49,035 bases of DNA from a virus: positions 1 through 49,035 of IMG/VR virus record IMGVR_UViG_3300006071_000670. One strand, written 5' to 3'. Both the position numbers and the translations under genes were made by a program. Within the stretch, counting starts at the first letter, position 1, and the number at the start of each line of letters is the position of its first letter. Under the pieces are notes generated by a model, which was not told the origin of the DNA, searched no databases, and saw only the letters and a list, made by a program, of their open reading frames with translations. Below, piece after piece: positions 1 to 49,035 of the stretch.

Positions 1-135
1 ATTGCCAGTAAAGATGGTTATGAGTTTAAGCCACATCCAGTATTTAGAAGCCGTCAGAATGCGGAAGAATATTGTGCTAAATGGAAAAAAGAACATTACA
101 TTGCTCCGTCAATAACTGAATTAGATTTGATTTAA
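1..135 (+). CDS. C-terminal fragment of a hypothetical protein, cut by the window edge
   Basis: Frame 1 is open from the first base to a TAA at 133-135 and gives 44 residues, starting IASKDGYEFKPHPVF and ending ITELDLI. The composition is soluble and mixed charged, and I recognise no family. The next gene starts 16 nt downstream in the same direction, so it belongs to the + strand early operon. It may be the 3' half of the gene truncated at the right edge (48800-49035): one extra base would join the two frames. Confidence 0.6.
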   Translation: MASKDGYEFKPHPVFRSRQNAEEYCAKWKKEHYIAPSITELDLI

Positions 136-155
136 GAAAGGCACAAGAGAAATGA
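135..155 (+). repeat. 21-nt repeat of the next gene's 3' end (second copy 317-337)
   Basis: Positions 135-155 and 317-337 match at 19 of 21 bases. In the second copy this is the coding 3' end (RKAQEK-stop) of the 61-residue gene, with its TGA overlapping the next ATG. The first copy also spells RKAQEK-stop and overlaps the ATG at 152 in the same way, but lies just after the stop of the preceding gene. It looks like the remnant of a second copy of the 61-residue gene that kept only its tail and the overlap start. Confidence 0.55.
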
Positions 156-337
156 ACAATGAACAGTTGCTTTTTTATAACAAAGGATTCAATGATTGCC
201 TTGCTAAAGGTATAAATCCAGCAAAGACACTAACAGATGAGGAAATATGGGCAGTTGCTAACGATTATTTTGTTGGCAAAAGCAACCTTGTTTATGGTTT
301 TGCTAGAGCAATACTAAGAAAGGCACAGGAAAAATGA
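152..337 (+). CDS. Small hypothetical phage protein (61 aa)
   Basis: A 61-residue soluble protein starting MNNEQLLFYNKGFND and ending RKAQEK. It has no membrane segment and no cysteine motif, and appears helical. The start is ATG at 152, behind a purine-rich AAGGCACAAGAGAA stretch. The TGA stop overlaps the ATG of the radical SAM gene (ATGA), so the two are probably translationally coupled. I do not recognise the family. Confidence 0.7.
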   Translation: MNNEQLLFYNKGFNDCLAKGINPAKTLTDEEIWAVANDYFVGKSNLVYGFARAILRKAQEK

Positions 338-1203
338 GAGAAAAGTATGGGATAGTCCACAACGATGGGCCTGTTATGGAATTGACCACCATGATAGGTT
401 GCCCTTTGATGTGTACGTTTTGCCCACAAGATAACTTAAGAACCGAGTACGGCAACGGCACCAAATACATGAGCCAAGTAGATTTGACTAGGATGCTGGT
501 TAAGTTGCCTAAAAATACTCGGATTGATTTCTCAGGTATGTCAGAGCCTTGGGCTAATCCTGAGTGCACAAGCATGCTAGAAGAAGTGCTATACATGGGA
601 TTTGATGTTGCTATTTATACTACCTTGTATGGCATGGCTGACCCTGAACGTGTTAAGAAAGTATTAGAAGCTCATCCTAACCAAGTCAAAGTAGTAATGT
701 TGCACTTGCCTGATGCTAACAAGAACATGAAGGGCTGGAAGAATAGCCCTGAGTGGATGGAAGCCCTAAGAGTAATGGCTACCCTTAACGTGCCATGTGG
801 TGTCGGAGCTATGACTATGGATAAAGGTGGTGTGGTTCATGAGTTTCTTCGCCCATATGTGGGGCAATTAGCTGGTTGGGTGGGTCATACTAGGGCAGAT
901 AGCCTCAATGTGGAGCAAATTAAAGGTCAAGTGATTAGCATGACACCGCACAATATCTTTAGTTTAACTTGTGCAAGCACACCTTTTTATGATCGTAATG
1001 TTCTTCTGCCAAATGGGGATGTCGTCCTATGCTGTATGGACTACAATCTCGTTCACATTCTAGGTAATCTGCTAACACAGACTTACGAAGAAATTATGCA
1101 GGGCAAACCCCTGCTGGATCTGATCGCCCTTAACGAAGCCCCTGAGTATTCCAAGTGCAGTATATGCAAAGCATGTGAAAACGTGAGGGAAATATGCGTG
1201 TAA
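334..1203 (+). CDS. Radical SAM protein with SPASM-like C-terminus
   Basis: 289 residues. The radical SAM 4Fe-4S motif CxxxCxxC is at C23, C27 and C30, followed by GMSEP at about 68-72, the usual position of the SAM-binding segment. The C-terminal half carries C213, LPNGDVVLCC (C233/C234), C275, C278, C281 and C288, the cysteine spacing expected of a SPASM auxiliary-cluster domain. SPASM enzymes mostly modify peptides or small substrates using 5'-deoxyadenosyl radicals. The substrate here is unknown. The gene overlaps the downstream glycosyltransferase by 10 nt, so a joint role in sugar or surface modification is plausible but inferred. No precursor peptide gene is recognisable next to it. 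Confidence 0.85.
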   Translation: MREKYGIVHNDGPVMELTTMIGCPLMCTFCPQDNLRTEYGNGTKYMSQVDLTRMLVKLPKNTRIDFSGMSEPWANPECTSMLEEVLYMGFDVAIYTTLYGMADPERVKKVLEAHPNQVKVVMLHLPDANKNMKGWKNSPEWMEALRVMATLNVPCGVGAMTMDKGGVVHEFLRPYVGQLAGWVGHTRADSLNVEQIKGQVISMTPHNIFSLTCASTPFYDRNVLLPNGDVVLCCMDYNLVHILGNLLTQTYEEIMQGKPLLDLIALNEAPEYSKCSICKACENVREICV

Positions 1204-1877
1204 TGGTAATCACCCCAACTACTGGGAAAGATACGCTAGAACAAGCACTACTAAGCGTGGAAAGGCAGACCGTTGAAACTGAGCATTTGATTGTGCTTGA
1301 TGGCAAAGGTATGTCTACAAAACCAGGGGAAACAAAACTAAGAAAAGTAATCCAGCTACCTGAAAACGTAGGCGCTAATAATTGGTATGGGCATAGGGTA
1401 TATGCCGCATTGCCTTTAATTGTCAATGCCGACTACATTCTTTTCTTGGATGAAGATAATTGGTTCGAGCCTAATCATGTGGAAACCATGATTAATAAAA
1501 TTAAATCAAAAGACCTGATGTGGGCTTACTCTTTGAGGAGAATATGTGATGAACGAGGACAATATGTTTGTGACGATGATTGCGAGTCACTCGGTAGGAA
1601 CCCGACGTATTATGACCATACACTTAATTTTGTCGATACTAACTGCTATTGCTTTAAGCGGGAGTATTTGGTGCGTGTGGCACATAACTTCTACGGACAA
1701 TGGGGAGCAGATCGTCAATTCTATAGTGCTGCCAGCAAACTACTGCCTTCCTTTGGATGCACGGGCGAGGCTACAGTTAATTACAGATCACCCGAAAGAT
1801 TACTTGGAATGTTTAGAGAGGGTAACGAAGCAATGAAGAAAGCATATGGACAACCACTACCTTGGAGAAATAAATGA
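1194..1877 (+). CDS. Glycosyltransferase family 2-like (GT-A fold)
   Basis: 227 residues. It opens with MRVMVITPTTG, the first beta-strand of a GT-A nucleotide-sugar fold, and has FLDEDN at 85-89 with D86/D88 as the metal-binding DxD-type motif. The middle region is rich in Trp and Tyr. GT2 enzymes move a sugar from a nucleotide donor to an acceptor. The target (phage DNA, virion or host glycan) cannot be read from the sequence. The start lies inside the radical SAM gene (10 nt overlap), and the stop overlaps the next glycosyltransferase start (ATGA), so this is a coupled three-gene unit. Confidence 0.8.
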   Translation: MRVMVITPTTGKDTLEQALLSVERQTVETEHLIVLDGKGMSTKPGETKLRKVIQLPENVGANNWYGHRVYAALPLIVNADYILFLDEDNWFEPNHVETMINKIKSKDLMWAYSLRRICDERGQYVCDDDCESLGRNPTYYDHTLNFVDTNCYCFKREYLVRVAHNFYGQWGADRQFYSAASKLLPSFGCTGEATVNYRSPERLLGMFREGNEAMKKAYGQPLPWRNK

Positions 1878-2671
1878 GTTTTAAAAAATCTAAACCAGCA
1901 CCAGCACCGATTCAATTTACACCGCCAAAAGCAAAGGCATCTTTGTTTGTAGCCACACCTATGTATGGTGGCATGTGCACAGGGCTATATGCTTCAGCAA
2001 TTATGCAGACTGTCGGTGTTATGGGTCAAAACAATATGCAGATGTATTACTCGTTCATGATGAATGAGTCTTTGATTACCCGTGCCCGTAACAGTATGGC
2101 TTATGACTTTTTAAAGTCTGATGCTACGCACCTTATGTTTATTGATGCCGACATTGGATTTAACCCACAAGATATTCCTCGTATGGTTAATGCTGACGTA
2201 GATATTATTTGTGGCTTGTACCCTAAGAAAGAAATTAATTGGGTAGAAGTAACCAAAGCGGTTAAGGAAGGTGTGCCACCACAAGAACTCCAGCACCACA
2301 CAGGGGCTTTTGTTGTAAACCTACCACACGGCCAGCAAACAACTTCGGGCAGTATTAACGAGCCGCTTGAGATTGCAAATGGTGGTACAGGGTTTATGTT
2401 AATCAAACGCAAAGTGTTTGAAGCGCTAGCAGACAAAGTGCCAAGCTATACCAATGATATGTACCATGCGGTTGATACTGTGCGTGAAGTCAAGATAATT
2501 AAAGAGTTCTTTGCTACCAGCATTGAAGAAGAATCTAATCGCTTGTTATCTGAAGACTATCATTTCTGCAAGATTGCACGGGAAGCTGGCTTTAAAGTAT
2601 ATGCGGCTCCTTGGGCACACTTTACTCATACTGGCACTTATGGATTTACTGGTGCCCTTCCTAGGAGCTAA
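1874..2671 (+). CDS. Second GT-A-like glycosyltransferase
   Basis: 265 residues with a basic, proline-rich N-terminus (about 1-20), then FVATPMYGG, a typical first GT-A strand. MFIDADIGF places a DxD motif at D91/D93. The segment LITRARNSMAYDFL before it resembles phage glycosyltransferases that pass over a short Rossmann-like half. ANGGTGFMLIKR and SEDYHFCKIAREAGF are consistent with acceptor-site and late GT2-type motifs. Paired with the preceding GT2, it suggests two sequential transfers or two acceptors, which is inference. Confidence 0.75.
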   Translation: MSFKKSKPAPAPIQFTPPKAKASLFVATPMYGGMCTGLYASAIMQTVGVMGQNNMQMYYSFMMNESLITRARNSMAYDFLKSDATHLMFIDADIGFNPQDIPRMVNADVDIICGLYPKKEINWVEVTKAVKEGVPPQELQHHTGAFVVNLPHGQQTTSGSINEPLEIANGGTGFMLIKRKVFEALADKVPSYTNDMYHAVDTVREVKIIKEFFATSIEEESNRLLSEDYHFCKIAREAGFKVYAAPWAHFTHTGTYGFTGALPRS

Positions 2672-2672
2672 C

Positions 2673-2876
2673 ATGCAAGATCCAGTAAACCACCCAAAAC
2701 ACTACACAAGCCACCCTTCAGGGGTGGAGTGTATCCAAATTACCGAGCACATGGGATTTAACTTAGGCAATGCTATGAAGTATATATGGCGTGCCGACCT
2801 CAAATCTGATGCTGTTGAGGATTTACGTAAGGCTGTTTGGTATATTAACCGTGAAATAGCTAAGAGGGTCAAATGA
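2673..2876 (+). CDS. DUF3310-like small protein
   Basis: 67 residues from ATG 2673, preceded by CTAGGAGCT. The same frame is open further upstream, but that stretch overlaps the glycosyltransferase and is not protein-like. The sequence has the hallmark NHPKHYTSHP followed by ECIQITEHMGFNLGNAMKY and a C-terminal AVWYINREI helix, the pattern of DUF3310 (SaV-like) proteins common in phage early regions. Some relatives are linked to nucleotide-kinase-like genes, but the function is not established. It shares an ATGA overlap with the next gene. Confidence 0.8.
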   Translation: MQDPVNHPKHYTSHPSGVECIQITEHMGFNLGNAMKYIWRADLKSDAVEDLRKAVWYINREIAKRVK

Positions 2877-3115
2877 GCGAGCCAATTCCTTTTGCTGGTT
2901 GGGTGGATATTGACGATAAAACCGATCAAATCCTTAAAGAATTGACTGGAACTGACCCAGAAAACATGCCAAAATACGTGGTATTAGGTGATGGAAGCGT
3001 CTATTTTTACAAGAAAGAGGAAGACAGATATGCCCTACGTGAACAAACCCCGCCCTTACAAGAAGGAATACCAGCAACAACTAGCACGGGGGGAACAGCC
3101 AGCCCGAAATGCTAG
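2873..3115 (+). CDS. Hypothetical phage protein (80 aa)
   Basis: 80 residues, acidic N-terminal part (GWVDIDDKTDQILKEL), then KYVVLGDGSVYFYKKEED, a probable beta-hairpin. The ATG overlaps the previous stop (ATGA). The last 28 codons overlap the HNH gene in another frame, and that tail (Pro/Thr/Gly rich) looks less constrained than the first 50 residues. I recognise no family. Confidence 0.6.
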   Translation: MSEPIPFAGWVDIDDKTDQILKELTGTDPENMPKYVVLGDGSVYFYKKEEDRYALREQTPPLQEGIPATTSTGGTASPKC

Positions 3116-3365
3116 GGCAAGAGCTAGATACGCTTATGATAAAACACACCCTGATAGCCCTAAAGATAAAGACCACACTGCTGAAAGCCGTGAAGGAAAA
3201 GATATTGAGCACATCAAGCCCCTATCTAAAGGCGGAAGTAATTCAAAAAAGAATTTGCGTATTGAATCTCAGCATGCAAATAGGTCGTTTATAAGAAACT
3301 CAAATCACACTGTAAAAATAAACAAATCAAGACCCGTTAAAAAGAAAAATGGAAATAATCGATAA
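3030..3365 (+). CDS. HNH endonuclease-like protein
   Basis: 111 residues from ATG 3030, which follows AAGAGGAAGAC. An in-frame ATG at 2988 is possible but lies deeper in the preceding gene. The very basic N-terminus (MPYVNKPRPYKKEY) precedes EHIKPLSKGGSNSKKNL and QHANRS, the H...N...N/H pattern of an HNH beta-beta-alpha nuclease core (H61, N71/N75, N84). No zinc CxxC pair is present. Such proteins act as nicking or homing endonucleases, or in DNA packaging when next to terminase. Here it sits next to a helicase instead. Confidence 0.7.
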   Translation: MPYVNKPRPYKKEYQQQLARGEQPARNARARARYAYDKTHPDSPKDKDHTAESREGKDIEHIKPLSKGGSNSKKNLRIESQHANRSFIRNSNHTVKINKSRPVKKKNGNNR

Positions 3366-4908
3366 CAAAGCCATAGTAATTACTACTCGCAGACCGCAAT
3401 TAGTAACTGAATGTATTACAAAAAGCGAGATTATTGAAACTAATGGTGACTTGCATAAGGTTGCCGTTCATTGGGGTTTAGAAGAAGCACAGGCCTTAAC
3501 TAGACTAAAAATTAAAAGCGTGCCTTCTCCTATCAGAAAAGATTACGAGTGGCCTGGTTTATTTAAACCTATGGCTCACCAAATAGATACGGCTAATTTT
3601 CTTACTCTAAATCAAAGGGCATTTTGTTTTAACGAACAAGGCACAGGAAAAACTGCCTCATCTATATGGGCTGCAGATTATCTTATTGAACAAGGTATAG
3701 TCGGTAGAGTATTGATTGTGTGCCCTCTTTCGATTATGCAGTCCGCATGGCAAGCAGATTTATTTAAGTTTGCGATGCACCGTAAAGTTGGTGTAGCGTA
3801 TGGCGAAAGAAAGAAACGAGAAGCAGTTATTGAAAGCGATGCGCAATTTGTAATTATTAATTATGATGGCGTTGAAATCGTAGCCGACACTATTGCAAGA
3901 CAAAATTTTGATTTAATCATTATAGATGAAGCTAATGCTTATAAAACAGTAACAACCAAACGCTGGAAAACTATGCAACGTATTCTTACAAATAGAACGT
4001 GGCTATGGATGATGACCGGCACCCCCGCAGCACAAAGCCCAACAGATGCTTTTGGTTTAGCAAAGTTGGCCGTACCCCAAAATGTGCCAAGATTCTTTGG
4101 TGCTTTCCGTGACCAAACTATGGTTAACATTAGTAAGTTTAAATGGATGGTACGTCCCGATGCTGACCAAACAGTTTTTGCTGCGTTGCAGCCAGCAATA
4201 AGATTTAGAAAAGAAGATTGTTTAGACTTACCGGAGGTAACACATGTTTACAGGGACGCCCCCCTTACTCCGCAACAGGAGAAATACTACAAACTCCTCA
4301 AGAAAGAAATGCTCATGGTCGCTGATGGAGAAGAAATCAGCGCTGTCAATGCTGCTGTTAACCTCACTAAATTGTTGCAAATTAGTGGCGGTGCTGTTTA
4401 CTCTGATAGTGGTAGCGTTGTTGAATTTGACGTTTCTAATCGGTTACGAGTTATCGAAGAAGTTATTAACGAAGCTAGCCACAAAGTTCTTGTCTTTGTA
4501 CCATTCACGCATACAATAGAACTGCTCAGTGCGCATTTGAGAGGGGCAGGTATTGCATCCGACATTATAAACGGAGCTGTTTCCGTTACTAAACGTACTG
4601 AAATTTTCAAGAATTTTCAAGAAAATCCAAACCCTAAAGTGCTGTTAATACAACCACAAGCTGCAGCACATGGTGTTACTTTAACGGCGGCTGATACCAT
4701 AATATGGTATTCGCCAGTAACTTCCATTGAGACGTACTTGCAAGCTAATGCACGTATTGACCGCCAAGGACAAAAGAACAAGATGACCATTGTGCATATT
4801 AAGGGTAGTCCCGTAGAGACAAGGCTTTATAATATGCTGCAAAATAAGCTGGAAATACACACAAAAATAATTGACTTGTACAAACAAGAAGTAAAAGAAA
4901 GTAGTTGA
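3349..4908 (+). CDS. SNF2-type superfamily 2 DNA helicase/ATPase
   Basis: 519 residues, start overlapping the HNH gene by 17 nt. Helicase motifs are in order: MAHQIDTANF (Q-like), Walker A EQGTGKT at 96-102, DEAN at 193-196, TGTP at 223-226, and in the second RecA domain HGVTLTAADT followed by QANARIDRQGQ (motif VI). This order and the DEAN box fit the SNF2 branch of SF2, which translocates on or remodels duplex DNA. In phages these helicases serve replication or recombination. There is no fused nuclease. It is followed directly by a candidate promoter that starts the next transcription unit. Confidence 0.88.
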   Translation: MEIIDNKAIVITTRRPQLVTECITKSEIIETNGDLHKVAVHWGLEEAQALTRLKIKSVPSPIRKDYEWPGLFKPMAHQIDTANFLTLNQRAFCFNEQGTGKTASSIWAADYLIEQGIVGRVLIVCPLSIMQSAWQADLFKFAMHRKVGVAYGERKKREAVIESDAQFVIINYDGVEIVADTIARQNFDLIIIDEANAYKTVTTKRWKTMQRILTNRTWLWMMTGTPAAQSPTDAFGLAKLAVPQNVPRFFGAFRDQTMVNISKFKWMVRPDADQTVFAALQPAIRFRKEDCLDLPEVTHVYRDAPLTPQQEKYYKLLKKEMLMVADGEEISAVNAAVNLTKLLQISGGAVYSDSGSVVEFDVSNRLRVIEEVINEASHKVLVFVPFTHTIELLSAHLRGAGIASDIINGAVSVTKRTEIFKNFQENPNPKVLLIQPQAAAHGVTLTAADTIIWYSPVTSIETYLQANARIDRQGQKNKMTIVHIKGSPVETRLYNMLQNKLEIHTKIIDLYKQEVKESS

Positions 4909-4933
4909 CAAAGTCAAGTAGTAGTCGTAGTAT
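4905..4933 (+). promoter_or_regulatory. Candidate sigma70 promoter
   Basis: A perfect -35 TTGACA (4905-4910, overlapping the helicase stop codon) lies 17 nt from TAGTAT (4928-4933), a 4/6 match to the -10 box. It sits in the only gap in this part of the + operon (67 nt). A weak hairpin (CGGG/CCCG, 4941-4954) and AAAGGAAA before ATG 4976 follow. It would drive the replication-protein genes separately from the glycosyltransferase cluster. Confidence 0.55.
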
Positions 4934-4975
4934 TAATTAACGGGCAAAGACCCGACAACTGTAAAGGAAACCAAC

Positions 4976-5407
4976 ATGGATACTGAAGTCCAAGAGAAAC
5001 TATCCGCCGACAAATTAGTCGGTGTCTACATCAAGATGCGTGATGCACTTGAGGAAATGTACAAAAAATACCAAGAAGAGAAAGCCAGCGTAGAGCAGCA
5101 GATGTCTATGGTTGAGCAGGAACTTATTGATATCTTGAAACGAGAAAATGCAAGCAATATCAAAACACCATTTGGTACTGCATCAAGAATCATCAAGTCT
5201 AGATACTGGACTAATGACTGGGAAAGTTTTCACAAGTTTATGATTGAGCACGAAGCTCCTGATTTATTGGAGAAGCGTATTCATCAAAGCAACATGAAGA
5301 CATTCCTTGAAGACAATCCTGATTTTAAACCGCCAGGATTAAACGTAGAAAATTCTTACACTATCATGGTAAGAAGATCCAACCCCTCTATAGGAGAATC
5401 TAAATGA
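4976..5407 (+). CDS. Conserved-looking phage early protein, coiled-coil
   Basis: 143 residues. Residues about 25-60 are strongly helical and charged (coiled coil), followed by TPFGTASRIIKSRYW and a segment with NDWESFHKFMIEHEAP. This two-part layout resembles phage early proteins described as Gam-like or host-nuclease-inhibitor-like, but I cannot confirm the family. The stop overlaps the next ATG (ATGA) and it is first behind the candidate promoter, so it is likely co-expressed with the candidate ssDNA-binding protein. Confidence 0.65.
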   Translation: MDTEVQEKLSADKLVGVYIKMRDALEEMYKKYQEEKASVEQQMSMVEQELIDILKRENASNIKTPFGTASRIIKSRYWTNDWESFHKFMIEHEAPDLLEKRIHQSNMKTFLEDNPDFKPPGLNVENSYTIMVRRSNPSIGESK

Positions 5408-6282
5408 GTAACGTCGCTTTGTTTAACCAAGAATTACCTGACTATCTTAAGGAAGTCGAACTCGATGATGTCACTAAAGCCCTTTCGGGTGGTGGCAGTA
5501 CAGTTAAGCGTATTACGCTTGGCAATAATAAATTTGTGCTTAAGGTAAATGGTGCTGAAATTTCTAAGAGCGCCAATGATAAGCTGGAAGTTGTTTTGGT
5601 TAACGCTTCCCCACATGTATCACGTACATTCTATGCTAAAGCATGGGATCCAAAAGCTGAAGCAGCCCCACCTGATTGTTGGTCTAATGACGGCGAACGC
5701 CCTGATGCTTCTGTTACTGAACCACAAAGCCCTATGTGCATGAACTGCCCACAAGATGTAGCTGGGTCAGGCCCAGGCACTACTAAGGCTTGCCGTAAAA
5801 ACCGCCGTGTAGCAGTGGTACTAGCTGGCGATTTAGAAGGTGATGTATACCAAATGACTTTGCAATCTAAGTCAATCTTCTACGATGCTAAAAAACCAGG
5901 CGATTTAGACCATATGCCATTTGACCAATTTAGTCGTTACGTAGGGTCACAAGGCTACAACTTAAATATGCTGGTTACTGAAATGCGCTTTGACGAGGAC
6001 TCTACTGTCGGCAAGTTATTCTTCCGTCCAGTTCGATTTTTGCAACGCCATGAATGGGAAATTGCTAAACGTCAAGGCGAAACCAAAACTGCTAAGAGTG
6101 CAATTACTATGACTGTAGCTCAAGCGGATGGCGTTAAAAAGCTAGAAGCCCCCGTAAAAGCGGCAGCGCCACAGCCAGAAATTGCTGAGCCTAAGAAGCG
6201 TGAAGAAAAGAAAGCCGAACCGACACCCAAAAAAGATTTAAAGGCAGTCTTGGGGAATTGGTCTACTGACGATTCAGAATGA
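5404..6282 (+). CDS. Candidate single-stranded DNA-binding protein
   Basis: 292 residues. The central part contains C92, C112, C115 and C130, a plausible structural zinc site. Beta-rich segments such as KFVLKVNG and YQMTLQSKSIFYD could form an OB-like fold. The last 60 residues are a low-complexity Lys/Glu/Ala/Pro linker ending in the short acidic tip STDDSE, the architecture of phage SSBs whose acidic tail recruits partner proteins. Its place between helicase and primase genes supports this. Function is inferred from architecture and context, not from a recognised family match. Confidence 0.5.
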   Translation: MSNVALFNQELPDYLKEVELDDVTKALSGGGSTVKRITLGNNKFVLKVNGAEISKSANDKLEVVLVNASPHVSRTFYAKAWDPKAEAAPPDCWSNDGERPDASVTEPQSPMCMNCPQDVAGSGPGTTKACRKNRRVAVVLAGDLEGDVYQMTLQSKSIFYDAKKPGDLDHMPFDQFSRYVGSQGYNLNMLVTEMRFDEDSTVGKLFFRPVRFLQRHEWEIAKRQGETKTAKSAITMTVAQADGVKKLEAPVKAAAPQPEIAEPKKREEKKAEPTPKKDLKAVLGNWSTDDSE

Positions 6283-6503
6283 CACTTAGAGGCTACAGCT
6301 ATCGTTTAGTGGAAGCCAATCAGGCTGCCGACTCCGAGTTAATCGGGGTGCAGCTTGGTCGGTGGTGTATTGCTAATGATATCTCGGTAGAAAAGATTGC
6401 ACGACGTTTTCATGTGTCTCGCATGACTATCTATTCTTGGTTCATTGGCAAGTCACAGCCCCACCCACACAAAGCTGAATTAATAAAAAAGTATTTGAAG
6501 TAA
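6279..6503 (+). CDS. Small helix-turn-helix DNA-binding protein
   Basis: 74 residues, ATGA overlap with the gene before. ISVEKIARRFHVSRMTIYSW (about 35-54) is a clear HTH with the Ala-x-x-Phe-x-Val-Ser pattern, followed by a short C-terminal helix ending IKKYLK. It has no ligand or dimerisation domain beyond this. It could regulate an early-to-late switch or be a replication accessory. The structured element immediately downstream ends its transcript. Confidence 0.7.
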   Translation: MTLRGYSYRLVEANQAADSELIGVQLGRWCIANDISVEKIARRFHVSRMTIYSWFIGKSQPHPHKAELIKKYLK

Positions 6504-6511
6504 GTCTACGG

Positions 6512-6573
6512 GGGCAGCTAGCTCGACGGAGCGAATCGGGATATTGCCGAATCCCATGCTGCCCTTTTCTTTT
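6512..6573 (+). terminator. Branched, tRNA-like structured terminator
   Basis: Outer stem GGGCAGC (6512-6518) pairs perfectly with GCTGCCC (6558-6564) and is followed by TTTTCTTTT (6565-6573), a rho-independent terminator layout. Inside are two more hairpins: GCTC-GACG-GAGC (6521-6532) and GGGAT/ATCCC (6538-6542 with 6551-6555). The 3' half CCGAATCCCAT-GCTGCCC and the 5' half GGGCAGC-TA-GCTC look like the acceptor, D-arm and T-arm of a tRNA with no proper anticodon arm. It separates the HTH gene from the primase gene. Confidence 0.65.
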
Positions 6574-6588
6574 CGGTTTTGAGGTTAT

Positions 6589-9426
6589 ATGGCTACTATT
6601 GATTTACTGACGCATGTGCTAGCACCAGAGGGTGAAGGGCACTACTGTATCGTCGGTTTACGGCAAGACGGGGCAAAACCACCAGTGCAAACATTCCACG
6701 CAACTCTTGTGGATGCAGAAGCACAAATTGATAAATTGCTACAAGAAAAGTGTAATGTGTACTTTGCTTGTGCTAAATACAAAGACCCTAGTGAAGGGCG
6801 TATTCAGCCTAATGGCGATTTAATTAAAGCATTTTGGATTGACGTCGATTGCGGCTTGGGCAAGCCGTATGCAGATCAAGCTGAGGGCTTATCGGCCCTC
6901 AAGGACTTCTGTGCGAAGGTGCACCTACCTTTGCCGACGATCGTCAATTCAGGTCGTGGTATTCATGCGTACTGGAGACTAACTACCGTAATCAACCGAC
7001 TACAATGGAAGCCCGTTGCTGAACGTCTTAAAGTGTTGTGCGAAGAATATGAGTTTAAAGCAGATCCTTCTCGCACTGCTGACAACGCATCTATTCTGCG
7101 TGTACCTGAGACACTTAATTTTAAAAACGAAGAAGGATTACCCGTAGAAATATTGGCGGTTGAGCCTGAGCTTGATTACGAATTCGTCAAACAAAAGATT
7201 GGTGTTTTAATTGCGCCTGATTGGATGCCACGTCAGCTTAACGAGATGACTCGTGCTTTGATGGGTAACAGGCAGAGCCGTTTCCAAACCATTATGTTAA
7301 AGACAATAAATGGTAAAGGTTGTGCTCAGCTTGAAAATATTGTTTTAAACCAAGAATCAATCGAAGAACCACTATGGAGGGCGGGCTTGTCTATAGCGGC
7401 AGCCTGCATAGACAGAGATGAAGCGATACACAAAATATCTATGGGGCACCCAGAATACTCGGCGGAGGCGACCGAGAGGAAAGCGAATTCTACGAAAGGC
7501 CCTTATACATGCGAAACTTTCCAAAAGATTAACCTCTCGGGATGTGGCGAATGCCCAAATAAGGGAAAGATATCAAATCCGATACAGCTCGGATCCGAAA
7601 TCGTGGCTGCAGAAGAAAGTAGCGTCGTGGAAACGAACGAGGCTGGTGAAAAGGAGGTATTCGATATTCCAGAGTATCCGTACCCGTACTTTCGTGGCAA
7701 GAATGGCGGCGTGTATGTAGAAGTAAAAGATGATGACGGTAATGTAGATGCATACAACATTTATGAGCATGACTTATATATCGTCAAACGTCTGCACGAT
7801 CCTGCCAAAGGAGAGTCAATGTGGTTACGTTTGCACCTTCCTAAAGATGGTATGCGTGAGTTTGCTATCCCTAACACCGACATTATGACAATCGAAAAGC
7901 TGCGTGAGCGTCTTGGGTTTTATGGTGTACTGGGAACTAAGAAACAAATGGAAGCAATTATGGGTTACGTAATTGCATCAGCTAAAAATTTACAACATAA
8001 GACAGAGGTAGAAATAATGAGAAGCCAGTTTGGTTGGACAGAAGATAACAAAAAATTCATTCTAGGAGAGCAAGAAATAAGTGCAGATAAGGTAGCGTAC
8101 AGCCCACCATCTGCGTCTACTGGGTCATTAGCTGACTGGCTAAAGCCAGTGGGTGATTTTGAGGCATGGAAGAAAACCGTTAAGATTTATGACCAGCCGG
8201 GTTTTGAGCCACATGCGTTTGCGTTCTTTACTGCGTTCGGCGCTCCGCTACTTAAGCACCTTAATCATAAGGGGGCTATTGTCAACCTCATCAACAACAC
8301 TTCAGGCACAGGCAAATCTACCATTTTAAAAATGTGCAATAGTGTATGGGGTCATCCTGAAGAGCTTATGCTGCAGTGGAAAGATACGATGAACTCAATG
8401 ATTCACCGTCTTGGCGTAATGAATAACTTGCCTGTAACGATTGACGAAATTACAAAACTTAGTGGAGACCACTTCTCTGACTTAGCCTATAGTATTTCTC
8501 AAGGTCGTGGCAAGAACCGCATGAAGCAGCATGAGAATGCTGAGCGTATCAATGCTACAAAATGGGCAACTATTGCATTGTGCAGTTCTAATGCATCTTT
8601 TTACGATAAGCTATCTTCCCTAAAGTCTACCCCTGACGGCGAGTTTATGCGTCTGTTGGAGTACAAGATTGATTTAACTGGCAACCTTACTAAAGAACAA
8701 GCCGACGAGATATTCAATCGCCTTTACGATAACTATGGTCATGCTGGTGTTGAGTATGCTAAGTATTTGGTTAGCGATTTAGAGACTGCAATTGATTCCG
8801 TAATGCAAGTTCAACAGATGGTAGACAAAGCAATTAACCTAACAAGCCGTGAGCGTTTCTGGTCGGCAGTGATTGCTTGTAATATTGCTGGTGCATTGAT
8901 TGCTAAAGACTTGGGCATTATTGACTTTAATATCAAGCGTGTATTTGACTGGGTAGTCAAAGAAATTGAAATTATGCGTAACGACATCAAGGCCCCAGCC
9001 ACTAACCAAACAAGTATTATTGGTGAATTCATGAACGAACACCGTGGGGCTGTGTTGGTAATTAACAACGAGGCAGACGCACGGTCGGGTATGGAACAGT
9101 TGCCAATTGTAGAGCCTAGGTTTAATGACTTGTTCATCCGCATCGAGCCAGACACAAAACGTATTTACATCAATTCGAAGCAGTTACGTACCTATTGCTC
9201 TTCACAGCAAGTTACCTTAAAGGACTTACTCAAGGGGCTTGAAGCCGATAAGACCTATCTTGGACACACCAAAAAGCGGTTATCTAAGGGTACTAAAATT
9301 ATCTCGGCCCCAGTAGATGTGCATATCTTTGACTTGTCTAGCCCCCATTTTGGCGATCCTGAGCACGTAATCCAGGCCATCAAAGACGCTCCTAATGTTG
9401 ATCCACGGACTGAACTTCCGAGTTAA
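6589..9426 (+). CDS. Primase-helicase: AEP-type primase fused to DUF927-like ATPase
   Basis: 945 residues. The N-terminal third is an archaeo-eukaryotic-type primase: FWIDVD gives catalytic D85/D87, then NSGRGIHAYW and SRTADNASILRVP. A cysteine patch C308, C319, C322 may bind zinc. The C-terminal part is a phage/plasmid helicase ATPase with Walker A SGTGKST at 572-578, Walker B TIDE with D619/E620, and an arginine-rich GRGKNRMKQ that could supply the Arg finger. This fusion would both unwind and prime the phage DNA. The start is ATG 6589 behind TGAGGTTAT. No DNA polymerase gene is visible in the window, so the phage probably relies on the host replicase. Confidence 0.85.
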   Translation: MATIDLLTHVLAPEGEGHYCIVGLRQDGAKPPVQTFHATLVDAEAQIDKLLQEKCNVYFACAKYKDPSEGRIQPNGDLIKAFWIDVDCGLGKPYADQAEGLSALKDFCAKVHLPLPTIVNSGRGIHAYWRLTTVINRLQWKPVAERLKVLCEEYEFKADPSRTADNASILRVPETLNFKNEEGLPVEILAVEPELDYEFVKQKIGVLIAPDWMPRQLNEMTRALMGNRQSRFQTIMLKTINGKGCAQLENIVLNQESIEEPLWRAGLSIAAACIDRDEAIHKISMGHPEYSAEATERKANSTKGPYTCETFQKINLSGCGECPNKGKISNPIQLGSEIVAAEESSVVETNEAGEKEVFDIPEYPYPYFRGKNGGVYVEVKDDDGNVDAYNIYEHDLYIVKRLHDPAKGESMWLRLHLPKDGMREFAIPNTDIMTIEKLRERLGFYGVLGTKKQMEAIMGYVIASAKNLQHKTEVEIMRSQFGWTEDNKKFILGEQEISADKVAYSPPSASTGSLADWLKPVGDFEAWKKTVKIYDQPGFEPHAFAFFTAFGAPLLKHLNHKGAIVNLINNTSGTGKSTILKMCNSVWGHPEELMLQWKDTMNSMIHRLGVMNNLPVTIDEITKLSGDHFSDLAYSISQGRGKNRMKQHENAERINATKWATIALCSSNASFYDKLSSLKSTPDGEFMRLLEYKIDLTGNLTKEQADEIFNRLYDNYGHAGVEYAKYLVSDLETAIDSVMQVQQMVDKAINLTSRERFWSAVIACNIAGALIAKDLGIIDFNIKRVFDWVVKEIEIMRNDIKAPATNQTSIIGEFMNEHRGAVLVINNEADARSGMEQLPIVEPRFNDLFIRIEPDTKRIYINSKQLRTYCSSQQVTLKDLLKGLEADKTYLGHTKKRLSKGTKIISAPVDVHIFDLSSPHFGDPEHVIQAIKDAPNVDPRTELPS

Positions 9427-9592
9427 TTGGAAGAACTTTATAGTCGGCTCGTCGTTTTTTATCCCATGCCTAAATCCAGATGCAGCTTTGGAGCAGGTTT
9501 TAAGGGCTACACGGCGGCTTGGCTATAAGGTTAAGTCCCAGATAGTCATAGAAAAAGGTATACGAGGATTGCGTGTTTGGAGAATTAAGTAG
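9395..9592 (+). CDS. Small hypothetical protein at the end of the + operon
   Basis: 65 residues, overlapping the primase 3' end by 32 nt. The part from LNPDAALEQVLRATRR to the end (IRGLRVWRIK) looks like a genuine small basic alpha/beta protein, while the first 25 residues may be an artefact of choosing ATG 9395, which has no good ribosome-binding site. No ATG lies further in. Last gene before the terminator. Confidence 0.5.
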   Translation: MLIHGLNFRVNWKNFIVGSSFFIPCLNPDAALEQVLRATRRLGYKVKSQIVIEKGIRGLRVWRIK

Positions 9593-9604
9593 TATTATTT
9601 GCTT

Positions 9605-9673
9605 GTAGTCTAGGGTTTTGACTACGCATCCTTTACAGTGACTTAACCCCACCCAAGCGGTGGGGTCTTTTTT
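9605..9673 (+). terminator. Terminator closing the + strand arm
   Basis: CCCCACC (9647-9653), loop CAAGC, GGTGGGG (9659-9665), then TCTTTTTT (9666-9673): a strong + strand rho-independent terminator. A second hairpin, GTAGTC/GACTAC (9605-9610 with 9620-9625), lies just before. The stem sits exactly between the converging + and - transcription units and the T-run touches the last codon of the 2074-residue gene. On the - strand the stem is followed by TTAAGT, so termination there would be weaker. Confidence 0.8.
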
Positions 9674-12600
9674 AGTCCTTACTGTAATCCAACATACCTT
9701 CTAAGCGTGGCATTAGTTTTTTGTTTACGCCCATGCCTCCAGTAATATCAGCAAGCGCTCTATCTTTATATCGCTTAGTTACTGACTTTAATAAAGTGTC
9801 TGGGTTAATTGGTAGCTCTGGAACTTGCTCATTGTATTTAGTTATTTTTTCTAACACTTTATCAAGCATAACTTCATCACCACCGTCCAATGCAATAAAA
9901 AACGCATTTAACAAATTAGTGTGTTTCTTCATAATTGTTTCGTTTACGTTTTTCATTTCAATAGCAGCTTTTTGTGCTTGGGCAACACTTTCTGGCGAGA
10001 AGCCGAGCATCTGTGCGAGAGCTTCACCTGGGTTTACATCTTGTACTAAATTGCCTTTAATGCTGGTAGCCTCTCCTTCAGCCATGTATCGTGCACCAAC
10101 CAATACGTTTTTAATAGCTGCAGGCATCATTGCTTCCATAGCACGCTCTGTATAACCTTCGTTATAGCGCTTCAAAGCCTCTGGGTAGTTAACCAAGATA
10201 GCGCCAGCCGACGGCCCCAACGCATTGATAAACATATTTTTAACGTAGTCGGTTTCGTCTGAACCTTTACGAACATCTGGGAACCATAGGTCTGGTAAGT
10301 TGGTGTTCATACGGTCAGCAAAGTTTAATCCAGTAGCTTGCGACAATAAACCACGGGAAATACTATCTCCTACAAACCCACCAAACGTGCGGTTAGCCCA
10401 GTTTTTGAACCAGTTCTCTGGATCAAACTCGTCGTCATCCCCAAACACAGCATTAAACGCAGATGCAAGACCAGAAAAAATAAACCATAAAGGCATGCCT
10501 GTTAAACCGGCAGTTAAGAAAGACATACCCATCATGCCAAGGAATGCATCTCTAGCTTGTTTTTTCATTTCAGCTAATTCAGCACGTTTAGCATCCATGA
10601 TTTCTTTAACCACAGGTTCTGGGGTTTTGTCGTCTGCTAGCTCTTGTTCTAGAATTCTTAACTCTACGGCTGAGTTTTGCCCAATAGCTTTATAGAATGT
10701 ACGGAACATAAGCATGCTTAAGTTTTGTGGGTACATCTTAAACTGCAAGAGAATGCTGGCTAAGTTGCCACGGAAATAGCGTGGCTTATTGGTAGTGTTG
10801 TAGTTAAACATGGTCTCTTGTGTAAGATCCCGTGCCTCATCCAAAGCGGCTTCATATGCTTTTTGGGGAGTTTTATTTTTAGAATGCTTCTCGTAAGCTA
10901 ACTCAAATGAAGTCATATAGGATACTTCACGGTTAAACTTTTCGGCTGCGTGGAACGGCAAGCTAGCGTAATACATAAACTTCTGCCACCTTCCAGTGTA
11001 GTCGGCTGAGGGGTGCTCACCAATAGACACAGCGTCATGGGTTAATGTAGTATCAATAACGTTTCGATTAACACCCGCTGCATATACGTCTGCTAGGGAC
11101 ATACCCTTAGGCAACGAAATAGTTTTACCTTCTTTATTTACAAAGCTAGTCTGACCTTGTAAATTTGCACGTGCTAAAGACAAGAATTCGTAACGCCCAG
11201 TATCGCCGTTCACATACCCAGTACCACCAAGCATGCGCATATACTTAGTAACAACCCTACCTACTTTTTTAACTCCACCATACCTAGACCCAGCTACAGG
11301 AATATAAAGACCAGGAACAGCCATCATGTTAACTACTGCTGAAGCAGGAGAAGTTAAGAAGTTTAAGAATCCAAAGTGCGTAAGGTATGTAGTAAGCTTG
11401 TTTTGTTTAGGCGGTTCTAGCACACCATCTTTAAATTGCTTAGCTAATTCATTAGACACGTCGCCATAAACTGCTTTTTCTTCTGGGGTCGGCATTGTTT
11501 TAAGGCGCATTTTAGATGCTTCGATAATATTAAACAGTGCAGGCATGTGTTGGAAACGAGCACGCTGATATGCAATACGTTCACGTGATAAACCAAAAGC
11601 ACGAAGCATATCTTGGCTGGGGCCCGCTACGTTCTCACGGTGTAAGAACATCTTTTTAATACTTTCAGAAGGTAACAACTCTAAATAATATTGCCCAAAC
11701 TGATCTTTGAGTTCGTTTTGCAGCGCAGCAAGTTGGTTAGCAGCGACCGATGGATCTGTAGCAGAGCTAGTCATAACCCCTGCAGTAGTCTCGTCAATCA
11801 TTTCGTAAATCTTATTAAGCTGCGAAACATCGTTAAGTTTTTGATTTAAAACTTCATTGAATCCTTGTCCGGGCCAAAGCTGTTTATCTGCATCTTGTGG
11901 GGTCATTCCCATGTCAACTAGCTTTTTCTTTTGCTTTTCTAGTTCGGCATCACGAGCAAATGCATCCTCAAACTGCATGAAGATTTTCTTTTGACCTTGG
12001 CCGACCATCAAGAAATACTCACCAAAACGTTTGATTGGAAAGTATGGCCGGATAATCTTTTCTTCAGTAGCCTTTTTAAAATCAAGTTTTTTCTTGGCTA
12101 TTTCTTCATCAGATAAGCCCTTAACTTTACCGTTTTCTTCAATGCGTTGGAGCTGCACTTGGACATATTCATTCATACGGCGCTCATAAAACTCACGCAC
12201 TTGACGATATATTTCTACCGCAACCCCGCCGTCTTTACCGTTTGTTAGTTCTTGCCAAGCTGCTTTTAACTCTGGCTCTTTTAGCATTACTTTGGGATCA
12301 TAACCAATACTTTTTGGGTCTGGGTCAACTTTTTTAAGTGTAGCCTCAATCATGGTTTTCCCTAACTGCTTAGACTTCTCAGGGTTATTATTGATTAAGT
12401 TACTCCACTTAGTAATGATTGGATCGCCTTCTTTAAGAATAGCGTTACGTGTAGCAATCATCGCATCTACTTCTTTAACGTAAAGCTTTAACTGTGGCAT
12501 GTTATCGCCATATATGTCAGCAAGCTGGTCTACGCTAAGTGCGCCAAGCAAGTATTTACGGTATTGGTTGTTTAAGCTACCAAAGAACTTTTTGACATTA

Positions 12601-15600
12601 GTTTTATCTAGATCTTGCCATTTAGTTCTGTTCTTAATTAAGTTGCTTATCCACTTGGTGCGTTCGCCAGGGTTGAGCGTAAACTTACCGTCACGTACAT
12701 CGTAGCGGCTAGGGGACCACAAAAGATCCTTACCATTAGTAACTTCGCTATTGCTACGAGCAGAGAACAAAACGTCGGCGTTTGCTAGCGTATGGAAAAG
12801 CACGTTATCTATGCCGATTAACTTAGCAACAAGCTGGATAAACTTAGACCAAGCTGACATGTTTGTTTCCATGCTAGCTTTCATTTCCCGCAATTCTTTT
12901 TGGAATTCTGGTCGGCTAAACGCTTCTGCTACAAACTCGTGCAGATTGTTATACCCATAAGCTTTTGGGTTTTTAGTATGTTTTTTGGCAAACTCATATA
13001 GCCCTTCCAACTTACCCAAAGCAATCTGTTGTTCTTTATTTAACTTACCTGGGTTATCAATAGCCCAATGAGTAGCGGAGTGAGTCAGCTCATGCGTAAT
13101 AACATAGTTAGAATTACCGCCCGTAGTTAAGCTTAAACCAATAGCATTAAACCTAGTAAAGTATGTGCCAGGAGAATTTAATGTTTTGTATGTCTTCTCG
13201 TAAATTTCAATTACGTCTTTTAAATCTTCTTGGAACATGCCTGGAGGTATGCTAAGTTTGCCTTCTTTCAAGTCTTTAAACGCTTGCAACAGTTCAGTTA
13301 CAGGCATGCGCATCTTAGACTCGTCAAACTTGTTACGGTATACCTCTGGATAAATCTGCTGGACCCACTTAATGATCCTGTTCTTTTGGCCCTCGACCCC
13401 TTTTAGACCTGCCATAGCTAAGTCGTACTGTACATCATCCCAACCTAATCTAGTGGTTAACCCTAACTCACTTAAGCGTTCTGCAAGGGCAGATATAAAC
13501 TTACCGCCTGTGTTTTTGAGGGCTTTAAGCACACCATTGATGTCGTTTTGACCGATTGCAATCGTAACTGATGGATGTGCAGTTTTAAACAGCGGGTCGT
13601 TTAACGGAACCTGGTCGGCTTTGGGGCTTGTGTTTTCAGCCTTAGTTACAACAGGATCAGCAAACAAATTGTCTAAGTCATCAATGTCAAGGCGCTCTGG
13701 GTGGTCTTCTAGATTGTCCAGTAATTCATCTATTTCAACTTTAGACTTACGTTTTTTCTTTTCTTTTGTTGGTGCAGCAGCTTCTACTTTTGGCGCACTT
13801 AATAATGTATCAACTTCGGCAAAGTCTTTTTCTAGAAGATTTGCAATTTCTTGTTGTTGTGCCGGATTAGCACGTTTGTATTTTTTATCAATTGCCTCTA
13901 GCTTTTTCATTGTAAGCGTAGTAGAACCGGCAATTTGGCTCATCTTGTCTTTTATATCTTGCAGTTCTTTTGGTGACGTTCTATTTACGTCAGTAAAACT
14001 AACACCAAATTCACCAAGCTTATCGCTTAGTTTTTGAATGTATTCTTCGGCTTTCTGAATTAATGGGTGGTCTTTGTATGTGCCATACCGCTGCTCATCT
14101 TTTGGATAGCCAGTCAACCAAGGAGTTAATGCGCTTGGTTTAGTTTCTTCTGCCGTAGTTTCCGCAGTAGTAGTTTCTTCTTTATTGCCCTTAAGATTTT
14201 CAACCTGGTCAAGTATTAAGTTTTGTTCTTTAATAACTTCTTCTAGGCGTTCTTTTACCGCAACTCTTTCATCTGCATAATCGGGCTTATATTCTAAATC
14301 GTAATATTTAGTGTTTAACTCTTCATAGATCTTTTGGAGCTCGTCGTATTTAGAAAGTAGTTTATTTTTTGTTTCAATAAGCTCTAGTACGTTTGGCGCA
14401 CCTTCTTGTTTTGGTGCTAACTTCTCTAAGCGACCATCAATATCGTTAATGCGAGTTTGTAATGCATCGTATTCTTCACGGCGTTTAGTACCTGTTCTAG
14501 GTAGATTGCCGTTTTTATACAGCATAGATTGCTGCTCAACAGCGTAGTTATTTTTAATCTCAAGCAGTTCATCATAAGACTTTTGGTCTAATGCACTTGG
14601 CTGTACTTCATCTCGTACTTCAGTTCCTCCAGTAGTAGACTCAGTTCGTTCCACTCCTCCAAGGTCAGTTGTATCAGGTCCTGTGGCAGTGGTGCGTTCT
14701 TCTCCAGACACAGAAACGCCTGGCTCACCTGCTCCGGTGTCAGTTCCAGTATCTTCACCTTCTGTCTCCTTACTAATATTTTTAGCTGCTGTAACAAACG
14801 AATTAACTTCTTCTTCAGTAGCTTCTCTACCGGTTTTCTCGGCAAAGTCTTGTTTGAAGACTTCTGCTCTATCTTTGTCTAATTGCTGTTCGCCTTTTCT
14901 TTCAGCACGCTTTTCTAAGTACCCTTGTGTACCGCCAGTGATACCACCGAAACCACCGCCGCCGACAGCACCACGAACACCAGACTCTACTATACGATTA
15001 AATTCTTTGCTGCCCCAAGCTTCTGGATGATCTTGCACAAACTTTTCTGCAAAAATACTAATTGCTTCTTGAGCTGCTTCTGTCGGTGCCTCTTCTGCTG
15101 CACCAGTAATAGCTGTTCCAATAGCTGCTCTAGCGATGCCTGGTTTCATTCCAGACTTTTCCAAAAGCTTTTCTACAATACCAGCTTTAGATCCTGGGGT
15201 TAATTTACTTAATAATGTTGCTGGCAATACCGAATCTAATGCAGCAGAAACAGAGCCTGCAAGAATAGCTGCACCTGGCTCTAACTGGCCGCCAGTCTCT
15301 TCGTAAATGTTCTGGAATATCTCTGGGGCGTTAAGTGCATAAGAACCTAAGTATGTACCAACGCCTTGGCCAATAGCAACACGTTTAGCTGCTTCTTTTG
15401 CAGCCATACCAGCAACACCCCTAGCGGCCAAAGCTCCACCACCAACGCCCGGAACCAATGCTGTGAGCATGTTTGGAACCTGCTCGGCTACGGTTTCTAG
15501 GGCAAACGGAACATAATCGCCTACACCCTTAACATCTGACAAGCTCTTATAACGAGCCCCGTATTTTTGCTCAATTTCTTTTTGGGTTTCGGCAGCCTCT

Positions 15601-15896
15601 GCCATTTGTTTACGTGCGTATTCATCAGCACCTACGGCGCTAGCAGCCATTGCTGGCAACACGTCAAATAAAGCCGAACCCGTCTGTTTAGCGCCACGTA
15701 CAATACCACGCCCAAGCATATCCACCAACCCAGTAGGCTTGCTTCCTTCTTCTGAGTTAGCAACGTATCTACCTAGCTCATCAGGCTGTGGTTTGCCTTT
15801 TTGCGACTCTAAATGGTTTAGAATCTTTTCTTTGGCGACAGCATGATCTTCATCAGCAATATCGTAGTGCTGGCCTTGGTATTCATAAATAGGCAT
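9672..15896 (-). CDS. 2074-aa polyvalent internal virion/ejection protein with zincin motif
   Basis: 2074 residues, the largest gene, last of the late arm. N-terminal 1-45 is a small MPIYEYQGQHYDI domain. About 60-340 is Ala/Gly-rich and hydrophobic, likely membrane-interacting. About 340-800 is a long, charged, low-complexity coiled region. HELTH (H935-H939) followed by LHEFVAE (E987/E991) is the zinc metallopeptidase signature of the zincin-like domain known from phage polyvalent proteins. The C-terminal half (about 1100-2074) is helical with hydrophobic patches. By position and size it matches the T7 gp16 role, an internal protein ejected with the DNA. The assignment to the polyvalent group is from architecture. 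The protease activity is untested. Confidence 0.75.
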   Translation of the reverse strand: MPIYEYQGQHYDIADEDHAVAKEKILNHLESQKGKPQPDELGRYVANSEEGSKPTGLVDMLGRGIVRGAKQTGSALFDVLPAMAASAVGADEYARKQMAEAAETQKEIEQKYGARYKSLSDVKGVGDYVPFALETVAEQVPNMLTALVPGVGGGALAARGVAGMAAKEAAKRVAIGQGVGTYLGSYALNAPEIFQNIYEETGGQLEPGAAILAGSVSAALDSVLPATLLSKLTPGSKAGIVEKLLEKSGMKPGIARAAIGTAITGAAEEAPTEAAQEAISIFAEKFVQDHPEAWGSKEFNRIVESGVRGAVGGGGFGGITGGTQGYLEKRAERKGEQQLDKDRAEVFKQDFAEKTGREATEEEVNSFVTAAKNISKETEGEDTGTDTGAGEPGVSVSGEERTTATGPDTTDLGGVERTESTTGGTEVRDEVQPSALDQKSYDELLEIKNNYAVEQQSMLYKNGNLPRTGTKRREEYDALQTRINDIDGRLEKLAPKQEGAPNVLELIETKNKLLSKYDELQKIYEELNTKYYDLEYKPDYADERVAVKERLEEVIKEQNLILDQVENLKGNKEETTTAETTAEETKPSALTPWLTGYPKDEQRYGTYKDHPLIQKAEEYIQKLSDKLGEFGVSFTDVNRTSPKELQDIKDKMSQIAGSTTLTMKKLEAIDKKYKRANPAQQQEIANLLEKDFAEVDTLLSAPKVEAAAPTKEKKKRKSKVEIDELLDNLEDHPERLDIDDLDNLFADPVVTKAENTSPKADQVPLNDPLFKTAHPSVTIAIGQNDINGVLKALKNTGGKFISALAERLSELGLTTRLGWDDVQYDLAMAGLKGVEGQKNRIIKWVQQIYPEVYRNKFDESKMRMPVTELLQAFKDLKEGKLSIPPGMFQEDLKDVIEIYEKTYKTLNSPGTYFTRFNAIGLSLTTGGNSNYVITHELTHSATHWAIDNPGKLNKEQQIALGKLEGLYEFAKKHTKNPKAYGYNNLHEFVAEAFSRPEFQKELREMKASMETNMSAWSKFIQLVAKLIGIDNVLFHTLANADVLFSARSNSEVTNGKDLLWSPSRYDVRDGKFTLNPGERTKWISNLIKNRTKWQDLDKTNVKKFFGSLNNQYRKYLLGALSVDQLADIYGDNMPQLKLYVKEVDAMIATRNAILKEGDPIITKWSNLINNNPEKSKQLGKTMIEATLKKVDPDPKSIGYDPKVMLKEPELKAAWQELTNGKDGGVAVEIYRQVREFYERRMNEYVQVQLQRIEENGKVKGLSDEEIAKKKLDFKKATEEKIIRPYFPIKRFGEYFLMVGQGQKKIFMQFEDAFARDAELEKQKKKLVDMGMTPQDADKQLWPGQGFNEVLNQKLNDVSQLNKIYEMIDETTAGVMTSSATDPSVAANQLAALQNELKDQFGQYYLELLPSESIKKMFLHRENVAGPSQDMLRAFGLSRERIAYQRARFQHMPALFNIIEASKMRLKTMPTPEEKAVYGDVSNELAKQFKDGVLEPPKQNKLTTYLTHFGFLNFLTSPASAVVNMMAVPGLYIPVAGSRYGGVKKVGRVVTKYMRMLGGTGYVNGDTGRYEFLSLARANLQGQTSFVNKEGKTISLPKGMSLADVYAAGVNRNVIDTTLTHDAVSIGEHPSADYTGRWQKFMYYASLPFHAAEKFNREVSYMTSFELAYEKHSKNKTPQKAYEAALDEARDLTQETMFNYNTTNKPRYFRGNLASILLQFKMYPQNLSMLMFRTFYKAIGQNSAVELRILEQELADDKTPEPVVKEIMDAKRAELAEMKKQARDAFLGMMGMSFLTAGLTGMPLWFIFSGLASAFNAVFGDDDEFDPENWFKNWANRTFGGFVGDSISRGLLSQATGLNFADRMNTNLPDLWFPDVRKGSDETDYVKNMFINALGPSAGAILVNYPEALKRYNEGYTERAMEAMMPAAIKNVLVGARYMAEGEATSIKGNLVQDVNPGEALAQMLGFSPESVAQAQKAAIEMKNVNETIMKKHTNLLNAFFIALDGGDEVMLDKVLEKITKYNEQVPELPINPDTLLKSVTKRYKDRALADITGGMGVNKKLMPRLEGMLDYSKD

Positions 15897-15904
15897 TCTA
15901 TATC

Positions 15905-18589
15905 CTAGTTAATTTTTATTGGATTGCTAGCTGTCCCCAATTGACCTTGTGTTTGGGCTTGCTGCGTACCTCCTGACATTCTATTATAAATGCCAGTGAA
16001 CAAGTCATTTTCCATTTTTTGTTTAGCAGCAATAGCTTCTTTATCGCCTTTAGCCGCTTTTTTAGCTAAGTCACGATATGTTGGATCTAATTGTAACGCA
16101 CCAATACGTTTGCCATATTCCGTCTCAGCAGCTTGACGAATTCTAGCGGCCGAAGTTTCATCGCTCATACTTGTAGCTTGAGTATATGCTTGCAACACTT
16201 CTGTTGTAGTTGGCTCTCTACCTAGTTTCTGAGCAAGGTCGGCTTTAATGCCAGCCAACTGCTGTGCCTTAAGTGCGTTGGCGCTATGCGCTGCAGAAGC
16301 TCCGATTTGTGCTCCAGCAATATGTGCATTAGCTTGAGTAATAGCGTTATCACGAGAAACAACGTGCCCTTCATGTTCGTTGTAAAGCTTCTCGGCAGCA
16401 TCCATATCTCCAATAGCTTCTTTACGTCTTGCTTCTTCAAGCGTAGTTTGAGCTTTCATGTTTTCAACTTCAGCAACACGTTGGGCTTTACGTGCCTCAG
16501 CTTCACCCGCAGCAAATTTACCTAATGACTTAAGTCCAGCAACACCGGCTCCACCAGGAGAAGGCGTTGTACCAAAGTCAGCAAACGCCTGTGCCATACG
16601 TAAATAACGATCACGTGTAGATTCATTAGCTGCATTAGCTTGTTGTTGCTCAAGAACATTCATAAGCGCTTTGTATTTTTCTCCGCCGCCTTGTTCAATA
16701 CCTAGTTCTTTTGCCATTGCTTGACGCTGTTTTAGCATATCCATTGGATTGCCTAAATTCATATTAGAACTAAACTGAGGCGCTGCTGGGCCTCCAGTAG
16801 GAGCAGCCGGAGCAGCAGGGGCAGCAGCAGCAGTGGGTGGAGCGGCAACAGGTTTTTCAGCTACAGGAGCTTCGTCTGTTTCTTTTTTAGCTGTTTCTTT
16901 TTTGATCGGGACACCACGGTCGCTATATCCTTCTGGTGGTGTATATTGAATGCCATGCCGTTTTAATCGATCAGCTTTTTGCCATTCTGTTTCTGTACCT
17001 AACATACCTAATACGTCACCAAGATTAGAAACTGTAAAACCATAGCCTGGGCCAGAATTTTGCCCGACAGTTTCTTCTGGTGTTGGCACAAGGCCTTCGT
17101 TAGCAAAAGCAATAATCCCGCCACCAGCAAGACGTTGAGTATCAAATGCTGGGCCACCAGCAGCACCGAGGCCAGACATACGGGCTTGTTGGATTGCTTC
17201 TGGGTTGGGTTGTGGTTGTGGGATTGCACCGGCTTGGGCAATAGCTGCTCCAGCACCAGGAAGTTGACGTAGTCGGTTTTGATCTTCTTGTACGCCTTGG
17301 AAAAGAATACGTTCACTAGGTGTTACCTGTGGGTCATTAATGCGATTTTGTAATTGTGCAGCACTTAAACCACGTGAATAATCTTCTAGTTGCGGGTCGT
17401 TAATAACGGCACCATATTTATATCCGGGCACTTTACCGCCCTTTTTCATGCCGATTATGCCACCTTGTGCCTTACCAAAAGCAGCACCTAATGCAGCAGC
17501 AGTTCCACCAAGACCAATAGCTTGCTGTGTACCTGTCGGCTGCGCTTGGTATATAGAAGTAGTCTGTGCCTGCAACGGTAACCCACGAAGCATATTAGAC
17601 ATTGTGCCAAGTTGTAGCAACGGATACTGCTGAGCAGTAGCATAATTTTGTATTGCTTGGTTAATAATTTGTTGTTGGTTTTGTTGCTGCTGACCGCCAA
17701 ATTGGTTTTGACCTTGCAATATGCCCATCTGTTGGCCATACTGTGTTTGTCCTAATTGGCCTAAAGCATTAGCAGCATTTACTGCTTGACCATAACCTTG
17801 CAATCCAGTTTGATATCCTTGCAAACCTAAGTTAGCACCAAACTGTTGTGCTTGTTGCGCCTGATTAAATGCTTGATTGTATCCTTGGCCGATCGCCTGT
17901 TGACGAGCTAAATCAAAGTTTTGAGCGTTTAACCCTTGGGCCAATGTCTCACGATTACCACCAAATGCACCTTTACCTGCCGCACCAGCAGCAATGTTTT
18001 GGCCTTGTATTGCTTGTTGTTGGTTTAAAAGATTAAGCTGTGGGGCAAGCGATTGCTGAATATATGGATTCATGTAGGCTTGGATCGAATTAGGATCTGT
18101 TGCCATGTTTGCATAATTTTGTCCGGCGCCAGCAGCTTGACCAGCTAAACCTAAAGAACCTAAACCACCCATACCGGCCATACCAGAAGCTTGGCCAAGT
18201 TGTGGGGCAACTTGCATATTAGCCATTCCTTGGAACGACTGTTGTTGCATTGGGGAAAACCCTGCTACGTAATTAGATGGGTCATTGCTATATGGGGTAT
18301 ATGGCTTAAAGCCAGTAATTTCTGTAGAGCCCTGTGTACCTGTACCAGGAACTAATGCGCCACTTGAATCATATTGTGCTGGAACACCAGGAGTTGTTTG
18401 GGTGTTAAATAATTGTGCCTGAGTAGCGTTAAGCATATTGCTAACGTATGGCTGAGCATATTCTGGAATATTAGTATTAGATACAGTTGTTTGAGTGGGG
18501 CTTGGGCTGCCACCACCACCTCCACCACCGGAGTCTCTAAGGACGCCACCGTCGGCATACTGGAATCGTTTATATCTTAAAATGCTCAT
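15905..18589 (-). CDS. Putative internal/ejection virion protein, Gln/Gly-rich
   Basis: 894 residues. The N-terminus carries YADGGVL (11-17) followed by a poly-Gly stretch. The region about 90-330 is extremely rich in Gln, Ala, Gly and Asn, with GAFGGNRE. Further Gly-Gly motifs occur at 376-387 (GGIIGMKKGGKV) and 487-497 (LAGGGIIAFAN). The middle is an Ala/Pro linker. The C-terminal 250 residues are Ala/Lys/Glu-rich and helical. It lies between the GNAT-like gp13 candidate and the giant zincin protein, the place of T7 gp14/gp15 ejection proteins. Function inferred from order and composition. Confidence 0.6.
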   Translation of the reverse strand: MSILRYKRFQYADGGVLRDSGGGGGGGSPSPTQTTVSNTNIPEYAQPYVSNMLNATQAQLFNTQTTPGVPAQYDSSGALVPGTGTQGSTEITGFKPYTPYSNDPSNYVAGFSPMQQQSFQGMANMQVAPQLGQASGMAGMGGLGSLGLAGQAAGAGQNYANMATDPNSIQAYMNPYIQQSLAPQLNLLNQQQAIQGQNIAAGAAGKGAFGGNRETLAQGLNAQNFDLARQQAIGQGYNQAFNQAQQAQQFGANLGLQGYQTGLQGYGQAVNAANALGQLGQTQYGQQMGILQGQNQFGGQQQQNQQQIINQAIQNYATAQQYPLLQLGTMSNMLRGLPLQAQTTSIYQAQPTGTQQAIGLGGTAAALGAAFGKAQGGIIGMKKGGKVPGYKYGAVINDPQLEDYSRGLSAAQLQNRINDPQVTPSERILFQGVQEDQNRLRQLPGAGAAIAQAGAIPQPQPNPEAIQQARMSGLGAAGGPAFDTQRLAGGGIIAFANEGLVPTPEETVGQNSGPGYGFTVSNLGDVLGMLGTETEWQKADRLKRHGIQYTPPEGYSDRGVPIKKETAKKETDEAPVAEKPVAAPPTAAAAPAAPAAPTGGPAAPQFSSNMNLGNPMDMLKQRQAMAKELGIEQGGGEKYKALMNVLEQQQANAANESTRDRYLRMAQAFADFGTTPSPGGAGVAGLKSLGKFAAGEAEARKAQRVAEVENMKAQTTLEEARRKEAIGDMDAAEKLYNEHEGHVVSRDNAITQANAHIAGAQIGASAAHSANALKAQQLAGIKADLAQKLGREPTTTEVLQAYTQATSMSDETSAARIRQAAETEYGKRIGALQLDPTYRDLAKKAAKGDKEAIAAKQKMENDLFTGIYNRMSGGTQQAQTQGQLGTASNPIKIN

Positions 18590-18592
18590 AGC

Positions 18593-19027
18593 TTAATCCT
18601 TAAAAAACTTCTGGTACGTTATGCTTTGCACTTCATACCCGTAGCCCTTCATGTGTTTTCCCCAGCCGGGGCGACCAATAAATTCAATACCACTGCAACC
18701 TGTATCTTTAGCAAATTTCTCTGCTAATTCTTGCATCTTGTCTTCCACGTATTGCATGTGGTTTTTCTCCATAGCACAATACTGCACCCGCAACATTTTA
18801 CACTGTGGGTACTGTTTAACTTCTGTAATTAAATGCCCATACAGCTTCTTTTCTTCTGTACAAAATACCACCCAAAGCTGCATTTGTCCATTAAGTACAA
18901 AGCGTAATATGTCATCAACTTTAGAGCGTCCTCTAGACCAAAGTTCAGATTCTGCCAAGTACGGCAGCAATCCTGGAATGGTTTCAGATAAATGGCCGGG
19001 AGGAACAAGGCTTATCTCCAAATTCAT
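18593..19027 (-). CDS. GNAT-like protein in the internal-protein block (T7 gp13 position)
   Basis: 144 residues. LWVVFCTEEKKLYGHLITEV and LRVQYCAMEKNHMQYVED follow the beta-strand and helix order of a GNAT fold, with RPGWGKHMKGYGYE near the end, but the P-loop-like R/Q-x-x-G-x-G/A acetyl-CoA motif is degenerate. GNAT-like proteins next to podovirus internal proteins often have a structural rather than catalytic role. The start overlaps the stop of the upstream gene (ATGA). Confidence 0.6.
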   Translation of the reverse strand: MNLEISLVPPGHLSETIPGLLPYLAESELWSRGRSKVDDILRFVLNGQMQLWVVFCTEEKKLYGHLITEVKQYPQCKMLRVQYCAMEKNHMQYVEDKMQELAEKFAKDTGCSGIEFIGRPGWGKHMKGYGYEVQSITYQKFFKD

Positions 19028-20559
19028 TTTGGTAGGTATTTATCCACTTTTACTGCAGGAGCTTGTTTCTTACGCCCTGTTCTTGCTTGACGAATCTTAT
19101 CCATCATTGCATATAGCCGTTTTGCACCAGCATCAGTAGAGCCATTCCCAAGATGAGACACAACATCCGCAGGCACAACAAACTCGCCGTCAGCCAATCT
19201 GGCAGGTTGCTTTCCACCAATATTAGCAGGGATGCTATCAGACATACCATCGCCAGGACCTTTAAGTAAATGAGGGTTTCCACCAGCAGCATATCCTCCT
19301 AAACCAACTACGTTACCACCGCCAGCAAACTGCTGCATCGGTTCACCAGTATAAGCGTTTGTTTTTGGGTCATAATCGGAATTAACTATTGACGCACTTG
19401 TAGGCAATTGGGTCGGTGTAGCAAACTGAGTATGCTCTTGTAGGCCTTGTGGGTAGTAGTTATTTACCCCGTTGTTAGCATTTTGCTGACTCATCTGCTC
19501 AACAGCACCGCCGATTGCATAATCTTGTGTATCTGCATCTTCGTTATTTATTTGCCCCAAATTAACTACAGGCTTTAATCCTTTACTTACGGCATTTTTA
19601 CCCATACCGGCAGCTTTAGCTTTTTGTCCAAGCCTGTATAGCGCAGCACTATATGCGTCTAAGTTTTTAGTATTAGGGTCTGTATCTTGTGAAACGCTTA
19701 AGCTTGGCTGTGCCGTAGAAATAATTGGCCGTTGGCTAGCATAATTTTCTAGTATGTTTGTAGCATTAACTACACTACCATAGTCTGAATCGCCGCTGTA
19801 AGAAGGTACAGAACCACCAGCAGCCATGCCAACACGGTAGTCAGTGTATTGTGGTTTGTAGTATGGATTTGGTTGAGCTGGCGCATAACCTTGGAAGTTT
19901 TTAGAAAGAGGCGTAAACCCAAATGGGTTTGTATTCCCTGTAGCTGCTGTTGGAATAGTCGACTTAGAAGACATAGAGTCGGTCAATACGGGAGCAAAAG
20001 CCATCATAGCTGCGCCAGGATGACTTCCAAAAGTAGACATAGCTGTAGGGCCTGTTAGTCCAGTTAATGCATTAGCACCACGTGATGCTGGTGGAGGGGT
20101 ATTAAGAACCGCTTTTCCTGTAGTATCTTCTGAACCCCAATTAGCTGGATTAGCTTCACTTTCTGCGGTAACATCGCCTGCCGGAGCCAAAGAAGCCCCT
20201 GCACCTGCAAATGCGTTAGTCAGGTCAGCACCACCATAAGCCCCCATACCAGCCATAAGACCTTTAGTAAGTGAACCTGTCATAGCATAGTCGGCCCCGC
20301 CAACAAGCATACCTGATAGCAAAGGTGTCATTGCCCCATCAGTTAAAACATCCAAACCAATACCGGCAACGGCTGGTAAAATAGAACTTAAGAATCCTGC
20401 TTCTGGAAGGCCTGTTTCTGGGTTAGTGGTAAGACTACCACCATGCTTTGCAGCCAAGCCTTTAAGCGCCTCGACCTCATTTGGAGACATATGGACGAGC
20501 TCAGTGTCTGTCCCACGACCTTTGGATTTTAAATAGTGCGCTGTTTTGTGTAGTCCCAT
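19024..20559 (-). CDS. Putative virion protein with repeated Gly-Gly motifs
   Basis: 511 residues. N-terminal LVHMSPNEVEALKGLAAKHG is globular-like, followed by a hydrophobic Gly/Ala segment (about 55-120) that may interact with membranes. The rest is low complexity. Gly-Gly motifs occur at 245-251 (MAAGGSV), 347-353 (YAIGGAV) and 411-417 (FAGGGNV). The C-terminus contains LADGEFVVPADVVSHL. Probably an ejection or tail component made with its neighbours. No catalytic motif is seen. Confidence 0.55.
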   Translation of the reverse strand: MGLHKTAHYLKSKGRGTDTELVHMSPNEVEALKGLAAKHGGSLTTNPETGLPEAGFLSSILPAVAGIGLDVLTDGAMTPLLSGMLVGGADYAMTGSLTKGLMAGMGAYGGADLTNAFAGAGASLAPAGDVTAESEANPANWGSEDTTGKAVLNTPPPASRGANALTGLTGPTAMSTFGSHPGAAMMAFAPVLTDSMSSKSTIPTAATGNTNPFGFTPLSKNFQGYAPAQPNPYYKPQYTDYRVGMAAGGSVPSYSGDSDYGSVVNATNILENYASQRPIISTAQPSLSVSQDTDPNTKNLDAYSAALYRLGQKAKAAGMGKNAVSKGLKPVVNLGQINNEDADTQDYAIGGAVEQMSQQNANNGVNNYYPQGLQEHTQFATPTQLPTSASIVNSDYDPKTNAYTGEPMQQFAGGGNVVGLGGYAAGGNPHLLKGPGDGMSDSIPANIGGKQPARLADGEFVVPADVVSHLGNGSTDAGAKRLYAMMDKIRQARTGRKKQAPAVKVDKYLPK

Positions 20560-20590
20560 AAGGCCTCACCCAGTAAATAATTGCAGTTTA

Positions 20591-20914
20591 TCACGATACC
20601 TTGACCTTTAAAACATTTGCGTTAGCGGTATCTACGTATACGTCACCTACTCTTAGGTTAGATAAATCCACCTGTGTGGGTAGGCTTAGGATTCTAGTGC
20701 CACCAGAAGCATTGGCTTGGCTAAAATTAAGGGCAGAAACTATCCTAGTTACCCCGTTTATGGTGTTTCTTTGGGTAGACATTGCCGATGGCCCAGCGTT
20801 ATCTAGCTGGGAAAAGTACAGACGTAGGACGTTATTAAGTTGATCCTGATATTGCTGACTATAGTCTACGGGGGCAATAGGTAGGTTGGGGGAGGTTGTG
20901 GTTCCTGTGCTCAT
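20591..20914 (-). CDS. Small phage structural protein
   Basis: 107 residues: an N-terminal Thr/Pro-rich segment, the helix YSQQYQDQLNNVLRLYF, and a beta-rich C-terminus (LRVGDVYVDTANANVLKV). It is wedged between the tail nozzle candidate (4 nt overlap) and the 511-residue protein, so it is likely a minor virion component. No function recognised. Confidence 0.6.
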   Translation of the reverse strand: MSTGTTTSPNLPIAPVDYSQQYQDQLNNVLRLYFSQLDNAGPSAMSTQRNTINGVTRIVSALNFSQANASGGTRILSLPTQVDLSNLRVGDVYVDTANANVLKVKVS

Positions 20915-23067
20915 CGTCTGCCATCATTCTTAATATCAATACGTGGGGTACCTAGCTGCCAAGCAACCCCTAAATCGCTAGAACTAATCCTAAACGCCAT
21001 CTGCCTACCACGCAATCTTGTATAAACTATACCTGTAAACTGCTGCACCGTATATTCTGGCACGTTGGTATAGTTTTGTGAACTTGTTACAACCGGCATG
21101 TCTGCTGAGCCATAGTCGGTACCAGAGTTATATCTTGGGTAAATTGCCAGCGTTACTGCCGGTTGATTAGAGTTAGAGCCGTTAAAGTTCACGTCTGGCA
21201 GCATTCGCCATACAAATCCAAAGTTGTGCCCATCCCCAATGTCAAAGTCAGAAGACTGAACATAAGAAGCAATAGGCAATACCGTTAAACCAGATGCATC
21301 ATCCGTGCCTACTTCATGGTACAAAATCTTACCTAATGGATTTCCAACGGAGTCGGCCCCGGAAATAAAGGCACCCATAGGATTTTGACGAATACCAGAA
21401 TCTAGCCATGCAGTACGGTTAATTGTGCCGTAATACCATACACGGTCAAGGTAATTGTAAATAACATACTTATCTACTACGGTAGAGTTTTGAGAGCAAT
21501 AAAACCACCAGACTTCATTAAAGCCCTCGTTGCCACCGCAAGTTACCTGCCATGCCTGATCTTTATTAATGTCGGCAAAAATGTATTGACGAAGCGAGCA
21601 AGGTAGGGTTTCTACACGACCAGAGTACATGTAAAACTTATCCGTACCCATCCAGTAGGTAACGTTATTAATTGTAATAGCAGAGTCAGGAGACATGATG
21701 GAAATGTTGTCCATCAAAATCTGGAAGCCCCAAACATAGGGAGGCCCTAAATATTGTTGCGAATAAATTGCTGAATCAGTCCAAACCAAAATCTCTTGGC
21801 GGGTTGCACGAGCAGCCACAATATAAGAACCGTTTGATAAACGCTGTTCACCTGATTGGTTTGTATATGCTGGAACCCAGTCATATGGGTTTTCTTGGTC
21901 TGACCAACGTATAAGCATGGGGTCAAAAACAGTGTTTGAATTTGTAGGGTCATAGCTATTTGCGCCATAAGCAATAACAAAGCGCTGAATAGCGGAAGAA
22001 ATAACTTGATTGGTTGTTTTAGGAACCCATACACCAGAACCAGAAGAAGCTACGTTAGCTAAGTCAGATAGGTATGCTGCACGATTGCCTACACCATTTG
22101 CTGCAACCCAATAAAAAATAGGGCCACCACGAGGCGCAATAACTAAATCTTGTCCGTAGTTATCGTTAGACCATAGACGTAATTGCTGTCCAACACCCGT
22201 GCCCGTATTGTATGCAGAACCCCAACCACCACGAGACCAAGGACCTGCACCCCAACCATTACCTACAGAGTAAACAGAAAGGCCAACTGGGTATTCATAA
22301 GCAACCGTAATTGAAGCTGCATTTGTGGTTTGTGAGGTTGTAAACGTAATATTGGCAAGATTATTATCTGGTGTAGTAGCCAATACATAGTCATTTCCAG
22401 GAGTATATTTAAAAATCTGATGTTCGCCGTTGATGGTTGTATTAGCAATGCCTCCTACAGATGCAGCAGAACAGTTAGAAAGAATAACAAAGTCTTTGTC
22501 ATTGGCGTCGTTATTTGTGTCATACCAAGTAAAAAATGCGCTTTGAATGTTGGCACCAGCAGTATGAGACACCGCAGTTGTGTTATTAAACCCACGGACA
22601 CAGTTTGTAGCAACGTTGCTACTTAGCGTATTATAAAAAATTTGTTCGCTATCTATCTTAATAATGCCGTTTTGTTCTGGAAAGTGCAGCGCATTAGTAA
22701 AATTAATAGTGGTAGCGTTAGCCGCTATACTGTTAGCTAGCGTAGTAAAACCAGTAGCTAAAGAATTGGCATAAACCGAAGTGCCGACAATTGGCGTAAT
22801 GTCGTTATAAACTCCGCCGTTTTCAATATAGTATTTAAGGTTGGTACCAATACCAAGCAAATTTGAGCCACTTAAAGTAGCCCAATTCCAAAGCGAACGT
22901 GCAACCCCTAAAAAGTTAGCAGAGCTTAACTTAATCCAACCACCTAACTTTTCTGGAAAGCCAGAGCGAAAGCGAATCTTATCGCCGTCGTAGTAACCGC
23001 CTTCGTTAGAATAGTTAGTGCCTTCACGGTTTAAACCGGGGCGCAATTGGAGTTTTTGTAATGGCAT
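20911..23067 (-). CDS. Putative tail nozzle/stabilisation protein (T7 gp12 or P22 gp10 role)
   Basis: 718 residues, beta-rich with many aromatic and Asn residues. Starts MPLQKLQLRPGLNREGTNYS and then YYDGDKIRFRSG. Residues about 110-175 hold a module with IKIDSEQIFY and AVSHTAGANI that recurs in the 310-residue adaptor protein. In podoviruses, proteins of this size before the internal proteins form the tail tube end. The assignment rests on size, composition and gene order. Confidence 0.6.
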   Translation of the reverse strand: MPLQKLQLRPGLNREGTNYSNEGGYYDGDKIRFRSGFPEKLGGWIKLSSANFLGVARSLWNWATLSGSNLLGIGTNLKYYIENGGVYNDITPIVGTSVYANSLATGFTTLANSIAANATTINFTNALHFPEQNGIIKIDSEQIFYNTLSSNVATNCVRGFNNTTAVSHTAGANIQSAFFTWYDTNNDANDKDFVILSNCSAASVGGIANTTINGEHQIFKYTPGNDYVLATTPDNNLANITFTTSQTTNAASITVAYEYPVGLSVYSVGNGWGAGPWSRGGWGSAYNTGTGVGQQLRLWSNDNYGQDLVIAPRGGPIFYWVAANGVGNRAAYLSDLANVASSGSGVWVPKTTNQVISSAIQRFVIAYGANSYDPTNSNTVFDPMLIRWSDQENPYDWVPAYTNQSGEQRLSNGSYIVAARATRQEILVWTDSAIYSQQYLGPPYVWGFQILMDNISIMSPDSAITINNVTYWMGTDKFYMYSGRVETLPCSLRQYIFADINKDQAWQVTCGGNEGFNEVWWFYCSQNSTVVDKYVIYNYLDRVWYYGTINRTAWLDSGIRQNPMGAFISGADSVGNPLGKILYHEVGTDDASGLTVLPIASYVQSSDFDIGDGHNFGFVWRMLPDVNFNGSNSNQPAVTLAIYPRYNSGTDYGSADMPVVTSSQNYTNVPEYTVQQFTGIVYTRLRGRQMAFRISSSDLGVAWQLGTPRIDIKNDGRR

Positions 23068-23073
23068 ACGGGT

Positions 23074-23667
23074 TTACCCTAATACGGATAGCGCTTTCGC
23101 AATTTTAGCTTTGCGGTCATCTAAGCCAATTAAACCGCCATTAATACGTTTTGTCATTGTCTCAAAATCCCCAGCATCTGCCAAGTCGTTTAGTCCTTTT
23201 TTGTTCCAGAACCACCCCGCAGACAAAGCAGCATAATCAGGCTGAGCCAAAAGACCAGGTTGATTGATAAGGTCAACGCCAATTGCTTCTCCACAACGCT
23301 CATAGTTCTCCTTGCCCGTCAACTGTATCAGGCCTCTTCCGTGGTACTTAGACCCCTCACCGGATTCTTCTGAGCCATTACCCATACGGTTTGCATATAC
23401 TTTGTTAGCTATCTTGACTGGGTCATGCGCATATTTCATAGCAGTCGGCAAGTCTGGGAATCGGCTCGGCCAAACACGCATTAGTGCTTCTGGGCTGTAA
23501 TTTAAGTTTTCTTCAAGAATTTTGAAATTATTAGACTCATGAGCACACTGACCAATAAACGCTGCTTGACGTTGGGGGGTGTTAATATCATATTTAACAA
23601 AAACCTGATTAAGGGGTATATCCCACTTAGGGTCGATACCTAGTGCTTGTAATTGAAGTACAGTCAT
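23074..23667 (-). CDS. Endolysin, glycoside hydrolase family 19-like
   Basis: 197 residues. QCAHESNNFKILEENLNYS holds the catalytic glutamate E44 of chitinase-class lysozymes, and YHGRGLIQLTGKENY plus SAGWFWNKKGLNDLAD and RINGG are the other family marks. It cleaves peptidoglycan at the end of infection. There is no signal peptide or binding domain, so it needs a holin. The start overlaps the spanin stop by 4 nt, and the lysis genes follow each other directly. Confidence 0.9.
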   Translation of the reverse strand: MTVLQLQALGIDPKWDIPLNQVFVKYDINTPQRQAAFIGQCAHESNNFKILEENLNYSPEALMRVWPSRFPDLPTAMKYAHDPVKIANKVYANRMGNGSEESGEGSKYHGRGLIQLTGKENYERCGEAIGVDLINQPGLLAQPDYAALSAGWFWNKKGLNDLADAGDFETMTKRINGGLIGLDDRKAKIAKALSVLG

Positions 23668-24086
23668 TTAATTCCTACTTGTTGATTAATCCAGTCTTGG
23701 AGTGAAGTTAATTGGGCCGTGGTTTCAGCGCATTGTCCAGCAAGTATTGGGTAGGCGGTTTCTGCATCAGTTCCTTTGGGGGCTGGGGAAATGCCGGACA
23801 TTGAACCGCCACTGGGGTTGCGCACCCCGACAGCATAAAAATTATGAACAGCAGCGAGCTTAGTTTCGTACTCATTTTGGATTCCTTTAGTTACTAGGTC
23901 TTGTTGTTTGACGATTGATTCATTTTTTGCTTCTTGGGTTTTTGCCACAACTTCAATTTGATTCTTGAAGTCAGCAAAACGTAAATGCTCCACATAAAAG
24001 CCAGCACTAAAGGAGCCAAATACAAGAGCAAGATAAATGTAAGTTTGTCCACCAAGACCACCAAAAAGATTTAAAAGAAAGTTCAT
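23664..24086 (-). CDS. Rz: Inner-membrane spanin (Rz-like)
   Basis: 140 residues. An N-terminal membrane segment (about 14-32, TYIYLALVFGSFSAGFYV) precedes a charged coiled-coil region and a C-terminal CAETTAQLTSLQDWI, a typical Rz end. It spans the periplasm together with the nested Rz1 lipoprotein to fuse inner and outer membranes in Gram-negative lysis. It sits between holin candidate and endolysin with 4 nt overlaps on both sides. Confidence 0.8.
   Translation of the reverse strand: MNFLLNLFGGLGGQTYIYLALVFGSFSAGFYVEHLRFADFKNQIEVVAKTQEAKNESIVKQQDLVTKGIQNEYETKLAAVHNFYAVGVRNPSGGSMSGISPAPKGTDAETAYPILAGQCAETTAQLTSLQDWINQQVGIK
23708..23875 (-). CDS. Rz1: Nested outer-membrane spanin lipoprotein (Rz1-like)
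   Basis: A 55-residue ORF in another frame, entirely inside the Rz-like gene. MSTKLSSLLFIIFMLSGC is a signal peptide ending in the lipobox LSGC (acylated Cys18). The mature part is proline-rich (CPAFPQPPKEL), as in Rz1. ATG 23875 has AAAGGA about 8 nt upstream and the stop is TAA at 23710-23708. The Rz/Rz1 pair confirms a Gram-negative host. Confidence 0.88.
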   Translation of the reverse strand: MSTKLSSLLFIIFMLSGCATPVAVQCPAFPQPPKELMQKPPTQYLLDNALKPRPN

Positions 24087-24307
24087 TGTGGTTCAGAGCC
24101 TTGCTTCATTGCAACAGAAGCACCGCCAGCGGCAGATACAATACCCAAAGCTTCTGCAAGTTCACGAATGCTAACTTGATTGGTATGAATAACTTCCCAC
24201 AAGGCTACGGCAATAACCGCAATCAAACTAATTAGCCATGTCCAACGACCAAGGTCGTGGGTTTTGTTGTCTTTACCAGTAAGTAAATGTTGAATAATAT
24301 CGTTCAT
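24083..24307 (-). CDS. Putative holin
   Basis: 74 residues with one strong membrane segment (about 22-41, WTWLISLIAVIAVALWEVI) and a second weaker hydrophobic stretch (50-67) rich in Ala and Gly. Charged N-terminus, short charged C-terminus. Its place immediately upstream of spanins and endolysin supports a role as the pore that releases the endolysin. Alternatively, the coiled-coil membrane protein at 24311-24763 could be the holin. Confidence 0.65.
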   Translation of the reverse strand: MNDIIQHLLTGKDNKTHDLGRWTWLISLIAVIAVALWEVIHTNQVSIRELAEALGIVSAAGGASVAMKQGSEPQ

Positions 24308-24310
24308 TGT

Positions 24311-24763
24311 TTACCCTTTAATGCCCCATGTAAGATACCAAGCAATGACTGCAGCCGCTGCAAAGCAATAGAACTGAACTCGCCTAACTGCTTTAAGATC
24401 GTGCTGAAATTCTTCGTCATTCTTACGCTCCAAATTTTCTATATCTAACTTAAGTTTAAGAACGGCTTCCCATTCTTTTGCACCATACTTCTTTACAAAC
24501 TCTATTTTTAAGTTTGCCTCCTCATCGGAGATTTGCTTCTTTCTCTTCCATTCTTCGAGTGCTTTAATCAGCGCCCTTTCCTTCTTTAACTCTGCTTCTC
24601 TTGCAGCCCTCAATCTCTCTTGGGCTTTGTGTTGTGCCACTTGCGCAGCGTCTTGTTGAACGTTTTCGATACTCCTAGTAAGTTTTTTACTAGCCTCAAG
24701 GCTAGAATCCATACTTTTACTAAGGGCCTTTGCTCCTTCCGAAAACCCGAATCCGTCTGACAT
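24311..24763 (-). CDS. Coiled-coil protein with C-terminal membrane anchor
   Basis: 150 residues. About 20-125 is a long Lys/Glu/Ala-rich coiled coil, and about 128-148 (VQFYCFAAAAVIAWYLTW) a C-terminal membrane segment, so it is tail-anchored with the coiled coil on the cytoplasmic side. Lies at the head of the lysis cassette. It may be an antiholin or lysis-timing partner, but no family is recognised. The 5' leader holds an A-T-rich stem (ACTTTTT/AAAAAGT) around the Shine-Dalgarno site. Confidence 0.6.
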   Translation of the reverse strand: MSDGFGFSEGAKALSKSMDSSLEASKKLTRSIENVQQDAAQVAQHKAQERLRAAREAELKKERALIKALEEWKRKKQISDEEANLKIEFVKKYGAKEWEAVLKLKLDIENLERKNDEEFQHDLKAVRRVQFYCFAAAAVIAWYLTWGIKG

Positions 24764-24780
24764 ATGACACTTTTTTCACC

Positions 24781-24948
24781 TTAAAAAGTAATACCAAACA
24801 TAGGCAATGGGTCTACAGTAACTGTTGCGTTTTGAATCGGGGCCTTAAGTTCAGCATGGCAAAAACTACATGAATTACAAGCAAGCTCTATCTGCGTTAC
24901 TTCCTTTTTGCACTCTGGGCACGCAAGTTCTATTTTGGTATCGCTCAT
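24781..24948 (-). CDS. Small zinc-ribbon protein (55 aa)
   Basis: A 55-residue protein starting MSDTKIELACPECKKE. Two CxxC pairs, CPEC and CNSC, followed by CH (SFCHAEL), form a zinc ribbon. The C-terminus (VDPLPMFGITF) is hydrophobic. The start ATG 24948 overlaps the upstream stop (ATGA), which supports translation. Between fibre chaperone and lysis genes; role unknown. Confidence 0.75.
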   Translation of the reverse strand: MSDTKIELACPECKKEVTQIELACNSCSFCHAELKAPIQNATVTVDPLPMFGITF

Positions 24949-25322
24949 TTGCTACTCCATTGTGCTGTTGGTTGTGTAGGCCATACTGGGTTAGCAACCG
25001 GATTAATTGCATATTGACGCACGGCATTACGGTAAGTGTTAAACTCGGCGGCGTTTGTTAGGTATGGGTTTGACTTAGCTGGGTCAGATACATCGGCAAT
25101 CGTTGTCCAGTCGGTTTGGTAAAGAAACTGAGAAGCTTTTTGTTGGCAGGCAGTAATTGGCGCTTGTGCATCCAGTCTGATAATTTCGTTATTCACTTCC
25201 GCTTCGCTAGGTTGTGGAATATCTGGTGAAAACCATTGAATACCAGAATAGGTATTACCTAAAACACCAAATTGTGCAGTTGGGGTTAGTGCGCATAGCG
25301 CATCGTATACTGTAGCTGCCAT
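24945..25322 (-). CDS. Tail fibre assembly chaperone-like protein
   Basis: 125 residues from ATG 25322, which overlaps the fibre stop codon by 1 nt. An upstream in-frame start exists but extends into the fibre gene. FLYQTDWTTIADVSDPAKS and a YRNAVRQYAINPVANPVWP tail match the pattern of small C-terminal fibre-assembly (DUF4376/Tfa-like) proteins: Trp/Pro-rich ends after a fibre gene. It probably helps fold or attach the fibre encoded just upstream. Confidence 0.7.
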   Translation of the reverse strand: MAATVYDALCALTPTAQFGVLGNTYSGIQWFSPDIPQPSEAEVNNEIIRLDAQAPITACQQKASQFLYQTDWTTIADVSDPAKSNPYLTNAAEFNTYRNAVRQYAINPVANPVWPTQPTAQWSSK

Positions 25323-26269
25323 TATAAAATCTCCAATAAAGTCATAGTGCAATAGCCCCAAATACCAGCGCCGCCGCCTTGTGACCAAACATATGGTTGG
25401 TATGTAACTGTGCTGGTTGTTGCTGGCGAATCTGTAAGGCTAACCGCACAAGAAGCGTATAAGTTACTATTGTCAGATAACAAATCAGCCATAAAGTTTG
25501 TACCACCAGCTATATTAGTGCTGTTTCTGTACATGGTTAACCAGGCATTTCCAGAAGGGTTGCCACCAGAACCAGACGGGTTAAAAAATGGGCCACTATA
25601 AAGCACCAATATTTTGCTTGCTGTTGAAGTTGGTGTAATACTTAAACTAAATCCTGTAGCTGTTGGACTTTGGTTATTTGTTGAATATCCGGCAGTAAAA
25701 GAACCCGATACTGTTTGAACAATCCGTCCGGTAATACCTGTAAATGAGCCAGCAGAAATACTACCCGTCACAGCTACGTTACCACCAATTGTTGCGTTAT
25801 TAGTTACAGATACGTTATTACCAAAAGCACCTGAACCACTAACAGTTAAATTACCTACAACGCTATTTAAAGAAGGCGTTGCGCTATAAAAATTAGTTCC
25901 ATCGCAATACACTAAAGCAGTTGTATTGTTTAAAATAGTAATGCCATTACCGCCACTAGTCGTAATGTTAACTGTGTTACCGCTTTGGTTGCTAACAATA
26001 TAGGTTTTATTAACACCTGGAGCAATTAAGTTTTGTTGAGCTAGATTAGTGCCTTTTACTACTAGAACAGCATTTCGAGCTTCGTCAGATGCGCCTTGAT
26101 AAAAAGACAGGGTGTAGGTAGCGTTTGACATGGTGATTGTTTGCACACCAGTAATTGCCTGCTCAACAAGGGTTCCAAAATTATTATTGGTTGTAATACC
26201 CCAAGTGCCGGACTGTTCGCCCTGACCGATTAATTCAAGCCCTAGGCTTGTGCTGTATGTAGATGCCAT
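25322..26269 (-). CDS. Tail fibre-like protein
   Basis: 315 residues. N-terminal LELIGQGEQSGTWGITTNNN is a repeated phage fibre module (virion-attaching). The middle carries short Asn/Ser/Gly repeats typical of beta-helical fibre shafts (GNVSVTNNATIGGNVAVTG-like). The C-terminus is a globular tip. The fibre chaperone follows directly. Confidence 0.75.
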   Translation of the reverse strand: MASTYSTSLGLELIGQGEQSGTWGITTNNNFGTLVEQAITGVQTITMSNATYTLSFYQGASDEARNAVLVVKGTNLAQQNLIAPGVNKTYIVSNQSGNTVNITTSGGNGITILNNTTALVYCDGTNFYSATPSLNSVVGNLTVSGSGAFGNNVSVTNNATIGGNVAVTGSISAGSFTGITGRIVQTVSGSFTAGYSTNNQSPTATGFSLSITPTSTASKILVLYSGPFFNPSGSGGNPSGNAWLTMYRNSTNIAGGTNFMADLLSDNSNLYASCAVSLTDSPATTSTVTYQPYVWSQGGGAGIWGYCTMTLLEIL

Positions 26270-26278
26270 GTTTGTCCT

Positions 26279-27580
26279 TTATGCTGCTATAAGTTCCCAA
26301 TTTGCGGTTTCTGAATCATCAATTGCTGTCCATCCATCTGTACCAGAAGTATTAATATTTGTCCAATTTGGATTTTGGTCATCAGGAATTTGACCCCAAA
26401 CAAGGACTTGACCAATTATACCTGGTGCAACTATTCCTGTTAAGTAGATATTAGACGATATTTGGGTAGATACTGAATTAACCTGACCAATACCTTTTAC
26501 GCCTGAAACTGCAACAAAAGGCGATACGGATGCTGATACAGAACGTACAATTCCAAGGCCTATTACTTGGGTTAAAGCGACCTGTGAAGATACCGCAGCC
26601 GTTATGGAATTAACCTGACCAAGACCAACTACGCCAGTAACGGCAACATTGGCAGAAACCGTAACAGTTACAGAATGTACTGAACCTATGCCCTGAACAC
26701 CTGTTAAATTAATATTTGCTGCACCTGCTGGGGTTACAGAATTGATTTGTCCTGGGGCATTAATACCCGATAGATAGTCATTTGCAGCGCCTTTAGCTAC
26801 TACGTTATTTACTTGGCCTGGCCCAGATATTCCAGTTAGTAGGGTGTTTGCAGTACCTGCGGCTGTTAATGTGCCAGTACGTCCAATGCCGGTTACGCCT
26901 GTTACCGAGATAATTCCGTCTTCATTGACGGTTACGTTGTTTACTTGTCCAGGCGCATTTATTCCGGATAAATACTCATTTGCGTTGGCGGCTACTGTTA
27001 CAGAACCAACTTGTCCTAAACCAACCAGACCAATTACGCCAACTCTTCCATCATCTTGAGCCGATATAAACCCAACTTGCCCTAAACCTACTACACCACT
27101 TAATAAAATCCTAGCGTCAGGAGTTTGAGCATAAACGGAATTAACTTGGCCCGGCGCATTAATTCCAGAAAGGTTTGCGTTTGCGGTACCGGTTTCGGCT
27201 ACACTATTAACTTGGCCCGGCGCAGATATTCCAGTTACAGAAGCGTTAGCACCTGAAGCAAAAGAAACACTATTGACCTGTCCTGGCGCAGATGTACCTG
27301 CTAGATAGTCGTTTGCCGCACCTGTTGCTACTACGTTGTTTACTTGGCCCGGAACTCTTAATCCAGTAACTGCAATGTTTATCGTAGTAATAAACGATAC
27401 GTTATTTACCTGACCAATACCTGTTACGCCAGTAAGCGTAATGCTTGCACTAGCAGTTGTTGCTACGGAGTTAATTTGCCCAATACCTACTACACCAGTA
27501 AGCGTTACCGATGCTGGTACTGAAGTTATGCCCCCTGTATCTGCAAATGGGGCCGAGGCAAATGGGCTAAAACCGAACAT
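26279..27580 (-). CDS. Tandem-repeat structural protein (17 repeats of about 23 residues)
   Basis: 433 residues, begins MFGFSPFASAPFADTG. From about residue 20 to 400 it is a run of 17 repeats, each with a [IV]xGxxx[PG]GQVN[SN]V core alternating with a beta-strand of Ala/Val/Thr. Some units vary (GRTGTL, GSVHSV, GIVRSV). This predicts a beta-solenoid or stacked beta-fibre shaft. No catalytic residues. Its position among fibre genes suggests a shaft or tip of the adsorption apparatus. DNA is GC-richer in the repeats than in its flanks. Confidence 0.75.
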   Translation of the reverse strand: MFGFSPFASAPFADTGGITSVPASVTLTGVVGIGQINSVATTASASITLTGVTGIGQVNNVSFITTINIAVTGLRVPGQVNNVVATGAANDYLAGTSAPGQVNSVSFASGANASVTGISAPGQVNSVAETGTANANLSGINAPGQVNSVYAQTPDARILLSGVVGLGQVGFISAQDDGRVGVIGLVGLGQVGSVTVAANANEYLSGINAPGQVNNVTVNEDGIISVTGVTGIGRTGTLTAAGTANTLLTGISGPGQVNNVVAKGAANDYLSGINAPGQINSVTPAGAANINLTGVQGIGSVHSVTVTVSANVAVTGVVGLGQVNSITAAVSSQVALTQVIGLGIVRSVSASVSPFVAVSGVKGIGQVNSVSTQISSNIYLTGIVAPGIIGQVLVWGQIPDDQNPNWTNINTSGTDGWTAIDDSETANWELIAA

Positions 27581-27583
27581 GGT

Positions 27584-28870
27584 CTACCCTGTGTAAGTGC
27601 CGCTACTTGTAAAAGTATGAATTGTGTAGCCGCCTGAAGAAGTAACCGTACCTCCAGTGCCACGTTGTGATCCAAGGTAAGAAATTACTACAATTCCATT
27701 GCTACCATTGCCACCATAATAAGGTCCGTTACTAGCAGCAGATGCACCTCCACCTCCGCAACCGTATCCAGATGCACCGCCACCGTTAGCGCTTGCTCCA
27801 GTTCCACCGCCTCCGCCACCTGTACCGCCAGATCCAGCTCCATAAGCTGCGCCACCGCCTCCAGCACCGCCAGCAGCATAATATACAGATGATCCGCTTA
27901 TTGTTGACACTAAACCAGATCCACCATTACCACCAACAGTAGATTGACCAGCTTGACCAGCAGCGCCTGCGCCACCACCGCCTCCGCCATTAACTCCACC
28001 AGCAGAAGCTCCATTATTTCCTTGCCCAACTGTTCCAGATCCAAAAGAACTGCTATAAATACCAGCCCCACCTCCAGATCCACCAGAAAGACCAGCAACA
28101 CTACCGTTACCACTTCCTCCGCCACCACCGCCAACTGCAGTAAGGCCAAAAGCTGTAGAGTTTGAACCGCTGGAACCAGTGCCACCGCCACCACCCGCAC
28201 CTCCAACAACAATTGAATACGCTTGATTTGGAGCTACTGTAGTGCTGTTAGCAAGTAATCCACCGCCTCCGCCACCGCCAGCACCTCCGTTATTTGAACC
28301 ACCGCCGCCACCGCCACCAGCAACAATTAAATAATTAACAGAATATCCACCAACTACTGGAGAAGCAATACCAGAATATTGCAACCATCCTTGAACGCCA
28401 TCTGCATAAACTAATGACACAGAAGCGCCAGCAGTAGAAATTGTTGAATTAGCAGTAGTTCCCTCTACATAACTACCATTAGGCAATATAACTAAAGCGT
28501 TTACGTTAAAGTTTTTCTTGTAATCAATAAAAGTTACATATTGTCCTGCAGTAGGACTTGTAGGAAGGTTTACATAAACAGATGTTGATACAGTATTAAT
28601 TGCATATGTACTGTTTGAAACTGCTGTAAAGTTAGCAGATTGAATTGCTTGAAATGTTCCAGGACCACCACCACCAACTGCAGCGGTTGTCATTGTTGTA
28701 CCATCTTGGAATTTTAAAGTACCACCAAGATTTACTGTATTCGCAGTTGTAGCAGTTAAAAGCGTTACGCCGTTGGCTTGGAGTGCAAGGTTGCCTGAGT
28801 TATCCGCAGTTGTGCGAACCCCTGTTATTCCTGATATGACGCCATTGTCGGCATTAATAGTTGAAGCCAT
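27584..28870 (-). CDS. Glycine-rich fibre/adhesin protein (paralogue 1)
   Basis: 428 residues. The N-terminal 170 residues are fibre-like (MASTINADNGVISG, then a beta-sandwich-like segment with YVTFIDYKKN). Residues about 175-400 are poly-glycine blocks of 5-8 Gly separated by short Ser/Ala/Thr loops, the layout expected for polyglycine-II sandwich adhesin tips. The C-terminus GTGGTVTSSGGYTIHTFTSS is shared with the 316-residue paralogue. A receptor-binding role is inferred. Confidence 0.75.
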   Translation of the reverse strand: MASTINADNGVISGITGVRTTADNSGNLALQANGVTLLTATTANTVNLGGTLKFQDGTTMTTAAVGGGGPGTFQAIQSANFTAVSNSTYAINTVSTSVYVNLPTSPTAGQYVTFIDYKKNFNVNALVILPNGSYVEGTTANSTISTAGASVSLVYADGVQGWLQYSGIASPVVGGYSVNYLIVAGGGGGGGSNNGGAGGGGGGGLLANSTTVAPNQAYSIVVGGAGGGGGTGSSGSNSTAFGLTAVGGGGGGSGNGSVAGLSGGSGGGAGIYSSSFGSGTVGQGNNGASAGGVNGGGGGGAGAAGQAGQSTVGGNGGSGLVSTISGSSVYYAAGGAGGGGAAYGAGSGGTGGGGGGTGASANGGGASGYGCGGGGASAASNGPYYGGNGSNGIVVISYLGSQRGTGGTVTSSGGYTIHTFTSSGTYTG

Positions 28871-28879
28871 TATTTTTCC

Positions 28880-29860
28880 TTAAGCCGTATATGTGCCAGA
28901 TGATGTAAATTTCATGATTGTATTGCTGCCTGATGTTGTAACAGTGGGTGATCCTGTTGTAACGCCTGAATAGTTTGTTGTAGGCACTGAAATAATAACA
29001 ACACCTGATCCACCAGCACCACTAGCAAAATCGCTTGAGCTATTACGCCCTGCTCCACCTCCACCACCGCCTAAATTGGCTGTACCAGCCGTTGCAGCGC
29101 CATTAGTTGAGCCTGCGCCACCACCACCGTTACCACCAGCACCAGCAGATCCACCTAAAACAACGCCACCACCACCACCAGCTGCATAATAAACACTAGA
29201 TCCTGTAATAGTATTTGCTACGCCAACACCACCAGCGCCACCAGTTGTATCTGTTCCATTAGAGCCTACTGCACCAGCTCCGCCACCGCCACCACCACCA
29301 GCGTTGTTAGAACCACTATATGTAGTTCCAGAACCACCATTATTTCCTTGTCCTGCAGTTCCTGCTCCATACGCACCAGTTGCTCTAGCACCACCGCCAG
29401 ACCCGCCACTAGAAGCATCGTTATAGCCACCACCGCCACCACCATTAGCGGTTAAAGATAATCCTGTTGAATTGTTGCCTACAGTTCCTTGTGCGCCTGT
29501 AACACTAGCACCACCAGCACCAACGACAAAATAATAAGTAGTTCCTATATTTAATGTAGTTGCACTAGATAAATAACCTCCAGCACCTCCACCGCCACCA
29601 CCAGCAAATCCACCTGAAGTAACTCCAGAGCCAGCCCCACCACCAGCAACAATTAAATAAGATGCTGTATACGCTTGTTGAGTAATTACAGTCCACCCAG
29701 ATCCAGAATAAACTTCTGTTTGGTTGGTAGATGTGTTGTAACGTATTGTCCCAGCAACTGGAGCTGATGGGCGTTGTGCAGTTGTTCCAGACGGCAACAA
29801 AATACCCTGCGTTGCAGAGTTTGCGGTTATTCCAAGCGAACCATCAATAATTACCGTCAT
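28880..29860 (-). CDS. Glycine-rich fibre/adhesin protein (paralogue 2)
   Basis: 326 residues. N-terminal QRPSAPVAGTIRYNTSTNQT is the common fibre module that precedes a tip. Poly-Gly blocks fill about 75-290, then SNTIMKFTSSGTYTA closes the chain. N-terminal module and glycine blocks match paralogue 3 but the loops between glycine blocks differ. Confidence 0.75.
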   Translation of the reverse strand: MTVIIDGSLGITANSATQGILLPSGTTAQRPSAPVAGTIRYNTSTNQTEVYSGSGWTVITQQAYTASYLIVAGGGAGSGVTSGGFAGGGGGGAGGYLSSATTLNIGTTYYFVVGAGGASVTGAQGTVGNNSTGLSLTANGGGGGGYNDASSGGSGGGARATGAYGAGTAGQGNNGGSGTTYSGSNNAGGGGGGGAGAVGSNGTDTTGGAGGVGVANTITGSSVYYAAGGGGGVVLGGSAGAGGNGGGGAGSTNGAATAGTANLGGGGGGAGRNSSSDFASGAGGSGVVIISVPTTNYSGVTTGSPTVTTSGSNTIMKFTSSGTYTA

Positions 29861-29869
29861 GGTAAATCC

Positions 29870-30247
29870 TTAAACTGTTATTTCAACCCAAGCTGTAGTA
29901 GCTTCATCCCACTTGTATGGTTTGCCGTCTGTTGGCATTGGTGTCGGTGCTTCCCACGTCCATGTAGAATGATTTAATGTCCAGCTTGCGTATGGTTGAG
30001 GAGCATAAAAAACATCATGCGCTTGGTCGTATGTATAACCAATACCAGCGTAGTTACCACGAAGAGCTTTGGTTTGATCCGCAGATTCTTGACCTGTAGC
30101 TGGGTCGTAGTGTTTTCCGCCACGGGTGTTATAGCTAGTCTGAATCCAAGCACCGGGGCTAGAATCCACAAATGTTTTAAAAAAATCGGCTTCAGCGACA
30201 ATCACTTGTGTCACTTTGCCATCTACTACTTTTGCATAATGGCTCAT
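29870..30247 (-). CDS. Fibre-associated small protein
   Basis: 125 residues. MSHYAKVVDGKVTQVIVAE is a beta-rich start of a type I have seen in aquatic phages near fibre genes, followed by AWIQTSYNTRGG, YAGIGYTYDQAHDVF and a Trp/Pro-rich end (WTWEAPTPMPTDG). Sits between two glycine-rich adhesins. It may be a chaperone or a fibre tip domain. Function unknown. Confidence 0.65.
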   Translation of the reverse strand: MSHYAKVVDGKVTQVIVAEADFFKTFVDSSPGAWIQTSYNTRGGKHYDPATGQESADQTKALRGNYAGIGYTYDQAHDVFYAPQPYASWTLNHSTWTWEAPTPMPTDGKPYKWDEATTAWVEITV

Positions 30248-30262
30248 GTAATATCTCCTTTG

Positions 30263-31213
30263 TTAAGCCGTATAAGTACCACTAGTTGTAAATGTGTGAA
30301 TTGTATTACCACCTGATGATGTTACTGTGCCTCCAGTGCCACGTTGAGTTCCAGCATATGAAATAATAACTATGCCAGAAGCACCGCTTCCAAAAATTCC
30401 GCCATTTCCTGAATTAGCAGGTGCAGAACCTCCAGCAGCTCCCCCTGTGCAATATGTAACTGTAGAACCAGAAATTGTAGAGTTTGCACCAGGACCAGCA
30501 GTTCCGTATGCACCAGAAGATGCAGCTCCTCCAACACCGCCAGCGCCGCCACCGCCACCACTATTACCTGCGTTAGCCCCATTTCCACCAGCATAACCTT
30601 GACCCGAAGTTCCAGCACCGCCAGTACTACCAGTGCTTGGGCCTCCACCGCCACCACCTCCAGAAGCTCCAGCCACACCATTGTTACCTTGACCAGAAGA
30701 AGCTCCAGAGCCACCGCCACCACCACCAAGTGCTGTTGCAATTGCCCCTAAAGAAGATGATGTTCCATTTGCACCGTTTGCAGCAGAAGTCCCAGGATTA
30801 GTTCCTCCAGCGCCAATCGTAACTGCATAACCAACACCGCCAGTCAAAGTTGTAGTATTTGCTAAATAACCACCAGCACCACCGCCACCACCAGCATAAC
30901 CACCGGGAGAGCCACCCCCGCCTCCGCCCCCGCCAGCAACCAAATAATTAACTGAATATGTTTGAGAAGTTATGGTTGACCAAGTTAAACCAGTATAGAT
31001 TTCTGTATTGTTATTACTTGTGTTATATCGAATAGTTCCAGCGGGAGGACTTGATGGTCTTTGTGCATCTGTACCAGTTGGTACAGTTAAGCCGCCTGTA
31101 GATGAGTTAGTGAATATCATTCCACCAGTAGTGGAAACTATTACATTGCCAGTAAGATCAGCAGTTACTTTAAACGCTGTAGTAGTTGTATTTCCTGCGC
31201 TTATCGTACTCAT
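30263..31213 (-). CDS. Glycine-rich fibre/adhesin protein (paralogue 3)
   Basis: 316 residues. N-terminal QRPSSPPAGTIRYNTSNNNT is shared with paralogue 2. The Gly blocks span about 95-280, and the C-terminal end GTQRGTGGTVTSSGGNTIHT matches paralogue 1. It is therefore a mosaic of the other two, suggesting recombination within this cassette. The start lies 1 nt from the stop of the 330-residue gene. Confidence 0.75.
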   Translation of the reverse strand: MSTISAGNTTTTAFKVTADLTGNVIVSTTGGMIFTNSSTGGLTVPTGTDAQRPSSPPAGTIRYNTSNNNTEIYTGLTWSTITSQTYSVNYLVAGGGGGGGGSPGGYAGGGGGAGGYLANTTTLTGGVGYAVTIGAGGTNPGTSAANGANGTSSSLGAIATALGGGGGGSGASSGQGNNGVAGASGGGGGGGPSTGSTGGAGTSGQGYAGGNGANAGNSGGGGGAGGVGGAASSGAYGTAGPGANSTISGSTVTYCTGGAAGGSAPANSGNGGIFGSGASGIVIISYAGTQRGTGGTVTSSGGNTIHTFTTSGTYTA

Positions 31214-32206
31214 TTAGATTACCACCCATGATTGACCTGGTGCAACGGTAACTGTTACACCGTTTGCTGTTGCCACTGGACCTACTGAAAACCCATTTTG
31301 TCCAGCAGCTATTGTAGCATTTGAGGTAATGTTTACGTTGTTTAAAAGTATTGAACTATTACCAGCAGCTTGTGCGCCAGATGAAGTAGACCATGTAGGA
31401 GCTGCGGCATTACCTTGTGATGTTAATACTTGACCAGCAGTACCATAAGAAGCATTAGCAGCCAAAGCTCCACTTGCATTAATAGTAAACGCATCAACCG
31501 CAGAGTTGTTAACAACAAAGTGAATTGAGTTAGCAGTTGCCGTACCAACAACAAGGTCGGCAGCACCAGAATACACATAAGCTACGTTGGCTGCTGAAAG
31601 TGCGCCAGCGCCAGTATATTTGCTAGAAGTAATACCAAAGTCTGCATATGCTGTGCCAGTATCGTTTGTTACTACAAAGTCAACAGAAGCATTAGTTCCA
31701 TTACTTAAGTTCTGAGCAATAATTTGTACATATGTATTAGCTGTATTTGCGTAAGAAGCAAAAATGCCAGTATCTGAATAGCTAAGAGCGCCAAGAGAAA
31801 AAGCACCAGCATTAGAACTAACTGCGGTATTTCCAACAGATACAATATTGTTTGCAGTAACCGTTTGCAGTACGGTTACGTTACCAGTAGCGTCTTGGTT
31901 TACAGACTTTTCTGCAGGGTAGGTAATAAATACGTCTTTGGTGTTTGAGCCAAAGTTAACTACAGAGTTAGCATTTGATGAGGCAAGAATAGTTGTACGG
32001 GCAAGCGCAGTATTACCTGAATAGTACGTGCCAATACCTACTTCCCAGTTCGAACCAACTTGATCCGCAATGGTATAGTAAGTTGTATTGTTGTTGCCCA
32101 CCACAGCAAAGGACTGATAGCCTGCTTGAGCGCCAAGCAAAACAACAGTGCCAGTACCAGCAGTGTTACTAGATTCCTTTACCCTATCAAACAGCACAAG
32201 AGCCAT
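31214..32206 (-). CDS. Tail fibre-like protein with virion-attachment N-terminus
   Basis: 330 residues. MALVLFDRVKESSNTAGTG is a recurrent N-terminal module of tail proteins in aquatic phages (about 1-110), then an Asn/Ala/Thr-rich beta-helical shaft (ANSVVNFGSNTKD) and a C-terminal tip with TVTVAPGQSWVVI. Likely a fibre or its adaptor. First of the fibre block in transcription order. Confidence 0.7.
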   Translation of the reverse strand: MALVLFDRVKESSNTAGTGTVVLLGAQAGYQSFAVVGNNNTTYYTIADQVGSNWEVGIGTYYSGNTALARTTILASSNANSVVNFGSNTKDVFITYPAEKSVNQDATGNVTVLQTVTANNIVSVGNTAVSSNAGAFSLGALSYSDTGIFASYANTANTYVQIIAQNLSNGTNASVDFVVTNDTGTAYADFGITSSKYTGAGALSAANVAYVYSGAADLVVGTATANSIHFVVNNSAVDAFTINASGALAANASYGTAGQVLTSQGNAAAPTWSTSSGAQAAGNSSILLNNVNITSNATIAAGQNGFSVGPVATANGVTVTVAPGQSWVVI

Positions 32207-32218
32207 GTTTGGCTCCTA

Positions 32219-32653
32219 TTAACCGATTTGGATAATTGCAGAACCCGCAGCAGCAGTAGGGAAGATGACCGTGAAGGTCCCGTTAGTCGAAGTAACTGTA
32301 CTACCGAAGCTCAATGCACAAACAGCGGTATTAGCAGTGCTGTTATAAATCAAAGCGCCCGCTGCACTAATGTTAGCGTTAGTCCAAGAAGTATTAGCAA
32401 ATGACATAAACGCCACGTTACCAGTAGATGTTGGGCTTGTGCTAACTGTCAAAGTGTTACCACCGGCAGTGTAGTTAGAACCTGAACTTGTTACTTCGTT
32501 CACAGTTGTATATGCAGTTGTAGCATTGCTTAATGTTGCTGAGCTTGTGTACAGTGCAAGTTTATAAGTCTGGGAAGAACCAGACACCAAATTTTGCTGA
32601 CCGCTAAGGATTTGTACCTTGAACGAATCTGCCATTGCTTGAGTAATTGCCAT
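32219..32653 (-). CDS. Tail-associated protein, beta-rich
   Basis: 144 residues beginning MAITQAMADSFKVQILSG, a family common next to fibre genes in aquatic phages, with YKLALYTSSATLSNATTAY in the middle. Compact and beta-rich, probably a minor tail or fibre-attachment protein. Role not established. Confidence 0.65.
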   Translation of the reverse strand: MAITQAMADSFKVQILSGQQNLVSGSSQTYKLALYTSSATLSNATTAYTTVNEVTSSGSNYTAGGNTLTVSTSPTSTGNVAFMSFANTSWTNANISAAGALIYNSTANTAVCALSFGSTVTSTNGTFTVIFPTAAAGSAIIQIG

Positions 32654-32662
32654 TTGTTGCTC

Positions 32663-33184
32663 CTAATAAAGATTTGATTTACGGATGTTTTCTGTTGCGG
32701 GTAGCACCCGCAAATTTGACGGAACATGCAAACCAGACACCATTTTACCTTGTAAAGGTATGATATGGTCAACATGCCACGAACTGCCTGTTACTTTTGT
32801 TAAAAGCGCCGCCAATTTGTATTCATTACCGATACGCTCAAAGTCAATATCGGTTAGCCAAGCTGGAGTACGCTGCAGTTTAGCAAGCCGTCGAAATGTA
32901 GTACGGGCAACTTTTTGCGCTTTTCCAGAGCCTTGCTCATATTTTTGTACGGCTAGCTTTCTAGCTTGTTTTCCAGCTTCAGATTTGGCATATGTTTGTC
33001 CAACTAATTGGCCTTTTGCTGACGCTCTATAAGTTTTGGTTCTAGCATTTTTTAATGCTTTTGATACAGGATTTTGCATTTCTGCTAGGTACTGGCACTT
33101 TTTGCATACGTGTCTATGACCATGAGTGTGCTTTTTAAAAGCGCTCATGTCTTTTTCTTGAAGACATTTTTTGCACGTTCTCAT
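32663..33184 (-). CDS. HNH endonuclease with N-terminal zinc finger
   Basis: 173 residues. Two zinc pairs C4/C7 and C27/C30 start the protein, then a basic Lys/Arg/Ala-rich linker, then the nuclease core WHVDHIIPLQGKMVSGLHVP, SNLRVLPATENIRKSN with the H, N and H/N positions. An HNH in the middle of a structural operon is usually a homing-type endonuclease. The start overlaps the adaptor stop codon by 1 nt, so it fits without breaking the operon. Confidence 0.8.
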   Translation of the reverse strand: MRTCKKCLQEKDMSAFKKHTHGHRHVCKKCQYLAEMQNPVSKALKNARTKTYRASAKGQLVGQTYAKSEAGKQARKLAVQKYEQGSGKAQKVARTTFRRLAKLQRTPAWLTDIDFERIGNEYKLAALLTKVTGSSWHVDHIIPLQGKMVSGLHVPSNLRVLPATENIRKSNLY

Positions 33185-33891
33185 TACGGGTTTACCCTAA
33201 TTTTAGCTTGACCATCACGATAACTATCGCCACGCTCAAGGCCGGTGCCCAAACGATTCAGTTGTGCCAAGGCCTCATTATACTTGGCGTTATATCCAGC
33301 TATCAAATCAGCTTCGCCCTTCATGTAGGTATACGCCTCAACGAGGGAACCATAAAGAAGAACAGGAGAGTAATTGTCACCAAGCCATGAGGTGCCAGCA
33401 GTAACAATAGATTCTGGATAGTAAAAATAGTGCAGCTCTGCGCCGTAACTAAGATCGGGGGTTGGTCCCAAAATGAAAGTAAGCTCATTAGGGTCATTTA
33501 GTCTAGATCCAAATAACGCATAATATCGGGGTTTACCCGTAACGGTAGGGTTTGGATATGCTTCTCTAATGTAATTAACGTCTTTATTTAGCAGGTATAA
33601 ATACTCACCCGTAACTGGATCCATAACGGCCAAAGAATAAGTGGCCAAATAATCATTAGGACAAGCCAAGTATTTATTTGTTGCTGTGCAATTACCGGTA
33701 ACATTTTTTCTCAAAGACGGGATTTGAACGCTATTATAGATGCGATCTTCCGCCTGAATAATAAAGGTATTAATCTGAGTAGTGGCATTGACGTTAGACG
33801 CCCCACCCCCAGATGTAACCTGCACAAACGTATCAGGGAATTGGTTTTCCGTGTACGTCTGAATTTGAGAAAAAAGTTCTTGGTAATTCAT
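33184..33891 (-). CDS. Phage adaptor/connector-like protein
   Basis: 235 residues. Starts MNYQELFSQIQTYTENQF, with LVEAYTYMKGEADLIAGY near the C-terminus, the helix-rich head-tail connector pattern. The middle has beta elements (RYYALFGSRLNDPNELTF). Together with the 310-residue protein it may form the T7 gp11 or P22 gp4 level adaptor ring. The start codon overlaps the upstream stop. Confidence 0.65.
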   Translation of the reverse strand: MNYQELFSQIQTYTENQFPDTFVQVTSGGGASNVNATTQINTFIIQAEDRIYNSVQIPSLRKNVTGNCTATNKYLACPNDYLATYSLAVMDPVTGEYLYLLNKDVNYIREAYPNPTVTGKPRYYALFGSRLNDPNELTFILGPTPDLSYGAELHYFYYPESIVTAGTSWLGDNYSPVLLYGSLVEAYTYMKGEADLIAGYNAKYNEALAQLNRLGTGLERGDSYRDGQAKIRVNP

Positions 33892-34166
33892 TATGCCATT
33901 GGGCCTCTAGACATAGTGCCTTTAGTAGCTGCACCTGTACCACGAATCTTAATACCGTCGGTTTTCTCGCCTAGTTGTCCCTTGCTAATACCAGCAATAG
34001 AAATTTTAAGTTCATCCATTGGATTACCTTTTTTAACTACGCCAGACATACCGTCGGCAACAGAAGTGCCGTTTTTAGCATAGACTTCTGCGGCTTTGTT
34101 TTCTTTAGCGTGACCTAAAGGATATGGGCCTGCAGGTGTTGGTTTTACAAAACTGTTTTTAGCCAT
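33891..34166 (-). CDS. Small basic structural-block protein (91 aa)
   Basis: 91 residues, Lys/Gly-rich, with the C-terminal signature RGTGAATKGTMSRGPMA that recurs in aquatic phage structural regions. Probably a minor virion component. No motif for activity. Confidence 0.55.
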   Translation of the reverse strand: MAKNSFVKPTPAGPYPLGHAKENKAAEVYAKNGTSVADGMSGVVKKGNPMDELKISIAGISKGQLGEKTDGIKIRGTGAATKGTMSRGPMA

Positions 34167-34168
34167 GA

Positions 34169-34354
34169 TTACCCCTGATTTTTAGCACGAGCTAAGTTGC
34201 GGCCCATAGCTTTCATAGATGCGCTAGTAACTGTAGATGCGCCCTTTTTGCCTTTGCCGGTTTGAATGCCTACAGACGAACCAGAGTCGCCAAGGTTTTT
34301 ACCCTTAGTTCTACCTGTCTTTGTAACGCCGTCGGCTACTGATTTATATCCCAT
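34169..34354 (-). CDS. Small basic structural-block protein (61 aa)
   Basis: 61 residues, strongly basic (GRTKGKNLGDSGSSVG, GKGKKGASTVTSASM). No hydrophobic core or catalytic motif. Sits in the block of small Lys-rich proteins and is possibly DNA- or capsid-associated. Confidence 0.5.
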   Translation of the reverse strand: MGYKSVADGVTKTGRTKGKNLGDSGSSVGIQTGKGKKGASTVTSASMKAMGRNLARAKNQG

Positions 34355-34363
34355 AATTTACTC

Positions 34364-34789
34364 CTAAGTTATACTTACTGTTACTGTACCTATTTGCCCT
34401 ACGGCAATCAAGTCATTAGGCGTTAAACCAAAGTCATTGAGTCTTGCGCCGCCAACAGGGTTCCACCCCCATTGAAACACCCTACTACCCAAATCTATAT
34501 TGCCAAACCCGTCTGGACCTTCTCCAGTAAGGTTAATCTGCAAACCACTTGTACCAGACTGAATATAACTTGTATCCGGTCTTGGTTCTCTTACTGCTTG
34601 TGGATCATCTACTGGGTATAAGCCCAACGACAACTGTGGATGATCTGGATCCCAACAACTCTGACATACCTTAATTTTATACGGTTTTGTCTTTAAAATC
34701 TGTGTTTTTAGCTCTTTTAATTTATAGCGAAAATTGCAGCGATCGCACTGCGAAATTGCATATTTACCAGAGGCGAACTTGTTTGGCAT
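34364..34789 (-). CDS. Zinc-ribbon structural-block protein
   Basis: 141 residues. CDRC and CQSC (about residues 15-45) form an N-terminal zinc ribbon, then a Pro/Asp-rich linker (LGLYPVDDPQAVREPRPD). The C-terminus DLIAVGQIGTVTVSIT resembles one repeat of the 433-residue repeat protein. Probably a connector-level minor virion protein. Confidence 0.65.
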   Translation of the reverse strand: MPNKFASGKYAISQCDRCNFRYKLKELKTQILKTKPYKIKVCQSCWDPDHPQLSLGLYPVDDPQAVREPRPDTSYIQSGTSGLQINLTGEGPDGFGNIDLGSRVFQWGWNPVGGARLNDFGLTPNDLIAVGQIGTVTVSIT

Positions 34790-34792
34790 AGA

Positions 34793-35725
34793 TTAGGTAC
34801 CATAGTAGAACGTATTCCGTGGCACAACTCTAAGCGATGCTTTCTCCCGATCTTCCTCTGCAGCTAATTGGAACTGCTGTTCATAGTCGGCTTTGAGCAT
34901 CATAATGCGGCTTGGATCTACGTCTTCTAATTTTGTAGAAAGCTGATAAGCAAGACCAGCAACCATGCAAGGTATAAACCGGAATGGAATGTCTTGTACG
35001 TAAGCTCCAGAGCCTGTGTCTTGGATACGGCGCATGCGATAGTACACAAATGTATACTGATTACCAGGTGCGTTTGGTGTTGGCCAGACGTTAATTGAAG
35101 GTAAGTTTTGTACAGTAATTGCTGCGCCAGCAGTATGTGCCGTTGCGGTAGTGCCGTTTTGTCCACGAGCGCAGTTTAAAAGCTGATTGCCGTTGACGTT
35201 TGGATAGCTAATAATCTCGTTGTCTATCTGAATAAACCCAGAAGAGCCTACTTCTGCGGTAGAAGTAAGTGTAATTGTGGTATCTGTAGAGCTAACATTA
35301 GCAGCTAAAGTAGCAGTAATTGGGTTAGATTGCCCAGATTGGCGATTCACCCAAACCTGAATTGGTCGGCCTTGTGCCAATTTGTTTGGCAAGGTCATGT
35401 AGGTAGACTCAGAAATACGGCTAATATTAATGTCGATTTGGTTTAAAGTACCTGGCTGAGTACGGATAACCATGTCCATCAAATCAATAGTATCAACAGG
35501 CAAAGGATAGGTAGCTTGTCCAGTAACCATAGGAACAACACCCTGTTCGATTGTCCAAAGATTAATTCCACGGTTAGCCCACTCAATAGTAAGAATATTT
35601 AACGAACGACGTGCGGTTCTAAAATCGTAACCAGAACGCAACTGCTTACCGCAGCGCTCAAACGCTTCTTCGATAAGATCATTAACGTCTAGATTAAACG
35701 ACGAAGTACCTGTAGTTGTTGCCAT
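34793..35725 (-). CDS. Head-tail adaptor (T7 gp11-like) candidate with an inserted beta module
   Basis: 310 residues. N-terminal helical part (NDLIEEAFERCGKQLRSGY, RSLNILTIEWANRGINLWT) and C-terminal LKADYEQQFQLAAEEDREKASLRV match tail-tube A/adaptor-like proteins. Residues about 145-205 hold a module (FIQIDNEIISY, TATAHTAGAAI) that recurs in the 718-residue nozzle candidate. Probably sits at the portal-tail junction. Confidence 0.7.
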   Translation of the reverse strand: MATTTGTSSFNLDVNDLIEEAFERCGKQLRSGYDFRTARRSLNILTIEWANRGINLWTIEQGVVPMVTGQATYPLPVDTIDLMDMVIRTQPGTLNQIDINISRISESTYMTLPNKLAQGRPIQVWVNRQSGQSNPITATLAANVSSTDTTITLTSTAEVGSSGFIQIDNEIISYPNVNGNQLLNCARGQNGTTATAHTAGAAITVQNLPSINVWPTPNAPGNQYTFVYYRMRRIQDTGSGAYVQDIPFRFIPCMVAGLAYQLSTKLEDVDPSRIMMLKADYEQQFQLAAEEDREKASLRVVPRNTFYYGT

Positions 35726-35982
35726 TATTTAGCCTTTTTCTTTACAATCTTTTCGGCGTTCTTTACAATTTTTTTGGCTGCTGGCTTTTTAGCTGGACGA
35801 GTTGTAGCTTTAGCAACACGTGGTTTGCGTTTTGGCTTTGGCTCTTCTACTGGGAAAGGCCACATTTTAAACTCAACCGGTGTTGGTTTAAATTCTTCTT
35901 TTGGCTTAATTCTTAGCCAGTTTAAAAAACGATTAATTAGTTCTTTCAATTTCAACTCCAATCCGTAGGATAAGCAAGTCAA
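35725..35982 (-). CDS. Lysine/proline-rich small protein, start uncertain
   Basis: No ATG is present. The longest reading starts at TTG 35982; TTG 35949 has GGAG 6 nt upstream and is a better candidate, giving 74 residues starting with KELINRFLNWLRIKP. The C-terminal half is Lys/Ala/Pro-rich (KRKPRVAKATTRPAKKPAAKK), like histone-tail or H1-like DNA-binding segments. Overlaps the end of the 46-residue gene. Likely a DNA-condensing or virion-internal protein, which is inference. Confidence 0.5.
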   Translation of the reverse strand: MTCLSYGLELKLKELINRFLNWLRIKPKEEFKPTPVEFKMWPFPVEEPKPKRKPRVAKATTRPAKKPAAKKIVKNAEKIVKKKAK

Positions 35983-36073
35983 CTACAAGGACCCAACGAT
36001 CTTCATACTCGTCTACTACCTCAATACCTAGAGCTACACCATTTATAAAACATAGGTGAATAGCCCAGCTCAC
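35933..36073 (-). CDS. Small GTG-started protein (46 aa)
   Basis: The reading SWAIHLCFINGVALGIEVV, DEYEDRWVLVVDLLILRIGVE, then ERTN-stop is open, hydrophobic and protein-like. GTG 36073 overlaps the TGA of the upstream gene (GTGA), the same coupling as elsewhere in the operon. I see two beta-hairpin-like halves and no cysteine pair. Overlaps the N-terminus of the next gene by up to 50 nt. Function unknown; resembles very short proteins found in structural operons of aquatic phages. Confidence 0.65.
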   Translation of the reverse strand: MSWAIHLCFINGVALGIEVVDEYEDRWVLVVDLLILRIGVEIERTN

Positions 36074-36327
36074 TTTTTTGCGGCTCTCATGTTATCAACC
36101 AAATTAGGGTATGGTCGGCCTGCTTTTTTAGCCGCTGCTTTAGCGCTAGCTTTTTTAGCAGGGGATAGCTTTTTAGGTTTGCCCAAGCTTTTCGGTCTTG
36201 GTTTATCCCAAACGTTTCCGCCTTCTTTATACATGGTTACATCATTCGGATTATCTTTGCGGACAATCGTCTTTTTCTTACCCATCTTAGAAGGCTCAAT
36301 AGCGCCCATACCCCTAGAGTACCGCAT
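36070..36327 (-). CDS. Small basic protein with Gly-Gly motif
   Basis: 85 residues. Begins MRYSRGMGAIEPSKMGKKK and is Lys-rich, with MYKEGGNVW (32-40), one of the recurrent Gly-Gly motifs, and a C-terminal Lys/Ala stretch (KLSPAKKASAKAAAKKAG) like a histone tail. The start follows the TAA of the upstream gene with no gap. Candidate DNA-binding virion protein. Confidence 0.6.
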   Translation of the reverse strand: MRYSRGMGAIEPSKMGKKKTIVRKDNPNDVTMYKEGGNVWDKPRPKSLGKPKKLSPAKKASAKAAAKKAGRPYPNLVDNMRAAKK

Positions 36328-36642
36328 TTAGCACATTTTCCCACGGGTTTTACCCTTAGAAGCAATACCGTCAGCACGCTTAGAAGCTGAGCCTACTTTA
36401 CCGCCCTTTTTGTATGTATCGCCAGCAGGGTTCATACGAGACATAGCATCGGTCATAACATTAGACTTTGCTTTAGCCTTTTTCTTTTTAGGTTTAGGTG
36501 CTGGCTCTTCGTCTTTAACGCCACCAGCAGCAATAGCCGCCATAGCACGAGCACGTGTATCGTCACCGATATTTTTGTTTTGACCTTGAGCTGTTTCAGT
36601 CTCAATTACATCGCCTTCGGCGTAACGTTTCATCTTTTTCAT
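36328..36642 (-). CDS. Small basic protein with Gly-Gly motifs
   Basis: 104 residues from ATG 36642, preceded by AAGGGG. An in-frame ATG at 36660 lies inside the upstream gene. It starts MKKMKRYAEGDVIETE and ends ADGIASKGKTRGKMC. It carries YAEGDVI near the start and YKKGGKV near the end, and a Lys/Ala linker (KPKKKKAKAKS). Same architecture as its neighbours. Confidence 0.6.
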   Translation of the reverse strand: MKKMKRYAEGDVIETETAQGQNKNIGDDTRARAMAAIAAGGVKDEEPAPKPKKKKAKAKSNVMTDAMSRMNPAGDTYKKGGKVGSASKRADGIASKGKTRGKMC

Positions 36643-36643
36643 A

Positions 36644-37165
36644 TTAACGACCCCTTCCACTTTTTTTCATGCCACCACCGCACATTTTGATAGGAGTAGC
36701 ATTTTTTGTGCCCTTACCGCCTTTAGCGCCAGATTGAATTTTTAAATTCTTGTATCCACGCTCTTCTTTACCTTTGGTGTGCGCACGCTTTTGAACTGCG
36801 GACTCACCGTGTTTTAAGAGCTTGTTAGAACCTTTTTCTACGTCTTTAGACATAGTTTTTGGCCCCATTGTTTCTTTCATGCCAACTTTTTTCATTGCAA
36901 TTCCACCTTTTTTAAGTTTGGATAAATTAGTGTGTTTGCCTGGATGCTCTTGTTTATCGTGCATACCAAACGCTTTTTTAATCAACTTCTTGTCTTCTGC
37001 TAAATCGTCGTGCTTCATCATACCACCGCTCCTAAATTTTTTGCCTTTATCAGCCGCAGAAAAGTCTTTACCGACAGATTGTGGGATACCGACTTTTTTA
37101 GCAAAAGCTGCGTTATGCGCAACTGCTTCCATTAAATTGTGTTGTTTTTTAGATGTGCTAGGCAT
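36644..37165 (-). CDS. Lysine-rich protein with Gly-Gly motifs (173 aa)
   Basis: 173 residues. N-terminal MPSTSKKQHNLMEAVAHNAA with KVGIPQSVGKDFSAADKGK resembles small capsid-associated phage proteins. Then RSGGMMK and KKGGIAMKKVG, a very basic C-terminal half, and the end KMCGGGMKKSGRGR. High Lys content suggests DNA contact. Starts with a 1 nt overlap on the gene upstream. Confidence 0.6.
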   Translation of the reverse strand: MPSTSKKQHNLMEAVAHNAAFAKKVGIPQSVGKDFSAADKGKKFRSGGMMKHDDLAEDKKLIKKAFGMHDKQEHPGKHTNLSKLKKGGIAMKKVGMKETMGPKTMSKDVEKGSNKLLKHGESAVQKRAHTKGKEERGYKNLKIQSGAKGGKGTKNATPIKMCGGGMKKSGRGR

Positions 37166-37425
37166 TATTTAAACCACTTATCAAGAACCCAAACAACTAT
37201 ACCACCAGCTAAACCAGCAGCTACAGTTAATACAGTGTGCAAGGTCTTTTTGCTAGCACTTTGTTCTGCAAGCATACGTTGGATATCGGCTAAGCATTTT
37301 TTAACTTCTTCCATGTCTTGAACAAGTTTATCCATGTCGCTTTGCAAGTGCTTAATATCGTTAGCATGAGTGGCTAATTCTCTTGCCGTTACAATTTCAG
37401 GATCGTTGATTTGCAATTCCATCAT
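37165..37425 (-). CDS. Coiled-coil protein with C-terminal membrane segment
   Basis: 86 residues from ATG 37425, which overlaps the upstream TGA (ATGA, with two Met codons in a row). About 15-55 is a coiled coil (DIKHLQSDMDKLVQDMEEV), about 62-82 a hydrophobic segment (TVLTVAAGLAGGIVVWVLD). Layout like XhlA-type hemolysin/holin-associated proteins, but lying among head-tail genes rather than lysis genes. Could be a membrane-interacting virion or ejection component. Confidence 0.6.
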   Translation of the reverse strand: MMELQINDPEIVTARELATHANDIKHLQSDMDKLVQDMEEVKKCLADIQRMLAEQSASKKTLHTVLTVAAGLAGGIVVWVLDKWFK

Positions 37426-37688
37426 TTTGATCCACAATTCCAACGTTTTAAACTAGCCGCCTTTCTTGTTGGTCGACCCTTTTCATCTTTCATAGGGCCA
37501 GGCATGCCAGACATTCTAGCGCAAAAAGACTTCTTGCGGGGACCGCCTTGGGGTTGTGGTGCCTTTAAATGCGAGCCAGTAGCTGCATTATATTTAGCAC
37601 GACCTTTGGCGGTAAGCCCAGCGCCCTTAGATGCAGGCAACTTTTCACCACGACCAATCGCAAGGGAGGGACCTTTTTTCTTAGCCAT
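37422..37688 (-). CDS. Small basic protein (DUF6321-like)
   Basis: 88 residues, rich in Lys/Gly/Pro. GRGEKLPASKGAGLTAKGRA, AATGSHLKAPQPQGGPRKKS, CARMSGMPGPMKDEKGRPT and ASLKRWNCGSK follow the compact order I associate with DUF6321 proteins. No known function. It may be one of the DNA-associated small virion proteins. Confidence 0.65.
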   Translation of the reverse strand: MAKKKGPSLAIGRGEKLPASKGAGLTAKGRAKYNAATGSHLKAPQPQGGPRKKSFCARMSGMPGPMKDEKGRPTRKAASLKRWNCGSK

Positions 37689-38226
37689 AGAAAGCAGTCA
37701 CAAAGTTAACTGTTGTTAAGTTTGCATAAATACCGTTTTGGCATAAAAGTCCTTCGCCAGGAATTAGCATTTCTTGGGTATTGTATGCACTAGCTACAGT
37801 ATCTACTTGTGTAATCCAGCGGTTAGGGTTTGGAAAGTTTGCTGTTGGGTTTGGATAAGCAACAACATATACACAGCCAATACCACCAGAAGTATTTCCA
37901 GAGTTAGGGTCTGTAATGGTAAAGCTATTAGCGCCAGTATTAGTAATGGTGTAATTACCATCAGTAGCTGAGTTACCAGAACTAGAGCTAAACCCAATAC
38001 CAATTAAAGCGCCGTTCGATAATCCGTGTGCTGTAGAACTTACAGTAACCACGTTACCAAGACGCTGATAAGTTGCGCCTACAGGAACTGTATTCGTATC
38101 AAAAATACAGATAGAACCAGCAGTACCACCAGCACCAGCATAAGTAAGCTGCTTCAATCTAGCACGGCCTTGAGTAATATATCCAGACTGGTTTAGGTGC
38201 CCGGATTTTACATCGGTTTGCATCAT
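37681..38226 (-). CDS. Putative head/structural protein (181 aa)
   Basis: 181 residues. N-terminal MMQTDVKSGHLNQSGYITQG, then a beta-rich, Gly/Ser-rich body (LSNGALIGIGFSSSSGNSAT) and a C-terminus TVNFVTAFYG. It looks like a small virion protein exposed on head or tail. Its start codon lies directly after a long inverted repeat (38227-38277) that can fold the leader. Confidence 0.65.
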   Translation of the reverse strand: MMQTDVKSGHLNQSGYITQGRARLKQLTYAGAGGTAGSICIFDTNTVPVGATYQRLGNVVTVSSTAHGLSNGALIGIGFSSSSGNSATDGNYTITNTGANSFTITDPNSGNTSGGIGCVYVVAYPNPTANFPNPNRWITQVDTVASAYNTQEMLIPGEGLLCQNGIYANLTTVNFVTAFYG

Positions 38227-38277
38227 AATTAATCTCTCCTAAGATTTAAGTGGGGGCAAAAGCCCCCTAGATTAATT
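38227..38277 (-). promoter_or_regulatory. Leader structure over the start of the 181-aa gene
   Basis: On the - strand AATTAATCT (38277-38269) pairs with AGATTAATT (38235-38227), which directly precedes ATG 38226. Between them is the hairpin GGGGGC-TTTT-GCCCCC (38267-38252) and the ribosome-binding site TAGGAG. The outer arm overlaps the stop codon of the upstream gene, so ribosomes finishing that gene would open the fold. There is no T-run after the GC hairpin, so it is more likely a processing or coupling element than a terminator. Confidence 0.5.
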
Positions 38278-38788
38278 AAACGTTTTGTACGCCGTTAAGT
38301 GGGTCAGCTACGTAGTAGTGGATGTTTCCAGAGATAGCAACACCAGTAGCACCGGGAGCGCCAGCAGCAGCAGTCAATACGATCAAGTTAGTCGCATTAG
38401 CAACGTTGCTTATGGATGAACCAGCAGCAGATGAAGAAATATTGAACAATGTGCGAGTAGCTACGTTGCCGTTATTAACAAAAGCTGCAGGAACGTTTGT
38501 GCCTAAAGTTGTAGGCTGTCCAGGACCGACAGTTACCAAAGGTGTGTAACCAATGTTAATTGCTGAGTTGCCGCCAGTAGTAGTGTTAGTAACAGAAATA
38601 CCAACAATAACTGCACCTGCTGGGAGAACGATAGCTTGTGAGTTTGCTGAGCTATTTACGATATTTGCAGTAGCTGAGCTATTTGCAATGTAAAAAGGCA
38701 GATACATGCCTGCTGTGCCACAGAGAGCGGTACGAGTCTGATCGCCGCCGCCAGAACGCCAAATTGACTGGGTGGTAGAAATTGCCAT
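38276..38788 (-). CDS. Putative head protein (170 aa)
   Basis: 170 residues from ATG 38788 (MAISTTQSIWRSGG), preceded by GAAGGACAATT; the longer in-frame start 38809 lacks support. Beta-rich with hydrophobic Ala/Val/Ile stretches, consistent with a head decoration or lining protein. First gene after the + strand insert; a promoter candidate lies about 90 bp upstream on the - strand. Confidence 0.65.
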   Translation of the reverse strand: MAISTTQSIWRSGGGDQTRTALCGTAGMYLPFYIANSSATANIVNSSANSQAIVLPAGAVIVGISVTNTTTGGNSAINIGYTPLVTVGPGQPTTLGTNVPAAFVNNGNVATRTLFNISSSAAGSSISNVANATNLIVLTAAAGAPGATGVAISGNIHYYVADPLNGVQNV

Positions 38789-38878
38789 AACGAATTGTCC
38801 TTCATACAAAGATAAGCCAGTTAGTCGTGTATGCGTCTGCCGGGACAGTCTAAAAGGCCGGTTTTCCCGGTTTTCCCT

Positions 38879-38923
38879 ATATTACTACAATTTCGTTGTT
38901 GTGCAATCTTTTTTGGGTAAAAT
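38879..38923. promoter_or_regulatory. Overlapping divergent sigma70 promoter candidates
   Basis: On the - strand TTGCAC (38906-38901) and TAATAT (38884-38879) are 16 nt apart, reading toward the 170-residue head gene. On the + strand TTGTTG (38896-38901) and TAAAAT (38918-38923) are 16 nt apart, reading toward the GNAT gene. Both fall in the 224 bp gap that divides the divergent units (38789-39012), where transcription must start. Neither -35 is perfect and no operator was found. Confidence 0.45.
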
Positions 38924-39012
38924 AATTTTGGGGGGTCGGATTTGCCAGGATCAGGCAGATTAGATAGCGGAATTTAACGGCCTGCCCACCAACTTTACAG
39001 GGGGCATTTTGA

Positions 39013-39501
39013 ATGAAATTCACGGTGAAGAAAGTAGACATTCGGGTTCCATCCATACAAACCACACTTGGGTTTCTTCAGCGAAAGATACTTCCGGAGG
39101 ATGTACCATACGACACAACCAGGGGTCATTGGTGGATAGCATACGCAGAGGATGGGAAGCCCGTTGCTTTTGCGGGTCTGGTGCGTTCGATCAAGTGGAG
39201 CGACACCGGTTACTTTTGTAGAGCAGGTGTGCTAGATGGTTTTACTGGACATGGCATTCAAAAGCGCCTAATCAAAGTTCGTCAAGTGCAAGCTAAAAAA
39301 CTTGGTTGGAATTGGTGTATCACAGATACAACAAATAATCCTGCATCGTCAAACTCTTTAATCTCTTGCGGATTCAAGATGTATACTCCAGCAAATCCGT
39401 GGTCTTTCAAAAACGCTTGTTACTGGAAATACAAGGTGAACCCAGATGCCGTACAAAGACGTGAACGTAAGAAAAAAGAAACACAAGGAGTACAGCCGTA
39501 A
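39013..39501 (+). CDS. GNAT-family acetyltransferase in a + strand insert
   Basis: 162 residues on the strand opposite to its neighbours. AYAEDGKPVAFAGLV and GVLDGFTGHGIQKRLI are the third strand and motif A of a GNAT fold, with the acetyl-CoA loop at G76/G79/G81. SLISCGFKMY is the typical late GNAT segment, and YWKYKV the last strand. It would acetylate an unknown small or protein substrate. AGGGGGC 9-14 nt before the ATG serves as ribosome-binding site. It overlaps the following HNH gene by 56 nt. Confidence 0.8.
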   Translation: MKFTVKKVDIRVPSIQTTLGFLQRKILPEDVPYDTTRGHWWIAYAEDGKPVAFAGLVRSIKWSDTGYFCRAGVLDGFTGHGIQKRLIKVRQVQAKKLGWNWCITDTTNNPASSNSLISCGFKMYTPANPWSFKNACYWKYKVNPDAVQRRERKKKETQGVQP

Positions 39502-39820
39502 GCATTATGAGGCTAATTTAGAAGCCACTAAACGGCGAACTAAAGAAACAAAGGCCAAAGAAAAAGAAGAATGGTATGCATTTAAATCTACACTTAAGTG
39601 CACAAATTGTGGGTTTAGCCACATAGCGGCATTAGATTTTCACCACGAAGATCCATCTACAAAACTAGGAAACGTACACCGTTTCATATCCAACGGGCAA
39701 TTTGCCAAGGCATACGAAGAAATCAAAAAGTGCATAGTCCTATGCGCTAACTGCCACAGAATCCACCACCATAAAGAAAAAACCCCGCCTCGTGAGCGGG
39801 GTCCAAACACAGGGGTTTGA
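39446..39820 (+). CDS. HNH-like endonuclease with zinc ribbon
   Basis: 124 residues, second gene of the + strand insert. A Lys/Arg/Glu helical N-terminus, then C52/C55, LDFHHEDP (H66/H67), and CANCHRIHH with C100/C103 and H104: a zinc-bound HNH-type core. AAGGTGAACCC is its ribosome-binding site. The last 40 bp contain the - strand terminator. It could be the mobilising nuclease of the insert. Confidence 0.75.
   Translation: MPYKDVNVRKKKHKEYSRKHYEANLEATKRRTKETKAKEKEEWYAFKSTLKCTNCGFSHIAALDFHHEDPSTKLGNVHRFISNGQFAKAYEEIKKCIVLCANCHRIHHHKEKTPPRERGPNTGV
39777..39801 (-). terminator. Rho-independent terminator of the capsid transcript
   Basis: On the - strand CCCCGC (39801-39796), loop of 7, GCGGGG (39788-39783), then TTTTTT (39782-39777). 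It lies 24 bp after the capsid stop codon and inside the 3' end of the + strand HNH gene. On the + strand no T-run follows, so it terminates only the late transcript. It would separate capsid expression from the genes beyond the insert. Confidence 0.85.
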
Positions 39821-39824
39821 GGTA

Positions 39825-40733
39825 TTAGGCTCCTGGGGAACCGAACATACCGAGCGGATCAGACCAGCCGAAGCTGTAACGCTCACGTGACTTGTAACGT
39901 ACGTTACCGGTGTCAAAGTCGCCGTCCATGCTGTTCTGTAAAGGAACACGAACGAAGTGCTTCATACCGTTTGGAACGTCAGTAGTCAAGAACCAAGCAT
40001 TGGTGTCGGTCAAGAAGTGGTTAATTGCATAACCTTCTGGGATTGAACCGTTGTTTTTCAATGCGTTGATATCGTTGTCGTTAGTACCAACACGCAATTC
40101 AGTTTCGAGCAAGCGAGTTGCAACGAACTGGAGAGCAGGAGGAACAACTAACTTCTTAGGCTTAGCAGCGATCAACAGACCACGCTCATCAGTCCAAGCA
40201 GCGATTTGAATAACAGCAGCTTCCAAAGAAGTTTCGTTCAAATCTGCAGCAACTGCAGGAGTGTTACTGTTAGTACCGCCAGATACCAATGGGTGAGCTG
40301 TAGAGAACAATGGAACGCCATCACCACCGTTGTAACCAGTTGTGAAGCCGTTGTTCAATACTGAAGCAGCTTTAACTTGCTTGGTATAAGCCATAGCACG
40401 AGCTAGTGCTTTAGTGTAACGAGCAGACAAAGAGTCATACAAGTTATCTTCGATCGCTTCTTCTGTCAAGCTAAAGCCAAGAGCGATAGTTTGATGGTTG
40501 TAGCGAGCTGTCCATGCTTCTTGCGCATTATCATACGCAATTGCGGAGCCTTCGTTTTTAACTGGGGCAGCGCTGAAACCAGACAATTTGGTTTCTTCTT
40601 CAAAAGAACGCTCAGAAGTCTCTGTTTCATAAACTTCTTTATGTTCTTCACCATAGCGAGCATACTCTAATCCGAACAAAGCGTTCAGACCAGGCAAGAG
40701 CTCTTTTAGTAGTTGGGCACGAGAAATAGCCAT
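39825..40733 (-). CDS. Major capsid protein (HK97-fold, gpT-like)
   Basis: 302 residues, after the scaffold and decoration genes. MAISRAQLLKELLPGLNALF is an N-terminal arm, GFSLTEEAIEDNLYDSLSAR a spine helix, LVVPPALQFVATRLLETEL the central P-domain-like part and RVPLQNSMDGDFDTG with RYKSRERYSFGWSDP the C-terminal half. This order fits the Mu gpT-type capsid proteins. Followed by a terminator, as expected of the most expressed gene. Confidence 0.85.
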   Translation of the reverse strand: MAISRAQLLKELLPGLNALFGLEYARYGEEHKEVYETETSERSFEEETKLSGFSAAPVKNEGSAIAYDNAQEAWTARYNHQTIALGFSLTEEAIEDNLYDSLSARYTKALARAMAYTKQVKAASVLNNGFTTGYNGGDGVPLFSTAHPLVSGGTNSNTPAVAADLNETSLEAAVIQIAAWTDERGLLIAAKPKKLVVPPALQFVATRLLETELRVGTNDNDINALKNNGSIPEGYAINHFLTDTNAWFLTTDVPNGMKHFVRVPLQNSMDGDFDTGNVRYKSRERYSFGWSDPLGMFGSPGA

Positions 40734-40745
40734 TTAATTAGCTCC

Positions 40746-41372
40746 TTAGACGTAGTTTTGTGCCGCAGTAGCGAGCATCTGTGGGTTGTTCAACTTCACG
40801 ATAACTTCTGTGAAGGCGTTTGTACCGGTAGCGGTTTCAGGAACAACAGCGATGCACTTAACTGGCCATGCAGCAGCGTTACCTGTACCTGTTACTGGAG
40901 CAACAACTGACAGAGCAGAGTCGCCTGTAGTAGTAGAACCTGCAGATTGCAAAATAGACAAGTTAGTACCAACAACAGAAGCGTTAGCGGTAGTAATTGT
41001 TGTGTTTGCACTGTAAGTAACAGCTACTTTAAATGCAGCCATAGGGTCGCTAACAACATAAGCAATAGCAGAAGTCGCAGCAGCATTACCTGGGTAGTAC
41101 TGAGCTTGAACTGTTTGGTTCTGTGTATTAACGTACTGAACACCAATGAATACGCCGTAAGTCAAGTTAGCAGTATTGTCAGTAGTAGAGTCTACGGTTA
41201 CGTTTGATTTGATGATATTGCCACCTTTGACCATAACGATGTCACCGTTGTAAATCGCAGTATTGTATGTACTAGCGATTGGCAGTTGCTGAGTTGCGCC
41301 AGCATATGGCATGAAATCAGCACGGTTAACAGGTACTAGGCCGTAGGGAGCAGAAACGGTTGGATAAGCCAT
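40746..41372 (-). CDS. Head decoration/structural protein
   Basis: 208 residues, beta-rich and Thr/Ala/Val-rich. N-terminal MAYPTVSAPYGLVPVNRADF is a recurring start in phage head proteins next to the capsid gene. No catalytic motif. Likely binds the capsid surface or stabilises it. Confidence 0.7.
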   Translation of the reverse strand: MAYPTVSAPYGLVPVNRADFMPYAGATQQLPIASTYNTAIYNGDIVMVKGGNIIKSNVTVDSTTDNTANLTYGVFIGVQYVNTQNQTVQAQYYPGNAAATSAIAYVVSDPMAAFKVAVTYSANTTITTANASVVGTNLSILQSAGSTTTGDSALSVVAPVTGTGNAAAWPVKCIAVVPETATGTNAFTEVIVKLNNPQMLATAAQNYV

Positions 41373-41391
41373 TTAATTCTCCTAAGATTAA

Positions 41392-41841
41392 TTATTTACC
41401 TTTGCCAAAAGTAACTTCCGAACGACCTTCTTTAAAGATGGGCATACGGGCGTCGCTTTGGCGCATTAAATTGTTATCTACAGCGTCCGTCTGGGCTTGT
41501 GTTTGATTAGCATAATAGTCACTACGCTGTTGCACAAACTCTTCTGGGGTTTTGCAGAGTAACAATCCGCCGATCTCAATGTTGTCTTTAAAACGACTTT
41601 GAGGGTCGACTAGCATTTGAAACTTGGGTTGTTCCTCAATCCGGACCGCTTCCCAACCTTCTCTGAGTTTGGCAGAAAGATTACGGGGGTCTGCTTGTCC
41701 AAGTGATGAGACACGAATCCAACGATACGCATATCCTGCCTGTCTATCTGGCTCAGGCAAGAGCTCAGGGGGTGCCCAATGCTGTGGGCGCTCTACTGTG
41801 TTACGAGTATCTAATTCACGGGTCAATCTGTTTTCAGCCAT
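41392..41841 (-). CDS. Conserved head-region protein (149 aa)
   Basis: 149 residues from ATG 41841 (MAENRLTREL), behind TTGGAGGCTTC; the longer frame from 41874 lies in the scaffold gene. It is charged, with YRWIRVSSLGQADPRNLSAK and GGLLLCKTPEEFVQQR. Between scaffold and decoration genes. May be a minor head protein or assembly factor; no recognised family. Confidence 0.6.
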   Translation of the reverse strand: MAENRLTRELDTRNTVERPQHWAPPELLPEPDRQAGYAYRWIRVSSLGQADPRNLSAKLREGWEAVRIEEQPKFQMLVDPQSRFKDNIEIGGLLLCKTPEEFVQQRSDYYANQTQAQTDAVDNNLMRQSDARMPIFKEGRSEVTFGKGK

Positions 41842-42817
41842 TTGAAGCCTCCAATTTTTGTTGTTCACGGGCATACACTTCGGGGGTTAACCCTAATTTT
41901 TTGATTAGAGCCATTTGTGACGTTTTCAAACGTACCTGTTTGGAGGACGTTGATCTTGTCGCCGGAGCTACAACCGTACTAGGCTTTGCTTTTGCAGGCG
42001 CTGTTTGGGGCTCCTTCTCTGGCTCAGCTTGACTACCTTCCAGGGTTTCAAAGTACTCTGGGAACTTTTTGCGCATTGTTTTGTCAATGTGCTTGAAATA
42101 TTGGTCAGTACCGATAACGTTTGTACCATACTCATCAATAAGTTCTTCATGTATTCCAACAGCAAAATTAGACATGGCTTTTTTAGCGCCATACCAAGGA
42201 TTTTGGTCCAACCATTGTTGTGTTTTAGGATCAACTTTGGGTTGCTGTTGTGCTACCTGAGGGATTTGTACCTCATTTTCTTCTGATTGTAAAGAAATAT
42301 TTGGCTTAAATCGTTTTACGTCTTCTAATTTAATCTGTGCTTTAGTCAATTCAGTCTGCGCTTCAGCTACTTTTTCAGCGTCTCCAGACTCAATTGCTTC
42401 TTTATAAACACGTTTTGCCTCAGAAACAGCCGCTTTGGCAGCGCTCTTATATGAGTCAGTAAGTTCTTTTGACCCTTTATCGAGCACTTCTTTTAGGCGT
42501 TTATTCTCCTCAACGATCTTTTGGGCTAGGGCAATAGCTTCTTGACGCTCACGATTAGCTTCATCAGCACGGCGACGCTCGTCGTTCCAGACCTTTTTGT
42601 ACTGCTTTAGGCGTTCTTTCTGTGCTTTTGCATCGTCGATCTCTTCATCGTCATCAGCTTCTAGCTTTTTAACGATTTCTTCAGGCATGGGTTTTTGGCC
42701 CCTGTCTTCTGGTGGAGTATCGTCTTCAATAATGATCTCAAAATCATTATCTTTTGCGTCTGCTTTTGCAGGTATTTCGTCTGGAAATTTAAATTCTTCT
42801 TTTTCAAATTCAGCCAT
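41834..42817 (-). CDS. Scaffolding protein
   Basis: 327 residues. A strongly acidic N-terminus (DNDFEIIIEDDTPPEDRG), a long Lys/Glu/Ala coiled coil (about 70-170), a Gln/Pro linker, and a basic C-terminal helix (MALIKKLGLTPEVYAREQQ) for binding the capsid. This is the usual scaffold layout, and it sits between portal-adjacent genes and the capsid. It would be removed during head maturation. Confidence 0.8.
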   Translation of the reverse strand: MAEFEKEEFKFPDEIPAKADAKDNDFEIIIEDDTPPEDRGQKPMPEEIVKKLEADDDEEIDDAKAQKERLKQYKKVWNDERRRADEANRERQEAIALAQKIVEENKRLKEVLDKGSKELTDSYKSAAKAAVSEAKRVYKEAIESGDAEKVAEAQTELTKAQIKLEDVKRFKPNISLQSEENEVQIPQVAQQQPKVDPKTQQWLDQNPWYGAKKAMSNFAVGIHEELIDEYGTNVIGTDQYFKHIDKTMRKKFPEYFETLEGSQAEPEKEPQTAPAKAKPSTVVAPATRSTSSKQVRLKTSQMALIKKLGLTPEVYAREQQKLEASNG

Positions 42818-42828
42818 TTGGGGCCTCC

Positions 42829-43287
42829 TTAAATGAATTTACGAGAGATGCCACGTGGGTCTTGGACCACTGCTTCTACCGTATCATCGTTAATAACTCG
42901 GAACTCTTTGCCGTGAATAACGACACGAGTACCAGCGTTTGGACGAACTAAAACAAAGTCTCCTGGTTGGCACCAAGCACCACTTGGGAAACGCTTTTCG
43001 TCTTTGTAACAGTCTGGGCCTAATGCAACTACAAACAAAACTGTAGTAAGCAACTCGTCCTTTCTGATTAATTCGTCAGGCTTAATTAAGCCACCTTCAA
43101 ACTCTTTGTCTACATCAGGTACTGCACAAAGAATTCTATAGCCAGATGGGAGCGGAAGTTGGCGACCTCTGTCCTCAATTGCTATTTCTTCTTCTTTTGG
43201 TTTGATGGAAGGCATTGGGTTGCCTAACGCATCGGTAATGATAAAGCCTTGATTATCGGGGTTTGAGCCGACAAGGATTTCACTCAT
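42829..43287 (-). CDS. GroES-like cochaperonin
   Basis: 152 residues from ATG 43287, which overlaps the upstream stop (8 nt overlap). After about 45 residues of phage-specific N-terminus the pattern is GroES-like: LPLPSGYRILCAVPDVDKEF, GGLIKPDELIRK as mobile loop, VLFVVALGPDCYKDEKRFP, WCQPGDFVLVRP and VIHGKEFRVINDD. GroES caps GroEL; phage T4 gp31 does this for its capsid protein. Position among the capsid assembly genes supports folding of the phage capsid. No phage GroEL is present, so it must pair with the host's. Confidence 0.85.
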   Translation of the reverse strand: MSEILVGSNPDNQGFIITDALGNPMPSIKPKEEEIAIEDRGRQLPLPSGYRILCAVPDVDKEFEGGLIKPDELIRKDELLTTVLFVVALGPDCYKDEKRFPSGAWCQPGDFVLVRPNAGTRVVIHGKEFRVINDDTVEAVVQDPRGISRKFI

Positions 43288-43474
43288 CTGAGTTCTCCAT
43301 TCTATGGTTAAGGTCACTTATTTCCAACTGCGCAGACAGCAGACCTTTTATCTGTCCACACATAAACTGGTACTCGGCATAGTCTTTGGCTACACCTGCA
43401 CCTAAACTCTCTTCCAGATGTTTGATCTGTTCACCTAGCTTTTTGTGTAGGTGTTCGAGGTATTTATCAATCAT
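43280..43474 (-). CDS. Small coiled-coil protein after portal
   Basis: 64 residues, helical, with LEHLHKKLGEQIKHLEESLG and one Cys. Such short proteins between portal and chaperone are common in podovirus head operons. No function known. Start and stop overlap both neighbours. Confidence 0.6.
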   Translation of the reverse strand: MIDKYLEHLHKKLGEQIKHLEESLGAGVAKDYAEYQFMCGQIKGLLSAQLEISDLNHRMENSDE

Positions 43475-45969
43475 TCTTCAGTTTTCTCCGTTGGCGCTTT
43501 TTTCTCTTGTGCACGCATTTGGTCTTTAGTTTTGGCTATATCGACCCCAATACGAACCCCTTCCATATGCTGTTTAGCATGTAGATTCATCTTGTCTGCT
43601 TTTGATTTAGCGCCAATTTGCATGCCAGCAATTTCTTTTTGTGCTGCAATACGCATCTTCTCAATCTCAATTTGGTCCGCTTTAGCCGCTGCATCCGCCT
43701 GCATTTTGGCTTTCTTGATCGCAACATCTTGTGCTTTGATCTGCAATTCTTGCTGTTGCATTTGGATAATTGGGTCTTGTTGCGCTTGTTGGGCTTGCTT
43801 AGCGGCCATCTCTTGTGTATCACGCTGCAGAATAATTTGTGATGCTTGCGCAGCCATTTGAGAAATGCGTACTTCAATCTCAGGAGGAATACCAACTTGG
43901 CTATTCTCGTCTTCTTGGTCTGGATGGAACGGTAAATCAACGCCCATAGCTGTTTCCATTTGCTTGCGATACTCATAAGCAATATGCTCATTAATATGTG
44001 CTTGCATAGCAGCTTGCATTTGCTGTGCGTTAGGGTTTTGCCCAACTAACTGCATGATCTTAGGGTCTTGCATAGCAGACATATGTACTTGGATATGAGC
44101 CTGATGGTCTTGATACAAGAAAGCCTTGACTGGTTTTAACATGAGAATGTTTTGGTTCTCAGTAATTGGGTCTTGTGGCTTCATGTCTTCTGGCAGCGCT
44201 ACTAACTGATTAGCGTTCTTAATGCCAAGCACATCTAACATCTGACGATGCAACTTAGGTAAGTTGTAGATTTGTGGTGCGCCTTGAGCTAGCTGCAATA
44301 CAGCTTGGTATTGCGTAATCTTCTGTGCCATTGTTGCGGCATTTGGATCACTAACTGGAATAACATCAACGTTATCGTAGTCAGAACGTTTAGCATTTGG
44401 GCGGCCTTCTACTGGCTCGTAGGTATAGGAATCTGGAGTGTAATCACGAATGATGTCCCGAAGTAACCGAAGCTCCTCTTTAAATGAGTAGTGGATGCGG
44501 GCTTGTACAGCGGACATTACTTTTAATGTACGCTCCAGAATTGCTAGTGTTGTTCCAACAGGCGCCTGTGCGCTCATGTCAGATATCTGTAAGTCGGCAG
44601 CCGAAGCGAAGCGGCGGCCTTCCTCAATAATCTTATCCATTAGAGCAGCCAATGTTTGGCTTGGCTCTTTGTATGGCAATGGCAAGAAGTTGTCACGCAT
44701 TGTACCGGCAGGTACGTCTACGTCTCTCCACTCACCTGGGGCTATCGGTGTGTCGTCACCCTTGACTCGCATGCCACGGGCCTTAAAGCCACCTGGCAGA
44801 TTTGCAAGTGACCCTGCATCAACAAGTTGGCGAAGTATGGAAGTGCCAGATTTAGCAAAAGCGCCGATAAGATGGATGAGACCAAAACAGTAGAAACCAA
44901 AACCGGGAATATACCCGTAGTGAACAAAGTGCGAACGTTTCTTCTTGTGCTCATCTTCTGGCCTCCAGTTACGGCGGATAGCTAAAACTTTGCTAGTCGC
45001 TTTTTCTATGGTCACGATGTATGGCAATGCAATTCCTGTCGGCTTGCCTTTATCATCAACATCTTCATACCCAGGCAGATCTAAATCAACCTGCATTTCA
45101 AGAATCTTATAGCGGTCATCGACGGTAGCCCTAAAGCCCATCTTCTCAGCAATCTTCTTCTCTACTTCGTCAAATGTATCTACTGGCTCGCCAAGGTCAA
45201 CATCTAGCCAGAATCCTGCATACATTAGTTTCTTAACTTCATTCTCTGTCTTGCGCATCACGTGGGTAACACGTGGGCTAGACTCTAAATTAGATGCGCC
45301 ATATGGCACAACCAAATCTTCTGCTGGCACAAACAGGGATACCTGACGGCCAATACTTGGGTCGTAATACACTTTCTTAAATGCGTTACCAGATAAACCC
45401 AAGCCCCATAACATGCGCTCATGCTCAGGGCGGAACTCTTTCATCTTCTCAGTTAATTGGTAGTTCATGTCATCAGCGACACGCTCAGCAGCATCTTTCT
45501 TGTCCTGAGTTTCTTTACCAATAATTACTGTTTTAACTGGACCGGCTGCTGGGAACGTCTCCATAATAGTCTCAGCCTGGAAACGAACTAAGGTCTCAGA
45601 CAATAGTGGGTGATACACACCACATGCGCCTTCCCAAGGTTCAGTACGCTCTTCGATCTGCATACCCAATAACTGTAGACCGTCAACATAAGTCTGCATC
45701 CAGTCTTTGCGTGAGCTGACGTCTTCGTCAAAGTCACCAATCAAATCATTAGCTAACTCTGACAGCTCACTGTCTGACATGTACTCGGCTAGGTTATCGT
45801 CAAAGCCCTCTTCGTCTTCTTCGCCCTTTTCCATCTTCATGATCGGTTGGCCATCAACGCCAATCTCAACAGACTCTGGGTCCTCGATGGTGATATCTAA
45901 CTCATGCTCTTCTTGAGCAGCATCGTCCATACCTGAAGGGGCTGCGTATAAACCTTTTTCAATTGCCAT
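43471..45969 (-). CDS. Portal protein
   Basis: 832 residues. Acidic N-terminus, then RKDWMQTYVDGLQLLGMQIE, EPWEGACGVYHPLLSETLVRF and NAFKKVYYDPSIGRQ of the portal clip and wing, a helical crown region, and a long C-terminal Gln/Met/Lys-rich barrel helix (about 690-830). The size is closer to P22-type portals than T7. It forms the 12-mer ring through which DNA is packaged and ejected. Confidence 0.85.
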   Translation of the reverse strand: MAIEKGLYAAPSGMDDAAQEEHELDITIEDPESVEIGVDGQPIMKMEKGEEDEEGFDDNLAEYMSDSELSELANDLIGDFDEDVSSRKDWMQTYVDGLQLLGMQIEERTEPWEGACGVYHPLLSETLVRFQAETIMETFPAAGPVKTVIIGKETQDKKDAAERVADDMNYQLTEKMKEFRPEHERMLWGLGLSGNAFKKVYYDPSIGRQVSLFVPAEDLVVPYGASNLESSPRVTHVMRKTENEVKKLMYAGFWLDVDLGEPVDTFDEVEKKIAEKMGFRATVDDRYKILEMQVDLDLPGYEDVDDKGKPTGIALPYIVTIEKATSKVLAIRRNWRPEDEHKKKRSHFVHYGYIPGFGFYCFGLIHLIGAFAKSGTSILRQLVDAGSLANLPGGFKARGMRVKGDDTPIAPGEWRDVDVPAGTMRDNFLPLPYKEPSQTLAALMDKIIEEGRRFASAADLQISDMSAQAPVGTTLAILERTLKVMSAVQARIHYSFKEELRLLRDIIRDYTPDSYTYEPVEGRPNAKRSDYDNVDVIPVSDPNAATMAQKITQYQAVLQLAQGAPQIYNLPKLHRQMLDVLGIKNANQLVALPEDMKPQDPITENQNILMLKPVKAFLYQDHQAHIQVHMSAMQDPKIMQLVGQNPNAQQMQAAMQAHINEHIAYEYRKQMETAMGVDLPFHPDQEDENSQVGIPPEIEVRISQMAAQASQIILQRDTQEMAAKQAQQAQQDPIIQMQQQELQIKAQDVAIKKAKMQADAAAKADQIEIEKMRIAAQKEIAGMQIGAKSKADKMNLHAKQHMEGVRIGVDIAKTKDQMRAQEKKAPTEKTEE

Positions 45970-45977
45970 AATTTACC

Positions 45978-47537
45978 TTACACGTTGTAGTAGCCCTTAC
46001 CTCGGCTACTTCTAAATCCTCGAACCTCGTCTTCTTCATCAGAATCGAGTTGAATAAAACCACCTCGTCTAAATCGCAATAACGCCTGGCTCATTGAGTC
46101 AACTAAGTCATCGTGCTCACCTGATGGGAAACTTGCCACTTCTTCCACCAATTCTTCTGCCCAATGAGTATTAGGTACCCATACTCTACCACTAGCAAAT
46201 ATATCTGCTACTGCATTTAGCCTCGCAATTTTATCATTACCTTTGCTCGGAACATACTCCTGAACGGGTATTCCCATAGCTCGTAACTCAAAAACCAGAG
46301 GAGCACCCGATGCTTTTGCTTCAACAATCAAGCAATCTGGCTGCCACTCTTTATAGTCATCATACGCCTTTTGTTTTAATTCTGGAAACTCCATGCGTTG
46401 CTTGAACGAATTTAGCAAAATAATGTTAGGTACAGACAAGCCACGGGAGTTCTCCTGATAGAACACACCCCATGTCGTGCAAGCGCAATAGTCGGACCGC
46501 TGGGTTTTTAGGAAGGCCGTATCCCAAGACTGGATAGTAAACTCACAAAACGGTGGGTCATCATGCTCCCATATTTGCCACCACTCACGCTTAATAATCG
46601 CCGATACATCTGATGTCGGCTGCTGCATATACTGAGCCATCCACTTGCCATTAGGCAATTCAGTACGCAGTGCTTCTAATTCAGTTAGCTTCCAGAACTG
46701 TGGCCATAGCGGGCCACCATCGGGCAAAATTGCAGGAAATTCAATGACTTCCCACTGCTCACCGCTTCTGTTTTGTGCTGCTTTGACTACTTGCCCGGTC
46801 AAATCTTTCTTTGACCAGCGTGTCATAACTATAATAATTGCGCCACCTGGCTGTAGACGCTGACGTGGACCAGAGGTGTACCACTCGTATGTCTTATCGT
46901 AAATCTCAGGGTTGTTCTCGCTTAGGGCTGCTTCTTGTTCTGAGTGGGGGTCGTCAATAATGAGGATATCTGCGCCCTTACCCGTAACTGCGCCTCCCAC
47001 ACCGATAGCAAAATAGTCTCCCCCTTGGTTAGTTGCCCAGCGCCCAGCAGCTTTAGAGTCAGCCTGTAGTCCAACTCCTGGGAAGATAGACTTATAAACG
47101 TCGGAATCCACAAGATTACGGACTTTACGTCCAAAACCCACCGCCAACTCCGCCGTATGAGACGTCTGAATGACTTTCTTCTTAGGGAATTTTCCAAGGA
47201 ACCAAGCAGGTAACAAGTAAGAAGCAAATTCAGACTTAGTATGCCGAGGAGGCATATTAATAATAAGTCGTTTAATCTGTCCATTTGCTACCCTTTCAAA
47301 TGCGTCTGCCATTTCGTTGTGATGTGCGCCATCAATGAAGTCAGGCCACACCCTATGGACAAAATCCATGAATTTTTCCTGACAATTCTCCTTTTGTACT
47401 GCGTCTACTGTCGTATCTAGTTGATCTTTAAGGCTTCTTAGCTGCGCATCAGTCAAAGAATCAATATTATCTAGTAAATATTGTAGTTCTTGTTGTCCCA
47501 ATTTGGGACTGTCGGCCTTACTCGTCTGTTTCTGCAT
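45978..47537 (-). CDS. terL: Terminase large subunit
   Basis: 519 residues. ATPase: Walker A-like PPRHTKS (96-102), Walker B ILIIDDPH with D195/D196, motif III VMTRW. Nuclease: WDTAF with D339, VEAKASG with E406, and HDDLVDS with D476/D477/D480. This is the packaging motor that cuts and translocates DNA into the head. It overlaps the small subunit gene by 20 nt. Confidence 0.93.
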   Translation of the reverse strand: MQKQTSKADSPKLGQQELQYLLDNIDSLTDAQLRSLKDQLDTTVDAVQKENCQEKFMDFVHRVWPDFIDGAHHNEMADAFERVANGQIKRLIINMPPRHTKSEFASYLLPAWFLGKFPKKKVIQTSHTAELAVGFGRKVRNLVDSDVYKSIFPGVGLQADSKAAGRWATNQGGDYFAIGVGGAVTGKGADILIIDDPHSEQEAALSENNPEIYDKTYEWYTSGPRQRLQPGGAIIIVMTRWSKKDLTGQVVKAAQNRSGEQWEVIEFPAILPDGGPLWPQFWKLTELEALRTELPNGKWMAQYMQQPTSDVSAIIKREWWQIWEHDDPPFCEFTIQSWDTAFLKTQRSDYCACTTWGVFYQENSRGLSVPNIILLNSFKQRMEFPELKQKAYDDYKEWQPDCLIVEAKASGAPLVFELRAMGIPVQEYVPSKGNDKIARLNAVADIFASGRVWVPNTHWAEELVEEVASFPSGEHDDLVDSMSQALLRFRRGGFIQLDSDEEDEVRGFRSSRGKGYYNV

Positions 47538-48135
47538 CTTTTATCTCTACTGCTTCCACGTCTGTGACGTGTTTTAGCTGATCTAAACGAGATTCAGTCT
47601 TGGTTTTTGCGTTAATTGTGGTCGCCTGCATCAATTGTGTGATGCGTTCTTTAATAGCGGCCTTTAATTCATCAGAAGTTTGGTGTGTAATTGTGATTTC
47701 TGAGCGTTCTGTGAACAAATCTGACGCTTTTCCGAGTAATTCGAGCGCTTTTAGTGCTGTTTTGTTATCTTCGTCCTGACTAATCTCCATTAGTCGGTTC
47801 ATTACAATCGTGCGAACCTGTATTTTGTCCGCAACAATTTGTTTTTCATACTCAGATATGTAACCACCTAGCTTATATGCTACGCCTGGATTAGTTAGAG
47901 CGTTCTCCGTGCTGTCCGCTTTCTTTGCTGTCTCTTTAACAGCGCCCATTTTTTCAAACATCTGCTTAGCAGCTTCGTCTTCTTCGGGTGTATAGGACAT
48001 GTCTGCGCCGAGCTCAGCTAAAAGCAGTGCAGTATTGCCAGCGACTTTTGCACGCTGCTCAAATGTCTGGCCTTTTTCTGGGTAGGCTAGATCGGGTACG
48101 GGTTTGTCGAGGTTTGGCTCGATTGGTATTTGCAT
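47518..48135 (-). CDS. Terminase small subunit candidate
   Basis: 205 residues from ATG 48135; an upstream TTG at 48177 is possible but weak. NPGVAYKLGGYISEYEKQIV, then ALKALELLGKASDLFTERSE: the helical DNA-recognition and oligomer core pattern of small terminases. The C-terminus is charged. It binds the packaging site and hands DNA to the large subunit. The overlap with terL and its place at the head of the late operon strengthen the call. Confidence 0.7.
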   Translation of the reverse strand: MQIPIEPNLDKPVPDLAYPEKGQTFEQRAKVAGNTALLLAELGADMSYTPEEDEAAKQMFEKMGAVKETAKKADSTENALTNPGVAYKLGGYISEYEKQIVADKIQVRTIVMNRLMEISQDEDNKTALKALELLGKASDLFTERSEITITHQTSDELKAAIKERITQLMQATTINAKTKTESRLDQLKHVTDVEAVEIKDAETDE

Positions 48136-48165
48136 AGACCTGGTTTGGTAGGTTATATGCTGCCG

Positions 48166-48174
48166 ACTATACCA
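48166..48174 (-). promoter_or_regulatory. Extended -10 promoter candidate for the late operon
   Basis: On the - strand TGG followed by TATAGT (48174-48166) is an extended -10 element about 30 nt before the small terminase ATG. No good -35 is present, which extended -10 promoters tolerate. It lies in the 110 bp gap before the late arm. Confidence 0.45.
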
Positions 48175-48245
48175 CAAAATGAAAATGGGGTACTACTAGA
48201 ACCAATGTATGTGAAGCATTAAGAAACCTAGTTTCCCCCACCAAG

Positions 48246-48368
48246 TTATTTTACTTTGAAAAACTCTTTAATACTAGATAGCACTGACTGAACCCAGAAC
48301 TCATTGATCTGCTGGTAATGCTTAGCCATCTGCTCTACTTTTTTGTATTGCTCTTCAAATGAAAACAT
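48246..48368 (-). CDS. Small helical protein (40 aa)
   Basis: MFSFEEQYKKVEQMAKHYQQ followed by INEFWVQSVLSSIKEFFKVK: a 40-residue amphipathic helix with one Trp. ATG 48368 has a perfect AAGGAG at optimal spacing. A short hairpin (GCTGC/GCAGC, 48388-48400) precedes it, and TGATAGAAT (48417-48409) may be an extended -10. Upstream of the terminase genes on the same strand. No family recognised with confidence; composition is a little like phasin N-termini. Confidence 0.65.
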   Translation of the reverse strand: MFSFEEQYKKVEQMAKHYQQINEFWVQSVLSSIKEFFKVK

Positions 48369-48799
48369 AATTTTCTCCTTAAGTTTTGCTGCAATGCAGC
48401 ATAAAAGAATTCTATCACAAAAATATTATTGGGGGTATGGCACCAAATAAAAAAGGTATGGGGGGTGTTTTCTAGGATTAAATTAACAACATGTTGTCAG
48501 GAGATTAAGGCCCCCCTATGCACAAGAATAGATTGGGGTTAGTTGGTACTTATTGCCGGTTTTTAAATTTACATAATCTATTGTGCACATTATTGTGTAT
48601 AGGTGTTGCCAGGGTCCTCTTTACCCTATCTTGGGGGCTGGGGGTAGGTAGGGTTCATATAACCAGCATTTAAAGCCCCTGGGAGCAGGTTTTATTAGAC
48701 AGATAGTTTACTGCTGGGATTTGTCCTGGTGTATAATGTACTTACCAGGTAGCAAGGTGTTACCTGGATTTAACCTAACCTTAAATGGGAGATTGTAAA
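48369..48799. other. Non-coding region between divergent units
   Basis: No ORF of protein-like composition on either strand. It holds a perfect palindrome ACAACATGTTGT (48486-48497), a long inverted repeat (48519-48534 with 48575-48587, about 13 pairs with a 3-nt bulge), several G-runs, and a promoter with CCTGG/CCAGG repeats near the right side. It is the likely control region between early and late transcription and may include an origin or packaging site. Confidence 0.5.
48725..48771 (+). promoter_or_regulatory. Promoter with CCAGG-type operator repeats
   Basis: TATAAT (48732-48737) is a perfect -10; TTTACT 19 nt upstream is a poor -35. The -10 is flanked by CCTGGT and ACCAGG in inverted orientation, and a further ACCTGG follows about 12 nt later. 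Such repeats around a promoter are what a dimeric repressor or activator would bind. It drives the truncated + gene at the edge. Confidence 0.5.
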
Positions 48800-49035
48800 A
48801 TGGAAAATACTTTCCAATTATCAGAAGTACAAAACGACATGTTCACCAATATTGGCGTAACATTCGCAGTAGCTGAACTAGATGCTGATGCAGCACTGGA
48901 AGATTTTGCCAGGGCAGTAACAGTAAAGAATGACCAGGGAGAGGATGTCGCATCCTATGATTTATGGGAATCAGGCATGGCAGTAGTGAAACAGGCTTAT
49001 GCTGGTAAGAAAGGTGTAACCCTGGATTCAGATAC
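48800..49035 (+). CDS. N-terminal fragment of a hypothetical protein, cut by the window edge
   Basis: ATG 48800, preceded by GGGAG at 9 nt, opens MENTFQLSEVQNDMFTNIG and remains open to the last base (78 codons plus 2 nt). An in-frame ATG at 48785 lies on the Shine-Dalgarno site and is less likely. Acidic, helical, with AVAELDADAALEDFARAV. Family unknown. It may continue into the fragment at 1-135. Confidence 0.65.
   Translation, partial: MENTFQLSEVQNDMFTNIGVTFAVAELDADAALEDFARAVTVKNDQGEDVASYDLWESGMAVVKQAYAGKKGVTLDSD

Follow-up and report, generated by a model that had tools for sequence, protein, structure and literature searches.

How a phage chooses the proteins that it packs into its head is understood in few cases. 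The T4 internal proteins IPI, IPII, and IPIII carry a capsid targeting sequence of about 10 N-terminal residues, which is reported to be removed by the protease gp21 and to be experimentally sufficient (PMC9026906). For P1 DarB, the capsid signal is placed in the first 30 residues of this single protein (PMC9024508), and in P22 the ejection proteins gp7, gp16, and gp20 are reported to need the scaffold to enter the procapsid (PMC8402733). Here we describe a Gly-Gly motif and a longer tag that recur on late proteins of a 49,035-nucleotide stretch of viral DNA (the window) and of related genomes.

A comparison with these systems shows both likenesses and disparities. In T4, too, a short element is kept on small basic proteins that are divergent and differ from one related phage to the next (PMC9026906), but the putative tag described here is about 28 residues long and is usually C-terminal rather than N-terminal. 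Phage P1 uses a terminal signal to bring an antirestriction protein into its head (PMC9024508), and a 2074-aa window protein matches a DarB-like PHROG; however, this protein lacks the strict motif. The window virus would resemble P22 as a short-tailed phage with internal ejection proteins recruited by a scaffold, although the P22 excerpts name no shared short motif for such proteins (PMC8402733).

Distribution of the Gly-Gly motif

The preliminary description had noted a short Gly-Gly pattern in at least five otherwise unrelated virion-type proteins of the window. In its strict form, [YFML][AK]xGGx[VI], the pattern has eight sites among 56 hand-picked window genes (15,675 aa), and four of the five proteins named earlier account for seven of them (Table 1); the fifth, of 173 aa, has looser forms only. 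One site listed for the 894-aa protein, at residues 11-17, is a loose form, as it reads YADGGVL and its final L misses the pattern's own [VI]. The eighth strict site, YKLGGYI, falls in a gene not on that list (47518-48177) and is perhaps a chance occurrence. The motif stands well above shuffled composition controls: none of 2000 shuffles of the window genes reached eight sites (mean 0.43, maximum 4), shuffles that kept glycine runs intact (n = 1000) gave a mean of 0.58 and a maximum of 4, and the reversed motif has no site in the 56 genes. These controls rule out a composition artefact. No strict motif was found in three glycine-rich window proteins that were scanned, and the portal bears neither motif nor tag.

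Because the pattern was first picked from the window sequence itself, the fair test lies in other genomes. The motif is kept in relatives: across 2025 distinct ORFs from the window and 160 loci, the latter gathered with the 511-aa and 110-aa proteins as seeds, the strict motif occurs 253 times, compared to 12 for the reversed motif and 13 in shuffled sequences. Six reversed or permuted controls were run on this set; four give 9-12 sites and two are raised, one (69 sites) having a pattern that overlaps the true motif at GGG and the other (40 sites) having no explanation. Two late blocks hold 51 of the 53 motifs found in 15 related records, with 22 in the 104 ORFs of the block from major capsid protein (MCP) to adaptor and 29 in the 104 ORFs of the ejection block; the 990 other ORFs have two. 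A like concentration is seen in 14 loci for which the portal was the only seed, each with both MCP and adaptor, where the MCP-to-adaptor block has 29 motifs in 13,420 aa and the 72,903 aa elsewhere have none; the reversed motif occurs once in each. None of the 53 motifs lies on the strand opposite the late genes, which bears polymerase and helicase homologues where such were found, and the motif is thus not equally common in replication proteins. An exception outside the 15 records is Caulobacter phage RW, with a strict site in an annotated DNA helicase. The strict motif is missing from CRP-901 and QDWS535. The motif is genuine and largely limited to virion-type genes, and the original observation is confirmed in part: the pattern is common to unrelated late proteins and nearly missing from the remaining genome.

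Table 1. Positions of motif sites, tag elements and associated genes in the window.
Feature	Position	Strand	Remark
2074-aa DarB-like protein	9672..15896	(-)	downstream of motif-bearing ejection proteins; without strict motif
LAGGGII, residues 487-493 of 894-aa protein	17111..17131	(-)	strict site
MKKGGKV, residues 381-387 of 894-aa protein	17429..17449	(-)	strict site
YADGGVL, residues 11-17 of 894-aa protein	18539..18559	(-)	loose motif; sequence
FAGGGNV, residues 411-417 of 511-aa protein	19309..19329	(-)	precedes conserved tape-measure-like C-terminal part
YAIGGAV, residues 347-353 of 511-aa protein	19501..19521	(-)	strict site
MAAGGSV, residues 245-251 of 511-aa protein	19807..19827	(-)	strict site
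Divergent core ADGVTKTGRT, near N-terminus of 61-aa protein (34169-34354)	34307..34336	(-)	read from translation
YKEGGNV, residue 33 of 85-aa protein (36070-36327)	36211..36231	(-)	strict site
110-aa small basic tagged protein	36328..36660	(-)	lies between MCP and adaptor genes; begins with GTG, 104 aa if counted from inner ATG
C-terminal tag of 110-aa protein, YKKGGKV (residue 83) to last residue	36331..36414	(-)	conserved; strict site
Tag core ADGIASKGKT of 110-aa protein	36346..36375	(-)	conservation
173-aa protein	36644..37165	(-)	N-terminal domain phrog_16759, E 6e-21
LKKGGIA, residue 84 of 173-aa protein	36896-36916	(-)	looser form; sequence
FRSGGMM, residue 44 of 173-aa protein	37016-37036	(-)	looser form; sequence
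Acidic first 70 residues of scaffold-like 327-aa protein (41834-42817)	42608..42817	(-)	candidate dock for the tag, inferred

The C-terminal tag and its bodies

In the small proteins encoded between the capsid and adaptor genes, the strict motif forms the first seven residues of a basic tag of about 28 residues, usually C-terminal, of the form [YFM][KA]xGGxV-SAS-[KR]-R-ADG[IC]Ax[RK]GKT[RK]G. Among 384 tagged ORFs of viruses, the last residue lies exactly 5 past GKT in 224 and at most 16 past it in 329, a placement that departs from the N-terminal one of T4. An N-terminal form of the core characterizes a family of about 60-62 aa proteins. The Gly-Gly pair is invariant in 50 representatives and GKT is present in 117 of 117 tags, neither having been a selection criterion, while other basic positions alternate between K and R; many of the loci that supplied these 117 tags were fetched with the seed DGIASKGK and by tblastn with the tag, and this count is not bias-free. 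A few cores, in the window 61-aa protein, G012, and Pag-Yong1, have R for K. Among 229 distinct core coding sequences, whose first and second codon positions are fixed largely because the residues were selection criteria, third positions vary by 0.97-1.95 bits. This variation rules out a DNA-level element such as a recombination or packaging site, and selection acts on the protein rather than on the DNA letters.

Placement of the tag is regular where it occurs. Between one and five tagged ORFs lie between MCP and adaptor in all 14 portal-seeded loci, with none upstream of the MCP or on the other strand, and 25 of 27 tagged ORFs in the 15 records fall in the MCP-adaptor block. The viruses bearing the tag are lake (freshwater) bacteriophages. 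The tag is not universal across the wider group, and some more distant relatives lack it, with the core pattern missing in five of 30 records and no tagged ORF in 11 of 50 loci having at least 5 kb ahead of the adaptor.

The bodies that precede the tag are unrelated and variable, as is the cargo of the T4 signal. The 338 N-terminal parts form 89 single-linkage groups, and none of 233 same-locus pairs of bodies match directly by BLAST, a comparison of short, simple sequences in which remote similarity could go unseen. Five distinct pairs of loci have adaptors that share 87-92% identity; in these, a counterpart (30% or more identity over the longer sequence) was found for two of 15 tagged bodies and for 14 of 30 untagged ORFs. 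The other 16 untagged ORFs of the block also lack one, and such turnover may be general to the block. Recent within-genome duplication of one gene is unsupported, as same-locus tags are no more alike (mean identity 63%) than random pairs (63%); the median stays at 60-65% until body identity exceeds 80%, all these values being inflated by choosing tags with the core pattern.

Searches of 50 tagged proteins returned no Pfam match at E 0.01 and one weak PHROGs match (E 0.0079). Outside those 50, the body of L085 matches phrog_16759 (E 1.9e-12), and an N-terminus of this type, which also matches PHROGs labelled virion structural protein, is found by a simple pattern on at least 31 tagged ORFs. The 173-aa window protein has this N-terminal type, which bears the tag in relatives. 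The 85-aa protein matches the C-terminal part of phrog_34011 (E 1.3e-18), with the motif in 31 of the 37 members of its cluster. Neither the 173-aa protein nor a tagged 188-aa protein had a useful match among solved structures. The tag and the 188-aa protein had no tblastn match in 50,697 named-phage records, a weak negative because Planktothrix phage Pag-Yong1 (GenBank OL906435) carries a tag variant at the end of an ORF annotated there as CDS UMO75986.1. In a genome collection, 21 contigs match the core pattern, three of them convincingly by eye (L282, L283, and L295, all MAG contigs), and the remainder look like chance. A literature text search with four tag peptides found no occurrence, a search on shared virion motifs and loading signals found nothing on tag or motif, and no paper was found on DUF6321.

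Ejection-type proteins

The 894-aa protein matches the DNA ejection protein family phrog_4287 over residues 107-372 (E 1.1e-08); as a query against named phages it found no match. Both glycines of its MKKGGKV site are invariant in 13 of 13 aligned family members, and the AGGG of LAGGGII is nearly invariant across the family. The 511-aa protein ends, after its Gly-Gly motifs, in a GPGDGMSDSIPA...ARLADGEFVVPADVV segment like that of the tape-measure C-terminal module phrog_17300, but the match is weak (E 0.017) and the protein belongs to a short-tailed phage, where it is encoded in the ejection block. Neither protein had a useful match among solved structures. Their AlphaFold models are poor (mean pLDDT 47 for the 511-aa and 53 for the 894-aa protein) and derive from shallow alignments of 16 and 13 sequences; low pLDDT at the motifs would fit disorder and, equally, the shallow alignments. 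The 2074-aa protein matches the DarB-like phrog_10089 (E 4.8e-53, best stretch 1279-1742) with partial cover of the 4647-position profile, and two PHROGs with no assigned function outscore it. Residue preferences around all Gly-Gly pairs in the ejection block are modest, at 1.3 to 1.4 fold per position; a broad logo of any hydrophobic-xx-GG was set aside as diluted by glycine-rich proteins.

Possible roles of the tag

The best explanation, to which we assign a probability of about 50%, is that the tag serves as a virion-loading signal on swappable small internal proteins, with the scaffold as its likeliest partner. The window virus would belong to a short-tailed lineage whose heads hold two kinds of internal protein, namely the ejection proteins (511 aa, 894 aa, and the DarB-like 2074 aa) and a changing assortment of small basic proteins from the MCP-to-adaptor block. 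The tag would allow different bodies to bind one partner during head assembly, and new cargo bodies would be swapped in with the tag retained. Its first seven residues recur alone, often repeatedly, in regions of the ejection proteins that are probably unfolded; this suggests that the short motif is a docking site partly shared by both kinds. By analogy with P22, the likeliest dock would be the scaffold, which begins with a strongly acidic stretch of 70 residues (median net charge -15, range -23 to -8, in 112 homologues). From these features we infer presence in the virion, the loading function, and ejection into the host. The earlier suggestion that these proteins are packed into the head or bind one common partner fits a motif shared by unrelated late proteins and rare elsewhere.

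Several observations count against a loading tag. The proven T4 and P1 signals are both N-terminal, and the tag is absent from some records and loci of the wider group. The motif of the ejection proteins lacks the ADG...GKT part and may be a different signal, the flanking preferences in their block are slight, and the 2074-aa protein, a strong loading candidate, is without the strict motif. The tags are also basic enough for direct DNA binding.

This last point leads to an unlikely alternative, that the tag is a DNA-binding or condensing tail and that the small basic proteins coat or neutralize packaged DNA with no protein partner. The tags are strongly basic (+0.196 charge per residue) and the bodies mildly so (+0.049). 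The sequence G-x4-G-K-T is a phosphate-binding loop consensus, Walker A being [AG]-x4-G-K-[ST]. The tag core fits this pattern in all 117 tags, with GKT fixed while other basic positions alternate. However, a plain charge tail needs no fixed GG or GKT, the few cores with R for K and the biased retrieval of the 117 tags weaken the argument from GKT, and by eye no strand precedes the core, unlike in folded P-loop proteins. Rather improbable is a role as connector or head-completion parts, in which the tag would bind portal or adaptor and the bodies would line or plug the neck. Tagged genes directly precede that of the adaptor, which in some loci is followed by a protein of 61-62 aa whose core sits close to the N-terminus, but the number of tagged ORFs differs between loci, unlike that of fixed connector parts, and most tagged bodies differ where adaptors are nearly identical.

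Adenovirus-type proteases cut after hydrophobic-x-Gly-Gly, and a Gly-Gly followed by a conserved element could be a cleavage site in virion maturation, as the preliminary description had raised in proposing shared processing. The capsid protein does match the head maturation protease PHROGs phrog_133 (E 1.7e-10) and phrog_4523 (E 1.4e-11), but these matches cover the rear part of longer models and are probably due to the capsid half of fused proteins. Among the scanned window proteins, a subset of the 56, nothing else was recognized as a protease that could act on Gly-Gly, and the hydrophobic residue is one position farther from the glycines than in the adenovirus-type site. Because the stretch past Gly-Gly is strongly conserved, the tag is unlike a cut-away leader, and processing at this site is very improbable and unsupported. 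Least credible is a mere flexible glycine linker or composition effect, in keeping with the many glycine-rich late proteins and the low model confidence at the motifs of the two ejection proteins, given that shuffled, glycine-run-preserving, and reversed controls fail to yield the motif and three glycine-rich window proteins lack it.

Returning to the loading signal, a broader and more tentative proposal is that freshwater phages use one peptide code for head loading, with a short Gly-Gly dock that places the ejection machine and an extended C-terminal form of it for hypervariable injected proteins, perhaps counter-defence factors, that are swapped like cartridges. If this is true, the tag is a search handle for unrecognized injected proteins in environmental viruses. 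Found at the C-terminus of dozens of unrelated bodies and conserved across a lineage, it would pick out injected proteins that homology searches miss. It would also open the loading partner in such heads to experiment and might be used to bring foreign cargo into them.

Motif recurrence and the tag

The strict motif [YFML][AK]xGGx[VI], described at first as common to at least five virion-type proteins of the window, is present at seven of the sites named for it, in four of the five named proteins; the remaining sites fit a looser version. Among the window's proteins it was observed eight times, against a mean of 0.43 in shuffles, and none of 2000 shuffles reached eight. As the pattern had been chosen from the window sequence itself, it was retested in other genomes: 2025 distinct ORFs from 160 loci and the window contain 253 strict motifs versus 12 reversed and about 13 shuffled ones. 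The strict motif is absent from three window proteins that contain 41-57 Gly-Gly apiece, which provide an internal control for glycine content.

The motif is only the first part of a longer element of about 28 residues, the tag, which continues into a core running from ADG to GKT and closes the 110-aa window protein. In its main form the ORF ends exactly five residues past GKT (224 of 384 distinct viral tagged ORFs, 91 of these 224 with cysteine as last residue). In a second form 12-16 residues continue (88 ORFs), and in a third (most of 41 ORFs) the tag sits close to the N-terminal end of a protein some 60-62 aa long; a divergent copy is present in the window's 61-aa protein. At least three ORFs carry a tandem double tag. 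Tagged ORFs were chosen by a pattern requiring ADG, a basic residue and T, and in one set of loci GKT too, so the invariance of these letters is partly built in (for GKT, in part of the data). The GG pair lies outside the selection pattern and does not vary in any of 50 representatives drawn from different groups of bodies (tagged proteins minus the tag), at a mean column identity of 10%. GKT is found in all 117 tags chosen without requiring it, from loci partly fetched with DGIASKGK, and third codon positions of the core vary (0.97-1.95 bits). The window's 91-aa protein ends in TDGIKIRGTGAATKGTMSRGPMA, which is conserved in 16 ORFs of the examined loci and faintly resembles the tag core (DGI..RG..TKG.M). 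No description of the tag was found in the portions consulted of the literature on shared virion motifs and loading signals, or by text search with tag peptides.

Window features discussed, with one locus of phage DSL-LC04
Feature	Coordinates	Strand
2074-aa protein	9672-15896	-
894-aa protein	15905-18589	-
Three Gly-Gly-rich proteins	27584-31213	-
91-aa protein	33891-34166	-
61-aa protein	34169-34354	
85-aa protein	36070-36327	
110-aa protein (104 aa from inner ATG)	36328-36660	-
173-aa protein	36644-37165	-
DUF6321 match	37422-37688	-
DSL-LC04 PcfJ-like protein, 825 aa	L360:10344-12821	-

Genomic placement and spread

The window is an uncultured virus record of 49,035 bases, and its 511- and 104-aa proteins are found at 100% identity in a 66,656-base record. 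Along its minus strand, terminase (phrog_38) and portal (phrog_1216) precede a GroES-like protein, a protein labelled scaffold-like from gene order rather than from a profile, and the major capsid protein (phrog_371; Pfam Phage_capsid_4). Next come small proteins, the adaptor (SU10_adaptor), tail genes and a 718-aa structural protein (phrog_3287), and after these the 511-, 144-, 894- and 2074-aa proteins. In 15 related records, 22 of 53 strict motifs fall in the capsid-to-adaptor block (104 ORFs, 16,254 aa), 29 in the ejection block after the 718-aa-type gene (104 ORFs, 63,194 aa), two in 493 other late-strand ORFs and none in 497 ORFs of the opposite strand; over the same records the reversed motif occurs nine times in all and shuffles give 5.1. 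The simple ORF choice used here included spurious ORFs and lost some real genes, and missed the 85-aa motif gene in the window's own virus (G001).

Because these records had been reached via proteins and patterns under study (the 511-aa protein, five; the 110-aa protein, four; the tag core, six), the placement test was redone from the portal gene, which has neither motif nor tag. Among 80 of 597 relatives' loci, 14 had both capsid and adaptor homologues; 27 loci were first hand-picked, and a mechanical check of all 80 left the same 14. These are close relatives (portal at least 65% by best segment), and two of them, L433 and L435, share identical coordinates and are probably one virus. Tagged ORFs lie between the capsid and adaptor genes in all 14: one in five loci, two in four, three in four and five in one, or, by a tighter core pattern, one in five, two in seven, three in one and four in one. 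An additional tagged ORF lies downstream of the adaptor in three of the 14, and none is found ahead of the capsid gene or on the opposite strand. Strict motifs in these loci number 29 in 13,420 aa of the block and 0 in 72,903 aa elsewhere; the reversed motif occurs once in each.

A DNA pattern for the tag core was found in at least 120 IMG/VR stretches and in 21 contigs of the genome collection, three of them convincing by eye. A wider pattern matched 64 places in 30 records, most of them fetched via the tag or the 110-aa protein, versus 0 for the backward pattern; 22 of 24 hand-picked records fetched by these routes resemble the window in their portal (about 55-68% identity). Farther out than close relatives, not every virus has the tag: the core pattern is absent from five of the 30 records, and no tagged ORF occurs in 11 of 50 loci that have 5 kb or more of sequence ahead of the adaptor. 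One record of 87,451 bases (G008, L332-L336) holds 718-aa-type, 511-aa-type, 2074-aa-type, polymerase and helicase genes in two copies each, about 64 kb apart, and may be either a join of two related genomes or a case of long terminal overlap.

The 18 nearest GenBank records by portal include Planktothrix phage Pag-Yong1, Pelagibacter phages HTVC023P and HTVC027P, Roseobacter phages CRP-901 and CRP-902, and Caulobacter phages; seven were examined, 50,000 bases of each. In Pag-Yong1, the interval between the minor capsid and adaptor genes contains a variant of the tag. Strict motifs number six apiece in DSL-LC04 and 023Pt_psg01, spread over ejection-type, small and large portal-side proteins; there is one in HTVC023P and none in either CRP-901 or QDWS535. 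Of the two in Caulobacter phage RW, one falls in its DNA helicase and the other in an unannotated antisense ORF.

Bodies of tagged proteins

Single linkage at E 1e-3 sorted 338 tag-stripped N-terminal parts into 89 groups. The largest (138) is chained, with 31 members starting like phrog_16759 by a simple pattern, a domain that also occurs in phiKZ-like phages; one group of nine is of DUF6321 type. No direct match was seen in any of 233 same-locus pairs of tagged proteins, a comparison of limited sensitivity because the bodies are short and contain few order-promoting residues (0.21 vs 0.33 for all ORFs). Pfam gave no match for any of 50 tagged representatives, and PHROGs gave a single weak one. 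Tag identity is nearly independent of body identity below 80%. In five distinct close locus pairs (adaptors 87-92% identical; counted in one direction only, duplicates L093/L094 dropped), counterparts at 30% or more were found for two of 15 tagged bodies (88 and 55, both L130 vs L161) and for 14 of the 30 ORFs without a tag, some of the latter reaching 82-97%.

The window's DUF6321 match (E 2.5e-23) aligns to the final part of PHROGs whose lengths range from 99 to 928 positions, and this domain is perhaps a second portable terminal module. The first residues (up to 49) of the 173-aa protein have matches in 99 phage records of GenBank, many from jumbo phages; the matches include phiKZ PHIKZ165.1, PhiPA3 316 and E. 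coli phage 121Q structural proteins.

Ejection proteins and a proposed docking signal

A profile match links the 894-aa protein to a DNA ejection PHROG. Across 13 aligned members of its family (mean column identity 34%) both glycines of MKKGGKV are invariant and an AGGG..AF site is nearly so; other families at this position carry tandem motif copies 8-9 residues apart, e.g., MASGGIVAFDEGGEVPRFQVGGAM. By eye, this protein resembles a fusion of two adjacent DSL-LC04 ejection proteins (294 + 645 aa). Position preferences around GG are 2.2-5.1 fold in tagged proteins, 1.4-2.2 fold in the capsid-to-adaptor block's untagged proteins and 1.3-1.4 fold around all GG of the ejection block. The short motif of the ejection proteins and the tag are likely the same signal. 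In models of the 511- and 894-aa proteins, almost all motif sites fall in segments with pLDDT <50, consistent with docking motifs in unfolded stretches, though such poor models prove nothing. The DSL-LC04 PcfJ-like protein, encoded in the terminase-portal interval, has three strict motifs in its first 61 residues and is possibly an enzyme loaded via the same motif.

The tag could instead bind DNA phosphates or a nucleotide directly: the core fits the P-loop consensus, and its K is fixed in 117 of 117 tags where other basic positions swap K/R; variants with R in its place are seen outside this set.

We propose docking on the scaffold because the tag is strongly basic, the N-terminus of the scaffold-like protein is strongly acidic (median net charge -15 in 70 residues, 112 homologues), and precedents exist. 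A shared terminal sequence loads variable basic internal proteins in T4 (PMC9026906), an N-terminal signal loads DarB in P1 (PMC9024508), and the scaffold recruits ejection proteins in P22 (PMC8402733). We read the tag as acting like a capsid targeting sequence; it is not classed with the T4 type because, unlike that N-terminal sequence, it usually lies at the C-terminus. Judging from the hits of the 2074-aa protein to DarB-like phrog_10089 (E 4.8e-53) and to Pfam LPD39, the window's short-tailed phage may pack a polyvalent, antirestriction-type protein. For the tagged proteins, we infer presence in the virion, the docking partner and ejection: tag and motif would dock internal proteins on the scaffold during head assembly, and the tagged bodies would be exchangeable cargo that exits the head together with the DNA.
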